From NCBI GenBank assembly GCA_949710005.1, contig OX453280.1, forward strand, positions 23,116,152 to 23,180,151: DNA of 64,000 bases, given 5' to 3'. Positions within the stretch are counted from its first letter, which is position 1. The number at the start of each line of letters is the position of its first letter. The DNA comes from Ricordea florida (taxonomy: Eukaryota > Cnidaria > Anthozoa > Corallimorpharia > Ricordeidae). The notes under the pieces are model-generated. The model made no database searches and was not told the DNA's origin. It saw only the letters and a program-made list of their open reading frames with translations. A program made the translations under genes and the position numbers. This document shows positions 1-64,000 of the stretch, one piece after another.

Positions 1-283
1 GTATCCTAGAGTCTGAAGCGCATCCTTGCAAACGTTTTTTAGACAAGGCAGTGGATCTTGTAAGACGAATTAAGTGCACTTCAGAATACCTGTATCACGC
101 ACTAATGTGCACAAACAATCGTTTATTCCTAGAAGTGCTAAACTTAACTTAATTTAACTTAACCCATAGCCAGAAATTCCAAACCAAAGTGGGTGGTGCT
201 TATTTCTGTTACGCACCAGCACACATGATAACCTGTCAATAACGCTAGGGTGTGATTGGTCCATCTGTTAAAGGTCAACCAAA
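1..283. other. no gene recognised
   Basis: No coding exon or recognisable repeat was seen. The last 60 bases would be the promoter or 5'UTR of the small exon that begins at 284. Confidence 0.3.
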
Positions 284-445
284 ATGGCGTCGCGTAATAA
301 AACTCAGAGAGGGTATTTATCCGAGCTAAATGCTAATTCATCCGCTGATGCCGACTTTGTTTTGCCAAAGAAAATAATTAAGTACACAAGATCTACTTAT
401 TGGGAAGTCGAAAAGCTCGTCGAAAGACGTGAAAGAAATGGAGCG
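284..445 (+). CDS. Possible first exon of an unidentified gene with a chromodomain-like end
   Basis: An ATG in good context (aaaATGGCG) opens 54 codons that run without a stop into a consensus donor (GAGCG|GTAAGT). The peptide is basic and ends YWEVEKLVERRERNG. That resembles the first strand of a chromodomain, which usually goes on with EYLVKWKGY, but no such second exon was found downstream. It may be a gene fragment or a first exon copied by a mobile element. Gene identity is not recognised. Confidence 0.33.
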
Positions 446-673
446 GTAAGTGTTTGGCTGTAGCGCATGATTTCTTTTTGCCCGAAAACCAACCAAAAAA
501 AAAATAATAATTCCAAAATTCCCTCCAAAAACGCATTACCCACCGAGCCTCCAGCCTCGTAATCACACCATGTAGCTACCAGTCTTTTACCTGTCGTTGA
601 GCTGATGGTATCAAAATGGCGATCGTTTTGGCACAGAATTTAGTATAATTACTGTTCGTGGATGCCTTCATAC

Positions 674-850
674 TTGCTGAAAGTAAGCTAAAAAAGCCGC
701 AAGATTTTCGGGGTTTACAAAGTCTTTTTTGCCGTAAATGTGGAATACCATCTTTGAACTTAAATTATTTGATTGGGATGGATCGATTCCAGCAGACGAT
801 TTCAGCTGAGTCAAGATGTTGAAAGTGTCATTGACGAAGGTACGCGCCAT
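674..850 (-). CDS. Possible small first exon, unknown protein
   Basis: On the minus strand an ATG (MARTFVNDTFNILTQ...) opens 59 codons ending at CAGCAA|GTATGA, a fair donor in phase 0. Composition is protein-like, with HIYGKKDFVNPENLAAFLAY near the end. No partner exon was found on the minus strand to the left, so it may be a stray copy. Function not recognised. Confidence 0.25.
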
Positions 851-1272
851 TTTAGTGTGTTGTAAAGGGCATTTATTCGGAATAAAATAACCAAGAAAAC
901 CGCAACGAGTGTTTGATTTACCAAAACAAAATAATTATGCAATGAAAGTACTGATGCATATTATTCGATCTAGCATTGGGATGGGGCTGTTGCATCGATT
1001 GTACGAATTTTATAAGCTGGTTTTATATGAATCCCATACTGATCCTTCTCTCTTCAGCAAGTTTAATATTCTAAGTGTTACGGTCTATTGCACACGCCCG
1101 GTTCGAAATTTCTGGCTATGCTAATGTAGCTTAATTTTATTTATAATATAGCTACGTTCTTACGCGCGCTCTGATTGGTCAAAAACCTATGTTTTATCAG
1201 AGTATAAAACATAGAGAAAGCGTGTTTTATTGTTTTTCGCCACATTACCTCCACTCGACAATTCTCTAAGAG

Positions 1273-1395
1273 ATGGCTAAAACATTTTTCTTTGAAGAAA
1301 TTCATGATGGAATTCTCTGCGAAGCAGCAGAAAGTTTTGAAGCTGAGAATAATAAAACAAATAAAGAAGAAGAAGCGAAAAAAGTCGAGAATTTG
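1273..1395 (+). CDS. Possible small first exon, acidic/basic peptide
   Basis: An ATG opens 41 codons (MAKTFFFEEIHDGILCEAAE, then a Lys/Glu/Asn-rich stretch) up to a donor AATTTG|GTATGA in phase 0. Like its two neighbours it is an isolated first-exon-like sequence with no visible continuation. It could belong to a repeat family with captured promoters and first exons. Confidence 0.22.
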
Positions 1396-1459
1396 GTATG
1401 AAATGGCGTCGGTTTGTCGATCTGTGTGCTTTGTTGTTTCTACTCGCGGCATGTAAAAT

Positions 1460-3640
1460 CTATATCATAAAGCGAATAAATTAAAGAAGCCTAAGCTTAA
1501 ATGTAACATACATTTGTAGTGGTTTTAAATTTTTATTGTAGTATTACCGTAATTCTTATGCCAAAGGTAATAAATAAAGTTTATTATTATTAAATCATGT
1601 CCATTTCCTTGAGCAAAGATCCATACAGGCACCGCAACGGAAGTGGAAGTCACAATTTTTTTTGTTCAGTCTAACAGAACCAAAATCGACCTAGCGATTT
1701 ATTTTTGTGTGTGGAAATGAGCAACCTTTTTCAGCGGAGCAACGTAATTGGTGAATACATTTGAGCGGATCGACGGATTTGCATACCCCTATTCAGCCCC
1801 GTTGAAAACGTTGTCATCTATGCGAAACGTAGATTGGGATCGGGTGCAGTTAGAAGTTTAATTTACCGAAACAAAATGTGGTATGTAAAATTCTTATGCA
1901 ATCTTGTTTCTCATTCCGGATATGGCCTTCTCTCTGCACAACATTTAGCCTAGTTTAGTAAGGAGCAATTAATTAAACAAAATACAACTGAACCTAATTG
2001 TGTACTGTTGGCACAATGCATATCTTGATACTACAAGTGATATGTAAGTGAACGCCAGTTGAGTCAGAAAGGTACTTCAGCATTGTAGTGTTATTAAATA
2101 GTTGTATTACAAGTCGTGTCATTTCTATTTCTGAATAAAATTTAAGACTGTCTTAAATGTCACAATTAAAATTATTTTGAATTAAGAGAATAGAACAAGA
2201 TAGTAAGAAAGGAGGGTTACAAAAAATTGTATTTATTTTTCCGTGTCAAAAAATTATTTTCAAGAAGAGTGCAAATTCTCAAGCAATTCTTGCTATTTTT
2301 TTTTTAGTGCGTTTCCTCGATGGCTCCTCTCTTGTGACTATTTTCCCTCCAATATTGTACCCAAAATACTTAGTGAAAAAATAATCGAAAATCTACACCA
2401 TTTAACCATAATGAGCTAGCTTCAGTTGCTAGTCAACGTATCGCTTCTACGTTCCTTTGTGGACAAATCTATGCATTATTGCCATACGTTCAACAGCTAC
2501 CAGACAGTATCTTTACTGCAAAGCAGCTTTCTTCTGATTAATTGTTCGTCAAGAGGGATATTAAGACCCCCCAAAAAAACTGTCTGGGTTAATGTATGAA
2601 CAAAAAGTATCAAAGGTCCATTGAGTTGCCACTGAATTGTTCCAAGCATTTGGCCATCTTTTGAAATCAACCGCTGTAAGTCAGAAATCCATAAAGTTAT
2701 GTGTATATTTACTTTGGCCACTGGTGAAAGTCACATAGTGACACAAGTACAATGAGAGTACCTGGGGTCACCCGAAAAAACTGACAGGTGGCAGGGCCTG
2801 ATCGCGCTTTTTCTTCTGAAACCTGACCGCGTTTGTGAGGTGTCAGCTAACTGAAATATAGAGTAACAGTACAAACATAATCACCTCAGCTGACTCCAAA
2901 AGCGCAGGAACTAACAATAAGCCCGTCAGTGGTAAGACATGTTGACTGCTTGAGGCAGAATCTAAAATCGAAGTAAAATGGAAGTCAGGTGTGTAGATTG
3001 TTTATGTTATCTCTAATCTGCCAGATTTTTAACCATAATATTGTTAAATATCACCCAAAAAACAAACCCAAACGTTCATGAACATCGACTGCAAATATAA
3101 AAACTGCTACAGGAAGATGTGGCATTTTAAGAGCTCTCTCTACAACATGTAGAAAGTTTTCAATTTTTCTCATCTTTAAAACATGATTTGAACTTTCAAT
3201 TTAAAACAGCAGTAATTTTTTAGATTCCAAAAAATGCCAAAATGTGTCTAACTACGAGTTTTTTATATGATTTTCATCAACAGAAAATTTCTTTGAAATA
3301 AAGAATGAAGTAGGCTGAGCTTGAATTAAGAATTTGTGTCAAAAGGCCATCTAGTTTATTGACAACTGTCGCTATGCCCAGCCTGTTCTATTGTATCCTT
3401 TTACAGGGGATGTACATAGTCCTGAGCTTTATCTTTTCTGAAACGAACGCAGCAACCGTGTAATACGAGAACAGGCTTTCATTTTCAAGTAATTAAATTG
3501 TTAACGTATCATAATGCGTTTAAATGACACGAAATTCGTTGCAATCCCATTAATTGCCTACAATTTCTTTTTATAATTCTGCAATTCGTTTTTATTTAAT
3601 TGGCAAATTTTATCTTCAAACTGCATTTTAATGTTTTGAC
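1460..3640. other. no gene recognised
   Basis: AT-rich sequence with scattered stop codons in all frames. No domain, tRNA, clear transposon end or tandem array was recognised. If gene A has an upstream noncoding first exon, as the splice acceptor at 3660 implies, it would lie here or further left, but I could not place it. Confidence 0.3.
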
Positions 3641-3660
3641 TTATTCATTTTTAAACGCAG

Positions 3661-3734
3661 AACGTTGCTTGCAAATCTACCGGTTTCTCTCTTTTTGCTT
3701 CTGTCTTCGTGGAGGAATTTTCAGTCAGTAAAAG
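3661..3734 (+). CDS. Gene A putative signal-peptide exon lacking an ATG
   Basis: After an acceptor (aaacgCAG|) the frame reads LLANLPVSLFLLLSSWRNFQ and leaves by a phase-1 donor (AAAAG|GTACGT), which matches the phase-1 start of the next exon. The hydrophobic core and layout resemble the signal exons of genes B, C and D, where an ATG lies 19-25 nt after the acceptor. Here the frame has no ATG between an upstream TAA at 3629 and the core; an ACG sits at 3662. Either the start was lost, a near-cognate start is used, or the true signal exon lies elsewhere. Confidence 0.4.
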
Positions 3735-6700
3735 GTACGTGAAAGTTAATTAAAAGAAACACGCGATTCTAATCCTATGTGATCAACATGCATACTTTCA
3801 TTACAATATTTACCACTTTTAATGCAAACGGATGACGAGAATTGAGTATATCAGCTTGCTTTAAGCATGGAGAATAAATTTAAAAAAATATTTACAAAAA
3901 TAACAGAAAGACGGCGGTTGACGTCGTCGAATGAACTTTAATGAACTTTATTTGGGTGTCAACTGTATCTAGCACTGACGTACTAATTGGGGACACGGAA
4001 TGAAACCAAATCAGATCATTTTAAATCAAATCGACTATTGGTTTTTGTAAAGAGGGGAAAACTGGAGTACCCAGATAAAAACCTTTCGGGACAGGGTAGA
4101 GAAACAACAAACTCAGCCCAAATATGACGCCGCGGCCGGAAATCGAACACGTGCCACATTAGTGGAAGGCGAGAGCTCTCACCACTGCGCCAACCCTGGT
4201 GGCACCAAGCGCGGGAAAATGCTTACGATCCACTTATGTTTGGTATTAGATTTATTTCTGATTGAATGGGAAATCGGCGTGAGATACTTTGTCCAGTCAA
4301 CTACAGTAGTAAAATGCAGAACTAAAGAGTAACGTTCACCCGAGTTTAAGATTTAAATGGAGTTTAACGTCCTTGCACCATAAACTGAACAGTCAAAGAA
4401 AATTTGACAAAACAAGGGGGGGGGGGGGGACAGATGCAATAAACACACCCAATATGTAAAGCAGGATAATGCACTTGACACGGATCACCCAGCTTTGCTT
4501 CCTGATTCTATCTTCATCGGATCAGTCTAAGGATTGGCCAAACTATATCAGCTCGGTACACTGATTTTAGTTCATGTGTACACGCAAACGCAAATATTAA
4601 TTGAAGCAGGTCTGACTGATGGGAATGGCATCGAGCCTTAGGGACGGACCATTACAAAAGTGATGGGGGGGGGGGGGGGGTGGGGAATTTTCAGCTTGCA
4701 CGAATTTTTTTTTTCGCTCACTCCTTGTGCAGGAATTTTTTTTCAGGTGAACCCCTCTGCACGAATTTTTTTTTACTGCGTGTGAAAAAGTCACAATTGG
4801 ACCTTCCTTCTGCATGAATTTTTTTTTACCTTCTTCTTTGCATGATTTTTTTTTCTTGGCATTTTCCCTTGCATGAATTTTTTTTTTGTTTTTTTCCCCA
4901 CCATCCCCCTCCCCATCTCTTTTCTAATGGTCCGTCCCTTAGATTCAAAATGGGATTGGTATTCAAATGTGTAGGGTGTGTAGGGTGTGGAGGGTTACTC
5001 CTAAGTGTAAAGGGAGGGTGGGGAGGGAGCTAGATATTCATACGGTGTACATAATACCTTAATATGGTTTTAAACAAACTGTGCTTTCTCCTCTCTCTTT
5101 TCTATATATGTACATCGATTTGTTTACAGCTGATTGCAAAAACTTTGATTTCGAGGATGGTGCGGGGGGACTGGGCGCGTGGAACAAGACTGGAGAAGCG
5201 TTTAACAACCAGCCTACGTTCGGCGACAACGTGCACATACGGGATACTGGGTTCAAAACTAACGTGCAAGGTGATTGGTGGATTGGAACGTTTGAAGACA
5301 GGTCAAATGCAAGCAGCGAAGGAGGATACTTTAAAGGCGATTTCCCGCGGGGAACCCTGACATCACCCAAATTTCTCATCATTGGGTCAAATATTAACTT
5401 TTTGCTGGGAGGAGGTTGTGACGCGGGAAAATTGCGGGCTGAACTGCTTATAAAAGGAAAGGTTGTCAGACAGGCTGTAGCTGATAGCTGCAATGACAAA
5501 ATGGAAAGACGGCGTTGGGACGTTTCACCGTTTATAAATAAAACAGCGCATATCCGACTGGTTGATGCGTCCAGGCGAGGACACATCAACTTTGATGATT
5601 TTAAAGGAAATTTTACCTGTATCGGTAAGCAGATCATAGATAAACACAACAAAAATCACAAGCTACAGTATCAAGAGTATCAACAAAGTGCATCAATATC
5701 AAACCAGACTGGCGAGTAAGATTTCATACTATCTGCCAAAAGCAAGGACTAATTACGGCAAATTTAATATTCGTTTTTTCGGTGCTAAAGTTTGGAATTC
5801 CATTGATGACCCACTTAAATCTAAGAGTCGTGCTTGCTTCAAAAATCTCTTAAAAGAACTGATTATCTCCAACTACCAACTGGTACATTGATGTTCTTTA
5901 TTTTCATTTCTCTTTGTGCACATCCACTTTTTTGTTTGTTCTCTCTGTGTGTGTGTGTATGAATGGAAATCGTGTCCCTGTCCAATATTTTTCCGCTTGG
6001 CCCTAGCCACTTAGCTCGATTAGCCTTAGCTATTTCTAAGTGGCTGTGGTCATTTTTTTTTTATTGTTAATATTTTCTCCTTGTGTGTATTTATCTATTG
6101 TAAACGTTTCTGGGCACGAAAATAAAGATTGTTGTTGTTGTTGTTGTAACGAAAATTACCTCGGTAGAATACTGTTCAGCAGCTTTCAATAGACGAAAAA
6201 GTTAAACACGGACTGTACAGAAAAAGAAAAAGTACTGCGACACATTATTGTTCATTAGTTTTTCAAAGTGCGGTCATACTGCATGGTTTGTATTGCTAGT
6301 TGACTAAGAAGATATTATGACAATAATCTTTGCTTGTCATCTCTGCATGCCTGTCTGGTCTCTATCTACACCTTTTTTTCTCGACGGTAATTCATACGCA
6401 TTTCGCCACAGGAGTCCCAATAGCTGATGATAATGATGATGATGAAAACGATGATGTTGATGCCTATACTGAGGACAACAATGATTTTACTGTGACAGAA
6501 GAAAAGGAGTTTCCTACAGACACAAAGAACGTTGAAGAAAACTCCGATGGCGGTCTTATTACAGGAACTGGTAAGAGAAAAGGCCATCAATGAATACTTG
6601 TTTTTTTTATTATTTTTTTTTTTCAACGAAACTGATTGGCAGAGATTTCTTCGTTTCTTGACAACACATCATCATTGATGACAGTAAAAAATAAATACAG

Positions 6701-9700
6701 CGAACAAAATGTAGATTTCCTGTGCTGGTGGCCTTGTTATTCTCGATCTTTAAAGCCTGGTTTTCACCACGACGCAAGCATAAGGATCAGCAGAAAACAA
6801 AGGAGAACGCAAAGGAGTGAAGTCGAGCGCATGGCATAAGACATGGACACATGACAAAGGCGCAAACAAAGAATAACACCGTCCTTTTGTCCCTCAGGAG
6901 ATATTTTTATTTGCTTAAGCTTGCGGCGTAGTAAAACCCAAGCTTAATCTGTTTTCTTGCATATGTTGTCGTTCAATTTTTTCCTTGGTTCAAATTTTAT
7001 TTTCCTTTGTTTTCTGGTATGGTAATTTATGATAATGAGTTTCAAACAAAGGAAAATAACATTTGAACCAAGGATAAAATTTAACTACAACACATGTATT
7101 ACAGCAAAAGTTTCTCGGCTATGCTATTCAATTGTAGTAAATGGATAAAATGATTCATTTTATAAAATTGAGTGCGTGGTATATTGATTGGTAGCGGATC
7201 GATAAAACTGCTATCACACACGTGCGGATATAAATGACATCGGCACAGGTGTGATATCGCTGGTGCGGTAGAGTCTTCATCTATTTTCTATCACTCGGTA
7301 CTCAGTAATATACACCCGGACTACATTTTATTAGATAAAAAGAAAATTACATGGTCGCTTAGAGATACGAAATTTCACTCGAAGCGAAATTTCATTTATT
7401 ATATAGACACCGATGAAATACCAGAATTTTTCCAGTGACGAAAATTTGGTATCCAGTGAAGATACAATTTTTATCTTTCACATGTGAAGATATCACGGTT
7501 GTCATGACTACTGCGCTCACTCGTGAAATATTTTTCAACACTCGAAGAGAAATTTCGTATCTCCGCGCGGCCATATAATATCCTCTATATCTCACATGTA
7601 TTATATCACTGTTGACGTAATTTTTTAAATTTTCTACCATGTTGAGAAAGTTGTCCTATGAAGATTCCACATGCGCGGAGACACATTTCTCTTCGCACGT
7701 TAAAAATCATTTTATTCATTTGCTGCGCTCACTCATGGCAGTTTTTGGCACTCGAAGAAAAATGTTATTACATTTATTTATATTTTATTATATGACCTAC
7801 AGTGCTCACAGTGACTTAGCATTCCAAAGCGAAGCTAGGTTGCTATCAATAACTGCTATTTTGGAGGTGCCTTTTTCGTTGCTATTTTCGAGTCTCAAGG
7901 AGAGCTTTCGAAACTGAAATTCCTTTACATGGCCTGACTACAAAAATGTATTTCGTGGTAATATTTTACTTTAAATTCTGCGTGTTCAGGTGAGATTTTC
8001 ATGATGAGACTTACATCTAATTACAGTCACTCAAGAGCATCTTTGTGTATAACAACCCAAGTGTCTTGAAATCATTATACCTTACTCGGTATTAAACAAA
8101 GCTAATCGACACAAAACTTACTGAAAATGTTGACTAATTTACAGAGGACGAATACAAAGCCATGAACGACTCAACAGGAACACAGGAAAGTAGCTATACA
8201 AAAGAAGGTAGCTATATTTGCTGGGCAATTTGCGTTGTGTTTATGAGCGGGGATTAATCATTGGGTCTAGGATGCACAACCCCTACTTACTGACTTCTTT
8301 CTTTCTCAGTCGAGGACTAGCTACGTGTAGCTATTATCTGATTGTGAAAAATAAATTTTCTGAAGGCACTACAGCCGGGTTTATTACTGAAGAACTCGAA
8401 TGAACACTACAAGAAATAGTGTGAGAAAATGTGTACCGTAGCCCCAAGATTTCACAATACTCCACCTATGTAACTTTTTAATCGTCGGCTGTTTCCAGAT
8501 AAACAAATCAATGGTTCAATTTGCTGATGATTAGCTACAACTCATATTTTCGATCGCCCCTCGAAGCAGGTTTTGAGATTTGACAAATACTATGTCCATT
8601 CGATGAAATAAAGAGAGGATATTACACGGTGGCGCGAAGATATGAATTTTATTTTCGAGTGGCAAAACAATATTTTACGAACGAGCGCAGCGAGTGAGTA
8701 AAATATTGCTTTTGCCACGAGAAAATAAAATTCATATCTTCAAGCCGCCGTGTAATGTTCTTTTTATTATATAGACAAAAAGATATCGATACAAATTTCG
8801 GAGGGAAATTACCGAAATTACGTCGTCGATAAACTCACGTGTGAGATTACGGAAAATAAACAACTCAGGTCCCGGATGTAGTTTTTTATGAATTTTACGA
8901 GTGGTATATTTTCCAGTAAAACACTCGTGTCTATAAAAATAAGATAAGTGAAAAGAAGTAATTTTACGCACATGCCACTTTAAAACGCGGACAAAAAAAG
9001 TCTCAGATCTCCCAATAAGAGAGAAACCTATGAGTGACCCTCTGATAACAAGTTCCACAGAGACTCGTCGAAAATTCGAGTTCTCTCAACGGCCATTACT
9101 AGTTCCAACATTCTACCAGTGACTTTACAAATGACCTATAGGAAACTGCATGCCGGGAAGCAGGCGTTCTATCAATAGCCTTTCAAAATCGATTTCAAGT
9201 AGCCTGATGTCATATTACTAGCTCCAACGCTCAACCTCTGAGCTGCAGGAGACTCGTGGGAGCAAAACCATTACCTGACTAGGCTAGAGGGATTACCTTC
9301 TTCCGAAAATAAGCAGTTTCCTTAGGACACAAACGAGTCCATATCATTGTCCTGGCATAAAAAAAATCAGCGTAGTATAAACAGTGGATTTCTGACAAAA
9401 GTTCTCATAAAATCTCTCATTTCTTTATATGCAGAGGATGAATCCAGTTCCACAAGCAACTCGGAACCAGAAAATGGTATTAATGAACGAGAAAGTTGCA
9501 ATGTGTTGTTTAACGTGTCGATGTATAGAGCACTTTAGAGCACTGAGCATAAATTGCCCATCAGTAGCTAGGCTTTTACTTAGAGCGAGGACTAGAGCTG
9601 GATGCTCTTAGACAGTGACTAAAATCACCCCCAACACGGAATTGAAGACTTGCCAATTTCAATTTAGCCCAATTCACTTCACCTATACTCAGTTGATGTC

Positions 9701-12700
9701 ATTAATTGATATTTGAAGCCACTGGACTGTTCACCTGCTTCCAGGGTGGAAAAGTTGTTTAGTTCACCTGGTAGAGCATCGCAATAGTATTCACAAGATC
9801 GTGGGTTTAATTTAAATCTCGTTCCATCCTGTTCTCCTCTAGGGTCAAATCACAATTGCCAAAAATTGCGGTACTGAATACCAGTACAGCAGGAGTAAGT
9901 CAGCTGCATTGTAAATATGCGATTTCGTTTATTCACCGAGAATCACTTCGCCTTCGGCGAGTAATTGTTTTAGTATAAATACACGGGTGATTATTTCAAA
10001 AAAGAAAAGAAAAAGCATTGTACAACACGAAAAAAATTTATTTCATCAAAAGCGCGCGAACGACTGGCAGCCATTTTGTTCGTCGAGGTGATTATCGGCT
10101 GATAATCCGAGATAGCGAACCAATCAGAGCGCGCGATTTTGTATAATCACCTGAGTATTTATACTGAATAATGATATTCAAAATTTCTTTTTTCATTTGC
10201 AGACGACGAACTCAGTGCCATAAGCAAGACTTCGGGACCAGAGAATGGTATTACCAGTGTCAAAGGTAACCTACTGTTGTCTCAAGACTACTAAGCTTCA
10301 GCTATCGCTCAATCAGTTAGAAACAGATTGAAGTAGTAAGATCCCTTCCAAATAGGTTAACGGGAACTATATATCCTGCCAGACAATCTTCAGGACGGTT
10401 ATCGAAGTTATGAAAACACTTCTTCTCACAGTCATAGTTTAGTCCAATAAAATGAGTCTTTTTTTTAACAGAAGGAAAAGCCACAAGCAACTTGTCTGGA
10501 CCAGAAGTTGGTATCAAAAAAGCAAAAGGTACTTGTTAAGGCTGCTGATTACAAGCTACCATCCTCAGCTGTGACAAAGTACTAGCTATTGTCTCGAATA
10601 TGACCTTGATGTTTTCACCTAACTTCAAAAACACAATAATTCATGAAATAAATACAGAAGAAATAAATTTTGAATGAGTGTCTTTATATCTGATACAGAC
10701 ACGGCTAACATTTGCGTTCAATTTTGTTGGTCAAAATACACCAAAATCCAAAGTTCAAATGTAGTAATGAATAGGTCTACATAAAACGTTTTTGAAACCG
10801 TTCAATAAACTCGCAATTCGTGTTTTATATTTGATAAAACACTCCTGCTCGTTTATTAAACTACACTTGAATCATCAATGTACTAAATTATTTCATGACT
10901 ACGTATACGTACATATTATATACGAACACTTTCGCCAACTGAGGTTCAGAAATGTTTTCATCAATCAATTCATTCATTTATTTGCCGCCTTGTTCTTAAA
11001 GTCACTGAATCACTACTTCACTTAGTCTTTTTATTGCTCAATCATTTACCAACGTGTTCGCTCAGTTAGTCACTAACTCACTCATACACCCTCACTCACT
11101 CACTCACTCACTCATACACTCACTCACTCAGTCATTCACTCATTAACTCACTCACTCATTTACTCACTCGCTCAGGCACTCACTCACTCATTCAACCACA
11201 CACTCAATAACTCATTCACTAACTCACTCACTCACTCATTCACTCACTCACTCCTTCACTCACTCACTCATTCACTCTCTCATTGATTCATTCATTCCTC
11301 TCATTCCTTCATTCTATCGTTGATTCGTTAGATCATTTCGTTCTTTCTGAAACCAATCATTTAGCTACGCACCTATCTGCACAACTGTGTATCGTCACCA
11401 GTATATACTCCATCGCCCGGCAGTAAACGGTCCAAATAACAAAGTGATGTAAGACAAATGAAAAACTTTACATCATCTCTGGAAGTCTCTTTCTTAATCA
11501 ATAAAATATACATGTATCAGCCTTCTTAGGCAATCTTCGCAAGCAGGTGAGCAGACAAGGGTCATTGGTCGGCAAAGGTGTCCCTCTCTTCAAGACGGCA
11601 AAGCTTGCAGATAAATCAACTGGCAACGCGTCCCACAGTGGCGGGAATAACGCATCTGTTCCCGTGAATGACGAATTGCGAAATCTGTCATGTAAGAACC
11701 CCTTTCGTTTCCCTGTTGAGATCCAAGTAGTGATTCCCTTTTACAAGTGCTGTACGCGTCCTTATAAGTTAGTTTGAAGAATTTGGTGTCTGGGCAATTC
11801 AAGTTTCTTTCGGTGTGCAGACATATGATTTATTTCTTCAAATTGCTTAACCTCCTTCAGTTCGTAATTTCTCAAATTTCATCAACTGACGTTTTGTTAA
11901 GTATCGATACTGTAAGGCGAAGTTACAAATTGATCACCTCTGGAATTTAAAGTGTTGATATCAGACAAGAGCACATTATCGGAGTGTTCATCCGGCATTC
12001 GTGTTGCTCATGCGGCATTAGGCAATCCGATCTAAGATTGGGGTTGCGGGTTCGACTCCCACCGAAGTCGAAGACTTTCTAGGTCTCGTATTATACACGG
12101 TCCTCCTATTTTCCCCTCTTAAGGCCATAGCTCCCAAAAACCTATGTGAGAAAAGTGTGGAATATCTCGTCTTCTCACTGAGAAATTATTCAGTTACATT
12201 GATTTAGCAAATCATCATATACCGATATTATCGATCTATCTGTATTTTATACTGGCATTGACAGATTAAATATGCGTGGAAATTCCCACTTAACCCGTTG
12301 GCTATTAATCGCACTGCAATTATTTATAGGTAAAGACTACGTGACCGAAATAAAGACAGGAAAGCCATGGGACAACGATTTCCTCTTTATATCGAACGAG
12401 AATTATCAGGCCACGAGGAGAGAGATGGAAGTCAGGGTAAGATAACCCCCAAACCGTGGAATTATATGAGCCATCAGCAAATTTGAAAAAAAAAAACTCG
12501 TTTACACTTCAAGAAAAATGAATCGTTAACCTTGACACTACCATTAGCCCTTTCAAAGGGGAACAGCAGTGCACTGTAATTAAGATATACAATTCCAATG
12601 TTACAGCTTGAGTCGAAGCGGTTTTGAAATAAAGTCCGCTCAGGACTTTTTTGGCAGTTTTTAATACACTCTTACAAATCCCAAACCAGACTTATTATTG

Positions 12701-15700
12701 TGGCCAATCACAACAGTCACAAGCAATACAACGAACCAATAAGAACTCACGGAAAATGCACGTCGTCAGCATCAAGGGTGGGAAAACGTTCGCAACTTCG
12801 TCACTGTTGGTTTATTTCTGATCGGGTGAGACGGTTCTGTACAAATAAAAAGTTGCAAGTTTACATTTGACGGAGAATCGAAAACATTTATAGCAACCTG
12901 CTAGTTAAATTTGCCCTAGACCGATTAATCCTGCAGTTTATAAAAGGACCACGTTTCTGGTTCTGCATTCCTCCAACTGTAAAAATAATCCAAAAATATT
13001 GGTATAAAGTAATGACTTCGCAGCAATTGACATGACTGGATCAAAAACTGAAAAACTCTGAACTCGTAGTTCAGCATTTTTTGTCACTTTATTGCGCTAG
13101 GTCAACATAGAACATACTTATTTTTCTTGGACAATTCTGTCCAAGGGGGAAAGGCGCAATTAGGTTATCCCTATATGAAGAGCCAACCCAAAGGCCAGAC
13201 CACAACACCTGGGATTACTTGTCCTACTCTTTACGATCAGTGTGTGGGTTCTTTTAACGTCCCACTCAGTTATCATGAACAAGAGTTGTGAGACGGGACC
13301 TACGGTTTATTGTCCTTATCCGAAAAGACTAGAAAGTCTAACCATTTACAGCAATTTCTTCTCAGTTATTTAAGACCCTGAGAGTTGGTCCGGCCGGGGT
13401 TTTTAACCCGCGACTTCTCGCATGATAGTCCGGTGCTCTACCAACTGAGCTAACCGGTTGGCGGTTGTTGTAGCTATTTTATGTTTCATCATTTTATTAT
13501 TTTTTTTTTCAGGTGCTCAGTGCTTACGAAGAGGACAAAGACTTCCGCGGCGCTTTCTTTAATAAGTTTAGGTCAGTACATTGTACATTGTGGATTTAGT
13601 AAATTTGTTGTTAGGTCGATTTATTAACTTCGAATTGATAAGTACCTCAATTCTCATCATCTGTTTGCATAATAGTGTAAATAACATCGTAAGGAGAAGT
13701 CACATATTGGTCACTACTCGTAGTAATTAAGAGAGTAAACCATATGTCAGTCAATCATTGCCTCTTGAATACACATGTCAAGTTTCTAAGCACGCTATTG
13801 GATTGGAAAAGTGTCAAAAGAGCGACTTTCCGACTTTTCGACCTGTTAGAAGCACAAGTTAAAAATTTTAATTTCGCTCAATTTGTAATCGTTGATAACC
13901 CTAAATTAGTAATCAAACAAGCTGTAGTTAGTTTTACTAAACACGGCTTCCTTTCGTGGAAATTCGAGAAAACTCGTTTTGCCCGACTTGGGTTCAAAAA
14001 CTACTTCCGGTAAAACGGGATTTTCGTTAAATTTGATCGATTCGCGCTACGAACTGCGACCAGTTGCGAGACTTTGAGAAACGTGCGTATAAAGTATGAC
14101 CGATTCTAATCGTGGGCTGTAACTTAGAATTCCCTAAAATGACCCTCTGCGGGTTAATTAGACACTAATCTATCAGAAAATCAAAAGAAATCTTTGGGGA
14201 AACGGTTTTAGTAGTCCGTAGGACACGAAGTTTAAAATTGCGGTTTTTTCATTGTAAGTAATTGCTTATGAGCGAATTACTTATGAGCGAAATAGAAATT
14301 GTGAACTTGTGCCACGAAAGGTCGATTTTGGTTGTTATATTTACAGAAAGTCGCTAATGAGTGGAAAAAAGCAACTGATCCGTATCATTCGTGTTGTGGT
14401 TTGATGTTACAATACTAAGGGACCGTTAATTTTTTTACGAGGGAGGGAGGCTGGTGTGATTCTGAAAGTTCCATTTAAAAATCGCATGAACTCCCTTGAA
14501 GCACTAATTTTTTCAGATGACCCCCTCCAATTTCTTATACCACAGAGACTTGTTTATCGGAGAGCACAAATCAAAAGAACGAGAAGTCAATTTCAGATTA
14601 AAACATTATTACATTAAAGTCTTCCTAAAATATTTCACGTGATCCCCCTTTCCCTCATCTTTTTGGGATGGCCTCTCCTCAGAAGCAGTTTTTTTTTCAC
14701 GTGCCCCCACCCTCCTAAATCCCATCAGCACCCCCTCCCTTGCAAAAAATGAACGGTCTCTAAAGGTACTCCGGCAGTCTCGATTCAGTTATTTCACTAA
14801 CTTCGAGTATGCATTGAGAATCCAGTATCGAGCGTCGAAAATCCAGTTTCGAGTATCGAGAATCGAGTATCTAGTTATGGAGTATGGAGTATGGAATATC
14901 GAGTCTGATCAAGTATCGAGGATCCAGTATCGAATGACGAGTTACTCGAGAATATCAAAACTCAGGTGTCGGGTGTTGAGTATCGTTAATCGGGTATCAA
15001 TAATCGAGTTTAAAGTATCAAGAATCGGTAATCGAGAGTCGAGTATCGAGTAACGTGGAACCAATATGGAGTATCGATTATCGGGTGTCGAGAATCTCAT
15101 ATCGATCGTCGAGTATCGAGTACTGACAATCCTTCATTGAGCAGTTGAGTTTAGAGTATCGACAAACTAATAACCTTCAGAGTATTTTTTTTCTTTTCAG
15201 CTCATCAGAGGAGCCGGATGGCATTAAAGCGTACTTTACTCTGAGATTCAGAGCCTATGGAAAGTTCCTTGGCAGACTTATGGATGCTCTGGGCAAAGAG
15301 AACGTGACAGCAGCAGGTAAAAACAAATGTATCGTATTCTTTGACATGTTTTACATTTTCATGGCCATATGATAGGATTTTACCAGTAGCGGAAAGGTTA
15401 GGAACCTGTCTATTGAAAAACAGTTCTGCATGTAGAGTCGCCGCACCTCTTAGAATATATACCTCTTCGTCGGTTGCATAGCTTGTCAGCAAAATGTACC
15501 GTGAATACTGTACCAACAAAGAACTTCTGCTAAATGTCTTGATTATACACCTGTGTTTTGCAAGTAAGTCTGGGTTGACTTTTTAACACTACTTGTTAAA
15601 ATAGACATTCAAATTTTTGAAAACTGATTGTATCATATTCTAACAGGTTTAACTGGTTGACCAAGTGGGTTTTCATTTTTTAAATGTGTTCATTCTGGTT

Positions 15701-16296
15701 CTCCTTAAAACCAAGAAAAAAAAACCGTCCTACACGTTTGGTGCCTTCAAGTAGAAGTAGATAAACATTACTCTATATAGCTATGGGTAATGGGTTTCAA
15801 TTACAGGTTAGCATAAGTTTTGATTGTTTCTAAAGTTCTCCAGAATTGAGACGGGGTAAGGGTGGCTGAGAAATATTTAACGGGTGAGCGCAGCCAACGA
15901 GTAAAATATTTAAGAAGAGAAAGTTCATATCTCCAAGTGGCTATGTAATTTTCTCTTTACTGTATAAAATTAGGTAGTATTCCCAGTGGCAGCAAAATTG
16001 GACAAAAAACGCAATCCCGCGAGTGGAAATTGGTACAGCGGGGAAAAAATCAGGCCCGTGGGCCGTATCGTAAACAGCTGAACCGGTCAGGCACGGGTGA
16101 TTAGCCAATCAAATCCGAGGATTTAGGTTTCTGGACCTCTCAGATGCTTGAGAAAAAAATAAATATAGTAACTTCTCAGATATCCCTTTCATTGAGTTGC
16201 TATCACTCGGTATACCATTAAGGTTTATAATAATACAAATACCGTAGAGAAGACATGAACTTGACGAGCAGTGTGCTACCTAATGAAATACTGGTA

Positions 16297-16338
<42 letters not shown>

Positions 16339-16967
16339 CACTGCAACTGATGAAGGTCATTGACCGAAACGTCTATTTTTATTAAATTTTTAAACTTTTT
16401 TTAGATTTTTTACTGTATATATATATATTTTTTTTTTCGCTCGAAGTTGTCCGTCCTCGTTTTCCACAATTGCCTACAAATTTCATTACTCGAGGTTTGG
16501 ACTACGAATCCTTTTGGATCCTTCTGGCGTGTGGCATCCCTGTTGGCTCGAAGCATCATAACTTTTTATATATATATATATATATATATCTAGGTGTTTC
16601 TTAAAGAACGTAACCGCAAAATTCAAGGTAACTTTTTTGCCTAAGATCGGGCGATGCCCGGAATTGGGCCTAGCAGGCGTTTTTCGTTTGATGGGGGAGA
16701 ACGCTTGTGATGGTGACAACGAATTGTTCATACCCCGTTCTACCTTGCCATGTTGTCTTTATCGGACTGGTACTCTTGTTTTGTCGGGGGTAGGGTTAGG
16801 GAATTTTGGTTTTAAGGATTTCACATCTCAGTTGTTTCAGTGTGTGATCAGAGGTTGTGTATGGTACTTTATTTTGCATGTAAACCCTAGAGAGAGTTAG
16901 TGACGCTGCAGGGAGTTGGGGGGGGGGGGGAGGGAGGGGTGGGGTCGGCAGGGGATGGGGCAGGGAA

Positions 16968-17027
<60 letters not shown>

Positions 17028-17245
17028 AAATTGTAAAAGTTGATTAATCGTAAAACAGTGCTCAATACGTGAACGTAGAGCGAAGTAGTTGTTGCGGGGG
17101 AAAAAAACACACAAACAAACTACGGGTTTATCCCTACAAGCCTGTTTCGTGGTTGCCCACTCATCAGGGGATATGATGAGTGGGCAACCACGAAACAGGC
17201 TTGTAGGGATAAACCCGTAGTTTGTTTGTGTGTTTTTTTCCCCCG

Positions 17246-17292
<47 letters not shown>

Positions 17293-17888
17293 CAATTGTG
17301 GAAAACGAGGACGGACAACTTCGAGCGAAAAAAAAAAAAAAAAATATATATATACAGTAAAAAATCTAAAAAAAGTTTAAAAATTTAATAAAAATAGACG
17401 TTTCGGTCAATGACCTTCATCAGTTGCAGTGATGAATCTTATTTGTATTATATCCGATTATTTATTCATATTTGGTTTGCGTTTCTTGAGTTTTGTATCG
17501 CATTGTCATAGTTTCTCGCTTAGTAATCACCGATTGTTTATCATTGGTTAATTTTTTCATTTTCATGTGTTACCACGCCCTGTTATGTAATCATCTTTGT
17601 TATATTATGTCATCTTTTATACTGTAAACCTATTTAAGGACATTGTAATTTCTTATTCACTTGCACTGCAACTGATGAAGGTCATTGACCGAAACGTCTA
17701 TTTTTATTAAATTTTTAAACTTTTTTTAGATTTTTTACTGTATATATATATATATTTTTTTTTCGCTCGAAGTTGTCCGTCCTCGTTTTCCACAATTGCC
17801 TACAAATTTCATTACTCGAGGTTTGGACTACGAATCCTTTTGGATCCTTCTGGCGTGTGGCATCCCTGTTGGCTCGAAGCATCATAAC

Positions 17889-17939
<51 letters not shown>

Positions 17940-18722
17940 CTTGTTGTAAAATAGGCCACCGGTAAGTTGTTGAATAGACCAGTTAACGCCAAAAGGTTAA
18001 TGAACGTCTACCGTCTTCTGTGATATTTAGTCTTGATCCCAAGAACTGAAGAAGGAAACTTCTCATGGCGGCAGAAACGATGGCCAGCCTGATTATTTCA
18101 CCAGGCTGCGTTAACATGTTCAAAGCTGTTAGGTGTTACAATTGTTTGAACTCACTTTGCTCCAAATTGCTTGATCTAAATTCTCAGTTTTCCGGTTATT
18201 TAAAACAAACTGAGGTGGTCTTCAATGCAAGAATACACATGGTAAGCATTGTGTAATCAAGCAGAGCAAACATCCCAAAACAGGCTTTTTTTCTTTTTTC
18301 AAGGCTGCTATGTTTCTCCTTCTGCTGCATCTTCTTGTCCGAGTTCCTGTCCTGTAACTTGTGCTCCCTCCTGCCAACCATCTTGCTGCCAAGCCCAGAG
18401 TTCTGCTTCACCTCTTCCACAAGCATTCTCCCAACAAGCCCCTGCACCCATGTCACCTCCTCCTACCCTTCAGTCACAGCCATCTTCATACACACTTTAC
18501 CAACCAGCTGCCTTGCAATGGAATCTCCAGCCGTCCCAGACTCCCGCTGCCCCGGCCCAGTCACCGATGATGATGTGGCCTGGATCCCAATGCTCTACGC
18601 GTTGTTCCCCAAGCTGCGCGCCGTCGTGCTCGCCCTTGTGCTGTAATTATTTCAACTACAAGCGAAAGGCGGGAATTGCAATGCTTTTAAAGAAAGAAAA
18701 ACTTCGGGAAGAGAAAAAGTAA
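3661..18722 (+). CDS. Gene A: secreted levanase-type-domain / SEA / double-CRD protein (11 mapped exons plus a putative signal exon)
   Basis: Exons: putative signal exon 3661-3734, then 5130-5624, 6412-6570, 8145-8207, 9435-9476, 10203-10265, 10472-10528, 11530-11691, 12330-12436, 13513-13571, 15201-15316, 18304-18722. From 5130 onward the phases close exactly to the TAA, giving 580 residues after the signal region. Order: levanase-type beta-sandwich (residues 1-165), acidic Ser/Asp/Glu linker from several small exons, Lys/Asn/Ser-rich segment, SEA-like domain (about 349-441), CRD (453-470), Pro/Gln spacer, CRD (538-555) and a basic tail. The CRDs point to the nematocyst capsule, where this domain is known to form inter-protein disulfides. 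The 5' end is unresolved, since the putative signal exon has no ATG. Introns are phase 1 except the two inside the SEA domain (phases 0 and 2). Confidence 0.8.
3930..4201 (-). mobile_element. tRNA-derived SINE, family 1 (minus copy)
   Basis: Read on the minus strand it begins with a tRNA-like head (GGTTGGCGCAGTGGTGAGAG-type A box, altered B box). It continues with the body shared with copies at 24404-24740 and 61733-61980 and ends near AAAGTTCATT. It lies between the putative signal exon and the next exon of gene A. Confidence 0.7.
4641..4938. mobile_element. PIF/Harbinger-like MITE, copy 1
   Basis: Terminal inverted repeats GGGACGGACCATTA are flanked by TTA on both sides (4638-4640 and 4939-4941), the 3-bp TWA target duplication typical of PIF/Harbinger. 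The interior is a run of A/T-homopolymer blocks, each carrying a variant of TTCATGCA, plus a long G run. A second copy in the opposite orientation is at 32016-32300. Confidence 0.75.
5130..5624 (+). CDS. Gene A exon: levanase-type beta-sandwich (carbohydrate-binding-like) domain
   Basis: This 165-codon exon is bounded by CAG| and |GTAAGC, phase 1 on both sides, so it is a free-standing shuffled module. Diagnostic motifs in order are FDFEDG, GDWWIGTFEDR, PRGTLTSPKFLI, INFLLGGGCD, AELLIKGKVVR, RRWDVSPFINKTAHIRLVD and GHINFDDF. This is the beta-sandwich module found with glycoside hydrolase family 32 (levanases) and as a stand-alone domain in marine animals. No GH32 catalytic propeller is present, so binding rather than hydrolysis is likely. 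The usual GGWGHI is altered to SRRGHI. Confidence 0.8.
5640..6152 (+). mobile_element. Non-LTR retrotransposon (LINE) 3' remnant inside an intron of gene A
   Basis: The frame at 5688-5891 reads like the last part of a CR1/L2-type reverse transcriptase ORF (motifs ARTNYGKFNIRFFGAKVWN and FKNLLKELI, then a stop). About 240 bases of 3'UTR follow, ending in AATAAAGA and a (TTG)n tail near 6130-6148. It is 5'-truncated and begins just after the donor of the levanase-type exon. Confidence 0.7.
6160..6300 (+). repeat. Diverged copy of the repeat seen upstream of gene D
   Basis: Blocks such as ACTGTTCAGCAGCTTTC and GGTCATACTGCATGGTTTG recur in the tandem array at 59690-60720. This is a single, diverged copy inside gene A. 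Confidence 0.5.
6412..6570 (+). CDS. Gene A exon: acidic linker
   Basis: A 53-codon exon, phase 1 on both sides (CCACAG|GAGTCCC ... GGAACTG|GTAAGA). It is dominated by Asp, Glu and Asn (DDNDDDENDDVDAYTEDNND). Probably an extended, disordered, strongly negative spacer between the lectin-like domain and the rest. Confidence 0.75.
6748..6900. mobile_element. Partial MITE (5' half of the 41193-41450 family)
   Basis: Starts TTTAAAGCCTGGTTTTCACC and continues with GCAAGCATAAGGATCAGCAG, matching the terminal repeat of the full element at 41193-41450. The opposite end is missing. Confidence 0.5.
6961..7096. mobile_element. Hairpin MITE, family shared with 49512-49640
   Basis: The two halves are reverse complements (CCTTGGTTCAAATTTTATTT against ATTTGAACCAAGG) around TTCTGGTATGGTAATTTATG. 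The same palindrome is present at 49512-49640. Confidence 0.6.
7330..7915. repeat. Foldback repeat fragments
   Basis: Inverted pieces such as GAGATACGAAATTTC and GAAATTTCGTATCTC, plus ACTCGAAGxxAAAT blocks, are repeated in both orientations. They resemble broken copies of the palindromic element at 8608-8766. No coding content. Confidence 0.4.
8145..8207 (+). CDS. Gene A small exon 1 of the acidic series
   Basis: A 63-nt phase-1/phase-1 exon (TTACAG|AGGACGAA ... AAAGAAG|GTAGCT) encoding EDEYKAMNDSTGTQESSYTK. It shares the start E-D-E and the Ser/Thr/Gly pattern with the next three exons, suggesting tandem exon duplication. Confidence 0.65.
8608..8766. mobile_element. Palindromic MITE
   Basis: Nearly perfect inverted halves: TTACACGGTGGCGCGAAGAT on the left matches ATCTTCAAGCCGCCGTGTAA on the right, around GAACGAGCGCAGCGAGTGAG. 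Related fragments lie at 7330-7915, 15880-15965 and 32560-32600. Confidence 0.6.
9435..9476 (+). CDS. Gene A small exon 2 of the acidic series, with an altered donor
   Basis: A 42-nt exon (ATGCAG|AGGATGAA ... GAAAATG|GTATTA) encoding EDESSSTSNSEPEN. Aligned with 10203-10265, the bases after AATGGTATTA correspond to exon sequence there, and the site matching the downstream donor (CAAAG|GTAACC) reads GAAAG|TTGCAA here. The usual donor is therefore lost and the internal GTATTA, in the same phase, is the likely substitute. It may also be skipped; since 42 is a multiple of three the frame holds either way. Confidence 0.5.
9740..9850. repeat. Decayed tRNA-like SINE fragment
   Basis: TTTAGTTCACCTGGTAGAGC resembles a tRNA D-arm with an A box, and GATCGTGGGTTTAA a broken B box. 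Too diverged to fold. Confidence 0.3.
9973..10164. mobile_element. MITE with GTATAAATAC terminal repeats, copy 1
   Basis: The ends GTATAAATACACGGGTGATT and AATCACCTGAGTATTTATAC are inverted repeats. The interior (CATTTTGTTCGTCGAGGTGA and AACCAATCAGAGCGCGCGAT) is shared with copy 2 at 32865-33069. Confidence 0.65.
10203..10265 (+). CDS. Gene A small exon 3 of the acidic series
   Basis: A 63-nt phase-1/phase-1 exon (TTGCAG|ACGACGAA ... TCAAAG|GTAACC) encoding DDELSAISKTSGPENGITSV. It is the best-preserved member of the repeated exon set and shares GPE(N/V)GI with its neighbours. Confidence 0.7.
10472..10528 (+). CDS. Gene A small exon 4 of the acidic series
   Basis: A 57-nt phase-1/phase-1 exon (TAACAG|AAGGAAAA ... 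GCAAAAG|GTACTT) encoding EGKATSNLSGPEVGIKKAK. It is clearly related to the 9435 and 10203 exons (ATSNLSGPEVGI against STSNSEPENGI) but has become basic at its end. Confidence 0.7.
11085..11290. repeat. (CACT)n microsatellite
   Basis: Imperfect tandem CACT/CATT repeats over about 200 bases in an intron of gene A. Confidence 0.9.
11530..11691 (+). CDS. Gene A exon: linker before the SEA-like domain
   Basis: A 54-codon phase-1/phase-1 exon (TTCTTAG|GCAATC ... TGTCAT|GTAAGA). The peptide NLRKQVSRQGSLVGKGVPLF leads to a Ser/Asn-rich part and ends LRNLSC, whose Cys codon is split across the intron. Gene C has the same ending (STLSC) before its SEA-like domain, which confirms the homology. Confidence 0.75.
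11990..12130 (+). repeat. Decayed tRNA-derived SINE fragment
   Basis: GGGTTGCGGGTTCGACTCCC contains a good B box (GGTTCGACTCC); the A-box half is diverged. The body ends near TTTTCCCCTCTTAAGG. Confidence 0.4.
12330..12436 (+). CDS. Gene A SEA-like domain, exon 1 of 3
   Basis: Enters in phase 1 (TTATAG|GTAAAG), leaves in phase 0 (GTCAGG|GTAAGA). It encodes CKDYVTEIKTGKPWDNDFLF followed by ISNENYQATRREMEVR. The pattern W..xFxxxSxxYxxxxxxxExxV fits the first strand and helix of SEA domains. The matching exon in gene C (38952-39127) shares LSC..Y(L/V)...KTG. Confidence 0.7.
12437..13184. other. intron, nothing recognised
   Basis: Intron of gene A without recognisable repeats apart from A/T runs. 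Confidence 0.4.
13185..13458 (-). mobile_element. tRNA-derived SINE, family 2 (minus copy 1)
   Basis: On the minus strand it starts AACCGGTTAGCTCAGTTGGT (A box TAGCTCAGTTGG). Its body, with TTTTCGGATAAGGACAATAA, is shared with 33590-33973. The B box is damaged here (GGGTTAAAAACCCC). Confidence 0.7.
13513..13571 (+). CDS. Gene A SEA-like domain, exon 2 of 3
   Basis: A 59-nt exon, phase 0 to phase 2 (TTTCAG|GTGCTC ... TTTAG|GTCAGT), encoding VLSAYEEDKDFRGAFFNKF. Its length and phases equal those of the gene C exon 39494-39552. Confidence 0.7.
13572..14799. other. intron, nothing recognised
   Basis: Mostly unique-looking AT-rich intron of gene A. The 89-codon frame at 13744-14013 has no recognised domain and no splice context. 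At 14420-14760 there are diverged pieces with AACGGTCTC and CCCCCTCC that may be a decayed MITE. Confidence 0.35.
14800..15130. repeat. Degenerate minisatellite (TCGAGTAT-type)
   Basis: Many imperfect copies of ATCGAGTATCGAGAATC-like units over about 330 bases, ending shortly before the third SEA exon of gene A. Confidence 0.85.
15201..15316 (+). CDS. Gene A SEA-like domain, exon 3 of 3
   Basis: Phase 2 to phase 1 (TTTCAG|CTCATC ... GCAGCAG|GTAAAA). It encodes SSEEPDGIKAYFTLRFRAYG then KFLGRLMDALGKENVTAA. The alternating pattern GIKAYFTLRF is the typical C-terminal SEA strand. The autoproteolysis motif GSxxV of mucin-type SEA domains is not seen (SSEEPDGIKA), so self-cleavage is not expected. 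Gene C has SSSVFLILKF at the same place. Confidence 0.7.
15880..15965. repeat. Fragment of the palindromic MITE family
   Basis: GGTGAGCGCAGCCAACGAGT and TTCATATCTCCAAGTGGCTA match half of the element at 8608-8766. Confidence 0.45.
16301..16336. repeat. (TA)n microsatellite
   Basis: Pure TA dinucleotide run abutting a Penelope-like segment. Further TA runs lie at about 16567-16589, 16971-17018, 17252-17290 and 17892-17938, each at the edge of a repeated segment. Confidence 0.95.
16337..16590 (+). mobile_element. Penelope-like segment, copy 1 (hammerhead-like core)
   Basis: Begins GGCACTGCAACTGATGAAGG and contains CTGATGA, a GGTC-ATT-GACC hairpin and GAAAC, which is the order of a hammerhead core. 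It continues through a TA run and CGCTCGAAGTTGTCCGTCC to GGCTCGAAGCATCATAAC. Direct copy at 17664-17940, inverted partial copy at 17291-17432. Stem I pairing is not visible. Assignment to Penelope-like elements is an inference from the known association of such motifs. Confidence 0.5.
17085..17254. repeat. 170-bp palindrome containing the hammerhead motif
   Basis: GTAGTTGTTGCGGGGG on the left is mirrored by CCCCCGCAACAACTA on the right, with nearly perfect arms meeting near 17170. TA runs lie on both sides. The right arm repeats the ribozyme sequence without its 5' stem I strand. Confidence 0.85.
17129..17173 (-). ncRNA. Type I hammerhead ribozyme candidate
   Basis: Read on the minus strand: UAUCCC (stem I 5'), CUGAUGA, GUGG-GCAA-CCAC (stem II with tetraloop), GAA, ACA-GGCU-UGU (stem III), A, GGGAUA (stem I 3'). 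All conserved core bases are present. Stem I pairs 6 of 6 and stem II 4 of 4; stem III has 3 bp with a 4-nt loop, plus a possible extra G.U pair. The cleavage triplet is GUA, so the predicted cut is between the bases complementary to 17135 and 17134. The short stem III is typical of hammerheads described in Penelope-like elements and retrozymes. It lies antisense to gene A, in its last intron. Confidence 0.8.
17291..17432 (-). mobile_element. Penelope-like segment, copy 2 (inverted)
   Basis: Reverse complement of parts of 16337-16590. It carries GGCAATTGTGGAAAACGAGG and, at the far end, CAATGACCTTCATCAGTTGC. Confidence 0.5.
17664..17940 (+). mobile_element. Penelope-like segment, copy 3
   Basis: Direct repeat of 16337-16590, almost identical, beginning GCACTGCAACTGATGAAGG. 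The 230 bases before it (17433-17663) carry CACGCCCTGTTATGTAATC and CCTATTTAAGGACATTGTAA and may be more of the same element. Confidence 0.5.
18304..18722 (+). CDS. Gene A last exon: two minicollagen-type CRDs
   Basis: Acceptor TTTTTCAAG|GCTGCT, phase 1. The first CRD is CPSSCPVTCAPSCQPSCC and the second CSTRCSPSCAPSCSPLCC; both have the exact CxxxCxxxCxxxCxxxCC spacing. Between them lie 67 residues rich in Pro, Gln, Ser and Ala with no Gly-X-Y collagen repeats, so this is not a minicollagen. The C-terminal tail KRKAGIAMLLKKEKLREEKK is strongly basic. In known nematocyst proteins CRDs switch from intra- to intermolecular disulfides when the capsule wall hardens. Confidence 0.9.
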
Positions 18723-19272
18723 AACTCGTTGGTCACAAATACTTAAGGAACAGCCCCGTAGGAAATAGCTCGAGATTAATAATCTATTCTCAAAGAAAGG
18801 GGCTAGACACAATTGCCAAAGCCGTTCATGAAAGCGAACTGATGCCCCATCTCCGTTCGCTACCCAGGAGGACAGGTGTAAACGCCCGAGACGTTGTACC
18901 TGGTAGAAGTAGTAACAGGTGTCCCATATAAATAGGTGTGAAAAACACCAAACGGCTGACAACAAATACAGTGTAACATTACAATGTGATCTATAATCTT
19001 ATCTCCAAGGAGATTAAAAACAAATTAAAGTAAAAATGAAATCATTGTCTGCCTTTCTCTTTAAGATTTAGAGATAAAACGAGGCGGGAACAAAGAGGTA
19101 AAGGTTTGGATTTCAAAACCAAATTAGCATAGTGCTGGCAATAGCCTGGGGCTAAATATATCAAACATCTTTGTAAAGTAATTTAATAAGCATGGGAGGA
19201 AATATTTCTCGAATACAAGCAATTAGCTTAATTAAAATCTTGAGTACAACGCACATAGCTTCCCTGATGAAC
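18723..19272. other. 3' flank of gene A, nothing recognised
   Basis: No clear AATAAA was seen within a few hundred bases of the stop codon. ATTAAA variants occur near 19010-19030. No repeats were recognised. Confidence 0.35.
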
Positions 19273-20925
19273 GAAAAACTTACCCTTAAATATTAGGTCT
19301 GATTTCATAAAAGCATTATTGATTCAACGCATATCTTTAATCAACATGGCAAGTGTCTCATGACATATGTCTATTTAATTGCGCTACGTTAGGTTAATTC
19401 ATGCATCCAGTAAGTCAATCGATCGTAACCGAGCACTGCTACCATTTTCAACTTCAGCAATCTTTTCGAACTCTGCTGTTTAGGACCGAATGGTTTTGCA
19501 ACATCACACGAGCCAAACCAAAGTCTGGTTATAAGAATAACACATCGCATGTTCCAATCGATCCCCGAAACAGATCTATATATACATATACGAGGCCAGG
19601 AGGGACAATTTTTTCTCCTGCGGTTCTTCTAACCCCCAATACTATGGCGAACGATCAGTGGGAATTTACTGTAAAAATAGTATTTACCACATAAATTTAC
19701 ACTCATAAGCAGCTCTCACTAAATGTGGCCATGATCCACCATAATGACCAAAGACGTTTCTCCCGACTGGGTTCGTAGCTCAGTCAGAAGAGCAACGGCA
19801 TATATGCTCCGGAGGTAGTATAAATGACAAAGATTCCGGTACTTACTATTTGTTCTCAAAGGTTGGTTGTAATTTTAAAACAAGCCAGGTGCACATATAG
19901 TTTGTGTATGTTATTTCATGCTGGAGTAATGTTTATCCTTGGAACCAAGGTCAGTAAACAATGAAGGGAACGTCCAAGATTACATCAGATAATATAGAGG
20001 CTATCTGTGATATCACGTGGTGATATTCGGTCAATAAGTCTCATTGCATATTTCAAACGATTTTATCCAAAAGGAAACTGGTGATCACACAGGTTGTACT
20101 GCAAATTGTCTTTCTTGCAGCTTTGCTGAGCTTTTAGTCAATGTGCGGTTTGCTGATGTAAGCTTTTTGGCGAGGTAAGAGAAGAACCACAGATTGTTTT
20201 GACTGTCTCGATTACTTGTAATTGCTTAAGGGCTTCGTTGTACATTTTCTTAAAATAAGGCGCTGAGAATCGTTCAGAAATTGATTGCGGTGTTTAAGAG
20301 GTCACTTCTAAAAGTTCTACCCGAGACGACAGGCACTTTGATTCGTCTAATAAACATTCATCGCCTCTGGAGTCCTACACTTTTAGGTTTCAGTAATAAA
20401 AGATATGAATTGTAAACCAGGATGAATAAAAGTAGCTAAAAGAAAAAGGAGCACTGATATAATTCGATTTAACTGTGTAAACTATTGATTTTACCATGAT
20501 CGTTCTTAAAGATATATAAATGCCTTTAAATTAGGACCGCAATATCTGCGACCAGCACAATGTCATGGCTGGTCTGGCAGTGTTTCCATACAAGGGAAAG
20601 CCGAATATCAATGGAAAAAACCTCAGTTCCCAATACTCATTGAAGTATCCGATGTTTATATCTCGATCCAAGTGCCAGTTTCTTCAAGGCTTCGCTAATT
20701 TTTCAGGCCCATGCCAGAAATCGAGGCTATTTTACGATCAAAATTTTTTGACGCGAATTACGAGTTTTTTTGGAGTTTCACTGTTAATCATAAAATTCAC
20801 AATTTTTTTGACAGTGATTGGTTTTCAAAACTCATATTTTCCACTAATTCACTTGCCAAGTTTTTATTAGACATTTTGTTATTGGACAGTTCAATAAACC
20901 AATCACATTTAAAATTGTAGTTTAT
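19273..20925 (+). repeat. Segmental duplication, copy 1
   Basis: About 1.65 kb that recurs in the same orientation at 21143-23235. It contains an open frame (MHPVSQSIVTEHCYHFQLQQ...) kept in both copies, but frame retention at high identity does not by itself show coding. It also contains a tRNA-like piece (TTCGTAGCTCAGTCAGAAGA). Confidence 0.85.
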
Positions 20926-20939
20926 ATCATATATATATA

Positions 20940-21052
20940 TTATTTACCGGGCGGAAGGTCCGTAAGGGAAAAAACTGTGCCCGAAGTCTTCACTATAAGG
21001 CCACAGTTTTTCCTTATACGGACCGACCTAACGCGGTAAATAACTTATTTCT
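20940..21052. mobile_element. Hairpin MITE
   Basis: TATTTACCGGGCGGAAGGTC at the left mirrors a diverged GGACCGACCTAACGCGGTAA at the right, around GTGCCCGAAGTCTTCACTAT. It sits exactly between the two duplication copies. Confidence 0.6.
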
Positions 21053-21142
21053 TTTTTTTTTCGATATCTCCTTTTTAAAGTAAGAAAACAGATAGGAAAT
21101 TGCTGCAGCGGGGAAAAAATCCCGCCACTGGGGTAATGAACT

Positions 21143-23235
21143 AAAAACTTACCCTTAAATATTAGGTCTGATTTTATAACAGCACATTGATTCAACGGAT
21201 ATCTTTAATCAACATGGCAAGTGTCTCATGACATATGTCTATTTAATCCTTTTATGTTAGATTAATTCATGCATCCAGTAAGTCAATCGATCGTAACCGA
21301 GCACTGCTACCATTTTCAACTTCAGCAATCTTTTCGAACTCTGCTGTTTAGGACCGAATGGTTTGGCAACATCGCACGAGCCAAACCAAAGTCTGGTTAT
21401 AAGAATAACACATCGCATGTTCCAATCGACCCCCGAAACAGATCTATATATACATATACGAGGCCACGAGGGACAATTGTTTCTCCTGCAGTTCTTCTAA
21501 GCCCCAATACTATGGCGAACACTCAGTGGGAATTTACTGTAGAAAGAGTAGTATTTACCACATAAATTTACACTCATAAGCAGCTCTCACTAAATGTGGC
21601 CATGATCCACCATAATGACCAAAGACGTTTCTCCCGACTCGGTTCGTAGCTCAGTCAGAAGAGCAACGGCATACATGCTCCGGAGGTAGTATAAATGACA
21701 AAGATTCCGGTACCTGCTATTCGTGCTCAAACGTTGGTTCTAATTTTAAAACAAGCCAGGTGCACACAGTTTGTGTATCTTATTTCATGCTGGGGTCCTG
21801 TTTTCATGCTGGGAACCAAGGTCAGTAAACAGCGAAGGGAACGTCCAAGAAGATTACATCAGATACTAGAGAGGTTATCTGTAATATCACGTGGTGATAT
21901 TCGGTCAATAAAAGGAAACTGGTGATCACACAGGTTGTACTGCAATTGTCTTTCTTCCAGCAAGTTTGCTGAGCTCTTAGTCATTTGTGGGGTTTGCTGG
22001 TGTAAGCTTTTTGGCGAGGTAAGAGGGGAACCACAGATTGTTTTGACTGTCTCGATTACTTGAAATTGCTTAAGAGCTTCGTTGCACATTTTCTTAAAAT
22101 AAGGCGCTGAGAATCGTCCAGAAATTGATTGCAGCGTTTAAGAGGTCAATAGTAAACCTTTTACCCCAGAGGACATGCAATTTGATTCGTCTAGTAAACA
22201 TTCATTGCTTCTGGAGTCCTTCATTTTTAGGTTTCAGTAACGAAAGATACGAATTTTAAATCAGGACAGGGACGGCGGAGCCGGGGGGGCTGGCGGGGCT
22301 TTAGCCCCCCCACTTTGGAGGAGGATGACATTTTATTTTGTTTAAGCTACAACTTTATACAAGCCTCGTCGGAAACTTTTCGCGTTTACGTATTTTTAAC
22401 ATTCTCTCAGCGTGTGCTTCCTTCCCACAGACGGGAAGCTTGTGTCATAAAACCGCAGGTTAGCGTTGGAGACCGGAAGGCTGAGAAATAACCTCCAAAA
22501 TATTGCTGTAAGCATTAAAAGTACCTTTCATTTTACGCTTTATCCAGGCTAATTATTTAAAGAAGTATGTCGCGGAGAATGTTGTAAACACGATTTCCGA
22601 GACTCTAGATTTCAAAATTTTCTGGGGGAGGATGCCCCCAGACCACACTACCAACTCGCGCTTCCGGCGCTCGTTTTCAGCCCCCCCCCCCCCCCTTCAC
22701 TTCAAAATACACTCCGCCGTACCTGCAGGATGAACAAAAATAGCTAAACGAAAAGGGAGCATTGATATAATTCTGGTAAACTATTGATTTTGCCATGATC
22801 GTTCTTAAAGATCCAGGCCTTTAAATTAGGATCACCGAATATTTGCGACCAGCACAATGTCATGGCTGGTTTGGCAGCGTTTCCATACAAGGGAAAGCCG
22901 AATACTAATGGAAAAAACCTCAGTTCCCAATACTCACTGCAATATCAGATGTTTATATCTTGATCCAAGTGCCAGTTTCTTCAAAGCTTCGTTAACTTTT
23001 CGCGTCCGGAAATCGAAGCTATTTTACGATTCAAATTTTTTAACGCGAATTACAATTTCCTTGAGCTTGAGTTTCACTGTTAATCGTAAAACTCACAATT
23101 TCCTTGATTGTGATTGGTTTAAAAACTCACATTTTCTACTAATTCACTTGCCAAGTTGTTATCAGACAGTTTGCTATCGAACAGTTTTTTATCGGATAGT
23201 TCAATTGACCAATGACATTCAAAGTTGTATTTTAA
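21143..23235 (+). repeat. Segmental duplication, copy 2 (with insertion)
   Basis: Collinear with 19273-20925, but interrupted by a 459-bp TIR element at 22267-22725 and carrying several small indels. Confidence 0.85.
22267..22725. mobile_element. hAT-like non-autonomous TIR element with defined empty site
   Basis: The ends CAGGGACGGCGGAG and CTCCGCCGTACCTG are 14-bp inverted repeats with one mismatch. The 5-bp direct repeat CAGGA flanks it (22262-22266 and 22726-22730) and occurs once at the matching place in copy 1 of the duplication (20418-20422). The interior has long G and C runs and no ORF. Class assignment is tentative, because hAT elements usually make 8-bp duplications. Confidence 0.7.
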
Positions 23236-23956
23236 GTCAACCAATCACAACCTTGGTTTCAACCATCTAGAAACAGTGTGCAGACTCCTAATACGGCCTT
23301 TCTTCAAAATGTAGAATTTTTTCCCTTGAACCATAACTGTTTTCTTTCAAAACTTGCATTTGGCTCTTCTTCTTTTTTCGGAAATTGTAATTTTATGATT
23401 AATTCGTAATAAGACTTCGTGTCGTCCAATTCGGTCCATAATCATAATGCAACATCCTCTATCATCAAATCAATGGAATTTAAAGCAGCTTGAAAATTCT
23501 AACAGTTAAAGATTAATAAAAAAATCGAACTCCCGCTGCGCGGTCGATCGATTTAGTTATCACTCGTATGATTACAGAGCGAACAGGACTCCACTGCATC
23601 AGTCCTATTACGAATACTAACCAATGCAATTCTTGGTTAAATTGGAGGTTAAGCTAGAATGTACGCCAAGAGCTTACACACAAAAAATTGATCGACTCCG
23701 ACCTTTCACATGAGCTTCGGCCCGTTAGGGTATCGAGACACTCGATTGACGGGTTCAAGGGGCGTGTTGAACGAAGCGAAATACGGGAGATTACTAGCGT
23801 AATCCACAATCCAAGAGGTTTCGACCCATAAACGTTTGTCACCAGAAAAGGCGGGAACTTCTCTGTCAAGCTCTTTAACTCTGATAAAGTACATTTTTGA
23901 TCTAGCATCGTTGCAAACTCACCTTTGATCATTCAGGCCTCTGTTTTTGTCCCTAG
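23236..23956. other. 5' flank of gene B, nothing recognised
   Basis: No recognised repeat or domain. Minus-strand frames at 23654-23932 show no family resemblance. The promoter and noncoding first exon of gene B may lie here. Confidence 0.35.
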
Positions 23957-23981
23957 GATTCACGCACACACGCACACAGGG

Positions 23982-24045
23982 ATGGCACGTCTGCATTGTT
24001 ACATTTGGCCATTTCTTTTGGCTTTAATCTGGTACCAATGGCGAG
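23982..24045 (+). CDS. Gene B exon 1: signal peptide
   Basis: ATG then MARLHCYIWPFLLALIWYQW: a short basic start and a hydrophobic, aromatic core, leaving by donor GCGAG|GTGAGC in phase 1. Same layout as the signal exons of genes C and D. Confidence 0.8.
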
Positions 24046-24668
24046 GTGAGCTAATGGTTTGGTTATTTTCATTGCACCATTAATAACTTCCATGCTTATT
24101 TTCCTTGCCTAAAACCAAATTGCATCTTCCTTATCCAATAAGCGTTAGAAAATTTCGGGGTGACTTGGGCTTCCTAGTCCAATTGCAAAATAAACAGAGC
24201 TCCATTGTTCCTTTTTTTCTAACCCGCTTAAATGTTGCAATTAGGGGGGAGGGGAGCAGGGTTGGCGCAGTGTTGGTGAGCAGGGTTGGCGCAGTGTTAG
24301 GGAGCAGGGTTGGTGCAGTGTTGGGGAGCAGGGTTGGCGCAGTGTTGGGGAACAGGGTTGGCGCAGTGTTGGGGAGCAGGGTTGGCGCAGTGTTGGGGAG
24401 CAGAGTTGGTGCAGTGGTGAGAGCGCTCGCCTTCCACCAATGTGGCCCGGGTTCGATTCCCGACCCTGGCGTCATATGTGGGCGGAGTTTGTTAGTTCTC
24501 TACTCTGCTCTGAGAGGTTTTTCTCTGGGTACTCCGGTTTTCCCCTCTCCACAAAAACCAACATTTCATTTGATTTAATCTAATTAAACATGATTTCAAC
24601 TGATTTGTGCTTTACAGTGTCCCCAATTAGTACGTCAGTGCTAGATACAGTTGACACTTAAATAAGGT

Positions 24669-24720
<52 letters not shown>

Positions 24721-27700
24721 CATCATTATTATTATTATTAACGACAAAGGCATACCTTTTGAACTACTCAGCTCATTTAATTTATTTCTATTCTGGGTAG
24801 TTTTTTTGCCTATTTCAGTTAATTTATTTTATGCTGTAATTATTTCTATTTATTTTGGCAAATAAAATGGTTGGTTGGTTGTTGTTGAATAACCATCATG
24901 TTGAATGTTGATTTTTTGACTACTTAACAGTCTCGGCACGGATTGGTGTCAAGAAGCTAGGATGTTTTAGAGACAAGAAACTTGAGGATCGCCCGCTTCC
25001 TGAATTGTTGTTCAGTGATCGTAAGAATTACAACAAGAACAACTTCAAACGACCATATGTTGACGGTTTGGTTCACAGATGTGCAGCCAAAGCCACAGCG
25101 ATTGGTTACACCGTGTTTGGCATTGAAAATTACGGTAAGATTTACCAAAGATTTACCTAATTTCTAATTTGCGGACTTAGCCAAGAAAGCTTAAAATGAA
25201 ATGAAAGAGGACACTGATTCAAAGTAACGTTAAAATTCAGAGCAAATTCGCAAAATTAAAATTGTTTGTGGTACTCAAATTGATTGATTTTGAGTGGAAT
25301 ATTCTTGGTGCATTTTGCATTCAAGTGACCCGGCATCAACAGTACTGCGATGATGCGTGGTTTGTTTCCATAAACGTAATAGTTCTAATCTCCTAAGTGT
25401 GGAACCATATAGTGTGAACATTCTTTGGAAAAATACTGAACAGTACCCTTCTGTAACGCCGTTTGATTTACTATATATAAGGTGTGGTCCTAAATTTTTC
25501 CATCTCCGGTTCTAAACCCAAGGTTACCTAGAACTGTATCCCCGATTCCCATTTGTACACTCACCGGTAGGGAAACAGTATGTAATGATACAGTATGTAA
25601 ATAAGTTGTTATCTAATGAAACTACAAATTTCCATCGCCATGGCTCGAGCCCAAAACCTCTTGCTTGGAAGTCCAACACAATTACCGATAAACAACCGTG
25701 CCTCCACTAAATAATATACATATTAAAAAGATTTAGGCAAACCTAAAAGCGGAGCTCCTCACACAGTCCCTCCAAAAATGCTTGAAAACTTGTAGAAAGA
25801 ACTCAGCTTTATGCTTATGTCCCTCCAAAAACGCTTGAAAACTTGTAGGAAGAAAATTTTTCCTCCAAAACCGCTATGAATAATCCGTTTCTTCAGCAAA
25901 ACATTGTAGACTGCTGTAGACTGCTGGCTGTAGGTTGTGTAACCACGGCAAGCCGCGAAAAGCGCGCGAAAAACAAAGCCTCGTTTCGGTTTAAGACCTT
26001 CTAAATATCCCGGATGACTATGGCCGCCATGTTGCGGCAACGTCGTTCGTCGTCGTCGCGAGCCATGCCGCTAGCCACGATGACCATGAAAACTCAAACG
26101 CATGGTTTTCTCAATTTCTATCCTCGCACGGTAGTTATGGGGCTCCGCTCTGCGACTCTTCGAGCCGCTGTGGAGCTCCGCTATTATTATTGCTCTTAAC
26201 ATGTTTTTGACTCAAATGTTACCAGCTGATTGCTACTCTGGTGACGGTGGAGAGTTAACATACAAGAGGGATGGTCCCGCCAAAGATTGCTACAAGCCAG
26301 ACCGTGAGCAATGTGTGGATTCTGATGATGAACCATGCGTAGGAGACGATGATTCCATATATGTATACAAACCAGGACCACGTGAGTACCTGGCTATCAT
26401 AAGTAATTGATTGAAAGTATTGTTTAGTGGGTAAATTAAACTTCATGTCACACCGTTGGGGTTAGACGTTTTTATATATTAACATGTTATTTTGTGCGCA
26501 AAGGTGAAATTTTGGTGTAAGGATACGTTGTGATTGACGATATGAGAATTTTTTTTCAGTAAGTGAAAGGTCGTCTTAGTAATGTGAACAACTTAAGCAG
26601 TTGCAGAGATAAGAGCTCAAAAAAAAATTCAGGCCTGAATTGAATTATTACTTTTTTTGCAGGTCTCATCTTTGCAAATAACTGCGACGTGATCTTTCAC
26701 GTGAAAGAAATTTTCATATATTCACATTGACATATTTAGCAATTAATGAATGAGGCTGAGTAGGATATGAAGAATTAAGCGGATCGAGGAAGGTGTTATC
26801 CACCGAGGCCGTAGGTCGAGGTGGATAACACCCTTCCGAGATCCGCTTAATTCTTCATATCCTACAAAAGCCGAATTCATTAATTGCTTTATTATTTATC
26901 AAAATATTTTCAAACACTTAAAGGAGAAAATGAGCTTTATTTTCACAAATTTCACACCCACCAGCAATATAACAAAACAAAATAACACAAGCTCGTCCCC
27001 AGGTCTTCTCGGTTAACGGTGCCTTAACCTGCGCAAACGCTGCATTTTTGACGTCATTTCCTCCTTAAAGTCAAAATTCTTCCAAATTTGGTCATCAGTA
27101 ACTGGTTATGGTGAATTAAACGTGTGCTTTTAGCCAATCAGAATCGGGGAAATATTTTGAATGAATAATAATCAATATTAATCGCCATCATCACCATGAC
27201 TGGTAACACGTAAAGAAATAAATTTACAGCTAGAAGGCTGACCTTGAAAAGCACGGTAAAAATAGATTGAATGATACTGTCTCTTATCCCTCAGCTGCGA
27301 CCAAGCCCATTTACCCTACTCCCCGCACCCCTGTATGGACACCATCTGGCACCACGCCAACAAAAGCAACTCCTCCAACGACAAAAACAGGTACTGCCAT
27401 TTTAACCACTGTTAGAGGGTTCACTATTTCGTGAACTATATCAAACTTAAGTCAGGTAGTAGAAAATTAAGTATTTCTGATTTTTATATCCGCTTATAAG
27501 ACTTTTTTAAGTTTTTCTACCCATTTACAACAGCAACAAAAGCTACACGGCGCCCTTCTAAACCAGCATCAAGTGCATCATGTAATGTCAAGTGCCAAAC
27601 AAGTTGTGTGCCAACTTGTCCTCTAGTGTGCTGCACGCCTGCCCCACCGGTGTACCCTACGTATGTCTACCCTGTTCCATCACCCTCTCAGTCAGGTTTG

Positions 27701-27925
27701 GCTGGCCAGTGTCCAGTTCCCTGCTCACCTGTCTGCGCACCAAAGTGCGCTTCAACTTGTTGCAATAGCAGTTTGCCTGCAAAGCCATTCATTGTAGGAA
27801 ACTTACAGGCTGCTCAGCGGACGAAAAGAAGTATAAAGCCAAAGTCCAAGACACGAAAACTCGTGTTTCTCCTACTGAAAAAGAATTGGCGCCAACATCA
27901 AAATCCTATAACAATTCCACAATGA
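23982..27925 (+). CDS. Gene B: secreted Cys-module / double-CRD protein, complete (303 aa)
   Basis: Exons 23982-24045, 24931-25134, 26226-26381, 27295-27390, 27534-27925 total 912 nt and close in frame. All four introns are phase 1. Layout: signal peptide (about residues 1-21), GCF...CYSG...YVY Cys module (about 23-141), Pro/Thr linker, CRD (190-207), Pro/Tyr/Val spacer, CRD (233-250) and a basic tail with a QRTKRS site. It is a shorter sister of gene C without microexons or SEA domain. The ATG lies 25 nt after an acceptor (CCCTAG|GATTCA), so a noncoding first exon exists upstream. The CRDs suggest the nematocyst wall; no collagen repeats are present. Confidence 0.85.
24250..24415 (+). repeat. 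24-bp tandem repeat made from the SINE head
   Basis: About six or seven copies of GGGAGCAGGGTTGGCGCAGT plus GTTG stand just before the SINE at 24404. The unit equals the first bases of family 1 SINEs (compare the end of the copy at 61980) and includes the A-box region. Confidence 0.9.
24404..24740 (+). mobile_element. tRNA-derived SINE, family 1 (plus copy)
   Basis: The tRNA-like head carries an A box (TGGTGCAGTGGTGAGAG) and a B box (GGTTCGATTCC). The body follows (CTGGGTACTCCGGTTTTCCC, CCCAATTAGTACGTCAGTGC) and the element ends in a long (TTA)n tail. It sits in intron 1 of gene B. Confidence 0.85.
24931..25134 (+). CDS. Gene B exon 2: Cys module, first half
   Basis: 68 codons, phase 1/phase 1 (TTAACAG|TCTCGG ... 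TTACG|GTAAGA). Key pattern: KKLGCFRDKKLEDRPLPELL, YVDGLVHRCAAKA, IGYTVFGIENY. The matching exon in gene C is 34926-35138 (RVGCFSEK, VKRCCAAAG, YKFFAINN). Such modules recur in secreted cnidarian proteins; I know no settled function. Confidence 0.85.
25135..26225. other. intron, nothing recognised
   Basis: Intron 2 of gene B. The repeated phrase CCCTCCAAAAAxGCTTGAAA occurs twice near 25770-25850. No domain or transposon end was recognised. Confidence 0.35.
26226..26381 (+). CDS. Gene B exon 3: Cys module, second half
   Basis: 52 codons, phase 1/phase 1 (TACCAG|CTGATT ... GGACCAC|GTGAGT). It encodes DCYSGDGGELTYKRDG, five further Cys-spaced acidic residues and DDSIYVYKPGP. Gene C exon 35993-36139 aligns (NCYSGKG, YVYKMQ), but here the middle is acidic where gene C is basic. 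Confidence 0.85.
26570..26650. repeat. SINE family 3 tail fragment
   Basis: AACAACTTAAGCAGTTGCAG and TCAGGCCTGAATTGA match the tail of the element at 32590-32742. Confidence 0.4.
26740..26887. mobile_element. Palindromic MITE
   Basis: GGATATGAAGAATTAAGCGG mirrors CCGCTTAATTCTTCATATCC, with AATTAATGAAT and ATTCATTAATT at the outer ends. The loop region is GAGGCCGTAGGTCGAGG. Confidence 0.75.
27295..27390 (+). CDS. Gene B exon 4: Pro/Thr linker
   Basis: 32 codons, phase 1/phase 1 (CCCTCAG|CTGCGA ... AAAACAG|GTACTG), rich in Thr and Pro (TPRTPVWTPSGTTPTKATPP). Probably O-glycosylated and extended. Equivalent to the 37878-37985 exon of gene C. Confidence 0.8.
27534..27925 (+). CDS. Gene B exon 5: two minicollagen-type CRDs
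   Basis: Acceptor TTACAACAG|CAACAAAA. CNVKCQTSCVPTCPLVCC and CPVPCSPVCAPKCASTCC have the canonical CRD spacing, with a 25-residue Pro/Tyr/Val spacer between. The 53-residue tail is basic and includes a dibasic QRTKRS site that could be processed. Confidence 0.9.
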
Positions 27926-28047
27926 AAACATTGTTTGTGCCTCCAAGTCATTATGGCGCAGTTTTCCTCAGTAGAATAAACAACTCGGAAATCGGCAAGG
28001 TTGGCCATAATATTGACAGCCCGGTTAAATCAGCATTATAAGAAGTT

Positions 28048-28053
28048 AATAAA
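28048..28053 (+). promoter_or_regulatory. Polyadenylation signal candidate of gene B
   Basis: AATAAA 123 bases after the stop codon, the first perfect copy downstream. Confidence 0.5.
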
Positions 28054-28969
28054 GTTGACCTTCTTACTAATGGGGGATTTACACATTAGAAATGAGATGA
28101 CTTTAATTTCAAATAAGTGTATGTCAATGAGTAAAACGGATCGGAGTCGATAGGTGAAACGTCATTTCTTTCTATTCGTGTTAACAACGAACTGTACAGT
28201 TTACAAAGCATAAATTAGACGTGCAGAAGAAATCAGAATCATCAAAGTCTTCACCAGAGAGGATATGAATATTTGGTAGTGGCAGATCGATAACTATAGT
28301 TTCGTATGAATTTCACGCTAGGTGTCTTATAATACGTGCTCTTCTTACAAGACTTCTTGTAGTTAATTAATTTTAGTATTCTTTATAATTGTTCGATCCC
28401 AAACAGTAGACGTGTAACAGTGCAATATGATTGCTCGTGGATTTATTAAAGAAGTAGGAGAAAACTATTGTGTGGAATCCTTTTTGTACGCGTATTTTGA
28501 ATGGCATCCTGAATAAAGTACGACTGCACTATCAAATGCGTCTATGTCTGCGTGTATTGTTAACACTTTCCAAATATGGTCATAAATCACGATGAATATC
28601 AGTCATCCGTTTGATACGGCATACGTTCTTTCATCACGGAGAGGGAGAAACTACGCAAAAAATTATGTAACAACCTCCGAAGTGCAGAAACGAAATGAGA
28701 AACTAAATTAAACCATCCTGCTAAATGTTGCGGAACCACTTCTGATTTTAGTCATCTCGGCCAACAGCTTCTTCGCGGCTAGTAATAAATAAGACGATAT
28801 TTCGTGCCATTTCGTGGTATAAGTGCAAAAAACAAATTAAAGTCGCCTTTATGACGAAACGTTCCTAGCACATCGGTACTGTGATTTACATGCGATACCT
28901 TATTTCTTACCTGCCTCTTGGTGGTTAATGGTTCGAAGATGAATGTCGTACTTTCCTCAGTAACAATGG

Positions 28970-29625
28970 GTTAGCTATACCCTAGCGTAACGAGACCCTG
29001 GAATAACCTTTATAGAACTAAGCGACAGGACTGAGCTAAAGGCTATACAATTTTGACGGTGGCTTGACTTCTGAGATGAACGCGACACGTTTAGTTACTA
29101 ATTATACAGAGGTTTGATTGGGATAAACAACACTACTTAGAAACAAAGGACTGACTGCCAAGAGCGTCACATCTTAGCGGTAAAAGTTTGCCTGGGATAA
29201 GCTTCAAGGTTTGACCAGTCTAAATTAGAGGTAACACGTTGCTCACAACGCCTTTCCGTGTCAGCTGAACTTGACACGTTGCTAAGAGTCGGGTATGAAC
29301 ATTACTCCTTAGAAACAGTGGTCTGATGAGCTGAGGGTCACCTGTTACTGACAGTGGATTTACTGAGGTAAACGTCACGCCTTAGCAGCAGCCATTTGAC
29401 TGGGATGAGCTTCGCATCTAAGTTACATCAGTGTAAAGTCACGCGTTACATACAGTGGCTTTTCGTCTACGCTGAACGTGACACGTTAATAACAGTAGTT
29501 TAACTCGGATCCATCTTAGTAATAGTAACAGTGGTTTGACTGTTACGGACAGTGGATTTACCACGATGATCGCTTAGTAACAGGGATTTGACTCAGCGGT
29601 TCGATCGACGTTATCAGTCAAGGTG
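28970..29625. repeat. Degenerate tandem array (CAGTGGTTTGACT-type)
   Basis: Repeated, diverged blocks such as AACAGTGGTTTGACT, GTGACACGTTAATAACAG and TTAGTAACAG recur every 40 to 60 bases over 650 bases between genes B and C. Confidence 0.7.
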
Positions 29626-29734
29626 CTATAAAACTTGCACCGAAGAAGTCCGCGTCCAGTGTGGCTAGACTGCTCAGTGGTTCAAGCCCGACCCACTACG
29701 TACGCCTTATTCTCGGATGGTAAGATAGGTAGGT

Positions 29735-29850
29735 AAAGGCGCACACGAGCCAAAGGCGCACACAGGCCGGAGCTTATCCCGGTTTCAATCGCATGGAGCA
29801 CCTGGGAGTATTATAACTCCCCCCTGGATAGGAATGGCTCGATACCTATA
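29735..29850 (+). repeat. Interspersed repeat, partial copy of the 37255-37455 family
   Basis: CACACGAGCCAAAGGCGCAC, GGCCGGAGCTTATCCCG and ACTCCCCCCTGGATAGG are shared with the longer copy at 37255-37455. Confidence 0.65.
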
Positions 29851-30016
29851 TCGGCAAGGCAAAAATAATTTGGCAGGTCCTATCTCCACGACCTCGATGC
29901 ATGAAAGACTGAACTATTGAACATTAGAGAACTGGTTCATATCAAACTGCGGGGTTGCAATTTCCTGTACGTGCACATCTCAGAAGCAGCCTCGTTAACC
30001 AGCATACAAACTCTTT

Positions 30017-30155
30017 GGATCAATGTAAGTATCTGGGCAACTGTGCACCTACCCCTCCCCTAGCTCAAAAGTTAAAATAAGTTAAAACGTTAGCTTTAAT
30101 GTTGAGTTAAGGGGAGGGGTAGGTGCACAGTTACCCAGATACTTACACTTGATCC
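30017..30155. mobile_element. Hairpin MITE
   Basis: GGATCAATGTAAGTATCTGG mirrors CCAGATACTTACACTTGATCC, and AACTGTGCACCTACCCCTCC mirrors its complement, around a loop of about 40 bases. Confidence 0.75.
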
Positions 30156-30159
30156 AGCT

Positions 30160-31675
30160 CTTTCATTTGTAACCAACTCATTGCATGATTGCAAGAAAGC
30201 GCTTTGGGTATTTCACTTCCTGTAACGGCGATCGCATATGTTTCTCGCTAGTTCCCACTTGGCAGGAAAATCATGTAATCAACGACAATATTCCGATCTC
30301 ACCCTACTGGATGTCGGGCGCGGATTCGTGAGCCAGGAAAGAAGTTCATATCTACTGTCCATGAAAAATGTAATGACAACAACAGACGAATTTTGATATG
30401 TAAAGCGTTTTTCTAAGAATTTCCCGATATTACTAAAAGTAAAATGGCGTATTTTGCGTAAAAACGAAACGAGCAGTCAAAATCCTTTGCTATGGGCAGT
30501 CGGAAACGAAATCCAAGTACAACGCTGATTTGGCCAGTGTTATTAAAAGGGACGTTGATCGCACTGCACTTCTATACGAACTTACAATAAAGACAATTGA
30601 AAAAAAAGTTTTGTCCCATTCTCTCAATTTACAAAACATTTTCCAACGTTACCAGACACTTCTTTCTAGAACCTGTTGAGATTCTATCAACACAAAATAT
30701 CCTTTGTTGCCTCATAAACAAAAGAGCGCGGGCATGTTCCACACCCTCAACTCGGCCGATGCAAAAGTTACTTCATCCAAAGACCATTCCAGTTGATGTT
30801 TTCTCGTCGTAGTGATTATACTGTGGGGTGTATAGTGCTTCGTGATCGTCCTTTTCGATTGACGCATAAATAATTAACTGAAACAAAGGAGCAATGTTCT
30901 ATTTTCTTCTGGTCATTCAGAGCAAAATAAAGCCTATAAATGGTATGTAGATCAAAACAGTTTAAAAACATTCTTGTAGTCATTCGGGTGAGATAAGAAT
31001 TAATCAGAACAACAGAGCGATCGGTCGGAGTTCCTCGTAGAAAGGTATGTCTGGCTTCATTTAGATATTTAGGTGAGTCACTTTGCTTTAAACAATGTAC
31101 TAGGGCGTACAAATGGCCCGCTTTAAGGGAAATGGTTTATAACTATATCGCTTCCGCCTCTTTTATCTCCATGTTTTCATAGTTTTCAGTCTTCAACTTC
31201 TGTGTGATACCTTGGTGGTTTAGCAATTTGTAAATACAAGCATATGACTAATCCAAAAGAATTATAAAACACTTGCCCTTTTGGGAATAGGGGGCAATAA
31301 AGTGCATTCACACCTTACATAATGATGTTTCAGACGAACGTTCATAAGCAGTTCGATTTATGTTAAAATGGTCAGACGCCCTGTATTGATGATGACTTTG
31401 CCTGAAACGCTTGGACCTCTTTAGTTAAGGAAATAAAATTCTTCGTTTTACCCACTTGGCTGCACATTAATCACAGAAATGAACTTGATCGTCGTTCGTT
31501 ACCATTGAAAAGACACTGAATAGTGTGTTATCAAATTTGCGACTTTGTTATATTAGCAAATATTCCGAAATTCGTAAGACAGAAGTCGCTTATCCAAGTT
31601 TTTTCTTCTTTCTAAGACCCAGATCTTTTAAACATGATGCCTTTAAAAAAACGTAACTCTCAATTCTTTTTTCAG
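30160..31675. other. 5' flank of gene C, nothing recognised
   Basis: About 1.5 kb without recognised repeats or domains. It should contain the promoter and noncoding first exon of gene C, because an acceptor (TTTTTTCAG|GACTG) stands 19 nt before the ATG. Confidence 0.35.
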
Positions 31676-31694
31676 GACTGTTTGGACCGCAAAC

Positions 31695-31752
31695 ATGAAG
31701 CATCCTTTGGCTTTTCTTCTACCAGCTTTCTTGCTTTTTATCATTTTTACCG
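31695..31752 (+). CDS. Gene C exon 1: signal peptide
   Basis: MKHPLAFLLPAFLLFIIFTG is a typical signal sequence with a phase-1 donor (TTTACCG|GTAAGT). Confidence 0.85.
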
Positions 31753-34700
31753 GTAAGTTATAAAACTCTATTGGTTAAAAGCAACGTATGCAATCTTGGC
31801 GGCTGCAAAACGGATGACACCGTTCTCTAATGTTCGCACTTGTAACATGTAAGCTTAACGAGCGGCAAAAATGACTTGTGTGCTTCTACTTATCGGTCGT
31901 CGAGTTCAAGGTCCGTACTCTAACTTACAGTTCCAGTCTTTCCTATTCCGATTACCCAACCTTAAATGCGCGCGGGTCCCAAATCCCTATGGGAAAATGA
32001 CGTTCTTAAACCTAAGGGACGGACCATTAGAAAAGTGATGGGGGGGGGGGGGGGTGGGGAAAAAACCAAAAAAAAATTCATGCAAGGGAAAATGCCAAGA
32101 AAAAAATTCATGCAAGGAAGAAGGAAAAAAATTCATGCAGAAGGAAGGTCCAATTGTGACTTTTTCACACATAGTAAAAAAAATTCGTGCAGAGGGGTTT
32201 ACCTGAAAAACAAAAATTCCTGCACAAGCAGTGAGCGAAAAAAAAATTAGTGCAAGCTGAAAATTCCCCACCCCCCATCACTTTTCTAATGGTCCGTCCC
32301 TAAAGTATGAGATGGTGCTTATTGCATCTCCCAGGGGAGCATTCCTAATACGACGATCGGTCTTCGACAAAGTGCGCGCGATATTATGTTTTCTATTTTC
32401 ACTGCATTGTAGAAGTGATGTATATATTTTAGCTGTCACGGCTTTCCTGAATGTTAATAAATTAAGACAACGATATTATGTGATGCTAAACACTACATTT
32501 CTCTTTATTTCCCTCACAGAGAACGACTTAGTCCGAGGTATGTATGTATACAGAAGATCGATATTACAAAGTGGCGAGAAGATATGAATTTTACGTAATG
32601 ACATTAATTGATCATCGCAGTTATGTACACAACTTAAGCAGCTGTGAAATTAAAGCCTGAAAAAAACTCAGGCCTGAACGGGATTCGAACCCATGACTTC
32701 TGGGATACCGGAGCAGTGCTCTACCAACTGAGCTATCAAGCCAACTGGGAGCTGGTCATATTGTGAGTTCGTAATATACCCGTAGATGGAGGAGAATGAT
32801 GCAAATGAATATATGAAATACCATAAACATATTACTCACTGATCCTGAAGCGAATAATTGTTTCGGTATAAATACACAGGTGATTATTTAAAAAAAAGAG
32901 AAGAAAAAGCATTGTACAACACGAAAAAAAATTATTTCATCGAAAGCACGTGTCACAATTGAAAACGGCTGGCAGCCATTTTGTTCGTCGAGGTGATTGT
33001 CGGCTGATAATCCGTGATAGCGAACCAATCAGAGCGCGCGATTTTGTATAATCACCTGAGTATTTATACTAATCTTGCATACTACTAGGATTTGTCACTG
33101 CAAATTGTTTGTGGAATCTGAGAGAACATGTTATATATTGAACCGGGAGAATTTGTTAAAGATGTATTTTTGCAGCACCGTCACAGCTAAACTCGGAAAA
33201 AAGAAAATCCGAATTCACCTAGAAAACAGCGTGATACTCTCCTCCGTCCTTTTGCAACCAATACTAATTCAATTATATCAGTTGTTGACGTAAAAATAAG
33301 AAAAGATAATTGACACATGTTGTTTAACATAATAATAAATATATCAGGAAACAGGCGACGAAATCTTACTACAAAGGAGTTTTGTGTCACTATGAAGTGT
33401 ATTTATTATATCACTACGTTTGAAGTCCCCAAAACCCTCTGAATAATGCCAGTGCTTAAGGCTTTAACATACCTTTCATTAGAACTCTTCCTCCTTTTCC
33501 TTTCCCAAATTCTAGGACAAGATCAGAGCAGCATAGGTAAGGTTTTATGAAAAACCAGATTCCCCTTAGTGGTCTCCATTCATTTCTTCAATCAATCAAT
33601 ATCAATACTTTATTTATACACGTAACGCCTAGGAGCTGTATATTAAGCTCGTTCATAATACGTACGTGTGTGAAATTACATTCACGAAGGCCATACCACA
33701 ACACCGGGAACTACGTCCCCTACTCTTTGCCAACAGCGTGTGGGTTCTTTAACGTCCCACGAAGTTATTACAACCAAGGGTTGTGAGACGGGACCTACGG
33801 TTTATCGTCCGTATCCGAGAAGACTAGAAAGTCTAACCATTCGCAGATGTCATTACAAAGGCAGCACATTCTCCTCAAATAATTTAAAGACCCTGAGTGA
33901 TGGTCCGGCCGAGGTTCGAACCCACGACCTCCCGCACGATAGTCCAGTGCTCAACCAACTGAGCTAACTGGTCTTACGGTAACATTATAAATAAAATATT
34001 TTCTACAACGTCGGCATTGCAGCGATGACACCCATTCGCATATACACTGTATGAAACTTCTACCAATAGTGAACAAGCATCTGATAGCGGCCCTCTTGAT
34101 GGACAAAGAGGATATATGTTGTTCCCGAAGAATGAAAAATAAAGTCTTTTCAAGGCAAATTAAAGGGAAAAACATTTATTGTTTTAGCAACAAAACTTTG
34201 GAACTCTTTACCTACTGAAATTAGATCTGGTTCTGACATTAAGGATTTCAAACAGAACTCTAGTAATTTTATAGAGAAAGGTTATGCAGGCTTGGATAGT
34301 TTCTTATTTTAAAACTTTTACACTGTTAGACCCTTTTTAATACTGCATTTTTCTTTCTAGTTTCCTCCATTTTATTTGATATTCTTTAGCAGATACAATT
34401 TTATCATAATTAATCATATAGGGGCATATTGTACTGGTTATCTTGCAAATTAGTTTTTATGGCAATTTAGGGGAGGGCTGCAGGTTTGTCACCCTCGTTA
34501 AATAAAGTTATTATTACTATTATTATTATTATTATTATTATTATCATTTTATAAAGGGAAAACTAACATTCCTTTGTCTATTAGCAGGGCTTCCTTCTCG
34601 GGCGGGATAAACTCATCTATGACCAATTCATTATTTGTATTAAATTCTGCCACATGGATCTCGTAATTGAGTGACTGTTAAAAACCTTCACACTTCAACG

Positions 34701-37700
34701 CGATAATATCAGTTGCTTTTAAAATGACATCAATTTCAAAAAAGCAATCTTTGATGTCTAGATATCTGACATTATCACGTCTTTAAATTTCGGCTGTGTT
34801 ACATATTGTCTAGATCTATTCCTCGAACGGAGCTTAGATGAACTAAAACCCAGCAAGATAAGACAAGTTTTATTAAACAAAAAAGAATGAACATAAAAAA
34901 AAACTGTTCTGTTTTTTTTCTTAAGGTTGTCCGGGCTTTAAACTCCAGAGAGTGGGCTGTTTCAGCGAGAAAACCGCTGCTCGCAGTGTTCCCGTTTTGC
35001 TCTTTACCGATAAGAAAAAAAAATCAAAGAACAAGGTCGACTACCGTTACTTTGGGTCCTACATCAGAGACGTAGTGAAAAGATGCTGTGCCGCAGCTGG
35101 CAAGAAAAATTACAAATTCTTCGCAATAAATAATATAGGTAATAATAATAAGGTAATAATAATAATAATAATAATAATAAGGTAATAACATAGGTAAGAG
35201 AAAAAGCAATGAATCGGCATTGAACAATAAATCAAACGAGTGCCGCGCGCCGATTGATCATTTTTGATGAAATGAAATCGACAGATACGTGCAATTTAGC
35301 AAGCTTTTATTGAAAGAAACTGCTTTCGGCGCCAACGTTCCATCATGGTTCACCTAACAAACAACACTTCAACCTGTTGCTTAATATTTTTTTTTCCAGC
35401 GGAAACCAATTTCTGGCAGGTAACTCCTTTGCTCACTATCTTCTAAACCATCTTAATTACCCTTATCTTGGGAACTCGGAAAAGAATACGGCGAAATCCG
35501 AGCTGTCTGATATGTGATCAGAAACATGTATCAAGCGTCTAATATAACTTCTCGATAGAAACAATTTAGAAGAACAAATTTCCCACTTACAAAAAACAAA
35601 AAAAAAACAGCCATTTCTGATGTGATATCCAAACACGTTATGATGCTTGAGTTCCTTGGTTGATCAGTTAATGATAATTTTAGTTTAAGAAGCGCAAAAC
35701 CATGCACGCAGTAAGGTCGACTTCCAAATCTTAGAAATTTCAGGTCAAAAACTACACACAATGCAAACAATGACAAAAAACAAAACCAATCCAACTTTCA
35801 AGTCCCCATGCTCTCAAGAATTCCACTGACTGCTTAATGCTCAATAATAAACACATAGCCTTTAAATAATGTCGCCCCATTCTTCGCTATATCCCACTTA
35901 AGGATAATGCTGACAAGTGAGTTTATTTAACTATTCAATTACAGTTTGATTTGACTTTACCACTGAACTCTTTCAAAATCTTTGTTCTCCAGGAAATTGC
36001 TACTCGGGAAAAGGTGTTTCTGCTACCTATGCAAGACTTGGCAAATCAAAGACATGCAAAAATAAAAAAATAAAGCCGTGTGGCAAAAAAGAAGATTGTG
36101 TTGGGGGAAAAGAATCCAATTATGTTTACAAGATGCAGCGTAAGTAATCTTAAAGGCTGTTTTGTAAGCTCCGTCAAGCAAATCTTCTGACATTAGATCG
36201 GGCGTCAAAGGAAAAAAACTGCTAAAAAAAACATTTAAAATATGGTTAACCCTTGGAACTCTAGAACTTCTGAGTTGGAGATACCCAGTTTTGCTTGTAC
36301 ATCCAACGACGTTATCCTGGAAAACCAATTTGATATATTTAAATTTTGAGGATACGAATAAATCCCACGTCTGGATGTGAAAATTTCGATTTGATTCAAG
36401 CAGACATAACACGACAGCTGGATAAAAACTAGTGAATATAACCCTGAGCTTCAATATTGTCAAGTCAATGTGCTCGCCGAATGATTCCAATTATTGAATT
36501 CTTTAACATCGCTAGAAACTGGGAACATTTGAGCCAGCGATCAGTAGATTCTGCGCTAAATTTACCCGGTGGAAGCGAAAGTAACAACAGCAAAGAAGTG
36601 TACGTAGATTTGAACATTTCGAGAAATATTTCCTGACCAAATTGTTGAAGTAAGACTGTGCAACCGGTTCATGTTAAACTGATGTATCAAGAAGGATACT
36701 GTACAAAAATTGAAGTGAATACTTCTTACAGTTTTCTGTGAGCACTTCAGCGTCCAAGAAATATGGGGTGTAGAGAGCGATTTCATCGAAAAACCGAAAA
36801 CTCATGGCTTATAAACAGCGATTGAGGGTAACCTTCATGGCATCGAAAAACTGTGCAAGTGCTTTCACTAAAACTATTCATAGAGCAAACCAGCGGGTTC
36901 GCACTTCACAAAGTTTATCTTTCTTTATATGTCTTGGTATCATCGGCGCAATATGTATGAGCCCAAGGTCAGGCTTTCCGAGCAGCCGTTATGACTACTT
37001 TATCACGGAAGTTTCACAATGTCGTGGAAAAAAAGTACTTCATAAAAAACCACGCCCTACAATGTTTGAAAACCTTACCAAGCGAGAGCAAGGGAATTAC
37101 TTTTAAAAATTTGTGAGTGGACGTGGTAGATCTCAGGGTAAAATCCGCATACAGTAACGCAGGCTTGAATATATCCGATTTCTAGCGATGATAAGGCACG
37201 AATTGCATCATAAAAAAGGAGCCATTCACTTCACGTAAGAAGTAGTAAAGGAGCACACGAGCCAAAGGCCCACACGGCCGGAGCTTATCCCGACTTCGAT
37301 AGCATGAAGCACCTGGTAGTATTGCTACTCCCCCCTGGATGGGATGCTAGTCCATCGTACGGTCACCCCCAGCATTACAAGGCCGGTACTCAGTTATACA
37401 CCTGGGTGGAGAGAAACAGTGTGGAGTAAAGTTTCTTGTCTAAGGAAACAACACAGTGCCAGCACCACTTCATCACTTCAAGGTTCGAGTTAAATGCATT
37501 ACCACCAATATTCAAAGGAATGTACCAAAGACATGTGGTCCACACTGCTGTTCATTGGCATCCATAAAATTTCAACACGCTGATACGATGAGAGCACGAT
37601 AAGTAATAAACAAACCGTGCATAAAGTTAGAATTTAATGCAGAAATTTGAAATTGACCTCTTACATTAATATTGTCAACTAGTAATCAAATCATTTAGAC

Positions 37701-40700
37701 CTCGTGATACTTTTTCCGTCTGAGTAAAAATTTACTAGGGCTTCCTAGTATATTCTCCATCTTTTAATTAACTATCCATTTTATCGAGTTCTGTCACCCA
37801 CAGTACAACCTAGGTGGTGAAAGCTGTATACAGGGCGTATTTTACCATAGCTTAATACTTTTATTCCACGTTTTTAGGTATACCAACAACTCCAACCAAC
37901 AAACCAACAGCTAAACCGGCTGGGGCATCTACCACAAGTGCATCATCAAAAAAACCATCCGCAGCATCTCTTAGTACCCTGAGCTGTACGTTAAGTGTTC
38001 TCTTATGTCTGTCAGTAAATAATAATAATAACAATAATAATAATTATAATAATAATAATAATAATTAAATTCTTATATTGCGCGCTTTCCATGAAATGAT
38101 CAAGCGCGCATTACATGATTTCTATCTATAGTAATTTAATACAGGGTATCTACCTGATAACTATTTAAATTATACTATTATAAAATTAAAATATACAACA
38201 TATGTTAAGATACTAGTAATTATCGTGTCAAAAATGAATAAAAAGCCTCTTTAAAGAGGTGCGTTTTCAAATGGCACTTAAAAATCCCTAGATCTGTAAT
38301 AGAACGAATCTCACGCGGTAATACATTCCAGAGTACCGGAGCTGCGACCTGGAATGATCTATCTCCCAATATAACCCTACATCTATAAGTTGGCGTTGTA
38401 AGCAACAAACCATCCGAGGAGGATCTTTAATTATAATTTCCTAAGCTTTTAATTGATACAAGTTCTGTTAAATACGTTGGCGCTAATCCATGGATGGCCT
38501 TAAAAACAAATAATAGAATCTTAAAACTAATGTGTTGCCTAACCGGTAGCCAGTGCAGCTCATAATGACTATATTACTTTAAATATGATAATGTAAGTTA
38601 TGAAAATACTGATTCATTCAAGCAAGTCGTCACTACCTAACTTTACAGAAGAGGATATCGTGCTGCAGAACAGTTCTAACGAACAAATTCACGTAAAGGA
38701 TTGGTAATACTGAATCGCTCTATTGTTGGAGGTACATTGCTACATTCATGGTCAATATTATACCTAATAAAGTATGGTTTACAGCATTAACACTAAACAT
38801 CAACTTCACGCGTGAAAAGTAGCAAATCGTTTTAGATCCTAGATGAAGTTCTTGAATGTGTCGTTATTTTGCTTAGAAAATCTAGACTACTTGGGTGGCT
38901 GAAAATGTTTCACTCTTTCTCTTTCTCTCTCTCTGTCTCTTTCTCGTCTAGGCCAAAATTACTTGGTTGCTGTAAAAACAGGTAGCGGAGCCACGAATAA
39001 GCCGAACATTCCCACCCCTGCCGGGACAACGAAGCCAACTGCAGCAGTGGGAGCCACAGCTCCTACAGTGGCAACACCAGCTACCACAGCTCCTACCCTT
39101 TCACCAAAACAATCTATTGAAAAGAAGGTAACGCCTCAGTTAAAAACATACACTTATTATTGTATATGCTACTATCATTACCCAGGTACCAGAGAGAAGA
39201 AGAAGTCGTGGCAGACCAAAAGAGACTTGGCGGAGAACCACAGAAAAAGAAGGAACAGCATTGGGTTTTGGCCCATGGAGCGAGGCAACAGTGGCTGCTC
39301 ATGACCGTGTAACATGGCGAAGGAGAGTGTCTGGCCCTATACCTACTTAGGGTTATGGTCAAATCAATCTATCTATCTACTATTATTACCCAAGATATAA
39401 TCCAGTCCCTTGCGTAATCTCTAACCTTCAAAAAACAAACTTCAACCTGATGAACTAATCTGTTTTCCATTTGCTTATATTTTTGTTCTGTAGGTGAAGG
39501 AAATCTATAAGGGATACTCTTGCTTGGCGTGTCTAAAACCAGTGAACGCAAGGTGTAGTATGCAAATGCTATGAATTCATTACCGTATATTTAAAGTGGA
39601 TTTTCAATCTATACTCTTCAGCCGCCGACTACCCCGTCCGAGGAAGATCCTCACTGTTATTGTGTTGTTCATTTCGTTGATATTAAAAGGAGAATCTTCT
39701 AGAACCTGTTAATATGCGGATGTTTGCGCAGTCACGCAACATTCCTTCCAGAGAGTTCGAGAACTTACTAAAACATGATGTAACCGAACTGAGTAATCTT
39801 TCTATTATACACTTAATATATGGTCCCTAGGGAAACAGTTAGTTTTCTTTTCCCGAGAGTCCTGATCTCGAAGGAAAACAAAACTAACTAGTTTCCCGAG
39901 GGACCATACGTTAAGTGCTTTGCCATATACTTAGACTTTCCCTTAAATAAATATAGTAAAAACAAACAAGACGGAACAACTGCCCAATTGTATCCCGATC
40001 GGGATACATTTAAATTTGATCGGGGGCACGTGACCATGAATCAACCAATCACAGGGCTCGTTTTGTCGAGTGAAAGTCTAGTTATATAACAAAAATAGTT
40101 GTTATTGTAATCTAACTGTATATAAGAAACGTTCCCACACAGCTCTAGCACTTACGTACGTACGCTCGGAGTTAGTCTATAGTAGTCAAGAGTTGTTTGA
40201 AGATCGCGTTTGGCGTGACTGGAGAAGCTGTCCGAAGAAGAATGGCTCCTACCTTGTGTACCGGCGCAGATGACGTAAAACAATGTCAGACAATAAGAAG
40301 CATGTTACTGAATAATTCACACAGAATGGTGAAACAATGCTCTCTGTCACCTGTTCCGGTACACTGAGTAGAAGCCAAAAGAATTTAAGAACTGTTTGCC
40401 CTCAAGTGGATATCTCAAGGAGCTCGTCAGTACTAGTGTCAGTAGTGACTAAATTTATTAAGTTTTAAAGTTGTAAGATAGCGTGTTAGCGCTTAGCGTA
40501 TATTTAAGTTTAGCGATCGCTCCCTTTGTAGACTACTCGAATTTCAACTGTCAGTTTCAAATAAATAGTTGAGTTCGTAGCGGAACTACGTTTGTCACTC
40601 TTTACTGTATGGACAGAAAACAGGCTTATTTATTTGTCTGGTATCAGTTGACTGCAACGTAGATGTCAGAGAAAATGAGGTAAGAGAACGCATCTTCCAT

Positions 40701-41495
40701 ACTGGGTTCTCTTACTATGATAAGGGGACAAAATCTATTTTTAGATCCGGAAACTATTTTAACTGAGCAATGGGTGATGTCATTCTCATCACGAGGTTGT
40801 AATTTCAATGCGTCATGTGGAAACCGCGCAGCCACATATAAGATATAAATAGATTCCGCGCTAAAAGATATATAAGATATAAATAAATTCTGCGCTAAAA
40901 GATATATAAAGATATAAATAGATAGATTTCGCGCTAAAAATAGATTCTCTCCCCACATCATATCAGACGGGATTATGTTCTCTTTCCTCATTTTCTCTTG
41001 GTAGATGACGTTCGATGCACTACTTTTATTAAGTACCGCATCTTGAACAGGGAAGTAAGACCTTAATTACTTATGTGTCTGCGTGTCAAGATCTGCCACC
41101 AAAAGGATAAACCTGAATCCCTTCCTGAGAATCCAATAATTCCATGAGACTTATATATCACACGAAGGCACTCCGCAAATTAGGAATACCTCTAAAGCCT
41201 GGTTTTCACTACTACGCAAGCATAAGCAAATATTAACAAAGAAAAAGGTGTCCTGAGGGGCTTTAGAAGACGAAAGGACGGTGTTTTCTTTGTTTGTTCT
41301 TTTGTCTTTACTTTGCTTATGCTTGGTCTTATGTCGATGTCTTATGCTTATGTCAATGTCTTATGTCATACGCTTGACTTCATTCCTTTGTGTTCTCCTT
41401 TGTTTTCTGCTTATCCTTATGCTTGTGTCGTAGTGTAAACCAGGCTTAAGAGGGCACTAAAATTAGTTGTTTCCAACTTTCCTTTATGGTGGGCT

Positions 41496-41527
<32 letters not shown>

Positions 41528-43449
41528 AGTAGTTTTAATAGGGACCTTAAGCAAAACACAACGACGACGTCGACTACAACGGCACCACGCAATAGCGTTG
41601 ATGAACGAGACAATGAAATTGCACGTGTAAAATACAGTCTGGTAGATTTCTTTGCTGTCCTCTGCAAAACAACAACGTAAAATGACCATTTTCACGTTTT
41701 CTGGATGACGCACAACGACAAAATAGGCAAGAAAAATTTGTAATGAACTGTCAACGGGTCATGAAAAATGGTAGGGTTGTGGAATGTGGCTTGAAATGAC
41801 AACGTCAAAATGTAGTAAGGGTAAGTTGAAGCCACACATATGAGCACTAATGCGACAGTGGTAGAAGGGATAAAACCCTGTTATTACCAAAAAGCGTGAA
41901 CGGGTTAGGTAACGGTTTGTAAACGGTTTGAAAAGTTATGGAAAGAAAGTGAAACAAGCCTGCCGCCATTTGTACGAGAGAAATACAAATCAGTTTTCTC
42001 GAACGTCGCGTCCTCGGTGTCGTCGTAGTTCTTTCTTAAGCTCCCTAATGTAAATATGCTGAAAAAATTGTTGGAATAAAACAGTTAAATCTTAATCTTC
42101 ACGTTTTTTTGTCTATCAACAGCTCATCATCTGTTTTCCTAATACTGAAGTTCACTTGTCAAGGGCAACACTTGAAGAAGCTTGTTACTGGGCTAGGAGC
42201 CAGTAACATCATCAAAGCAGGTCAGCGGATGACTAACTTCAATAGCGCACTTTAAGTACTCCTTGTAAAGAAACGGATCGAATTTTTTTTGGATACCTAT
42301 CACCTCTGACGAGAAAACGTACATTATAACATAGCTTTCGGAAAGCGCGCGCTATGATTGGCTAATACGCGCGATCCATTTGCTCGTGACTTGCATGCTG
42401 ACGTTAGATTGTGAAGTTGGGAAGTCTTATGTTATAAAAGAAATGGTAAACGTAGCAGCTGTACAGCCATCGAATTATGGACGAACTTGGGAGTTTGCTA
42501 AGCACTTAAGAAGCGAGAGATGCTCGCGGCTGCGCCTCGAGCATCTCTTACGGTTCTTTCGTACTTAGCAACCTGCCGCGTGCGTCCATAACTCGATGGT
42601 TGCACTCTACACGTTTACCATTTCTTCACCAGCGAACAGCATAAAGCAGTGTTAGTGAACGGATGGTGAATGGGGGGCCATGCCGTTGGTTAGTACCCAC
42701 ACAATAAAAGGCTAACAAAGGTTTGAATAGCTGACAACGATTTGTAGTGAACTGCTAAGGAAAGCTTAAGAGAGGTTAAAGTACACAGTTCAAATACTGT
42801 GAAATATTATTCTGACTCTGAAAATGATTAAGGGTGCAAAGCATTTGAACACATTCAGCCGTTGTATTGACACAGATTCTCCTCGGTGCCCCCAAAATCC
42901 TCTATTTTTAAATTGCAAATGGAACTTTTTGCATCTCTTCCGCGTCGTACATTAAGAAGTTTATAAACCGTTTGGTAGGTAATTTGAATTATTATTTACT
43001 TAATCACTTATGTTATTTCTTAAACATGTCTGTTTAAGCGTGTTCATTTTTCGTTTTTTTCTTCTTTTTTTTCAGAATGCTACCCACCCTTCTGTTCTTA
43101 CGGCACGCCATCGACGTCTCCCTGTACTTCACCATGTGGAATGTCTGCATGCGTTTCCGTGTCACCCTACCCCCAGGTGCCATCCATGTGCCCAGCAGCA
43201 CCCCTCCCGCAGCCAGCGCCACTTCCGCCACCAGCGCCACTTCCGCCACCAGCGCCATTTCCTCCACCACAGTGTCCAGCACCTTGCCCCACGATGTGTG
43301 CTCCCTCATGTAACTCATTCTGCTGTCGTTCTATAATGCGCAGCCAGAAGGGAACCGGCCTGGCGTCTAAGAAGTCATCGACACATAATATTGACAGCGT
43401 TGATGGTGACGACGGCGAGGACGAGGACAATACAGATATTGACGAGTAA
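31695..43449 (+). CDS. Gene C: secreted Cys-module / SEA-like / CRD protein, complete (423 aa)
   Basis: Exons 31695-31752, 32520-32537, 33516-33536, 34926-35138, 35993-36139, 37878-37985, 38952-39127, 39494-39552, 42123-42220, 43076-43449 total 1272 nt and close in frame. Layout: signal peptide (1-19), two microexons, Cys module as in gene B (about 33-153), Thr/Ala/Pro linker, SEA-like domain split by a Pro/Thr insert (about 190-299), a degenerate Cys block (301-338), a Pro-rich spacer, one canonical CRD (366-383) and an acidic tail (DDGEDEDNTDIDE). It joins the front half of gene B to the back half of gene A, so the three probably arose by duplication and exon shuffling. Introns are phase 1 except the two SEA introns (0 and 2). 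Confidence 0.85.
32016..32300. mobile_element. PIF/Harbinger-like MITE, copy 2
   Basis: Ends GGGACGGACCATTAGAAAAG and its complement are flanked by TAA (32013-32015 and 32301-32303). The interior repeats AAAAATTCATGCA-type blocks. Opposite orientation to copy 1 at 4641-4938. Confidence 0.8.
32520..32537 (+). CDS. Gene C exon 2: 18-nt microexon
   Basis: Flanked by CCCTCACAG| and |GTATGT; codes ENDLVR with split Gly codons on both sides (phase 1/1). Inclusion keeps the frame, but so would skipping. Confidence 0.5.
32590..32742 (-). mobile_element. tRNA-derived SINE, family 3
   Basis: The minus strand at 32742-32670 folds like a tRNA: 7-bp acceptor (GGCUUGA/UCAGGCC), D arm GCTCAGTTGGTAGAGC, T arm with TTCGAAT. 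The anticodon stem is mismatched and U33 is absent, so it is not a functional tRNA. It is followed by a tail with TCAGGCTTTAATTTCACAGC. Confidence 0.7.
32865..33069. mobile_element. MITE with GTATAAATAC terminal repeats, copy 2
   Basis: Same ends and interior as 9973-10164. The similarity extends about 20 bases further left (GAATAATTGTTT), so the true element may be slightly longer. Confidence 0.65.
33516..33536 (+). CDS. Gene C exon 3: 21-nt microexon
   Basis: Flanked by AATTCTAG| and |GTAAGG; codes GQDQSSI with phase-1 boundaries. Low-complexity polar spacer before the Cys module. Confidence 0.5.
   Translation, partial: DKIRAA
33590..33973 (-). mobile_element. tRNA-derived SINE, family 2 (minus copy 2)
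   Basis: Minus-strand head ACCAGTTAGCTCAGTTGGTT with intact B box (GGTTCGAACC). The body matches 13185-13458 (GTAGGTCCCGTCTCACAAC). Confidence 0.75.
34060..34547 (+). mobile_element. LINE 3' remnant
   Basis: The frame near 34190 reads LATKLWNSLPTEIRSGSDIK followed by DFKQNS, the usual end of CR1/L2-type reverse transcriptase ORFs. A 3'UTR ending in AATAAAG and a (TTA)n tail follows. Heavily 5'-truncated; lies in intron 3 of gene C. Confidence 0.65.
34926..35138 (+). CDS. Gene C exon 4: Cys module, first half
   Basis: 71 codons, phase 1/1 (TTCTTAAG|GTTGTC ... AATATAG|GTAATA). Pattern GCPGFKLQRVGCFSEK, VPVLLFTDKKKK, VVKRCCAAAGKK, FFAINNIG. More basic than the gene B version and carries a doubled Cys (RCC). 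Confidence 0.85.
35139..35172. repeat. (AAT)n microsatellite
   Basis: Trinucleotide run starting directly at the exon 4 donor of gene C (ATATAG|GTAATAATAATAAGG), so the donor lies within the repeat. Confidence 0.9.
35993..36139 (+). CDS. Gene C exon 5: Cys module, second half
   Basis: 49 codons, phase 1/1 (TTCTCCAG|GAAATT ... ATGCAGC|GTAAGT). It encodes NCYSGKGVSATYARLGKSKT, then Cys-spaced Lys-rich sequence and ESNYVYKMQ. Aligns with gene B exon 3. Confidence 0.85.
36140..37250. other. intron, nothing recognised
   Basis: Intron of gene C with only low-complexity AT-rich sequence. Open frames on both strands lack domain resemblance. Confidence 0.35.
37255..37455 (+). repeat. Interspersed repeat (CCCCCCTGGATGGGATGCTA family)
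   Basis: Contains the widely dispersed block CTCCCCCCTGGATGGGATGC followed by TAGTCCATCGTACGG and ACACCTGGGTGGAGAGAAAC. Partial copy at 29735-29850. Probably the body of a SINE or the tail of a longer retroposon. Confidence 0.65.
37878..37985 (+). CDS. Gene C exon 6: Thr/Ala/Pro linker
   Basis: 36 codons, phase 1/1 (TTTTTAG|GTATAC ... GAGCT|GTACGT). Low-complexity (PTTPTNKPTAKPAGASTTS), ending STLS plus a split Cys codon, as in gene A. Confidence 0.8.
38020..38580 (-). mobile_element. LINE 3' remnant (minus strand)
   Basis: The minus frame 38408-38220 reads YRCRVILGDRSFQVAAPVLW and NVLPREIRSITDLGIFKCHL, the familiar C-terminus of a reverse transcriptase ORF. On the right it continues into sequence with CCATGGATTAGCGCCAACG; on the left it ends in an (ATT)n run near 38020-38070. 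Confidence 0.7.
38900..38945. repeat. (CT)n tract before an acceptor
   Basis: TTTCTCTTTCTCTCTCTCTG directly upstream of the gene C exon 7 acceptor; it serves as a very strong polypyrimidine tract. Confidence 0.8.
38952..39127 (+). CDS. Gene C exon 7: SEA-like domain part 1 with Pro/Thr insert
   Basis: Enters phase 1 and leaves phase 0 (GTCTAG|GCCAAA ... AAGAAG|GTAACG), as in gene A. CQNYLVAVKTG aligns with CKDYVTEIKTG of gene A. Then about 38 residues of Thr/Pro/Ala repeats (with APTVATPATTAPT) lead to LSPKQSIEKK, which aligns with the helix before the splice site. The insert lies inside the predicted domain. Confidence 0.7.
39494..39552 (+). CDS. Gene C exon 8: SEA-like domain part 2
   Basis: 59 nt, phase 0 to 2 (TTCTGTAG|GTGAAG ... 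AACGCAAG|GTGTAG), coding VKEIYKGYSCLACLKPVNA. Exon length and phases equal those of gene A exon 13513-13571. It carries two Cys not present in gene A, possibly a disulfide. Confidence 0.65.
39810..39917. mobile_element. Hairpin MITE
   Basis: CACTTAATATATGGTCCCTA mirrors GGGACCATACGTTAAGTG, with AACTAGTTAGTTTTG-type inner complement. Confidence 0.7.
39920..40630. other. Unclassified; possible solo LTR or promoter-bearing repeat
   Basis: Contains the palindrome TGTATCCCGATCGGGATACA, a TATA-like TATATAAG near 40130, GTACGTACG, and a late AATAAATAG followed by GTTCGTAGCGGAACTACG. This order (TATA, then polyadenylation-like signal) resembles an LTR, but no target duplication or internal retroviral region was found. 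Confidence 0.25.
40840..40945. repeat. Tandem repeat of about 35 bp
   Basis: Three imperfect copies of AGATATAAATAGATTCCGCG plus CTAAAAGATATATA. Confidence 0.85.
41193..41450. mobile_element. MITE with long terminal inverted repeats
   Basis: CTAAAGCCTGGTTTTCACTA and the inner GCAAGCATAAGCAAA are mirrored by TTATGCTTGTGTCGTAGTG and AAACCAGGCTTAAG. A half copy lies at 6748-6900. Confidence 0.7.
41498..41530. repeat. (GTT)n microsatellite
   Basis: Eleven or so GTT units; the poly-Cys and poly-Thr frames here are artefacts of this run. Confidence 0.95.
42123..42220 (+). CDS. Gene C exon 9: SEA-like domain part 3
   Basis: Phase 2 to 1 (TATCAACAG|CTCATC ... AAAGCAG|GTCAGC). SSSVFLILKFTCQGQHLKKL then VTGLGASNIIKA aligns with SSEEPDGIKAYFTLRF and MDALGKENVTAA of gene A. 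It is 18 nt shorter. Confidence 0.7.
42441..42624. mobile_element. Palindromic MITE
   Basis: AAATGGTAAACGTAGCAGC at the left mirrors CACTCTACACGTTTACCATTT at the right; the centre is GAGATGCTCGCGGCTGCGCC. Long GC-rich stem. Confidence 0.65.
43076..43449 (+). CDS. Gene C exon 10: degenerate Cys block, Pro spacer, one canonical CRD, acidic tail
   Basis: Acceptor TTTTTTCAG|AATGCT. CYPPFCSYGTPSTSPCTSPC then GMSACVSVSPYPQVPSMC holds six Cys in altered spacing. A Pro spacer (LPPPAPLPPPAPFPPP) leads to CPAPCPTMCAPSCNSFCC, a textbook CRD. The tail ends in an Asp/Glu cluster, unlike the basic tails of A and B, so partners of opposite charge are possible (inference). Confidence 0.9.
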
Positions 43450-43621
43450 AATCGAACTGTTGTAGATTTTTATTACTCTTGGGATCCTCACATTAAAATG
43501 ATACGCTTCCATTGGAATTAACTGGGATATAGAATTACTGTTTTCTTTAGAAAGAAATCAGTAACAATGAGGAAGTTTACCGAATTACTTATAATTGCAA
43601 TTTTAACATATTTCTCTAGAT

Positions 43622-43627
43622 AATAAA
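43622..43627 (+). promoter_or_regulatory. Polyadenylation signal candidate of gene C
   Basis: AATAAA 173 bases after the stop codon. Confidence 0.5.
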
Positions 43628-43639
43628 CAGTTCATTCTT

Positions 43640-44980
43640 TAGATAAAAATACATGTATGTATAAAGTTTAAGTTGTACATTAAAATAAGAAGCAGAAACG
43701 ATTACGTAATCGTTAATGAGCGTTAGAATTGAGTAAAGAATTTATGTACGAGTGGTGATTCGACGAGGATGCAGACCAGAGTGTATTAATGAAAGAAATA
43801 TTGCACGATGTTTATATTGGTTCTGATAAGCTTTAATTTGTTTATTAGTATTACTGTGATTAATTAAAATTAAGATTAATTACATGGCTGGTTCCACGAG
43901 CGGGCGAGATTGGGCAAATCACTGGGCGCTCCCGATCCATTCAACAAAAATTCCAGTTTGAAATTTCGGAAATTCTACGTGTTCGATGGAACGGTACCTT
44001 CCGGTTACGTAGACCCGACCCAAGCCACCACTCGGTTGATTCGCAAACGGCAAAACAAAAAATGGCCTACTCTATGTCGGTTCTATTGGCTTTAGAGTTG
44101 TTAGACGATAGTGAAAACAAAGTTGATCGAGAAAAGCGCGCGAAAATATTTTGGAAGCACTAGCTCACGCAGGATAAAGAAATTTTAAAAGGTACCGAAA
44201 ACAGTTATCAAATCATTATAACGTTACCCAACTGTTATCGATGTGCAACTGTGCATTAACAATACTTGCAAAATCTGTAGATATGTTTCCACACTCGAAC
44301 TGCTCCGCCATTTTGTCTTTAAAAGCAGGGTACAGAAGAACGGTACTGGGAACAACGAATTTGTCAAATGGAAAGGAAATTTCGGTCCGACCGGTCAAAG
44401 TGACCACCTTTAAAGTTGGTCCCGAGTATTAATATTCCGATCGGACCGAACCCAAATGGTCCGTTCCATTTGATGAACCAACCGAAATTACCGGAAGTTT
44501 GGGTTGTATAGAAAGCGACCATTAGCTCTGATTGGCTACCCGAGCGGGTAAGATGAGCATATTTTCCCCGCCTATGATTGGCTGCTTTGTCCCACAAAAC
44601 GATATATATTGCCATATAATAAATCCTTGGGCCTTACCCTTTTTAAGCGTTTTTATTGTTCGAGACGTAGTCGAGGTCAATAAAGAAGCAAAAAATAACT
44701 TAATATAGATGCGTCATTGAGCAAACGTGTAAACAAGATGGCTGGATAGAAGCCCAGTTCTTTCTTTGCGCGTTCATTGGCAGATAGTTACTGGAGATCG
44801 GTCTCGTTTTTCATAATTCTTATACAAACGCATTCAGTGGTTTAAGCAACTGGCTGGGAACATAAGATCTTTTGGCTTGATATGCAGAGGTGTCAAGAAG
44901 ATATGGCGAAAGTGACAAAAAAATCTGGATTGGAATTTTATGTTGCTAATAGGTTTGTTTTGGTTAAAGTAATAGTACAG
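43640..44980. other. no gene recognised
   Basis: AT-rich flank. Blocks around 43880-44060 and 44360-44640 with GGTCCGACC/GGTCGGACC-like inverted pieces look like a decayed palindromic element. No coding exon was recognised. Confidence 0.3.
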
Positions 44981-44985
44981 TTTTC

Positions 44986-46420
44986 TATGGCGCGCCTTTC
45001 CAGTCAATATTCAAACAACCTTAATATACAATACATCCATTACATTTCTGTGCCATATTTTATATATTCCTTCTGTATATTTTTTATTTTGCTTCATTAT
45101 TTTTCATTTTGCTTCTATATTTTATATATCCCTTCCTATTAATTTATATATACGTGTTAAGCTCATCTCTTTTTTATTTTGTTCTCTTTATTTCATATGC
45201 GTTCTATATTTTTATATTTATTCCATATATTTTTTTTTCGTTCCGAGTGGGATATTTTATTTTCTTTCTAATTAGTATGCAACACGTGATCACATGACCG
45301 CGATGCACTTTTTCATACCGCCATTTTAGCTTTCGTTCACATGGAGGAAGATCTGTACAGTGCTTGCCGTGCGGCCGCGGATGCCTTAGAGATTTTAAGT
45401 AATTTGAGACCTTGTTTTACGAGAAATGTTAATTAATGTTACGATAAATTCAACGAAATGTTAATTAATGTTACGATAAATTCAACGGCAGTCTCTCTCA
45501 GTCAGCCGGACAACGAGGATCATCAGGTGAACAAAGTAATAAATTTCAGTGTTTACAATCGAAGTTGGTAGTATATGATTAACTGTAAATGCGTGGTACA
45601 CCTGCTCCGAAACATACAGTAGTTACCACCAAACAGCATTATCGTATCGTATGGTACCAGCAGTTGATGTTCAGCTCACACCACAACAACTGCACATTTT
45701 GGAAGTCTCCTGTCATCCTTCGAGTGACGATGGTGAACATGGTAGAACACAATATTTGAGGTGCATGACATCCTTAGGAATCAGTTCAACATATAAGAAA
45801 CGATAAAGCTGTTTTGGTGGTAACTACTGTATGTTTCAGAGCAGGTGTTCCCAGCATTTACAGTTCATCAGACTACCAACTTCGATTGTAAACACTGTGA
45901 AATTTATTACCTTGTTCACCTGATGATCCCCGTTGTCCGGCTGACTGAGAGAGACTGCCGTTGAATTGAGGTATAACATTTCTCGTAAAACCAAGTCTCA
46001 AATTACTTAAAATCTCTAAGGCATCCGCGGCCGCACGGCAAGCACTGTACAGATCTTCCTCCATGTGAACGAAAGCCAAAATGGCGGTATGAAAAAGTGC
46101 ATCGCGGTCATGTGATCACGTGTTGCATACTAATTAGAAAGAAAATAAAATATCCCACTCGGAACGAAAAAAAAATATATGGAATAAATATAAAAAATAT
46201 AGAACGCATATGAAATAAAGAGAACAAAATAAAAAAGAGATGAGCTTAGCACGTATATATAAATTAATAGGAAGGGATATATAAAATATTGAAGCAAAAT
46301 GAAAAATAATGAAGCAAAATAAAAAATATACAGAAAGGAAATATAAAATATGGCACAGAAATGTAATGGATGTATTGTATATTAAGGTTGTTTGAATATT
46401 GACTGGAAAGGCGCGCCATA
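44986..46420. mobile_element. 1.4-kb foldback element
   Basis: The left arm (about 44986-45645) and right arm (about 45799-46420) are reverse complements for more than 600 bases, starting at TATGGCGCGCCTTTCCAGTC and its mirror. The unpaired loop is about 150 bases. The left arm carries a 32-bp tandem duplication (ATGTTAATTAATGTTACGAT-type) missing on the right. No transposase was recognised. Confidence 0.85.
45911..46064 (-). CDS. Captured first-exon-like ORF in the right arm of the foldback
   Basis: Minus-strand ATG (MEEDLYSACRAAADALEILS) runs 51 codons to a donor (GAACAAG|GTAATA) in phase 1. The left arm has the same start but its frame is broken by the tandem duplication and base changes. 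It looks like a genuine first exon carried by a repeat; protein family not recognised. Confidence 0.35.
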
Positions 46421-46429
46421 GTTTTCAGG

Positions 46430-47770
46430 CAGAGGAAAAGGCTGTGATTAATTAAGTTGATTTGAAGTTAACAATACAGTGGGGAAAAATGTATCATTGG
46501 ACAGGATGGGTGTCGAAATTTCGGGTCGGTGGATTGCAACTTTTTAAGTTACGTTCATTATTTCAAACCAGCGTAGCATCAAATTTGATTGTCCACCTGG
46601 TTTCAATGTGTAGGTTTTCTTTAAAATGTATCATATTTACAGCCTATGTATTATATTTACAGCCTATATATGAAATCTGCATTCATATTTGCACTGTAAT
46701 ACCTCATTTGAAGCGTGCAAAGGATTCGACAAGTCCATAAAAGAAATACACGAAGCCCGTCATTTATACTGGATAAGAAAAAGTACAACCGTTCGATAGC
46801 AGAATCAGTTCTTCCTGCACAGCAACATCTTCTAAACATTTGCTTTGAAAAGACAAAAACGTTTCACGAATTTTCAAGCAAAACTTGATAGCGGCGTTTG
46901 CATAACTTCAAAATTATTGTGTTGTTTACACAGCATGTCAAGTGTCAATACCTAATTGGGTCGAGAGTCGAAGGTCGAAATAACTTAAAACCTTCAGTTT
47001 CATCCAGAATTATTACTTCGTCGTCGCACTCAGATTTATCTACAGATAAACCTCATACAAAATGCAAGATTAAACGAATTTGAAGAGATTTTCTCGTATT
47101 TTTAAGACCAAAAATAAGGCCACGTGAAGTATGGCAAAACACGCACTTACAAAAATTTCAAGTTTGCTTACCTCCTATCCCCTTGTTCACTTCAGTTTCC
47201 CAAAATCCATATCCAAATTGCCTCCGGAATCAATTCAGACAGAGTAGGGACGTTTTCCTTGTCAAAAACCCCCAAAATAGCTGCTTTTGGGAACCACTTT
47301 TTTGGCCAACCAAACCGCCATTTTTTCGCCAATTTCTAGGAATCGTCGTGACGATAATTATAAAGAAGCGTAGCGCAAGACCGCTGAGTAGTTGGTTAAA
47401 TTCTAACTTCCTGTCAGCCAAATTTGGGACTGACCGGAAGCGGCACATTTAGAATGAAACTGATTGGTGAGAAATGAGAAAATTCTATAATCTCATAGAA
47501 GAAATGGGAGCATGATTAATGAAACTTGCTTACCGTCCACAATACAGGAGCAAAGCAAATCCATTTTAGTAATGCCGAACTCAGTATCGATGTGCTGTTA
47601 GCTTAAGATTCTGTAACAACGTAAGTACAGTATGATGTAGAAAACTAGGATTAACACATGTCTAAAATGATAAATTGCATATAGCCGGTCATTGTCAAAC
47701 TACAATCCCTCATCTGAAAGGATTACATGGTACAGATTGACACAGACAGAGGGTGGATTCATTTGGTGAT
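46430..47770. other. no gene recognised
   Basis: No domain or clear repeat seen, apart from weak AT-rich runs and short frames that overlap one another around 47124-47452. Confidence 0.3.
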
Positions 47771-47777
47771 GAAAACG

Positions 47778-49042
47778 TAGCCTGCAAAGCAGGCGTATTT
47801 TGGAGCGCGATCCATGAATTGTTTTCAGGAATAACGTTGTCCTGCCATATTGGACGTTGAAACTATCAGAGAGTTGGGACGAGTCAAAAACTGATTTTAA
47901 GGGAGAGGCTGATGGGTTTAAAATAGGAGAGGGGGAGGGGGAGGGGAGGAAAAAATACGCCTGCCCGCAGCCATTGTTCGTTTGGAGAACCCGTACACCA
48001 GATCGACGGGGACTCTGATTGGTGCGGTTTCGGATGTTTGATTGCTAGCTGCCAATCAAGGGGACATTTATTTTTTTTTTTTACGGGCTCTACGAGAGGA
48101 GTATTTTAGTCCGATTCATCCGAAATTTCATTCATCCGGATTTGAAAGACTTCGATTCTGCCCTGGAGAAAGCTCTTTCTGCGCTCGCTGGATTGGGAAT
48201 ATCGCTTAAATTACGATCGGAACAAAAGGAAGCGGTTACGACGCTGTTGTCGAGGCAAGATTTATTAGCAGTTCTTCCAACAGGCTTTGGAAAAAGCCTC
48301 ATTTTTCAGTTGTTTGTGCGGGTGAAAGAAATATTGACAGGCAAACCTGCATGTGTGATCGTTGTTTGCCCTCTTAAAAGTATTGTGCATGATCAATTGT
48401 CCGAAGCAACTGCGATGGGTTTAACGGCCACATCACTTTCGGACGCCAGTTTAGAAGATGTAGAGAACGGCAAATACCAGCTAATCTTTGGATCTGGAGA
48501 AGAAATTTTGGAGAAGCCTTTCCTCGGTCGGCTCAAAAAGAGCAACACTCCTCCACACCAGAATCTTGCTCCACTGATAGTCGATGAATCGCACACTGTA
48601 GAAACATGGAAGGGTCAAAGGTTTGTTTTCCTCCCTTGTTGTGTTTTCAGTAGATCCTAGAAGGTGTTCGATTAACTTGTGCTGTAAAAGTATGAAGATG
48701 AATGAAGATGAATTCAACGTTCTCTTAGGGCAACAACTAAGAAACCCAGACAAAAGGGCACTGTTGCTTTTCGTGAGTCGTAATTTGAGGCTACCGGAAA
48801 AGAATTGAAATCAATTTTCATTGGCTGTGTTTGCATTTCCGGAAAAGTAATCAGGCGCGACTAATTAGGGGGCGTTCGGTAATTTCATAGGCTTTGCTGG
48901 CAGGCGTTTTCTCCTCTCGCTTCCCCGCCCCTCCCCCCTTCCACCGCCCCTCCCCCTTAGTCTTTTCTGTTGCTTTTCAAGATGGCGGCCGCGATCAATG
49001 TACCTCCGAGTTTTCGTTAAAAAACGTCTGCTCTGCAGGCTA
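47778..49042. mobile_element. Unit bounded by TAGCCTGC...GCAGGCTA ends, carrying a helicase fragment
   Basis: The left end TAGCCTGCAAAGCAGGCG and the right end CGTCTGCTCTGCAGGCTA are inverted. A third copy of the motif (CGCCTGCCACGCAGGCTA) is at 59024-59041. The unit encloses the RecQ-like fragment and looks like a truncated or decayed DNA transposon. Confidence 0.45.
48142..48660 (+). pseudogene. RecQ-like DEAD/DEAH helicase N-terminal fragment
   Basis: 172 codons with Walker A-type LAVLPTGFGKSLIFQLFV, motif Ia VCPLKSIVHDQ and motif II APLIVDESHTVETW (DESH in place of DEAH). A Q-motif-like start KLRSEQKEAVTTLLSRQD precedes them. After TWKGQR the frame loses similarity at GGTTTGTT, and no C-terminal helicase lobe follows. 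The usual WGHDFR of RecQ is not reached. Most likely a fragment of a repeat-borne RecQ-like gene. Confidence 0.65.
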
Positions 49043-49511
49043 ATGAAAACGCAACAAACTTAGCAGAGCGTAAATGGTGGTGCAACACTGCTGAAGAACT
49101 CCATAGTAAAGGAGAGGTGGCAAGACTTATGGTTGAGAGTTAAAGACTTGTTTATTGTTTATAATTACATGTACGTAGACGGGATATTAAAAGCGAGTGA
49201 TCCAAGGGTTGAGACAAAATTATGACAGGAATTGAATTTCACTTACTTTTCGAAATGTGTTAGATCACAAATTTAGAAATATTATAAACGTTTTATGTAA
49301 CAACAAAGACTGAAAATCAACATTGATATAGATATTTAATATTTATGAAAATATCTATGAAGTATTTATGAAGAATCGACAAAGCATTGCCTCAAAGTCA
49401 GTCGATTCACGTCCAGTTAAAATAAACACTTTTCCTGTATTTTACACCTTTGATAAAAATAATTTGTTAACAGAGACCGATTCCAATTTCAAACTTTAGC
49501 ATGTGGAAGAG

Positions 49512-49640
49512 ATGTTGTGGTTCATTTTTTTTGTGGTTCAAATGTTATTTTCCTTTGTTTTCTGGTATGGTAATGTATGATAATGGTTTCAAACAAAGGA
49601 AAATAAAATTTAAACCAAGAAAAAAATTCAACTACAACAG
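49512..49640. mobile_element. Hairpin MITE, family shared with 6961-7096
   Basis: TGTTTTCTGGTATGGTAATG stands between inverted halves (TTATTTTCCTTTG and CAAAGGAAAATAA). Confidence 0.6.
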
Positions 49641-50537
49641 AGACATGACTTTTTTTGCTACGGCCGTGGATTCAAATTGTTATTTTTGCGCAAGCATTGT
49701 GTAGTCTCTTTGAAGCAGGGGAGTGGTATAGACCAATTTATTCAAGTCACATGCAGGTGTATTTGAGGTAGGAGGGAGGGATATGGGGTGCGGGGGGGCT
49801 GTGGGCACTGGGAGGCAGAATGGAGAGGTTGACGCCATGTTGAATATTGAATTTTGAAATTTTTAAGAGACAAGTGTATGGTACTGCACTGTTACCTATC
49901 TGTCCAACCATCCGGGTGGTATCGCAAATATATAGATATCGAGAACAATGGAAAGGGCTCTGGTCCAATGAGAGAACGATGACATCACTATCGACCAATG
50001 AGAGAATGGTGACATCACTATCGACGAATGAGAGAACGATGACATCACTATCGACCAATGAGAGAACGATGACATCATCATCGACCAATGAGAATTCACT
50101 GACGATATGAATGTATGAATACGTTAGTTCTTTTGGGAACCAGACAAGCAGGATTCTTGAAGATCAGATACAGGTTTGCACGAGAAATACTTTTCGGCGC
50201 TTTACTTTAACCACCGAAATTTTTTTCTTGTTAAACCGGAATGACACAAACCAGTCACTGAACGTTTCTGCTGATAATTTATGAAAATAAAAAAAAACTG
50301 CATGGATGGAACAAATGATCAACCAACAATTCTTTGCGTTGGACCTGGACGCATTATAGTATCGTTATTAACCGACTGTGTTTGGGTGAGAAGGTGACAC
50401 CATGTCTGAATGAACTTTGGAATCGATATTGTAGTGAAATGGAACGTGGCATGAACTAACAGGCTCGGTCCAAGACGCGTATTCATTGCATGGATGTATC
50501 CGTTGTATGATATTGCAAGAAAAACTGAGAAGCAGAA

Positions 50538-51026
50538 ATGGTCCGAAACGCTGAACAACTACGCTACCTTGAGAGGTTAAAAAGTTCCATCGACAAAGTA
50601 TTGTGTAAGATTCGGCGCCTGAAAACGAAATCGGGAAAACTAGAAAACTATAATTGGCAGTATAATCAAGAGTATTTTGTCGAGTGTTGTTTTCTCAAAC
50701 ACGCTGAGGATAACAAGCCAACTGGACAACCATTTTTGGAACACTTTTGTTCGATTGTGGACACAGACAAACTTTTCGACCTTTTGTCAACAACATCCAA
50801 CTCGCTGGAAAGTATACCTCGAAGGATTGTTGAATATTTGTTACGACAAATACTCGTTATTCCGTGGTTAGCTAAAAGTGTGCGAAGAAATGTTGAACAG
50901 ACATTTATATGTGGTGCAACAATAAATGTGTATTTAAAACATTTGCTTCTCAAACAGTTATTTGAGAAGCAACTGAGTCACATATCCACGAAAGACAAAA
51001 ACAAACGAGTGAAGTCAAACCTTTGA
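50538..51026 (+). CDS. ORF inside the long-TIR element, unknown function
   Basis: MVRNAEQLRYLERLKSSIDK starts a 162-codon basic, helical-looking protein with a few Cys and His (FVECCFLKHAE, FICGATINVY). No transposase motif was recognised. The frame lies at the centre of an inverted-repeat element, so it is probably element-encoded or a captured exon. Confidence 0.35.
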   Translation: MVRNAEQLRYLERLKSSIDKVLCKIRRLKTKSGKLENYNWQYNQEYFVECCFLKHAEDNKPTGQPFLEHFCSIVDTDKLFDLLSTTSNSLESIPRRIVEYLLRQILVIPWLAKSVRRNVEQTFICGATINVYLKHLLLKQLFEKQLSHISTKDKNKRVKSNL

Positions 51027-51239
51027 AGTTATCAGTTTACTTCGATGGGTAAAATATTACACAACAAAGAAACACAAAACAATAACACGAGCTTCAATAA
51101 ACCTAAAGTGTATGCGAAAAGTTAAACTGAAGCAAACAAACTGTTCACAAAGTGTTGGCACTGAGCGTTCAACTTACAAACTCAAAGACAAAAAAAACAA
51201 GAATCAAACCAAGTAAAACGGGAACCCTTCAAAAAGTGA

Positions 51240-51400
51240 ATGGTAAGATTTCCGCACAGATCCCTACTTCATTATGCATTCTGTAACTATACTATTTCGT
51301 TCTTCGAACACAACAAAAAAATATTTGCACGTACACAACACCAGACAAGACAGCTTCAGCATGCATAATGAGTAGGGACCTGTGCGGAAATCATTCCAAG
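51240..51400. repeat. Nested inverted repeat
   Basis: TTTCCGCACAGATCCCTACT followed by CATTATGCAT is mirrored by ATGCATAATGAGTAGGGACC and TGTGCGGAAAT about 75 bases later. Confidence 0.8.
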
Positions 51401-52619
51401 TGAATTCGCAAAAGTTTTATTTTTCTTGACAAAGGGAAGTTCTGAAATCGAATATCATTATCATCTGCGAATGAAAAGTGAAAACAATGAGGTCTAATTA
51501 CTTTTGAAAATCGCTCATTAATAGCGGACAAATACTTAAAACCTGTTTACCTCTTAAGCATTGTTCCACTGAGAGATGTTTGAGAATTTTACAAAACGTG
51601 GGTTAGGATTAGATCTTCGGTTCAAACACAAAGTTCACTTGGTCGTAAAAACAGATAACTTTACAAACAGTTTGCGAATTTCGGCTGATAAATTGAAAAT
51701 AGCCGCTTTGCTTGGAGGCAGTTTTTACTTTTGCCAGTTGGTTAAGGAAGAACCGGTTATATACACAATAGCGGCAATAACCTCTGTTTAGGAAGAAGCG
51801 TTCTGCCACTTGGAACGTGACTTACACCGTGATAGTGAAAGCACTTTAAGCGTACAAAGGATACACTTCTTTTACTGACGAAGCGATAGTTTACCCTCGC
51901 TATTGGTTTAACTGGATTTTACAACAAACAAACGTAACAGCACAACAATTACGCAAATCATAGCATCCACTTAACCAGCGGTGTATGCTTTACTTACAGT
52001 TAGAGCGAACAAACTGTTCGCCCCTGTTGTCACTGAACGCCCAGATCGTAGAGTTAAAGAAACAGGAAGAAAGCGAATTCGGAAGAGAACTAGTCGAGAA
52101 GATGAAGTTCTGATTTCGCATGTGACCATGAAAGTGAAGACAACCAGGTGTAATGAGTATATTGAAATGCGTCGTTTTTATTCAAAAGCAGACAAAGAAA
52201 TGCCGGAAAAACAGTTAACGTGTCCGACGCAACTAAATCAAACACACTGTGCACCTTAAGAGTTCTGAAGAAACCCCGCAAACCTTTGTCTGTAATTGTA
52301 ATAGACTCCACTTCTCATTGGTCGATGATGAAGTCATCATTCTCTCATTGGTCGATAGTGATGTCATCGTTCTCTCACTGGACCAGAGCTCTAAACATTG
52401 TTCTCGATAGCTATATATTTGCGATACCACCCGGATGGTTTGGCGGATACGTAATGATAATACACCTCTCTCTTAAAAACTCATTTAATTGTTCAACACT
52501 GCTATTAACTTCATTCAACATTCAACATGGCGTCAACTTCCATTCTGCCTCGACCCCATATCCCTCCTTCCCCCCCAAATACACTTGCACATGATTTGAA
52601 TAAATTGGTCTATCCTTCT

Positions 52620-53860
52620 GCCACCTACTACTCAGGGGGGTTGAAAGAATGATTTTATCACGAGGTGTTGGTAAGGTATTTCAAAACTAATCTTAAATAA
52701 AACGATGCGTTTCTGAGCTTTTAAAGATATGCTTAACTATTCAATATTAGTACGAATCTACTAGTATACTGATGAAAATGTCGGAATTTGATTGGCTGAG
52801 CTATTATCAGCCATTATAACCCACCGATTAATTTTCGCGCCATCACGTGGTGTCAAATAGCTGTTTCGGTCATGGCGAAATCAGCGTATCCTTCCAAACG
52901 AGGAAAGCTATCTGAGCGTCCGACTCATAGGTGAAAACGATGTACTTTACTTCTGCTGTTCTACAAACCTGTATGTAGAAAAGAAGGACTATAAACAATT
53001 CGCCCAACATTTCTCTAAAACTCTTCCGTTCATTGAATGGCTTAATGCATTATTTAACCGATGTATTCGAGTTTCTAATACTGCACCAAAAACACCAGAT
53101 CGTGAGCTACTAATAACCATAACAAATTTCAGGGTAATGTCGCCGAAGGTGATTTCGACAGCTTGACTTCTCAGCTTGTTTGCCTCCTCTGCAGAAATGT
53201 TGGGTTCCTTAGCTCTCGTTTAGAAGGCGCTCTTCCTTTTCTCTGCAAAGGTGTCAAACAAGAGAAGGACAAATACGTTTGCATAAAATTTGCATGGATG
53301 AATGAATTGTCTCGCTCGATTGTAAATTAGTTTTCCTCACCTTCGTCGCCTTTCACTCTCACTTGCTTTAGCAGGTAAAGGCAAACCGTCGAACACAACA
53401 AACTGGGTAAAATCATTCTTTACGGAACGTAAACAGTTTTGCAATATATGAGCACACATTAATAGAAAAAAGGGAGGAAAAGTCTAAGGTCCTTAGTTTG
53501 TGAACAGATATATACCGTGAACGAGACATAAATCTCAAATTTTACTCACCCATCTCTTGTTCCACGTGCACTCCGAGATTAAGACACACTCAAGCCCTTA
53601 TACAACCAGCAAGATGCATTTATGGATGCAGTTTGGCCAGAAAATTCATGAATATTACTTTTCTGCTGAATTTTTGAAGGAATGACAGCAGCCAATGGAT
53701 GGCCATTACGCATTCAGCTGACCTTGGTCAAATCCACTCACACGGAGACGTTCACTCGACCGAGTCAAGATGCTAATAAACCGGTTTTTGTTTCACGACC
53801 ATGATTCAAGGCGATGGTAGGCGCACTTCTCCTGGATTCTGAGCGTGAAAATAGTGATTG
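52620..53860. other. no gene recognised
   Basis: No recognised repeat or domain between the long-TIR element and the DIRS element. A palindrome-like TGAGCTATTATCAGCCATTA block is near 52790. Confidence 0.3.
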
Positions 53861-54119
53861 GTCAGAATTAATTCTATCCTGTCATCAGTCTACGTTAATA
53901 CAGTGTTCTACAGAGTAACATGAGATGTGCGCATGCGCTTAGCTAGTCAGTGTTTGGCGCTTCGCTGGAAGGTCAACAGTATTGGTGAGTGTTTTACTGG
54001 AAATCGGTAGTTTTCCTATCATTTTATTCCTATCTTCTTTCTATCGTACGCTGAATTAGAAGGTAAGTGCACATCACAATCAGTAACCCTATATTGCAGT
54101 TCAAGTAAAAATCTTCGAG

Positions 54120-54976
54120 ATGAGCGATCAAAGCTCAGAACACGATGGCACCATTTCTGGCGATCTTCCCTTCGCTAACGGCAATTCATCTCTGGATAAA
54201 GATGGAGACATGGCGCTATCACTAGCGGACATAAACAGGAACATGGGTCAAATGGCGAGCCTTTTGGCTAAGTTATGCCAACAACCCGATACAAGGTCAT
54301 TACATGACGAACGCTCTATTGCTTTAAAGCGGTGGGGCAGAAAGCTTTCCCAAGAAAAAGTCAAAACCCTGCTCAATAAATACGGCCGGCCTGATAATTG
54401 CGAGGATGTGAAGGGTACGAAGGTCAAACCTGAAATGTGGATTGCAGTTGAACTCTAGACAAAGAAGGACGGATCTCTTCCTGCCAAATATACAAACATT
54501 TGTCCGGCAAAATCACCTTTGCCATTTTGCAAACAACAAATATTCTGGTACAGCAACCGGGCCCAACAAGCTCACAAATCATTACACATTCTGTACATTC
54601 CATTGCTATGTTGGGCCATCTTAATGCACAGTTGTCCCAGTTTCGACGGGACCAGATACGACCAGCACTAAAACCAGAATACGTAGCCATATGTTCTGCA
54701 GACGTAATGACAAACAGTCAGTACTTGTTTGGTGATGACCTAGCCAAGAACCTAAGAGATGCTAGAGAAGCTAGCAAGATTAGTCTCTCCTTGGCACACC
54801 CCTCCAACAGGACCTCTTTTAAAGGAAACCAGCATCTTTCAGGTCACAAACCCCGCCACAATAAAAGACGCAGGAGCGATTTTTTTATTGAAGGGTCAAA
54901 ACAAAAGTTTCAAAAGGAAAAAGTCACAGGAGAACGACAAGCCATAATGGCAAAGCTAACAGAGATAAATAGTTAG
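54120..54976 (+). pseudogene. DIRS gag-like region (two frames)
   Basis: The first frame MSDQSSEHDGTISGDLPFAN has 112 codons. An overlapping frame at 54500-54976 contains IRPALKPEYVAICSADVMTN and LFGDDLAKNLRDAREASKIS, a signature of DIRS ORF1 proteins, with a Lys/Arg-rich tail. A frameshift separates the two. Confidence 0.6.
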
Positions 54977-55009
54977 GTGAGTTTGTTCTCTGAGTTCCTG
55001 CCTGTTGTC

Positions 55010-56400
55010 TTGAACTACTTGAAAACGTCATGTGAAACATTTACAGCTGGCCAAGTGGCCGCAAAAAGTTTGCAACATGGGCAACCCTCACAAATGATAA
55101 AGCAGTTCTGTCTGATATCCTAGGTAGTGACATTGAATACACTACCACACCTGTTCAACAGAGATTACCTACCCAGAAGAAGAATCTCCTGTTGTCAACA
55201 TGCACACCAGGGCAAATTGTATCAAATACCTTTTTACGTTCTAAGAAAGACGGATCGTTTACTTAATTTGAAAAAGTTTAATGAAACAGTGGCTTAACAT
55301 CATTTTATATGGACTCTCTCCATACAATAAAAAAAGACTCTTTCAGGGCATCACCTGATATGAAAGACGCCTATTATTCCATCCCAATCAGACAGGCAGA
55401 CAGGAAATTCTTGAGATTCAAATGGGAAGACGAACTGTATTGAATTCACATGTCTCCAAAATGATCTGTATTGTGCCCCTAGAAAGTTTACCAAAATACT
55501 TAAAGCCCCTCTAGCACATTTGCACAAGAAGGGCCACATATCTGTAGCGGCATCAGGATGACTTTTACTTACAAGGTCAAACCAATGACCAGTGCGTTCA
55601 TAATGTTATTGACACAACGGTCTTGCCTGACCAATTGGGCTTGATAGTACATCCTGTAAAATCCTTCCTAGATCCAAGCCAGAGACTTGTTATCCTGGGG
55701 TTTGTCATTGACTCTGTGACAATGACAGTTCAACTTACCAGAGACAAAGCTACTAATGTAAAAAATGCTTGTATTGAATTACTTAAACGCCCTTCCTCAA
55801 CTATAAGAAGTCTGGCAAGCCTCATTGCCAAGTAGCCAGTTTCCCAGGAGTAATGTTTGGACTTCTATCTGTATTACAGACATTTAGAGAGGGACCTAAA
55901 GGTGGCAAAGGGTGACTTTGATGCTTGCATGTCCCTGTCACAACCAGCTAAATCTGAGCTACAGTGGTGGGTGAAAAATGTAGAAAGTGCATATAATCTC
56001 ATAACACATGCTCAAACCCAGTGCCAGATCACTAAAGATGCCTCGAGCTCAGGTTGGGTGGGGGGGGGCAGAATGTGAAGGTGTATCTTCAGGAGGCAAC
56101 TGGACCTACTTGGAATCAAAACACCCAATAAATTACCTAGAGATGTTGGCAATTTTTCTAGGACTAAAAACATTTGCAAAAGATAAGGATCACATCCACA
56201 ACAGAGTTATGTATGATAACAACAGTGCTGTCAATATTGTTAATCACATGGCAACCAGTCACTCTTAAAAATGTAGTTTTCTGGCAAAAGAAATCTGGGA
56301 ATGATGCATAGCTAGAAATATGTGGCTTAGTGTAGCTCATATCCCAGGCAAACAAAACCTTGTTGCAGACTTTGAGTTACAACGCAATCAAAGGGAGTCT
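55010..56400 (+). pseudogene. DIRS reverse transcriptase and RNase H, degenerate
   Basis: Recognisable islands: GQIVSNTFLRSKKDGSF, DMKDAYYSIPIRQADRKFLR, LVILGFVIDSVTMTVQLTRD, SLASLIAK, YRHLERDLKVAKGDFDA, KDASSSGWVGG, YLEMLAIFLGLKTFAKD, YDNNSAVNIVNHMATSHS. Several stops and frameshifts interrupt them and the YxDD catalytic box region is not intact. Confidence 0.75.
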
Positions 56401-56459
56401 GAATGGTAACTTGATAACCAATCCCTAGTGTATGCTTTAAGCAAACTAAATCAGTTTCA

Positions 56460-57830
56460 GGCCTGACATTGACCTGTTTGCCTCGAGAATAAACTATCAG
56501 TCTCCAAAATATGTGTCCTTCAGACCAGACCCTAGTGCTTATGCTATAGATGCATTTAGCCTTCAGTGGTGTCAGCTCACCTTTTATGCATTTCCACCCT
56601 TCAGTGTAATTCCAGCAGCACTGAGCAAAATACAAAAGGAAGGAGCACTGGGATTCTGTGTGTTGCCGGACTGGCCAGCACAGGCCTGGTATCCCAAAGC
56701 ACTGCAAATGCTCAAACAGGAACCAGTTCACTTAAAGGCAAGGAGGGGCCTGCTGAGGCTGCCCAGCCACCCAACAGAAACACACCTAATTTGGCACAAA
56801 CTGAGTCTACTGGTCTGTCTCTCATCAGAGAGGGACTAGATAAATACCAGTTATCACCCAGTGCAAAGGATGTGCTCCTGGCTTCATGGAGGAAAGGAAC
56901 TTCAAAGCAGTATCAGACCTACCTGGGGAAATGGGAAAAGTATTGTTCAGAGAAGAAACTGGATGTGTTTCAGCCTGGAATAAATAATGCTATAATTAAA
57001 TTAATAATTGGTTTAGGTTACAGTGCTATAAATACCGCTCGTTCTGCAATTTCCTCCACACTATTCCAGAAGATGGAAAGAAATTTGGGGAACATTACCT
57101 AGTTACTCGTTTCATGAAAGGAATTTTTGAATTGAGACCAGCCCTACCCAAATATTCAGAGACTTGGGATGTGATTATTGTGTTTAACTACCTGAGAACA
57201 TTTGACCAACCAAATTCATTAACTCCGAAGCAACTCACATTAAAACCGACCATGCTGCTATGTCGTCTTACAACTGGACAGCGAGGATAAACCATACACA
57301 AGTTTCATGTAACCCACATTCAAGACCTTGAATACAAATACCGAATAACTGTCTGTGCATGAGAAACTAAAACAGACTAAGCCAGGAAGACATTTGGCAC
57401 CCTTAGACCTACTGGCTTTCAAGGATGAATCGAAGCTCTGTGTGGTTGAACATCTCCGAGAGTATCGTCAAAGAACAAAGGGGAAACATTCTCAACTTCT
57501 CTTAAGCTTTATTAAGCCATTTAGCCCAATATCTAAGGACACTATCTCTAGGTGGGTCAAAGTTGTCCTAGAATCAGCAGGTATTGATACTAGCATATAC
57601 TCAGCTCACAGTAGCCGAGCAGCTTCAACATCCTTTTGTAAAGCTAAAGGACTTAACATTGCTGAGATGATGAAATTTGCAGGCTGGTCGAAATCTGTTT
57701 TTTTTTTGCCAAATACTATGAGAAACCTCTGGATGTCACTGCCAACAATTTTGGTCATGTGCTATTACAACAGTAATCTAAGTTGTTTTCTTTGTCACAG
57801 TGTAACTTACTGGTGTTAGTTCAACAATAA
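56460..57830 (+). pseudogene. DIRS tyrosine recombinase region, degenerate
   Basis: FAFPPFSVIPAAL-like text is followed by WRKGTSKQYQTYLGKWEKYC (core-binding part), CRLTTGQRG (first catalytic Arg), YSAHSSRAASTSFCKAKG (the HxxR box) and FAGWSKS. The catalytic Tyr region is out of frame after a T run near 57700. The last long frame is 57355-57819. Confidence 0.75.
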
Positions 57831-57927
57831 AACCTGTTGAGTTCTTAATGTGCTCGTGTATACAGGACTTTGAAATCTCATGTTACTCTGTAGTGACGTA
57901 GACTGATGACAGGATAGAATTGTATAA

Positions 57928-58187
57928 TTAGACGAGACTTACCTGTAAGTTGAAGTCTGAATGTGATTCTGTCCTGTCATCAGTCCGGAACAAAGGCGTA
58001 ACATGCCCTTGTACCCACCCTCCCGTCTCCTTCGTTCCAAACTCTCTCCTGCAACACTCGCTTTGAATACTGACCAGCTATGCGCATGCGCACATTTCAT
58101 GTTACTCCTTCGTTCCGGACTAATTACAGGACAGAATCACAATCAGACTTCAACTTACAGGTAAGTCTCGTCTAATTTTACAATTAA
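57928..58187. repeat. Inverted repeat at the right end of the DIRS element
   Basis: AATTAGACGAGACTTACCTG (57928 on) mirrors CAGGTAAGTCTCGTCTAATT (to about 58180) over roughly 65 bases. The loop contains TGCGCATGCGCACATTTCAT, complementary to the left end of the element. Confidence 0.85.
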
Positions 58188-58260
58188 ATGTCAGTCTTCG
58201 ACTCAATACCTTGTTCTGTTTGGTTGAAATCAACATCACGCCATTTGAGTAACTTTCGAA

Positions 58261-58725
58261 TTAAAGACGCCACTGCCAGAGCGACTGCATTAACCGCTCT
58301 TTCGGTTTCTTCACCGGTTCCCAACCCTTTAGAATTTGACGCGTTAGACATTGCTTCGTATAAAAGTGAACAGTGGGTCTCCAGCTCTTCGCAATTTTAT
58401 TTAAAAATACGGCAAGCTGACCCGGACTCCTGTATTTTAAGCAATTGTTATCACTTAATGAATAATTTTTGCACTGGCGTACGATCTCTTCCGGGGAAAC
58501 TCCGTTTAATTCAGTAGCAAGGTGTTGGTGTAGAAACAGCCCATTCGCAACAGTTTTCCAGTTTTTCAAACTAATGTTCTTCATGATCGTCTGGCTTTTA
58601 TTGTCTATAGCACCTTTAACAGAAACCTCACCTCTTGGGTAACAAATAATTACTTTAACGCCTGCAAAACCATGCGAAGTGTGGAGATCATCTACATTAC
58701 CACTAGACAGCACGTTGGAATTCAC
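58261..58725 (-). CDS. Repeat-associated ORF, unknown function
   Basis: 154 codons on the minus strand (MNSNVLSSGNVDDLHTSHGF ...). Upstream on the same strand, to about 58930, lies further protein-like sequence (MNAINLCRRFCRQREAVHKS), possibly an earlier exon. The block ends at 59024-59041 with the same CGCCTGCCACGCAGGCTA terminus as the helicase unit at 47778, so both may derive from one transposon family. No motif recognised. Confidence 0.35.
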   Translation of the reverse strand: MNSNVLSSGNVDDLHTSHGFAGVKVIICYPRGEVSVKGAIDNKSQTIMKNISLKNWKTVANGLFLHQHLATELNGVSPEEIVRQCKNYSLSDNNCLKYRSPGQLAVFLNKIAKSWRPTVHFYTKQCLTRQILKGWEPVKKPKERLMQSLWQWRL

Positions 58726-59044
58726 TGCTCTGCAAAATTCTCCGTCATTGAAATTCAGAGATTTTCTTCTTATGGTAGCGGTGTTTTTCTCTTTTAGCGG
58801 CGATTAATTGAGTCCTAATCGATTTACAGATTTGTGGACTGCTTCTCGCTGGCGACAAAACCGCCGGCAGAGATTTATCGCGTTCATTTGACAGCCAGAC
58901 ATTTCACAGTCAGCTTATCTTTGCATATCAAATAGAAAACAATGGTCTCCTTGCAGGCCTCCTTTCCTTTCTAACTCGCTCGCTCTCGCGCGCCCAAATT
59001 CCCCCTTCCCATTCCCCTTTTAACGCCTGCCACGCAGGCTACCC

Positions 59045-59640
59045 AAAGGCTTGAAATGTTTGCACAACTTCGGAAGCGATAAAAATTGCTTCGTTTTTAC
59101 GCTAGTGTGCCCTCTTTGAACGAAGTAATAGGATATGAAAACATGACCCCTTTGTTGCGAAATTTGGCTCAAGGAATCGCAAGATACCAAACAAAAATAC
59201 CGCGTTAGGTATTTTCGTTTTTCAAAATTGATCTTCCGAAGCAACGCGTATTGCTAAATAAGCAAAGTTGACAGAGAAAGTACATAGCAACAAATATGAA
59301 TATGAAAAAAGCCTCACTCGGTTATTTCCTTGTTACTGATATTATGCAGTAATTCCGATTATGCGGTAGAATTCGATACCTGATAAATTCAAATATATCA
59401 ATCGTTTTTGGGCTTTCGGGACGCGCTCTTCTTAAGACTAGACAAAATGAAAGCCAACTATTTTTATCAGTACATTTCCTAAGTTTTGCATTGATGTATA
59501 GTTTGTGGTGGTTGCGTTTCAAGCAGTGCGCTTACAATTTTTTCACCGAAGGACACCCGCGAAGGCACCTGAACTTTGGTCGTATTTGTCTTAGAATATC
59601 ATACGTATATACGGAAAACGGATCACGGTGGATGGTTTGA
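59045..59640. other. no gene recognised
   Basis: No domain or clear repeat recognised. Confidence 0.3.
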
Positions 59641-59689
59641 TCCACAGATGAAAACCTTACAATCACACTGTATCAGGTGAAGACAACAG

Positions 59690-60720
59690 TACCACAGTAC
59701 AGTACTGTTCAGTAGCTTTCCAAAGAATGGTCACACTGCATGGTTTGATCCACAGAAGAAAAAAGTCAAAACCACACTGCACTGAAAAACAACAGTGCCA
59801 CACACACACACAAAAAAAAAAAGCAATTGAAACACAAAGTGAAATCCTCAAATCATTGATGTTATTCCGTACTCAGGCACACATGAATCCAGTGTTAACC
59901 TGCTCCTGACGTAGACTACTAGTTTTGCACAACTGGTTTATATGAGACGACTAAAACACAAATGTAAACGTTGTCTTTAAGCTTTTTCATAACTTGTTCG
60001 GTTTCCTACGTGATGCGAAATTTGATTTTGTTTGGATAAGAAAACAATACTTTTCATGAACTTTTCATGCATCATACATTCAAAAACGTAAACCCCATTA
60101 TTCGTTTGTTCTGAGCAGGTTTTATTCAGAACTGTTAATTTAAGAAAACTTGTGATCATTTTTCCCTTTTCAGTGCAATTTTGAAGTTCCCAAGATGAAG
60201 TCATCTCGTGTTGTCCTTGCCGTGTTTATCGGCTCCGTGCTTTGCTCCATTCACCCAATTTCTGGTTTGTATCAAATCACTGTGATGACAACATTACATA
60301 AAGAAATGTCGAACTTGTCAGGGATAACTTAGGCCAAAGCACAGACTGTCGTTATTGTGTTAAGTTAGAATTGAACAGACCGTAACAGTACAATACCAGT
60401 AGCTTTCCAAACAATGGTCACACTGCAGGGTTTGATCCGCAGATGAAAAACGTTAGACCCCCACTGTATAGTAAACAGTACCACACTACAGTACTGTTCA
60501 GTAGCTTTACAAAGAATTTTCACACTGTATGGTTTGATTGGCAGATGAAAAACGTTAGACCCCCACTGTAAAGTAAAAGAAAAAAACAAACAAACAACAG
60601 ATTCACTGCACAGTACTGTTCATTAGCTTTCCATAGAATGATCACACTGCCTGGTTTGTCCAAGGATATTAACGTTTGAGCTACACTGAATAGTAAAACA
60701 ACAGTGCCACAGTAAAGAAT
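59690..60720. repeat. Dispersed tandem units (about 110 bp) around the gene D start
   Basis: At least four copies of ACAGTACTGTTCAGTAGCTT ... TGGTCACACTGCATGGTTTG ... AACAACAGTGCCAC, near 59690-59800, 60375-60480, 60480-60570 and 60600-60720. They lie upstream and downstream of the signal exon. A single copy is in an intron of gene A (6160-6300). Confidence 0.8.
60195..60264 (+). CDS. Gene D (partial): signal-peptide exon of a probable fourth family member
   Basis: Acceptor CCCTTTTCAG|TGCAAT, 21 nt of 5'UTR, then an ATG opening MKSSRVVLAVFIGSVLCSIH and PIS, and a phase-1 donor (TTTCTG|GTTTGT, weak). The layout equals that of exon 1 in genes B and C. No downstream exon was found before the window ends, so its membership in the CRD family is inferred from layout and position only. 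Confidence 0.5.
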
Positions 60721-61009
60721 TTAACATAAAATAATGGTTCGGAAAACACCTTGTATTGTAAAACAAACATGTGCACAGTAAAGAGGGGGGCGTTTTCGGT
60801 TTTTCGGTTTTTGTGTCTTTTACAGTTTCCGGTTCTGGAAACTGACTCTCGTGACTTTCGTGCGACAATATTGGTTTCCAGCAACAGACAGCAACAGACA
60901 AGTAATATTAAGTTCCCGAGAAGTTGTTTTCCTTTAACGTTACCTTTGTAAAATCCTTAAGTTCTTAAATCAAGTTCTGGGGCATTATATCTTAATGATA
61001 GGGGGCGTT

Positions 61010-61090
61010 ATGTCTTATAAGGGGCGTTATGTCTTATAGGGGGCATTATATCTTAATGATAGGGGGCGTTATGTCTTAATGATAGGGGGC
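61010..61090. repeat. Short tandem repeat GGGGGCGTTATGTCTTA
   Basis: Four or five imperfect copies of about 18-35 bases at the left edge of the inverted-repeat element; similar words recur at its right edge near 62930-62980. Confidence 0.75.
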
Positions 61091-62935
61091 GTTGTTGAAG
61101 GCCTAAATGTAATAACTGTCCTAAATGTAATAAAGTCCTAAATGTAATAACATTTGGTCCTAAATGTAATAAAGTCCTAAATGTAATAACGTTTGGTCCT
61201 AAATGTAATAAGCCTCTAATGCAATCGTTTAACTGCGCTAGTGCACTGTTATAGCAGACATCCACATTGAGATGTTAAAGTGACAGCTGTTGCACCAAAG
61301 AATCCTCTGACCAATATTCATGGCATATTGTGGGCTCGCTGATATTAATCAGCCTCTTTTTATATGCTAAAGACGTAGGTTGAAAAGCATTAGCTACAAA
61401 ACCTTATACTGTACTGATGTGCTTTTGGCATCAAATTGACAGACGCAAAAACAATGAGAATGCTGACCAAGAGTTCTCTTTATATCATTGGCTCAGACTC
61501 TTAAGTGAAACAGATTTTGACGATATACTTGTGTGATCAGTGCTGAAGTTAACACTTTATGAACCGAGTTACAAGAAAAAGGTAGTCCACTGACCTATAC
61601 GTCTGACAAATCCCGGGCTCGGAAGTCCATTCTTTGTACTTGTCTCGTATGGGTCTGCATGAAATATATTCCTATGCGTTATTGACCAAGCGTGAGGTCA
61701 AATGGCTGGATATTGGCCGAGTTTTTTTTTGGCGTAATAATAATAATAATAATGAACTTTATTTGAGTGTCAAGTGTATTTAGCACTGCTGTACTAATTG
61801 GGGACACTGTAAAGCGCAAATGAAACAAATTAAATCAAATCAAATGTTAGTTTTTGTGGAGAGGGGAAAACCGGAGTACCCGGAGAAAAACCTCTCGGAG
61901 CAGAGTAGAGAACCAACAAACTCAGCCCGGGCCACATTGGTGGAAGGCGAGCGCTCTCACCACTGCGCCAACCCTGCTCCCAAGGGTTTTTAGGGACTCC
62001 CACGCGTTTTTAGGGACTGAGACGAAGTCTCGGTCCAAAAAATAGTAGAAAAAGAACGAGGCTAATATCGAGTCATCTTGACCGTACAAGCTTGGTCAAG
62101 AGAGTTTATATTCTCTTCGCTTAAACATTAAAGGATTCATTGTATAGCAAAAGATTTCGCTTTGATAAGAATCAAGAATGACTTGTTTATTTCGAGAGCC
62201 GAGACTGAAAGCCAACTGTTCAGTTGTAGCACAATAAACCCAAGAGGGTCGTTTAATTTTTTCTATGCATATGCCGACATTGTCCAAAATTTACGAACTT
62301 TGTGAGTATTCTTGCGCGGTATCAATACGGGGAATCTCGAACGGGTGAGGAAATTATCTTGCCCGCTCAGGTATTTAATCAGAACACAGGATTCACTTCA
62401 TTTTACCCGCGCGCGCTGCTAGCTATATGATAAAGTGACTTACAGAACTAGATATCTACTGACCAATCATATCTTATCACACAAGTCAGGAGCCCTTCAC
62501 CTGCACAAGTATAATGTTATCCAATTTATTGTACCTTAGAGTCTGAGCCAGTGATATATGAACAGGGTTTTGGTCAGCGTACTCATTGTTTTGCCAGCTG
62601 TCATTTGATGCCGTTTTTCATCAGTATAACGGTTTGCGGCCAATGCTTCTCCACTTATGTCTAGCAAATAAAAGGACGCTGATCGATATCAGTGAGCCCG
62701 TAATGTGACATGCATACTGGTCAGCAACCTTTTGGTGCAACAGCTGTCACTTCAACATCTCAGCTCAATGTGGATGTCCGCCATAACAACAATGCACTGA
62801 AGGAGTTAAACGATTGCATTGAAGGCTTATTACATTTAGGACTAAATGTTATTACATTTAGGACTAAATGTTATTACATTTAGGACTTTATTACATTTAG
62901 GACAGTTATTACATTTAGGCCTTCAACAGGCGTTA
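61090..62935. mobile_element. Long inverted-repeat element with nested SINE
   Basis: The left arm (61090-61535) and right arm (about 62487-62935) are diverged reverse complements. Matching words include GTTGAAGGCCTAAATGTAAT, GACAGCTGTTGCACCAAA and TTGGCTCAGACTCTAAG-like. Both arms carry CTAAATGTAATAA tandem units at their outer ends. No transposase seen. Confidence 0.7.
61733..61980 (-). mobile_element. tRNA-derived SINE, family 1 (minus copy, nested)
   Basis: (AAT)n tail at 61734-61752, body CAAGTGTATTTAGCACTGCT, and head at 61980 reading GGGAGCAGGGTTGGCGCAGT on the minus strand. Inserted between the arms of the inverted-repeat element. Confidence 0.8.
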
Positions 62936-63189
62936 TGTCTTTTACTCTGCGGGCGTCATGTCTGGGGCGTTATGACCTTAAGCCAAAGAATAAGTCATGC
63001 AGAAAATGTATTAAGCGTTATATTATATACAATACACTGCAAGCCTCTACAATGAAAGCTTTCTATCTATTGATTTCCGAAAATACCTTGAACTGAGCTA
63101 GATTGTGTGGAAAAGATAGGCTTACCTCAGTGTTTGGCTTACTGTTGTGCGACTCATCATATTTACATTGTAAAAACAAGAAGTTATAA

Positions 63190-63800
63190 GCATAAAAACA
63201 CAGATGTATTGCTGTGTCAATGACGGCAAGTGTGACTTGTTCAGTCTTGCAAGTGCGTTGTGGTATAGATCATCAGTTACCAAGTGTGATTATAACAAAT
63301 ACACAACGTCCATGCGCCAAAAATGTACTAACTGTATGCATAACTGATAAAACTAGTGCAGAAAATGTGGAATGGGTTTGCTCAACCTGCCATTCAAACC
63401 TAAACAATGGGAAGTTATCAATCTGATCTGAGGGTTGTCCAGTACTTGTGTGTCTGTTCTAAGGCTAACAAAATGTGATTCCCTGTGAAACCAGAATGCT
63501 GAAATAGAGGTGGGCAATTATCTGTAATGATAGCAATGTTGTTAATGTGCCACCTGATGTGAATTCAGTTGCTCTACCAAGGCCTATAAATGAATGAAAA
63601 GCAATTCCTATCAAATTGAAAAGAAAGTTAGGTCACAAGCACCATTATAAAGCACTATTACAAAGTGTTAGACCAAGAAAGTGTTGAAACCAGTGAACTG
63701 TCTCAAAATGAGCATATACTGATAAGTAAAGGAAAAGCGGCTAAATAATTTGTAAATAGCAAAGCTCCATTTAATGCTGTACCCTTATGTTAACTTATCA
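63190..63800 (+). pseudogene. Decayed Helitron N-terminal region
   Basis: Frame-shifted islands resemble the part before the Rep/helicase core of animal Helitrons: LWYRSSVTKCDYNKYTT, then CSTCHSNLNNGKLS, then VALPRPINE, and IPIKLKRKLGHKHHYKALLQ followed by SVRPRKC. Stops and frame changes make it inactive. It may continue to the window edge. Confidence 0.6.
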
Positions 63801-64000
63801 AATTTTTCCACAACTGTATGTTTGCCTCCTGCCTTATAACTGATGCCCAACGTAGTCAATTGAAATAATTGGAGTCATGTACTCGTCCCAGTATGTTTAT
63901 TTCGAAAAGCTACTCAGCTCCTTGGTCAGTATTATATTGTGATTAAAGATTAATAAAATTATCTTCAAAGTTCATCCAATCACAACTATGAAAAACATGT

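Follow-up and report, generated by a model that had tools for sequence, protein, structure and literature searches.

Predicted coral genes that join carbohydrate-binding-type heads and SEA-like domains to collagen-free CRD tails

Introduction

Established CRD proteins outside the collagens comprise NOWA, Cnidoin (PMC4321713), CPP-1 (PMC6910907) and nematocyst-specific protein 4, NSP4 (PMC6134521). NOWA, known from Hydra and represented four times in Nematostella, is described as carrying a C-type lectin head followed by eight CRDs at its C-terminus. NOWA, Cnidoin, CPP-1 and the minicollagens are all described as nematocyst proteins, and for Nematostella a long collagen that bears a CRD is reported to be exclusive to cnidocytes. 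A CRD alone need not mean a nematocyst protein, however, because a 2016 paper (PMC4863159) relates that a single N-type CRD failed to polymerise and refers to a CRD in a mesoglea collagen of Nematostella as an unpublished result.

Here we analyze a 64,000-nucleotide stretch of the Ricordea florida genome (the window; C9:23116152-23180151), in which an original prediction had placed a cluster of modular, non-collagen CRD genes, and compare it with the rest of the genome (537,793,885 bases in 48 contigs) and with proteins of other corals.

Results

Three genes end in CRDs and lack collagen repeats

Regular minicollagen CRDs (Cx3Cx3Cx3Cx3CC) occur five times in the window, each time on the + strand, at 18336-18389, 18591-18644, 27581-27634, 27710-27763 and 43273-43326; none arises when the window is simulated 300 times with a first-order Markov model. 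They fall in the terminal exons of three genes: 18304-18722 in gene A (two CRDs), 27534-27925 in gene B (two) and 43076-43449 in gene C (one). The exact CRD spacing predicted for three adjacent same-strand genes holds for these five blocks; in gene C, the first of the two Cys blocks is irregular. In all three genes the terminal CRD exon is entered in phase 1 and reads to the stop, and in the models every junction from head domain to stop is GT/AG and phase-matched, in keeping with the predicted closure of the exon phases. Regular CRDs are confined to the C-terminus in models A–C and in the five gene A relatives described below, a distribution that departs from the minicollagen pattern of CRDs at both termini.

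In no frame of the window do seven or more Gly-X-Y triplets (with X and Y other than Gly) follow one another, in agreement with the original claim; as a positive control, the same scan finds 15 repeats at L036, a CRD exon elsewhere in the genome. Genes A–C are thus CRD-tailed without collagen.

Gene A joins a levanase-type domain, a SEA-like domain and two CRDs

From head to tail, gene A encodes a levanase-type jelly-roll, an acidic linker, a SEA-like domain and two CRDs, on the following exons:

3661..3734, + strand: possible exon for part of a signal peptide (tentative; no ATG), donor score 9.7
5130..5624, + strand: levanase-type (CBM/MAM-like jelly-roll) domain, phase 1-1
6412..6570, + strand: acidic linker, phase 1-1, from open frame and splice phases; relatives have a linker at the same place
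11530..11691, + strand: linker and start of the SEA-like domain, phase 1-1, from tblastn with P0122-P0127 and the model
12330..12436, + strand: SEA-like exon 1, phase 1-0, 67-72% identical to five coral relatives
13513..13571, + strand: SEA-like exon 2 (59 nt), phase 0-2, 59-73% identical to five coral relatives
15201..15316, + strand: SEA-like exon 3, phase 2-1, 53-68% identical to five coral relatives
18304..18722, + strand: last exon, comprising CRD, Pro/Gln-rich stretch, CRD, basic tail and stop, aligned end to end with five coral relatives

A query built from the levanase-type, acidic and CRD exons matches 98 of 2014 candidate proteins at E 0.01 or better, the best-matching named proteins coming from Stylophora, Montipora, Porites, Oculina, Acropora and Desmophyllum. 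Regular CRDs are present in five of the 166 matches listed from two protein searches combined, one of which contributed 120 of its 174 matches: P0122, P0123, P0124, P0126 (Montipora capricornis) and P0127 (Stylophora pistillata LOC111323849). Each of these carries a hydrophobic leader, as judged by eye, a levanase-type domain, a linker, a SEA-like domain, CRDs with a Pro-rich spacer and a charged tail. P0122, P0123 and P0124 lie on contigs of at most 2568, 2143 and 2400 bases, respectively, which are transcript-sized. P0126 and P0127 share the full gene A architecture, P0126 with three regular CRDs rather than two, and are deposited as uncharacterised; the literature searched contains no mention of LOC111323849.

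tblastn of these relatives against the window located four further gene A exons, and the resulting seven-exon model encodes 505 residues without an internal stop. Because this model aligns end to end with the five relatives, at 50-56% identity, the levanase-type and SEA-like domains belong to one protein. The original prediction had distributed a levanase-type domain, a ‘Cys module’ and a SEA-like domain among CRD genes; such domains are indeed present, but the first and last share gene A, and the ‘Cys module’ makes up one half of a WSC-like domain (see below). SEA-like exon 3 of gene A has no second place in the genome that our search could find.

The exon at 3661-3734, predicted as the start of gene A, has a good donor, a phase that fits the levanase-type exon and a hydrophobic reading in the frame that joins it, but it lacks an ATG and only weakly resembles the leaders of the relatives. 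In the joining frame, the leaders of two relatives match at E 4.6 and 99; with the leaders of three relatives, the best match (E 0.36) is in a frame that fails to join the levanase-type exon. We list it as a candidate; 1398-1452 is a weak alternative.

The head domain is homologous to the levanase-type accessory domain of GH32 in bacterial fructan beta-fructosidases P0159, P0164 and P0165 (E 3e-13 to 4e-7, 40-44% query cover), and such domains are found at 15 genomic places, counting those in the window, at E 1 or better. Its jelly-roll matches are unspecific, including CBMs and MAM domains but also gingipain adhesin, reelin, insecticidal-protein and phage tailspike domains, so sugar binding by the gene A head is putative. 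In the VIA match list, the jelly-roll (residues 26-185) takes up every place, so the list is silent on the SEA-like part. A single-sequence fold of the levanase-type exon has a mean pLDDT of 49. Pfam scans of single exons and an NCBIfam scan returned nothing useful, and PDB sequence searches with the levanase-type exon and with the gene B CRD region each gave zero matches at E 1; the sole PDB match obtained with an alignment profile (43 positions, E 0.01) was taken as chance.

Genes B and C carry WSC-like heads

Gene B consists of a WSC-like domain, a Thr/Pro linker and two CRDs, with no SEA-like part recognised:

23982..24045, + strand: candidate signal-peptide exon (tentative), hydrophobic, with ATG and a phase-1 donor scoring 10.5
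24931..25134, + strand: first half of the WSC-like domain
26226..26381, + strand: second half of the WSC-like domain (‘Cys module’), with a weak acceptor scoring -0.9
27295..27390, + strand: Thr/Pro-rich linker, open, phase 1-1
27534..27925, + strand: last exon, comprising CRD, Pro-rich stretch, CRD, basic tail and stop

Gene C has the order WSC-like domain, Thr/Pro linker, degenerate SEA-like domain, irregular Cys block and one regular CRD:

31695..31752, + strand: tentative candidate for the signal-peptide exon, with 33446-33536 as an alternative; the donors score 11.1 and 9.7
34926..35138, + strand: first half of the WSC-like domain, 38% identical to that of gene B
35993..36139, + strand: second half of the WSC-like domain (‘Cys module’), from the phase-1 exon listing and the Pfam match of the joined domain
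37878..37985, + strand: Thr/Pro-rich linker, phase 1-1
38952..39127, + strand: SEA-like exon 1 with a Pro/Ala/Thr insertion, phase 1-0, the top-scoring exon of that phase in the gap and of the same phase as in gene A
39494..39552, + strand: SEA-like exon 2, phase 0-2, 59 nt as in gene A, from the exon scan and the model
42123..42220, + strand: SEA-like exon 3, phase 2-1, from tblastn with three of the five relatives (P0122, P0126 and P0127; E 0.017-0.09 in the window)
43076..43449, + strand: last exon, comprising irregular Cys block, Pro-rich stretch, regular CRD, acidic tail and stop

Enumeration of phase-1 exons revealed that 24931-25134 and 34926-35138, which are absent from the original prediction, lie upstream of the ‘Cys modules’ and complete with them a domain of ~115 residues. 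The joined domain matches Pfam WSC (PF01822) below the cut-off of 27.8 bits in both genes (gene B, E 0.0014, 19.2 bits; gene C, E 0.0045, 17.6 bits). The first half from gene B recurs at 36 places in the genome, itself included, at E 10 or better, with 11 at 0.001 or better, two of them in the window. Among 17 of these loci that were read, six with the domain in one open frame were tested; all six match WSC, two of them above the cut-off (31.0 and 28.1 bits). Because these one-frame paralogs all match WSC, the ‘Cys module’ is best read as half of a WSC-like domain, and its status as a separate domain is ruled out. On C3, WSC-like copies stand in tandem alongside a frame read as vWFA-like, without a CRD, and no CRDs turn up in three stretches of 10 kb that surround WSC-like clusters on C3 and C4.

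Genes B and C are single open frames with consistent phases. The original prediction had suggested seeking the same architectures in other cnidarian proteins. For gene A, this search was rewarded with five full-length, CRD-bearing coral relatives among the matches listed; for spliced gene B, it returned no homolog at E 0.001 among 554 candidate proteins, and the support for genes B and C therefore comes from this genome.

The SEA-like domains of genes A and C share their exon structure

The SEA-like domains of genes A and C have the same succession of phases (1-0, 0-2, 2-1), with middle exons of 59 nt in both, and align end to end with 22% identity (E 8e-7 for the pair). For the exon of gene C that starts at 38952, the 176-nt form was preferred to a shorter one because it gives back the phases of gene A. 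Assignment to the SEA family is sub-threshold, as Pfam SEA (PF01390) scores 12.5-15.4 bits against a cut-off of 26.4 in three of the five gene A relatives and does not match the other two, and the order of strands and helices fits SEA roughly, with low to middling confidence. The autoproteolysis motif GSVVV, present in some SEA domains but not all, is found neither in gene A nor in its five relatives.

CRDs elsewhere in the genome

A fourth gene of the same layout had been predicted to follow gene C. We find a lone signal-peptide-like exon (60195..60264, + strand), which has an ATG and a modestly scoring phase-1 donor and encodes a hydrophobic leader. We recognised no partner for it, either in the window or between about 5 and 10 kb past the window's end, and a fourth member is therefore not supported.

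CRD-exon queries match at least 12 genome places outside the window, five of them with regular CRDs, an incomplete census that should not be read as a CRD gene count, as the queries were non-collagen CRD exons. The five regular-CRD loci are:

L036: minicollagen
L002 and L065: C8, 32.14-32.16 Mb
L003: C5, 10 regular CRDs
L037: C9, 18.06 Mb

Further CRD exons, of the polyproline type, lie beside L002 and L065 at L039 on C8. Gly-X-Y repeats were found in one of the eight stretches scanned (L036); these stretches are short, and the other four regular-CRD loci may still have collagen exons. Near L037, an exon for a SUEL lectin (Pfam 49.8 bits against a cut-off of 31.4) sits between two CRD exons, an adjacency rather than a common gene model.

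Discussion

We propose that genes A–C encode secreted modular proteins in which a carbohydrate-binding-type head is followed by a flexible linker, by a SEA-like domain in A and C, and by a Pro-rich CRD tail, and that these proteins probably act in the cnidocyst in a manner resembling NOWA. Given signal peptides such as those suggested by the candidate first exons, each protein would enter the nematocyst or spirocyst vesicle. There, disulphide reshuffling by its CRDs would fix the tail within the minicollagen polymer that forms wall or tubule, and the head would face glycan of the capsule, the tubule or the prey, which it may bind.

An alternative with some claim to attention, although we consider it unlikely, is that the tail is used outside the cnidocyst, in secreted adhesive, mucus, skeletal-matrix or immune proteins that rely on the same disulphide cross-linking. 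Both kinds of head are widespread in this genome, at 15 places for the levanase type and 36 for the WSC-like domain at the thresholds given above, and the tandem WSC-like copies on C3, beside the vWFA-like frame, have no CRD; the mesoglea collagen mentioned as unpublished (PMC4863159) would be a precedent for such use. Against this stand the descriptions of NOWA, Cnidoin, CPP-1 and the minicollagens as nematocyst proteins and the reported restriction of the long Nematostella CRD collagen to cnidocytes.

It seems more doubtful still that gene A alone works, with genes B and C as copies in decay or without expression. The failure of gene B to find a homolog at E 0.001 among the 554 candidates, the degenerate SEA-like part of gene C and the weak gene B acceptor at 26226 speak for this reading, but both models are open throughout with in-phase GT/AG splice sites, and regular CRD spacing is preserved. 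Finally, the idea that genes A–C are minicollagens whose collagen exon was lost or overlooked, which draws on the resemblance of the Pro-rich stretches between CRDs to minicollagen linkers, is scarcely credible, as the Gly-X-Y scan with its L036 control rules out a missed collagen exon in the window and the gene A relatives are complete proteins that lack collagen, refuting the idea for that gene.

Returning to the NOWA-like reading, we tentatively suggest a broader possibility, to which we would give somewhat less than even weight: the CRD-coding terminal exon of coral genes, running from phase 1 to the stop, could be a portable tag that exon shuffling has placed on unrelated glycan-binding-type heads, producing a family of ‘CRD-anchored lectins’ that would cover the wall or tubule of the cnidocyst and connect its glycan matrix with the minicollagen mesh. 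The heads in question would be the CBM/MAM jelly-roll, the WSC-like domain and perhaps the SUEL lectin, in addition to the C-type lectin of NOWA. To our knowledge, the link between the capsule polymer and its carbohydrate matrix and the binding properties of the tubule surface have been poorly explained so far. If the suggestion is right, NOWA would be one case of a general design in which several carbohydrate-binding-type heads share a common cross-linking tail. It would also supply named coral genes for testing and natural CRD-tagged globular proteins, comparable to the artificial CRD fusions of GFP and mCherry (PMC4863159).

As far as our searches go, CBM/MAM-type jelly-roll, WSC-like and SEA-like heads on CRD tails are new. 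In the literature searched, levanase-type, WSC and SEA-like domains are nowhere described as attached to CRD tails, and no protein is described that combines minicollagen and WSC; the Hydra nematocyst proteome (10.1074/jbc.M111.328203) lay outside the scope of that search and may list relatives. The broader proposal of a clustered family of modular, non-collagen CRD proteins finds support in the relatives of gene A and in the open, phase-consistent frames of genes B and C. A whole new class is nevertheless an overstatement, because CRDs outside minicollagens are already known from NOWA, Cnidoin, CPP-1 and NSP4 and the relatives of gene A are already deposited.

Among known systems, minicollagens share the CRD spacing and the Pro-rich linkers with genes A–C but differ in having Gly-X-Y repeats and an N-terminal CRD, in place of which genes A–C have a multi-exon globular head. 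Cnidoin (PMC4321713) and CPP-1 (PMC6910907) are, like the proteins proposed here, non-collagen and are capsule proteins cross-linked through CRDs; their CRDs flank an elastic or polyproline core, and a globular head does not figure in the descriptions consulted. NSP4 (PMC6134521) has a CRD in Hydra and, other than in Myxozoa and Polypodium, is rich in Cys and Pro; set against genes A–C by description, it differs in that its authors found no conserved domain. NOWA is the closest parallel, with a lectin-type head placed on C-terminal minicollagen CRDs, the position that CRDs also occupy in genes A–C. No C-type lectin is recognised by Pfam in spliced gene B, in spliced gene C without its SEA-like exons, in the exons of gene A or in its five relatives. 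Compared by description, then, NOWA combines a C-type lectin with eight CRDs, whereas genes A–C combine levanase-type or WSC-like heads, and in two cases a SEA-like domain, with one or two regular CRDs.

WSC-like domains and other frames

Stretches of the R. florida genome outside the window carry WSC-like domains or CRD exons in the following places:

C3:18.415-18.450 Mb (L067 and L068), WSC-like domains in tandem
C5:4.759-4.770 Mb, minus strand (L003 and L041), a multi-CRD frame and a Gln-rich frame
C8:32.06-32.16 Mb (L036, L065, L039 and L002), a second region of the genome rich in CRD exons
C9:18.057-18.070 Mb, minus strand (L040 and L037), CRD and SUEL-lectin exons

When the WSC-like half of gene B (exon 24931-25134) is the point of comparison, some of the tandem copies on C3, together with one copy on C4, outscore gene C, the other WSC-like-headed gene of the window. 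No CRD was found in the C3 stretches, one of which also contains a frame that we read as vWFA-like.

Within the window itself, inspection of the frame list by eye picked out, at 48049-58800, frames resembling a fragment of a RecQ-type helicase and a DIRS-like element that carries both a reverse transcriptase and a tyrosine recombinase. The same list includes two pairs of near-identical repeated frames, one in direct orientation (19389-19694 and 21257-21565) and the other inverted (44846-45300 and 46130-46467). To the right of the window the first ~5 kb (L042), where the exon at 60195 might continue, consist of N.

CRD exons elsewhere in the genome

In the C9 region, an exon with two CRDs is followed by a SUEL-lectin exon (49.8 bits, Pfam) and then by a CRD exon with polyproline; Gly-X-Y is absent from the stretches examined there. 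These exons, which may or may not belong to a single gene, are possibly nematogalectin-like.

The C5 region has 10 regular CRDs (spacing Cx3Cx3Cx3Cx3CC) in one frame, and ~4 kb upstream lies an open Gln-rich frame of 675 residues, for which a Pfam search returned no match. The resemblance of this region to a Cnidoin-type elastic protein is one of composition only. Besides one minicollagen exon, the C8 region holds several multi-CRD exons of polyproline or Gln/Pro-rich type, whose layout is like that of CPP-1.
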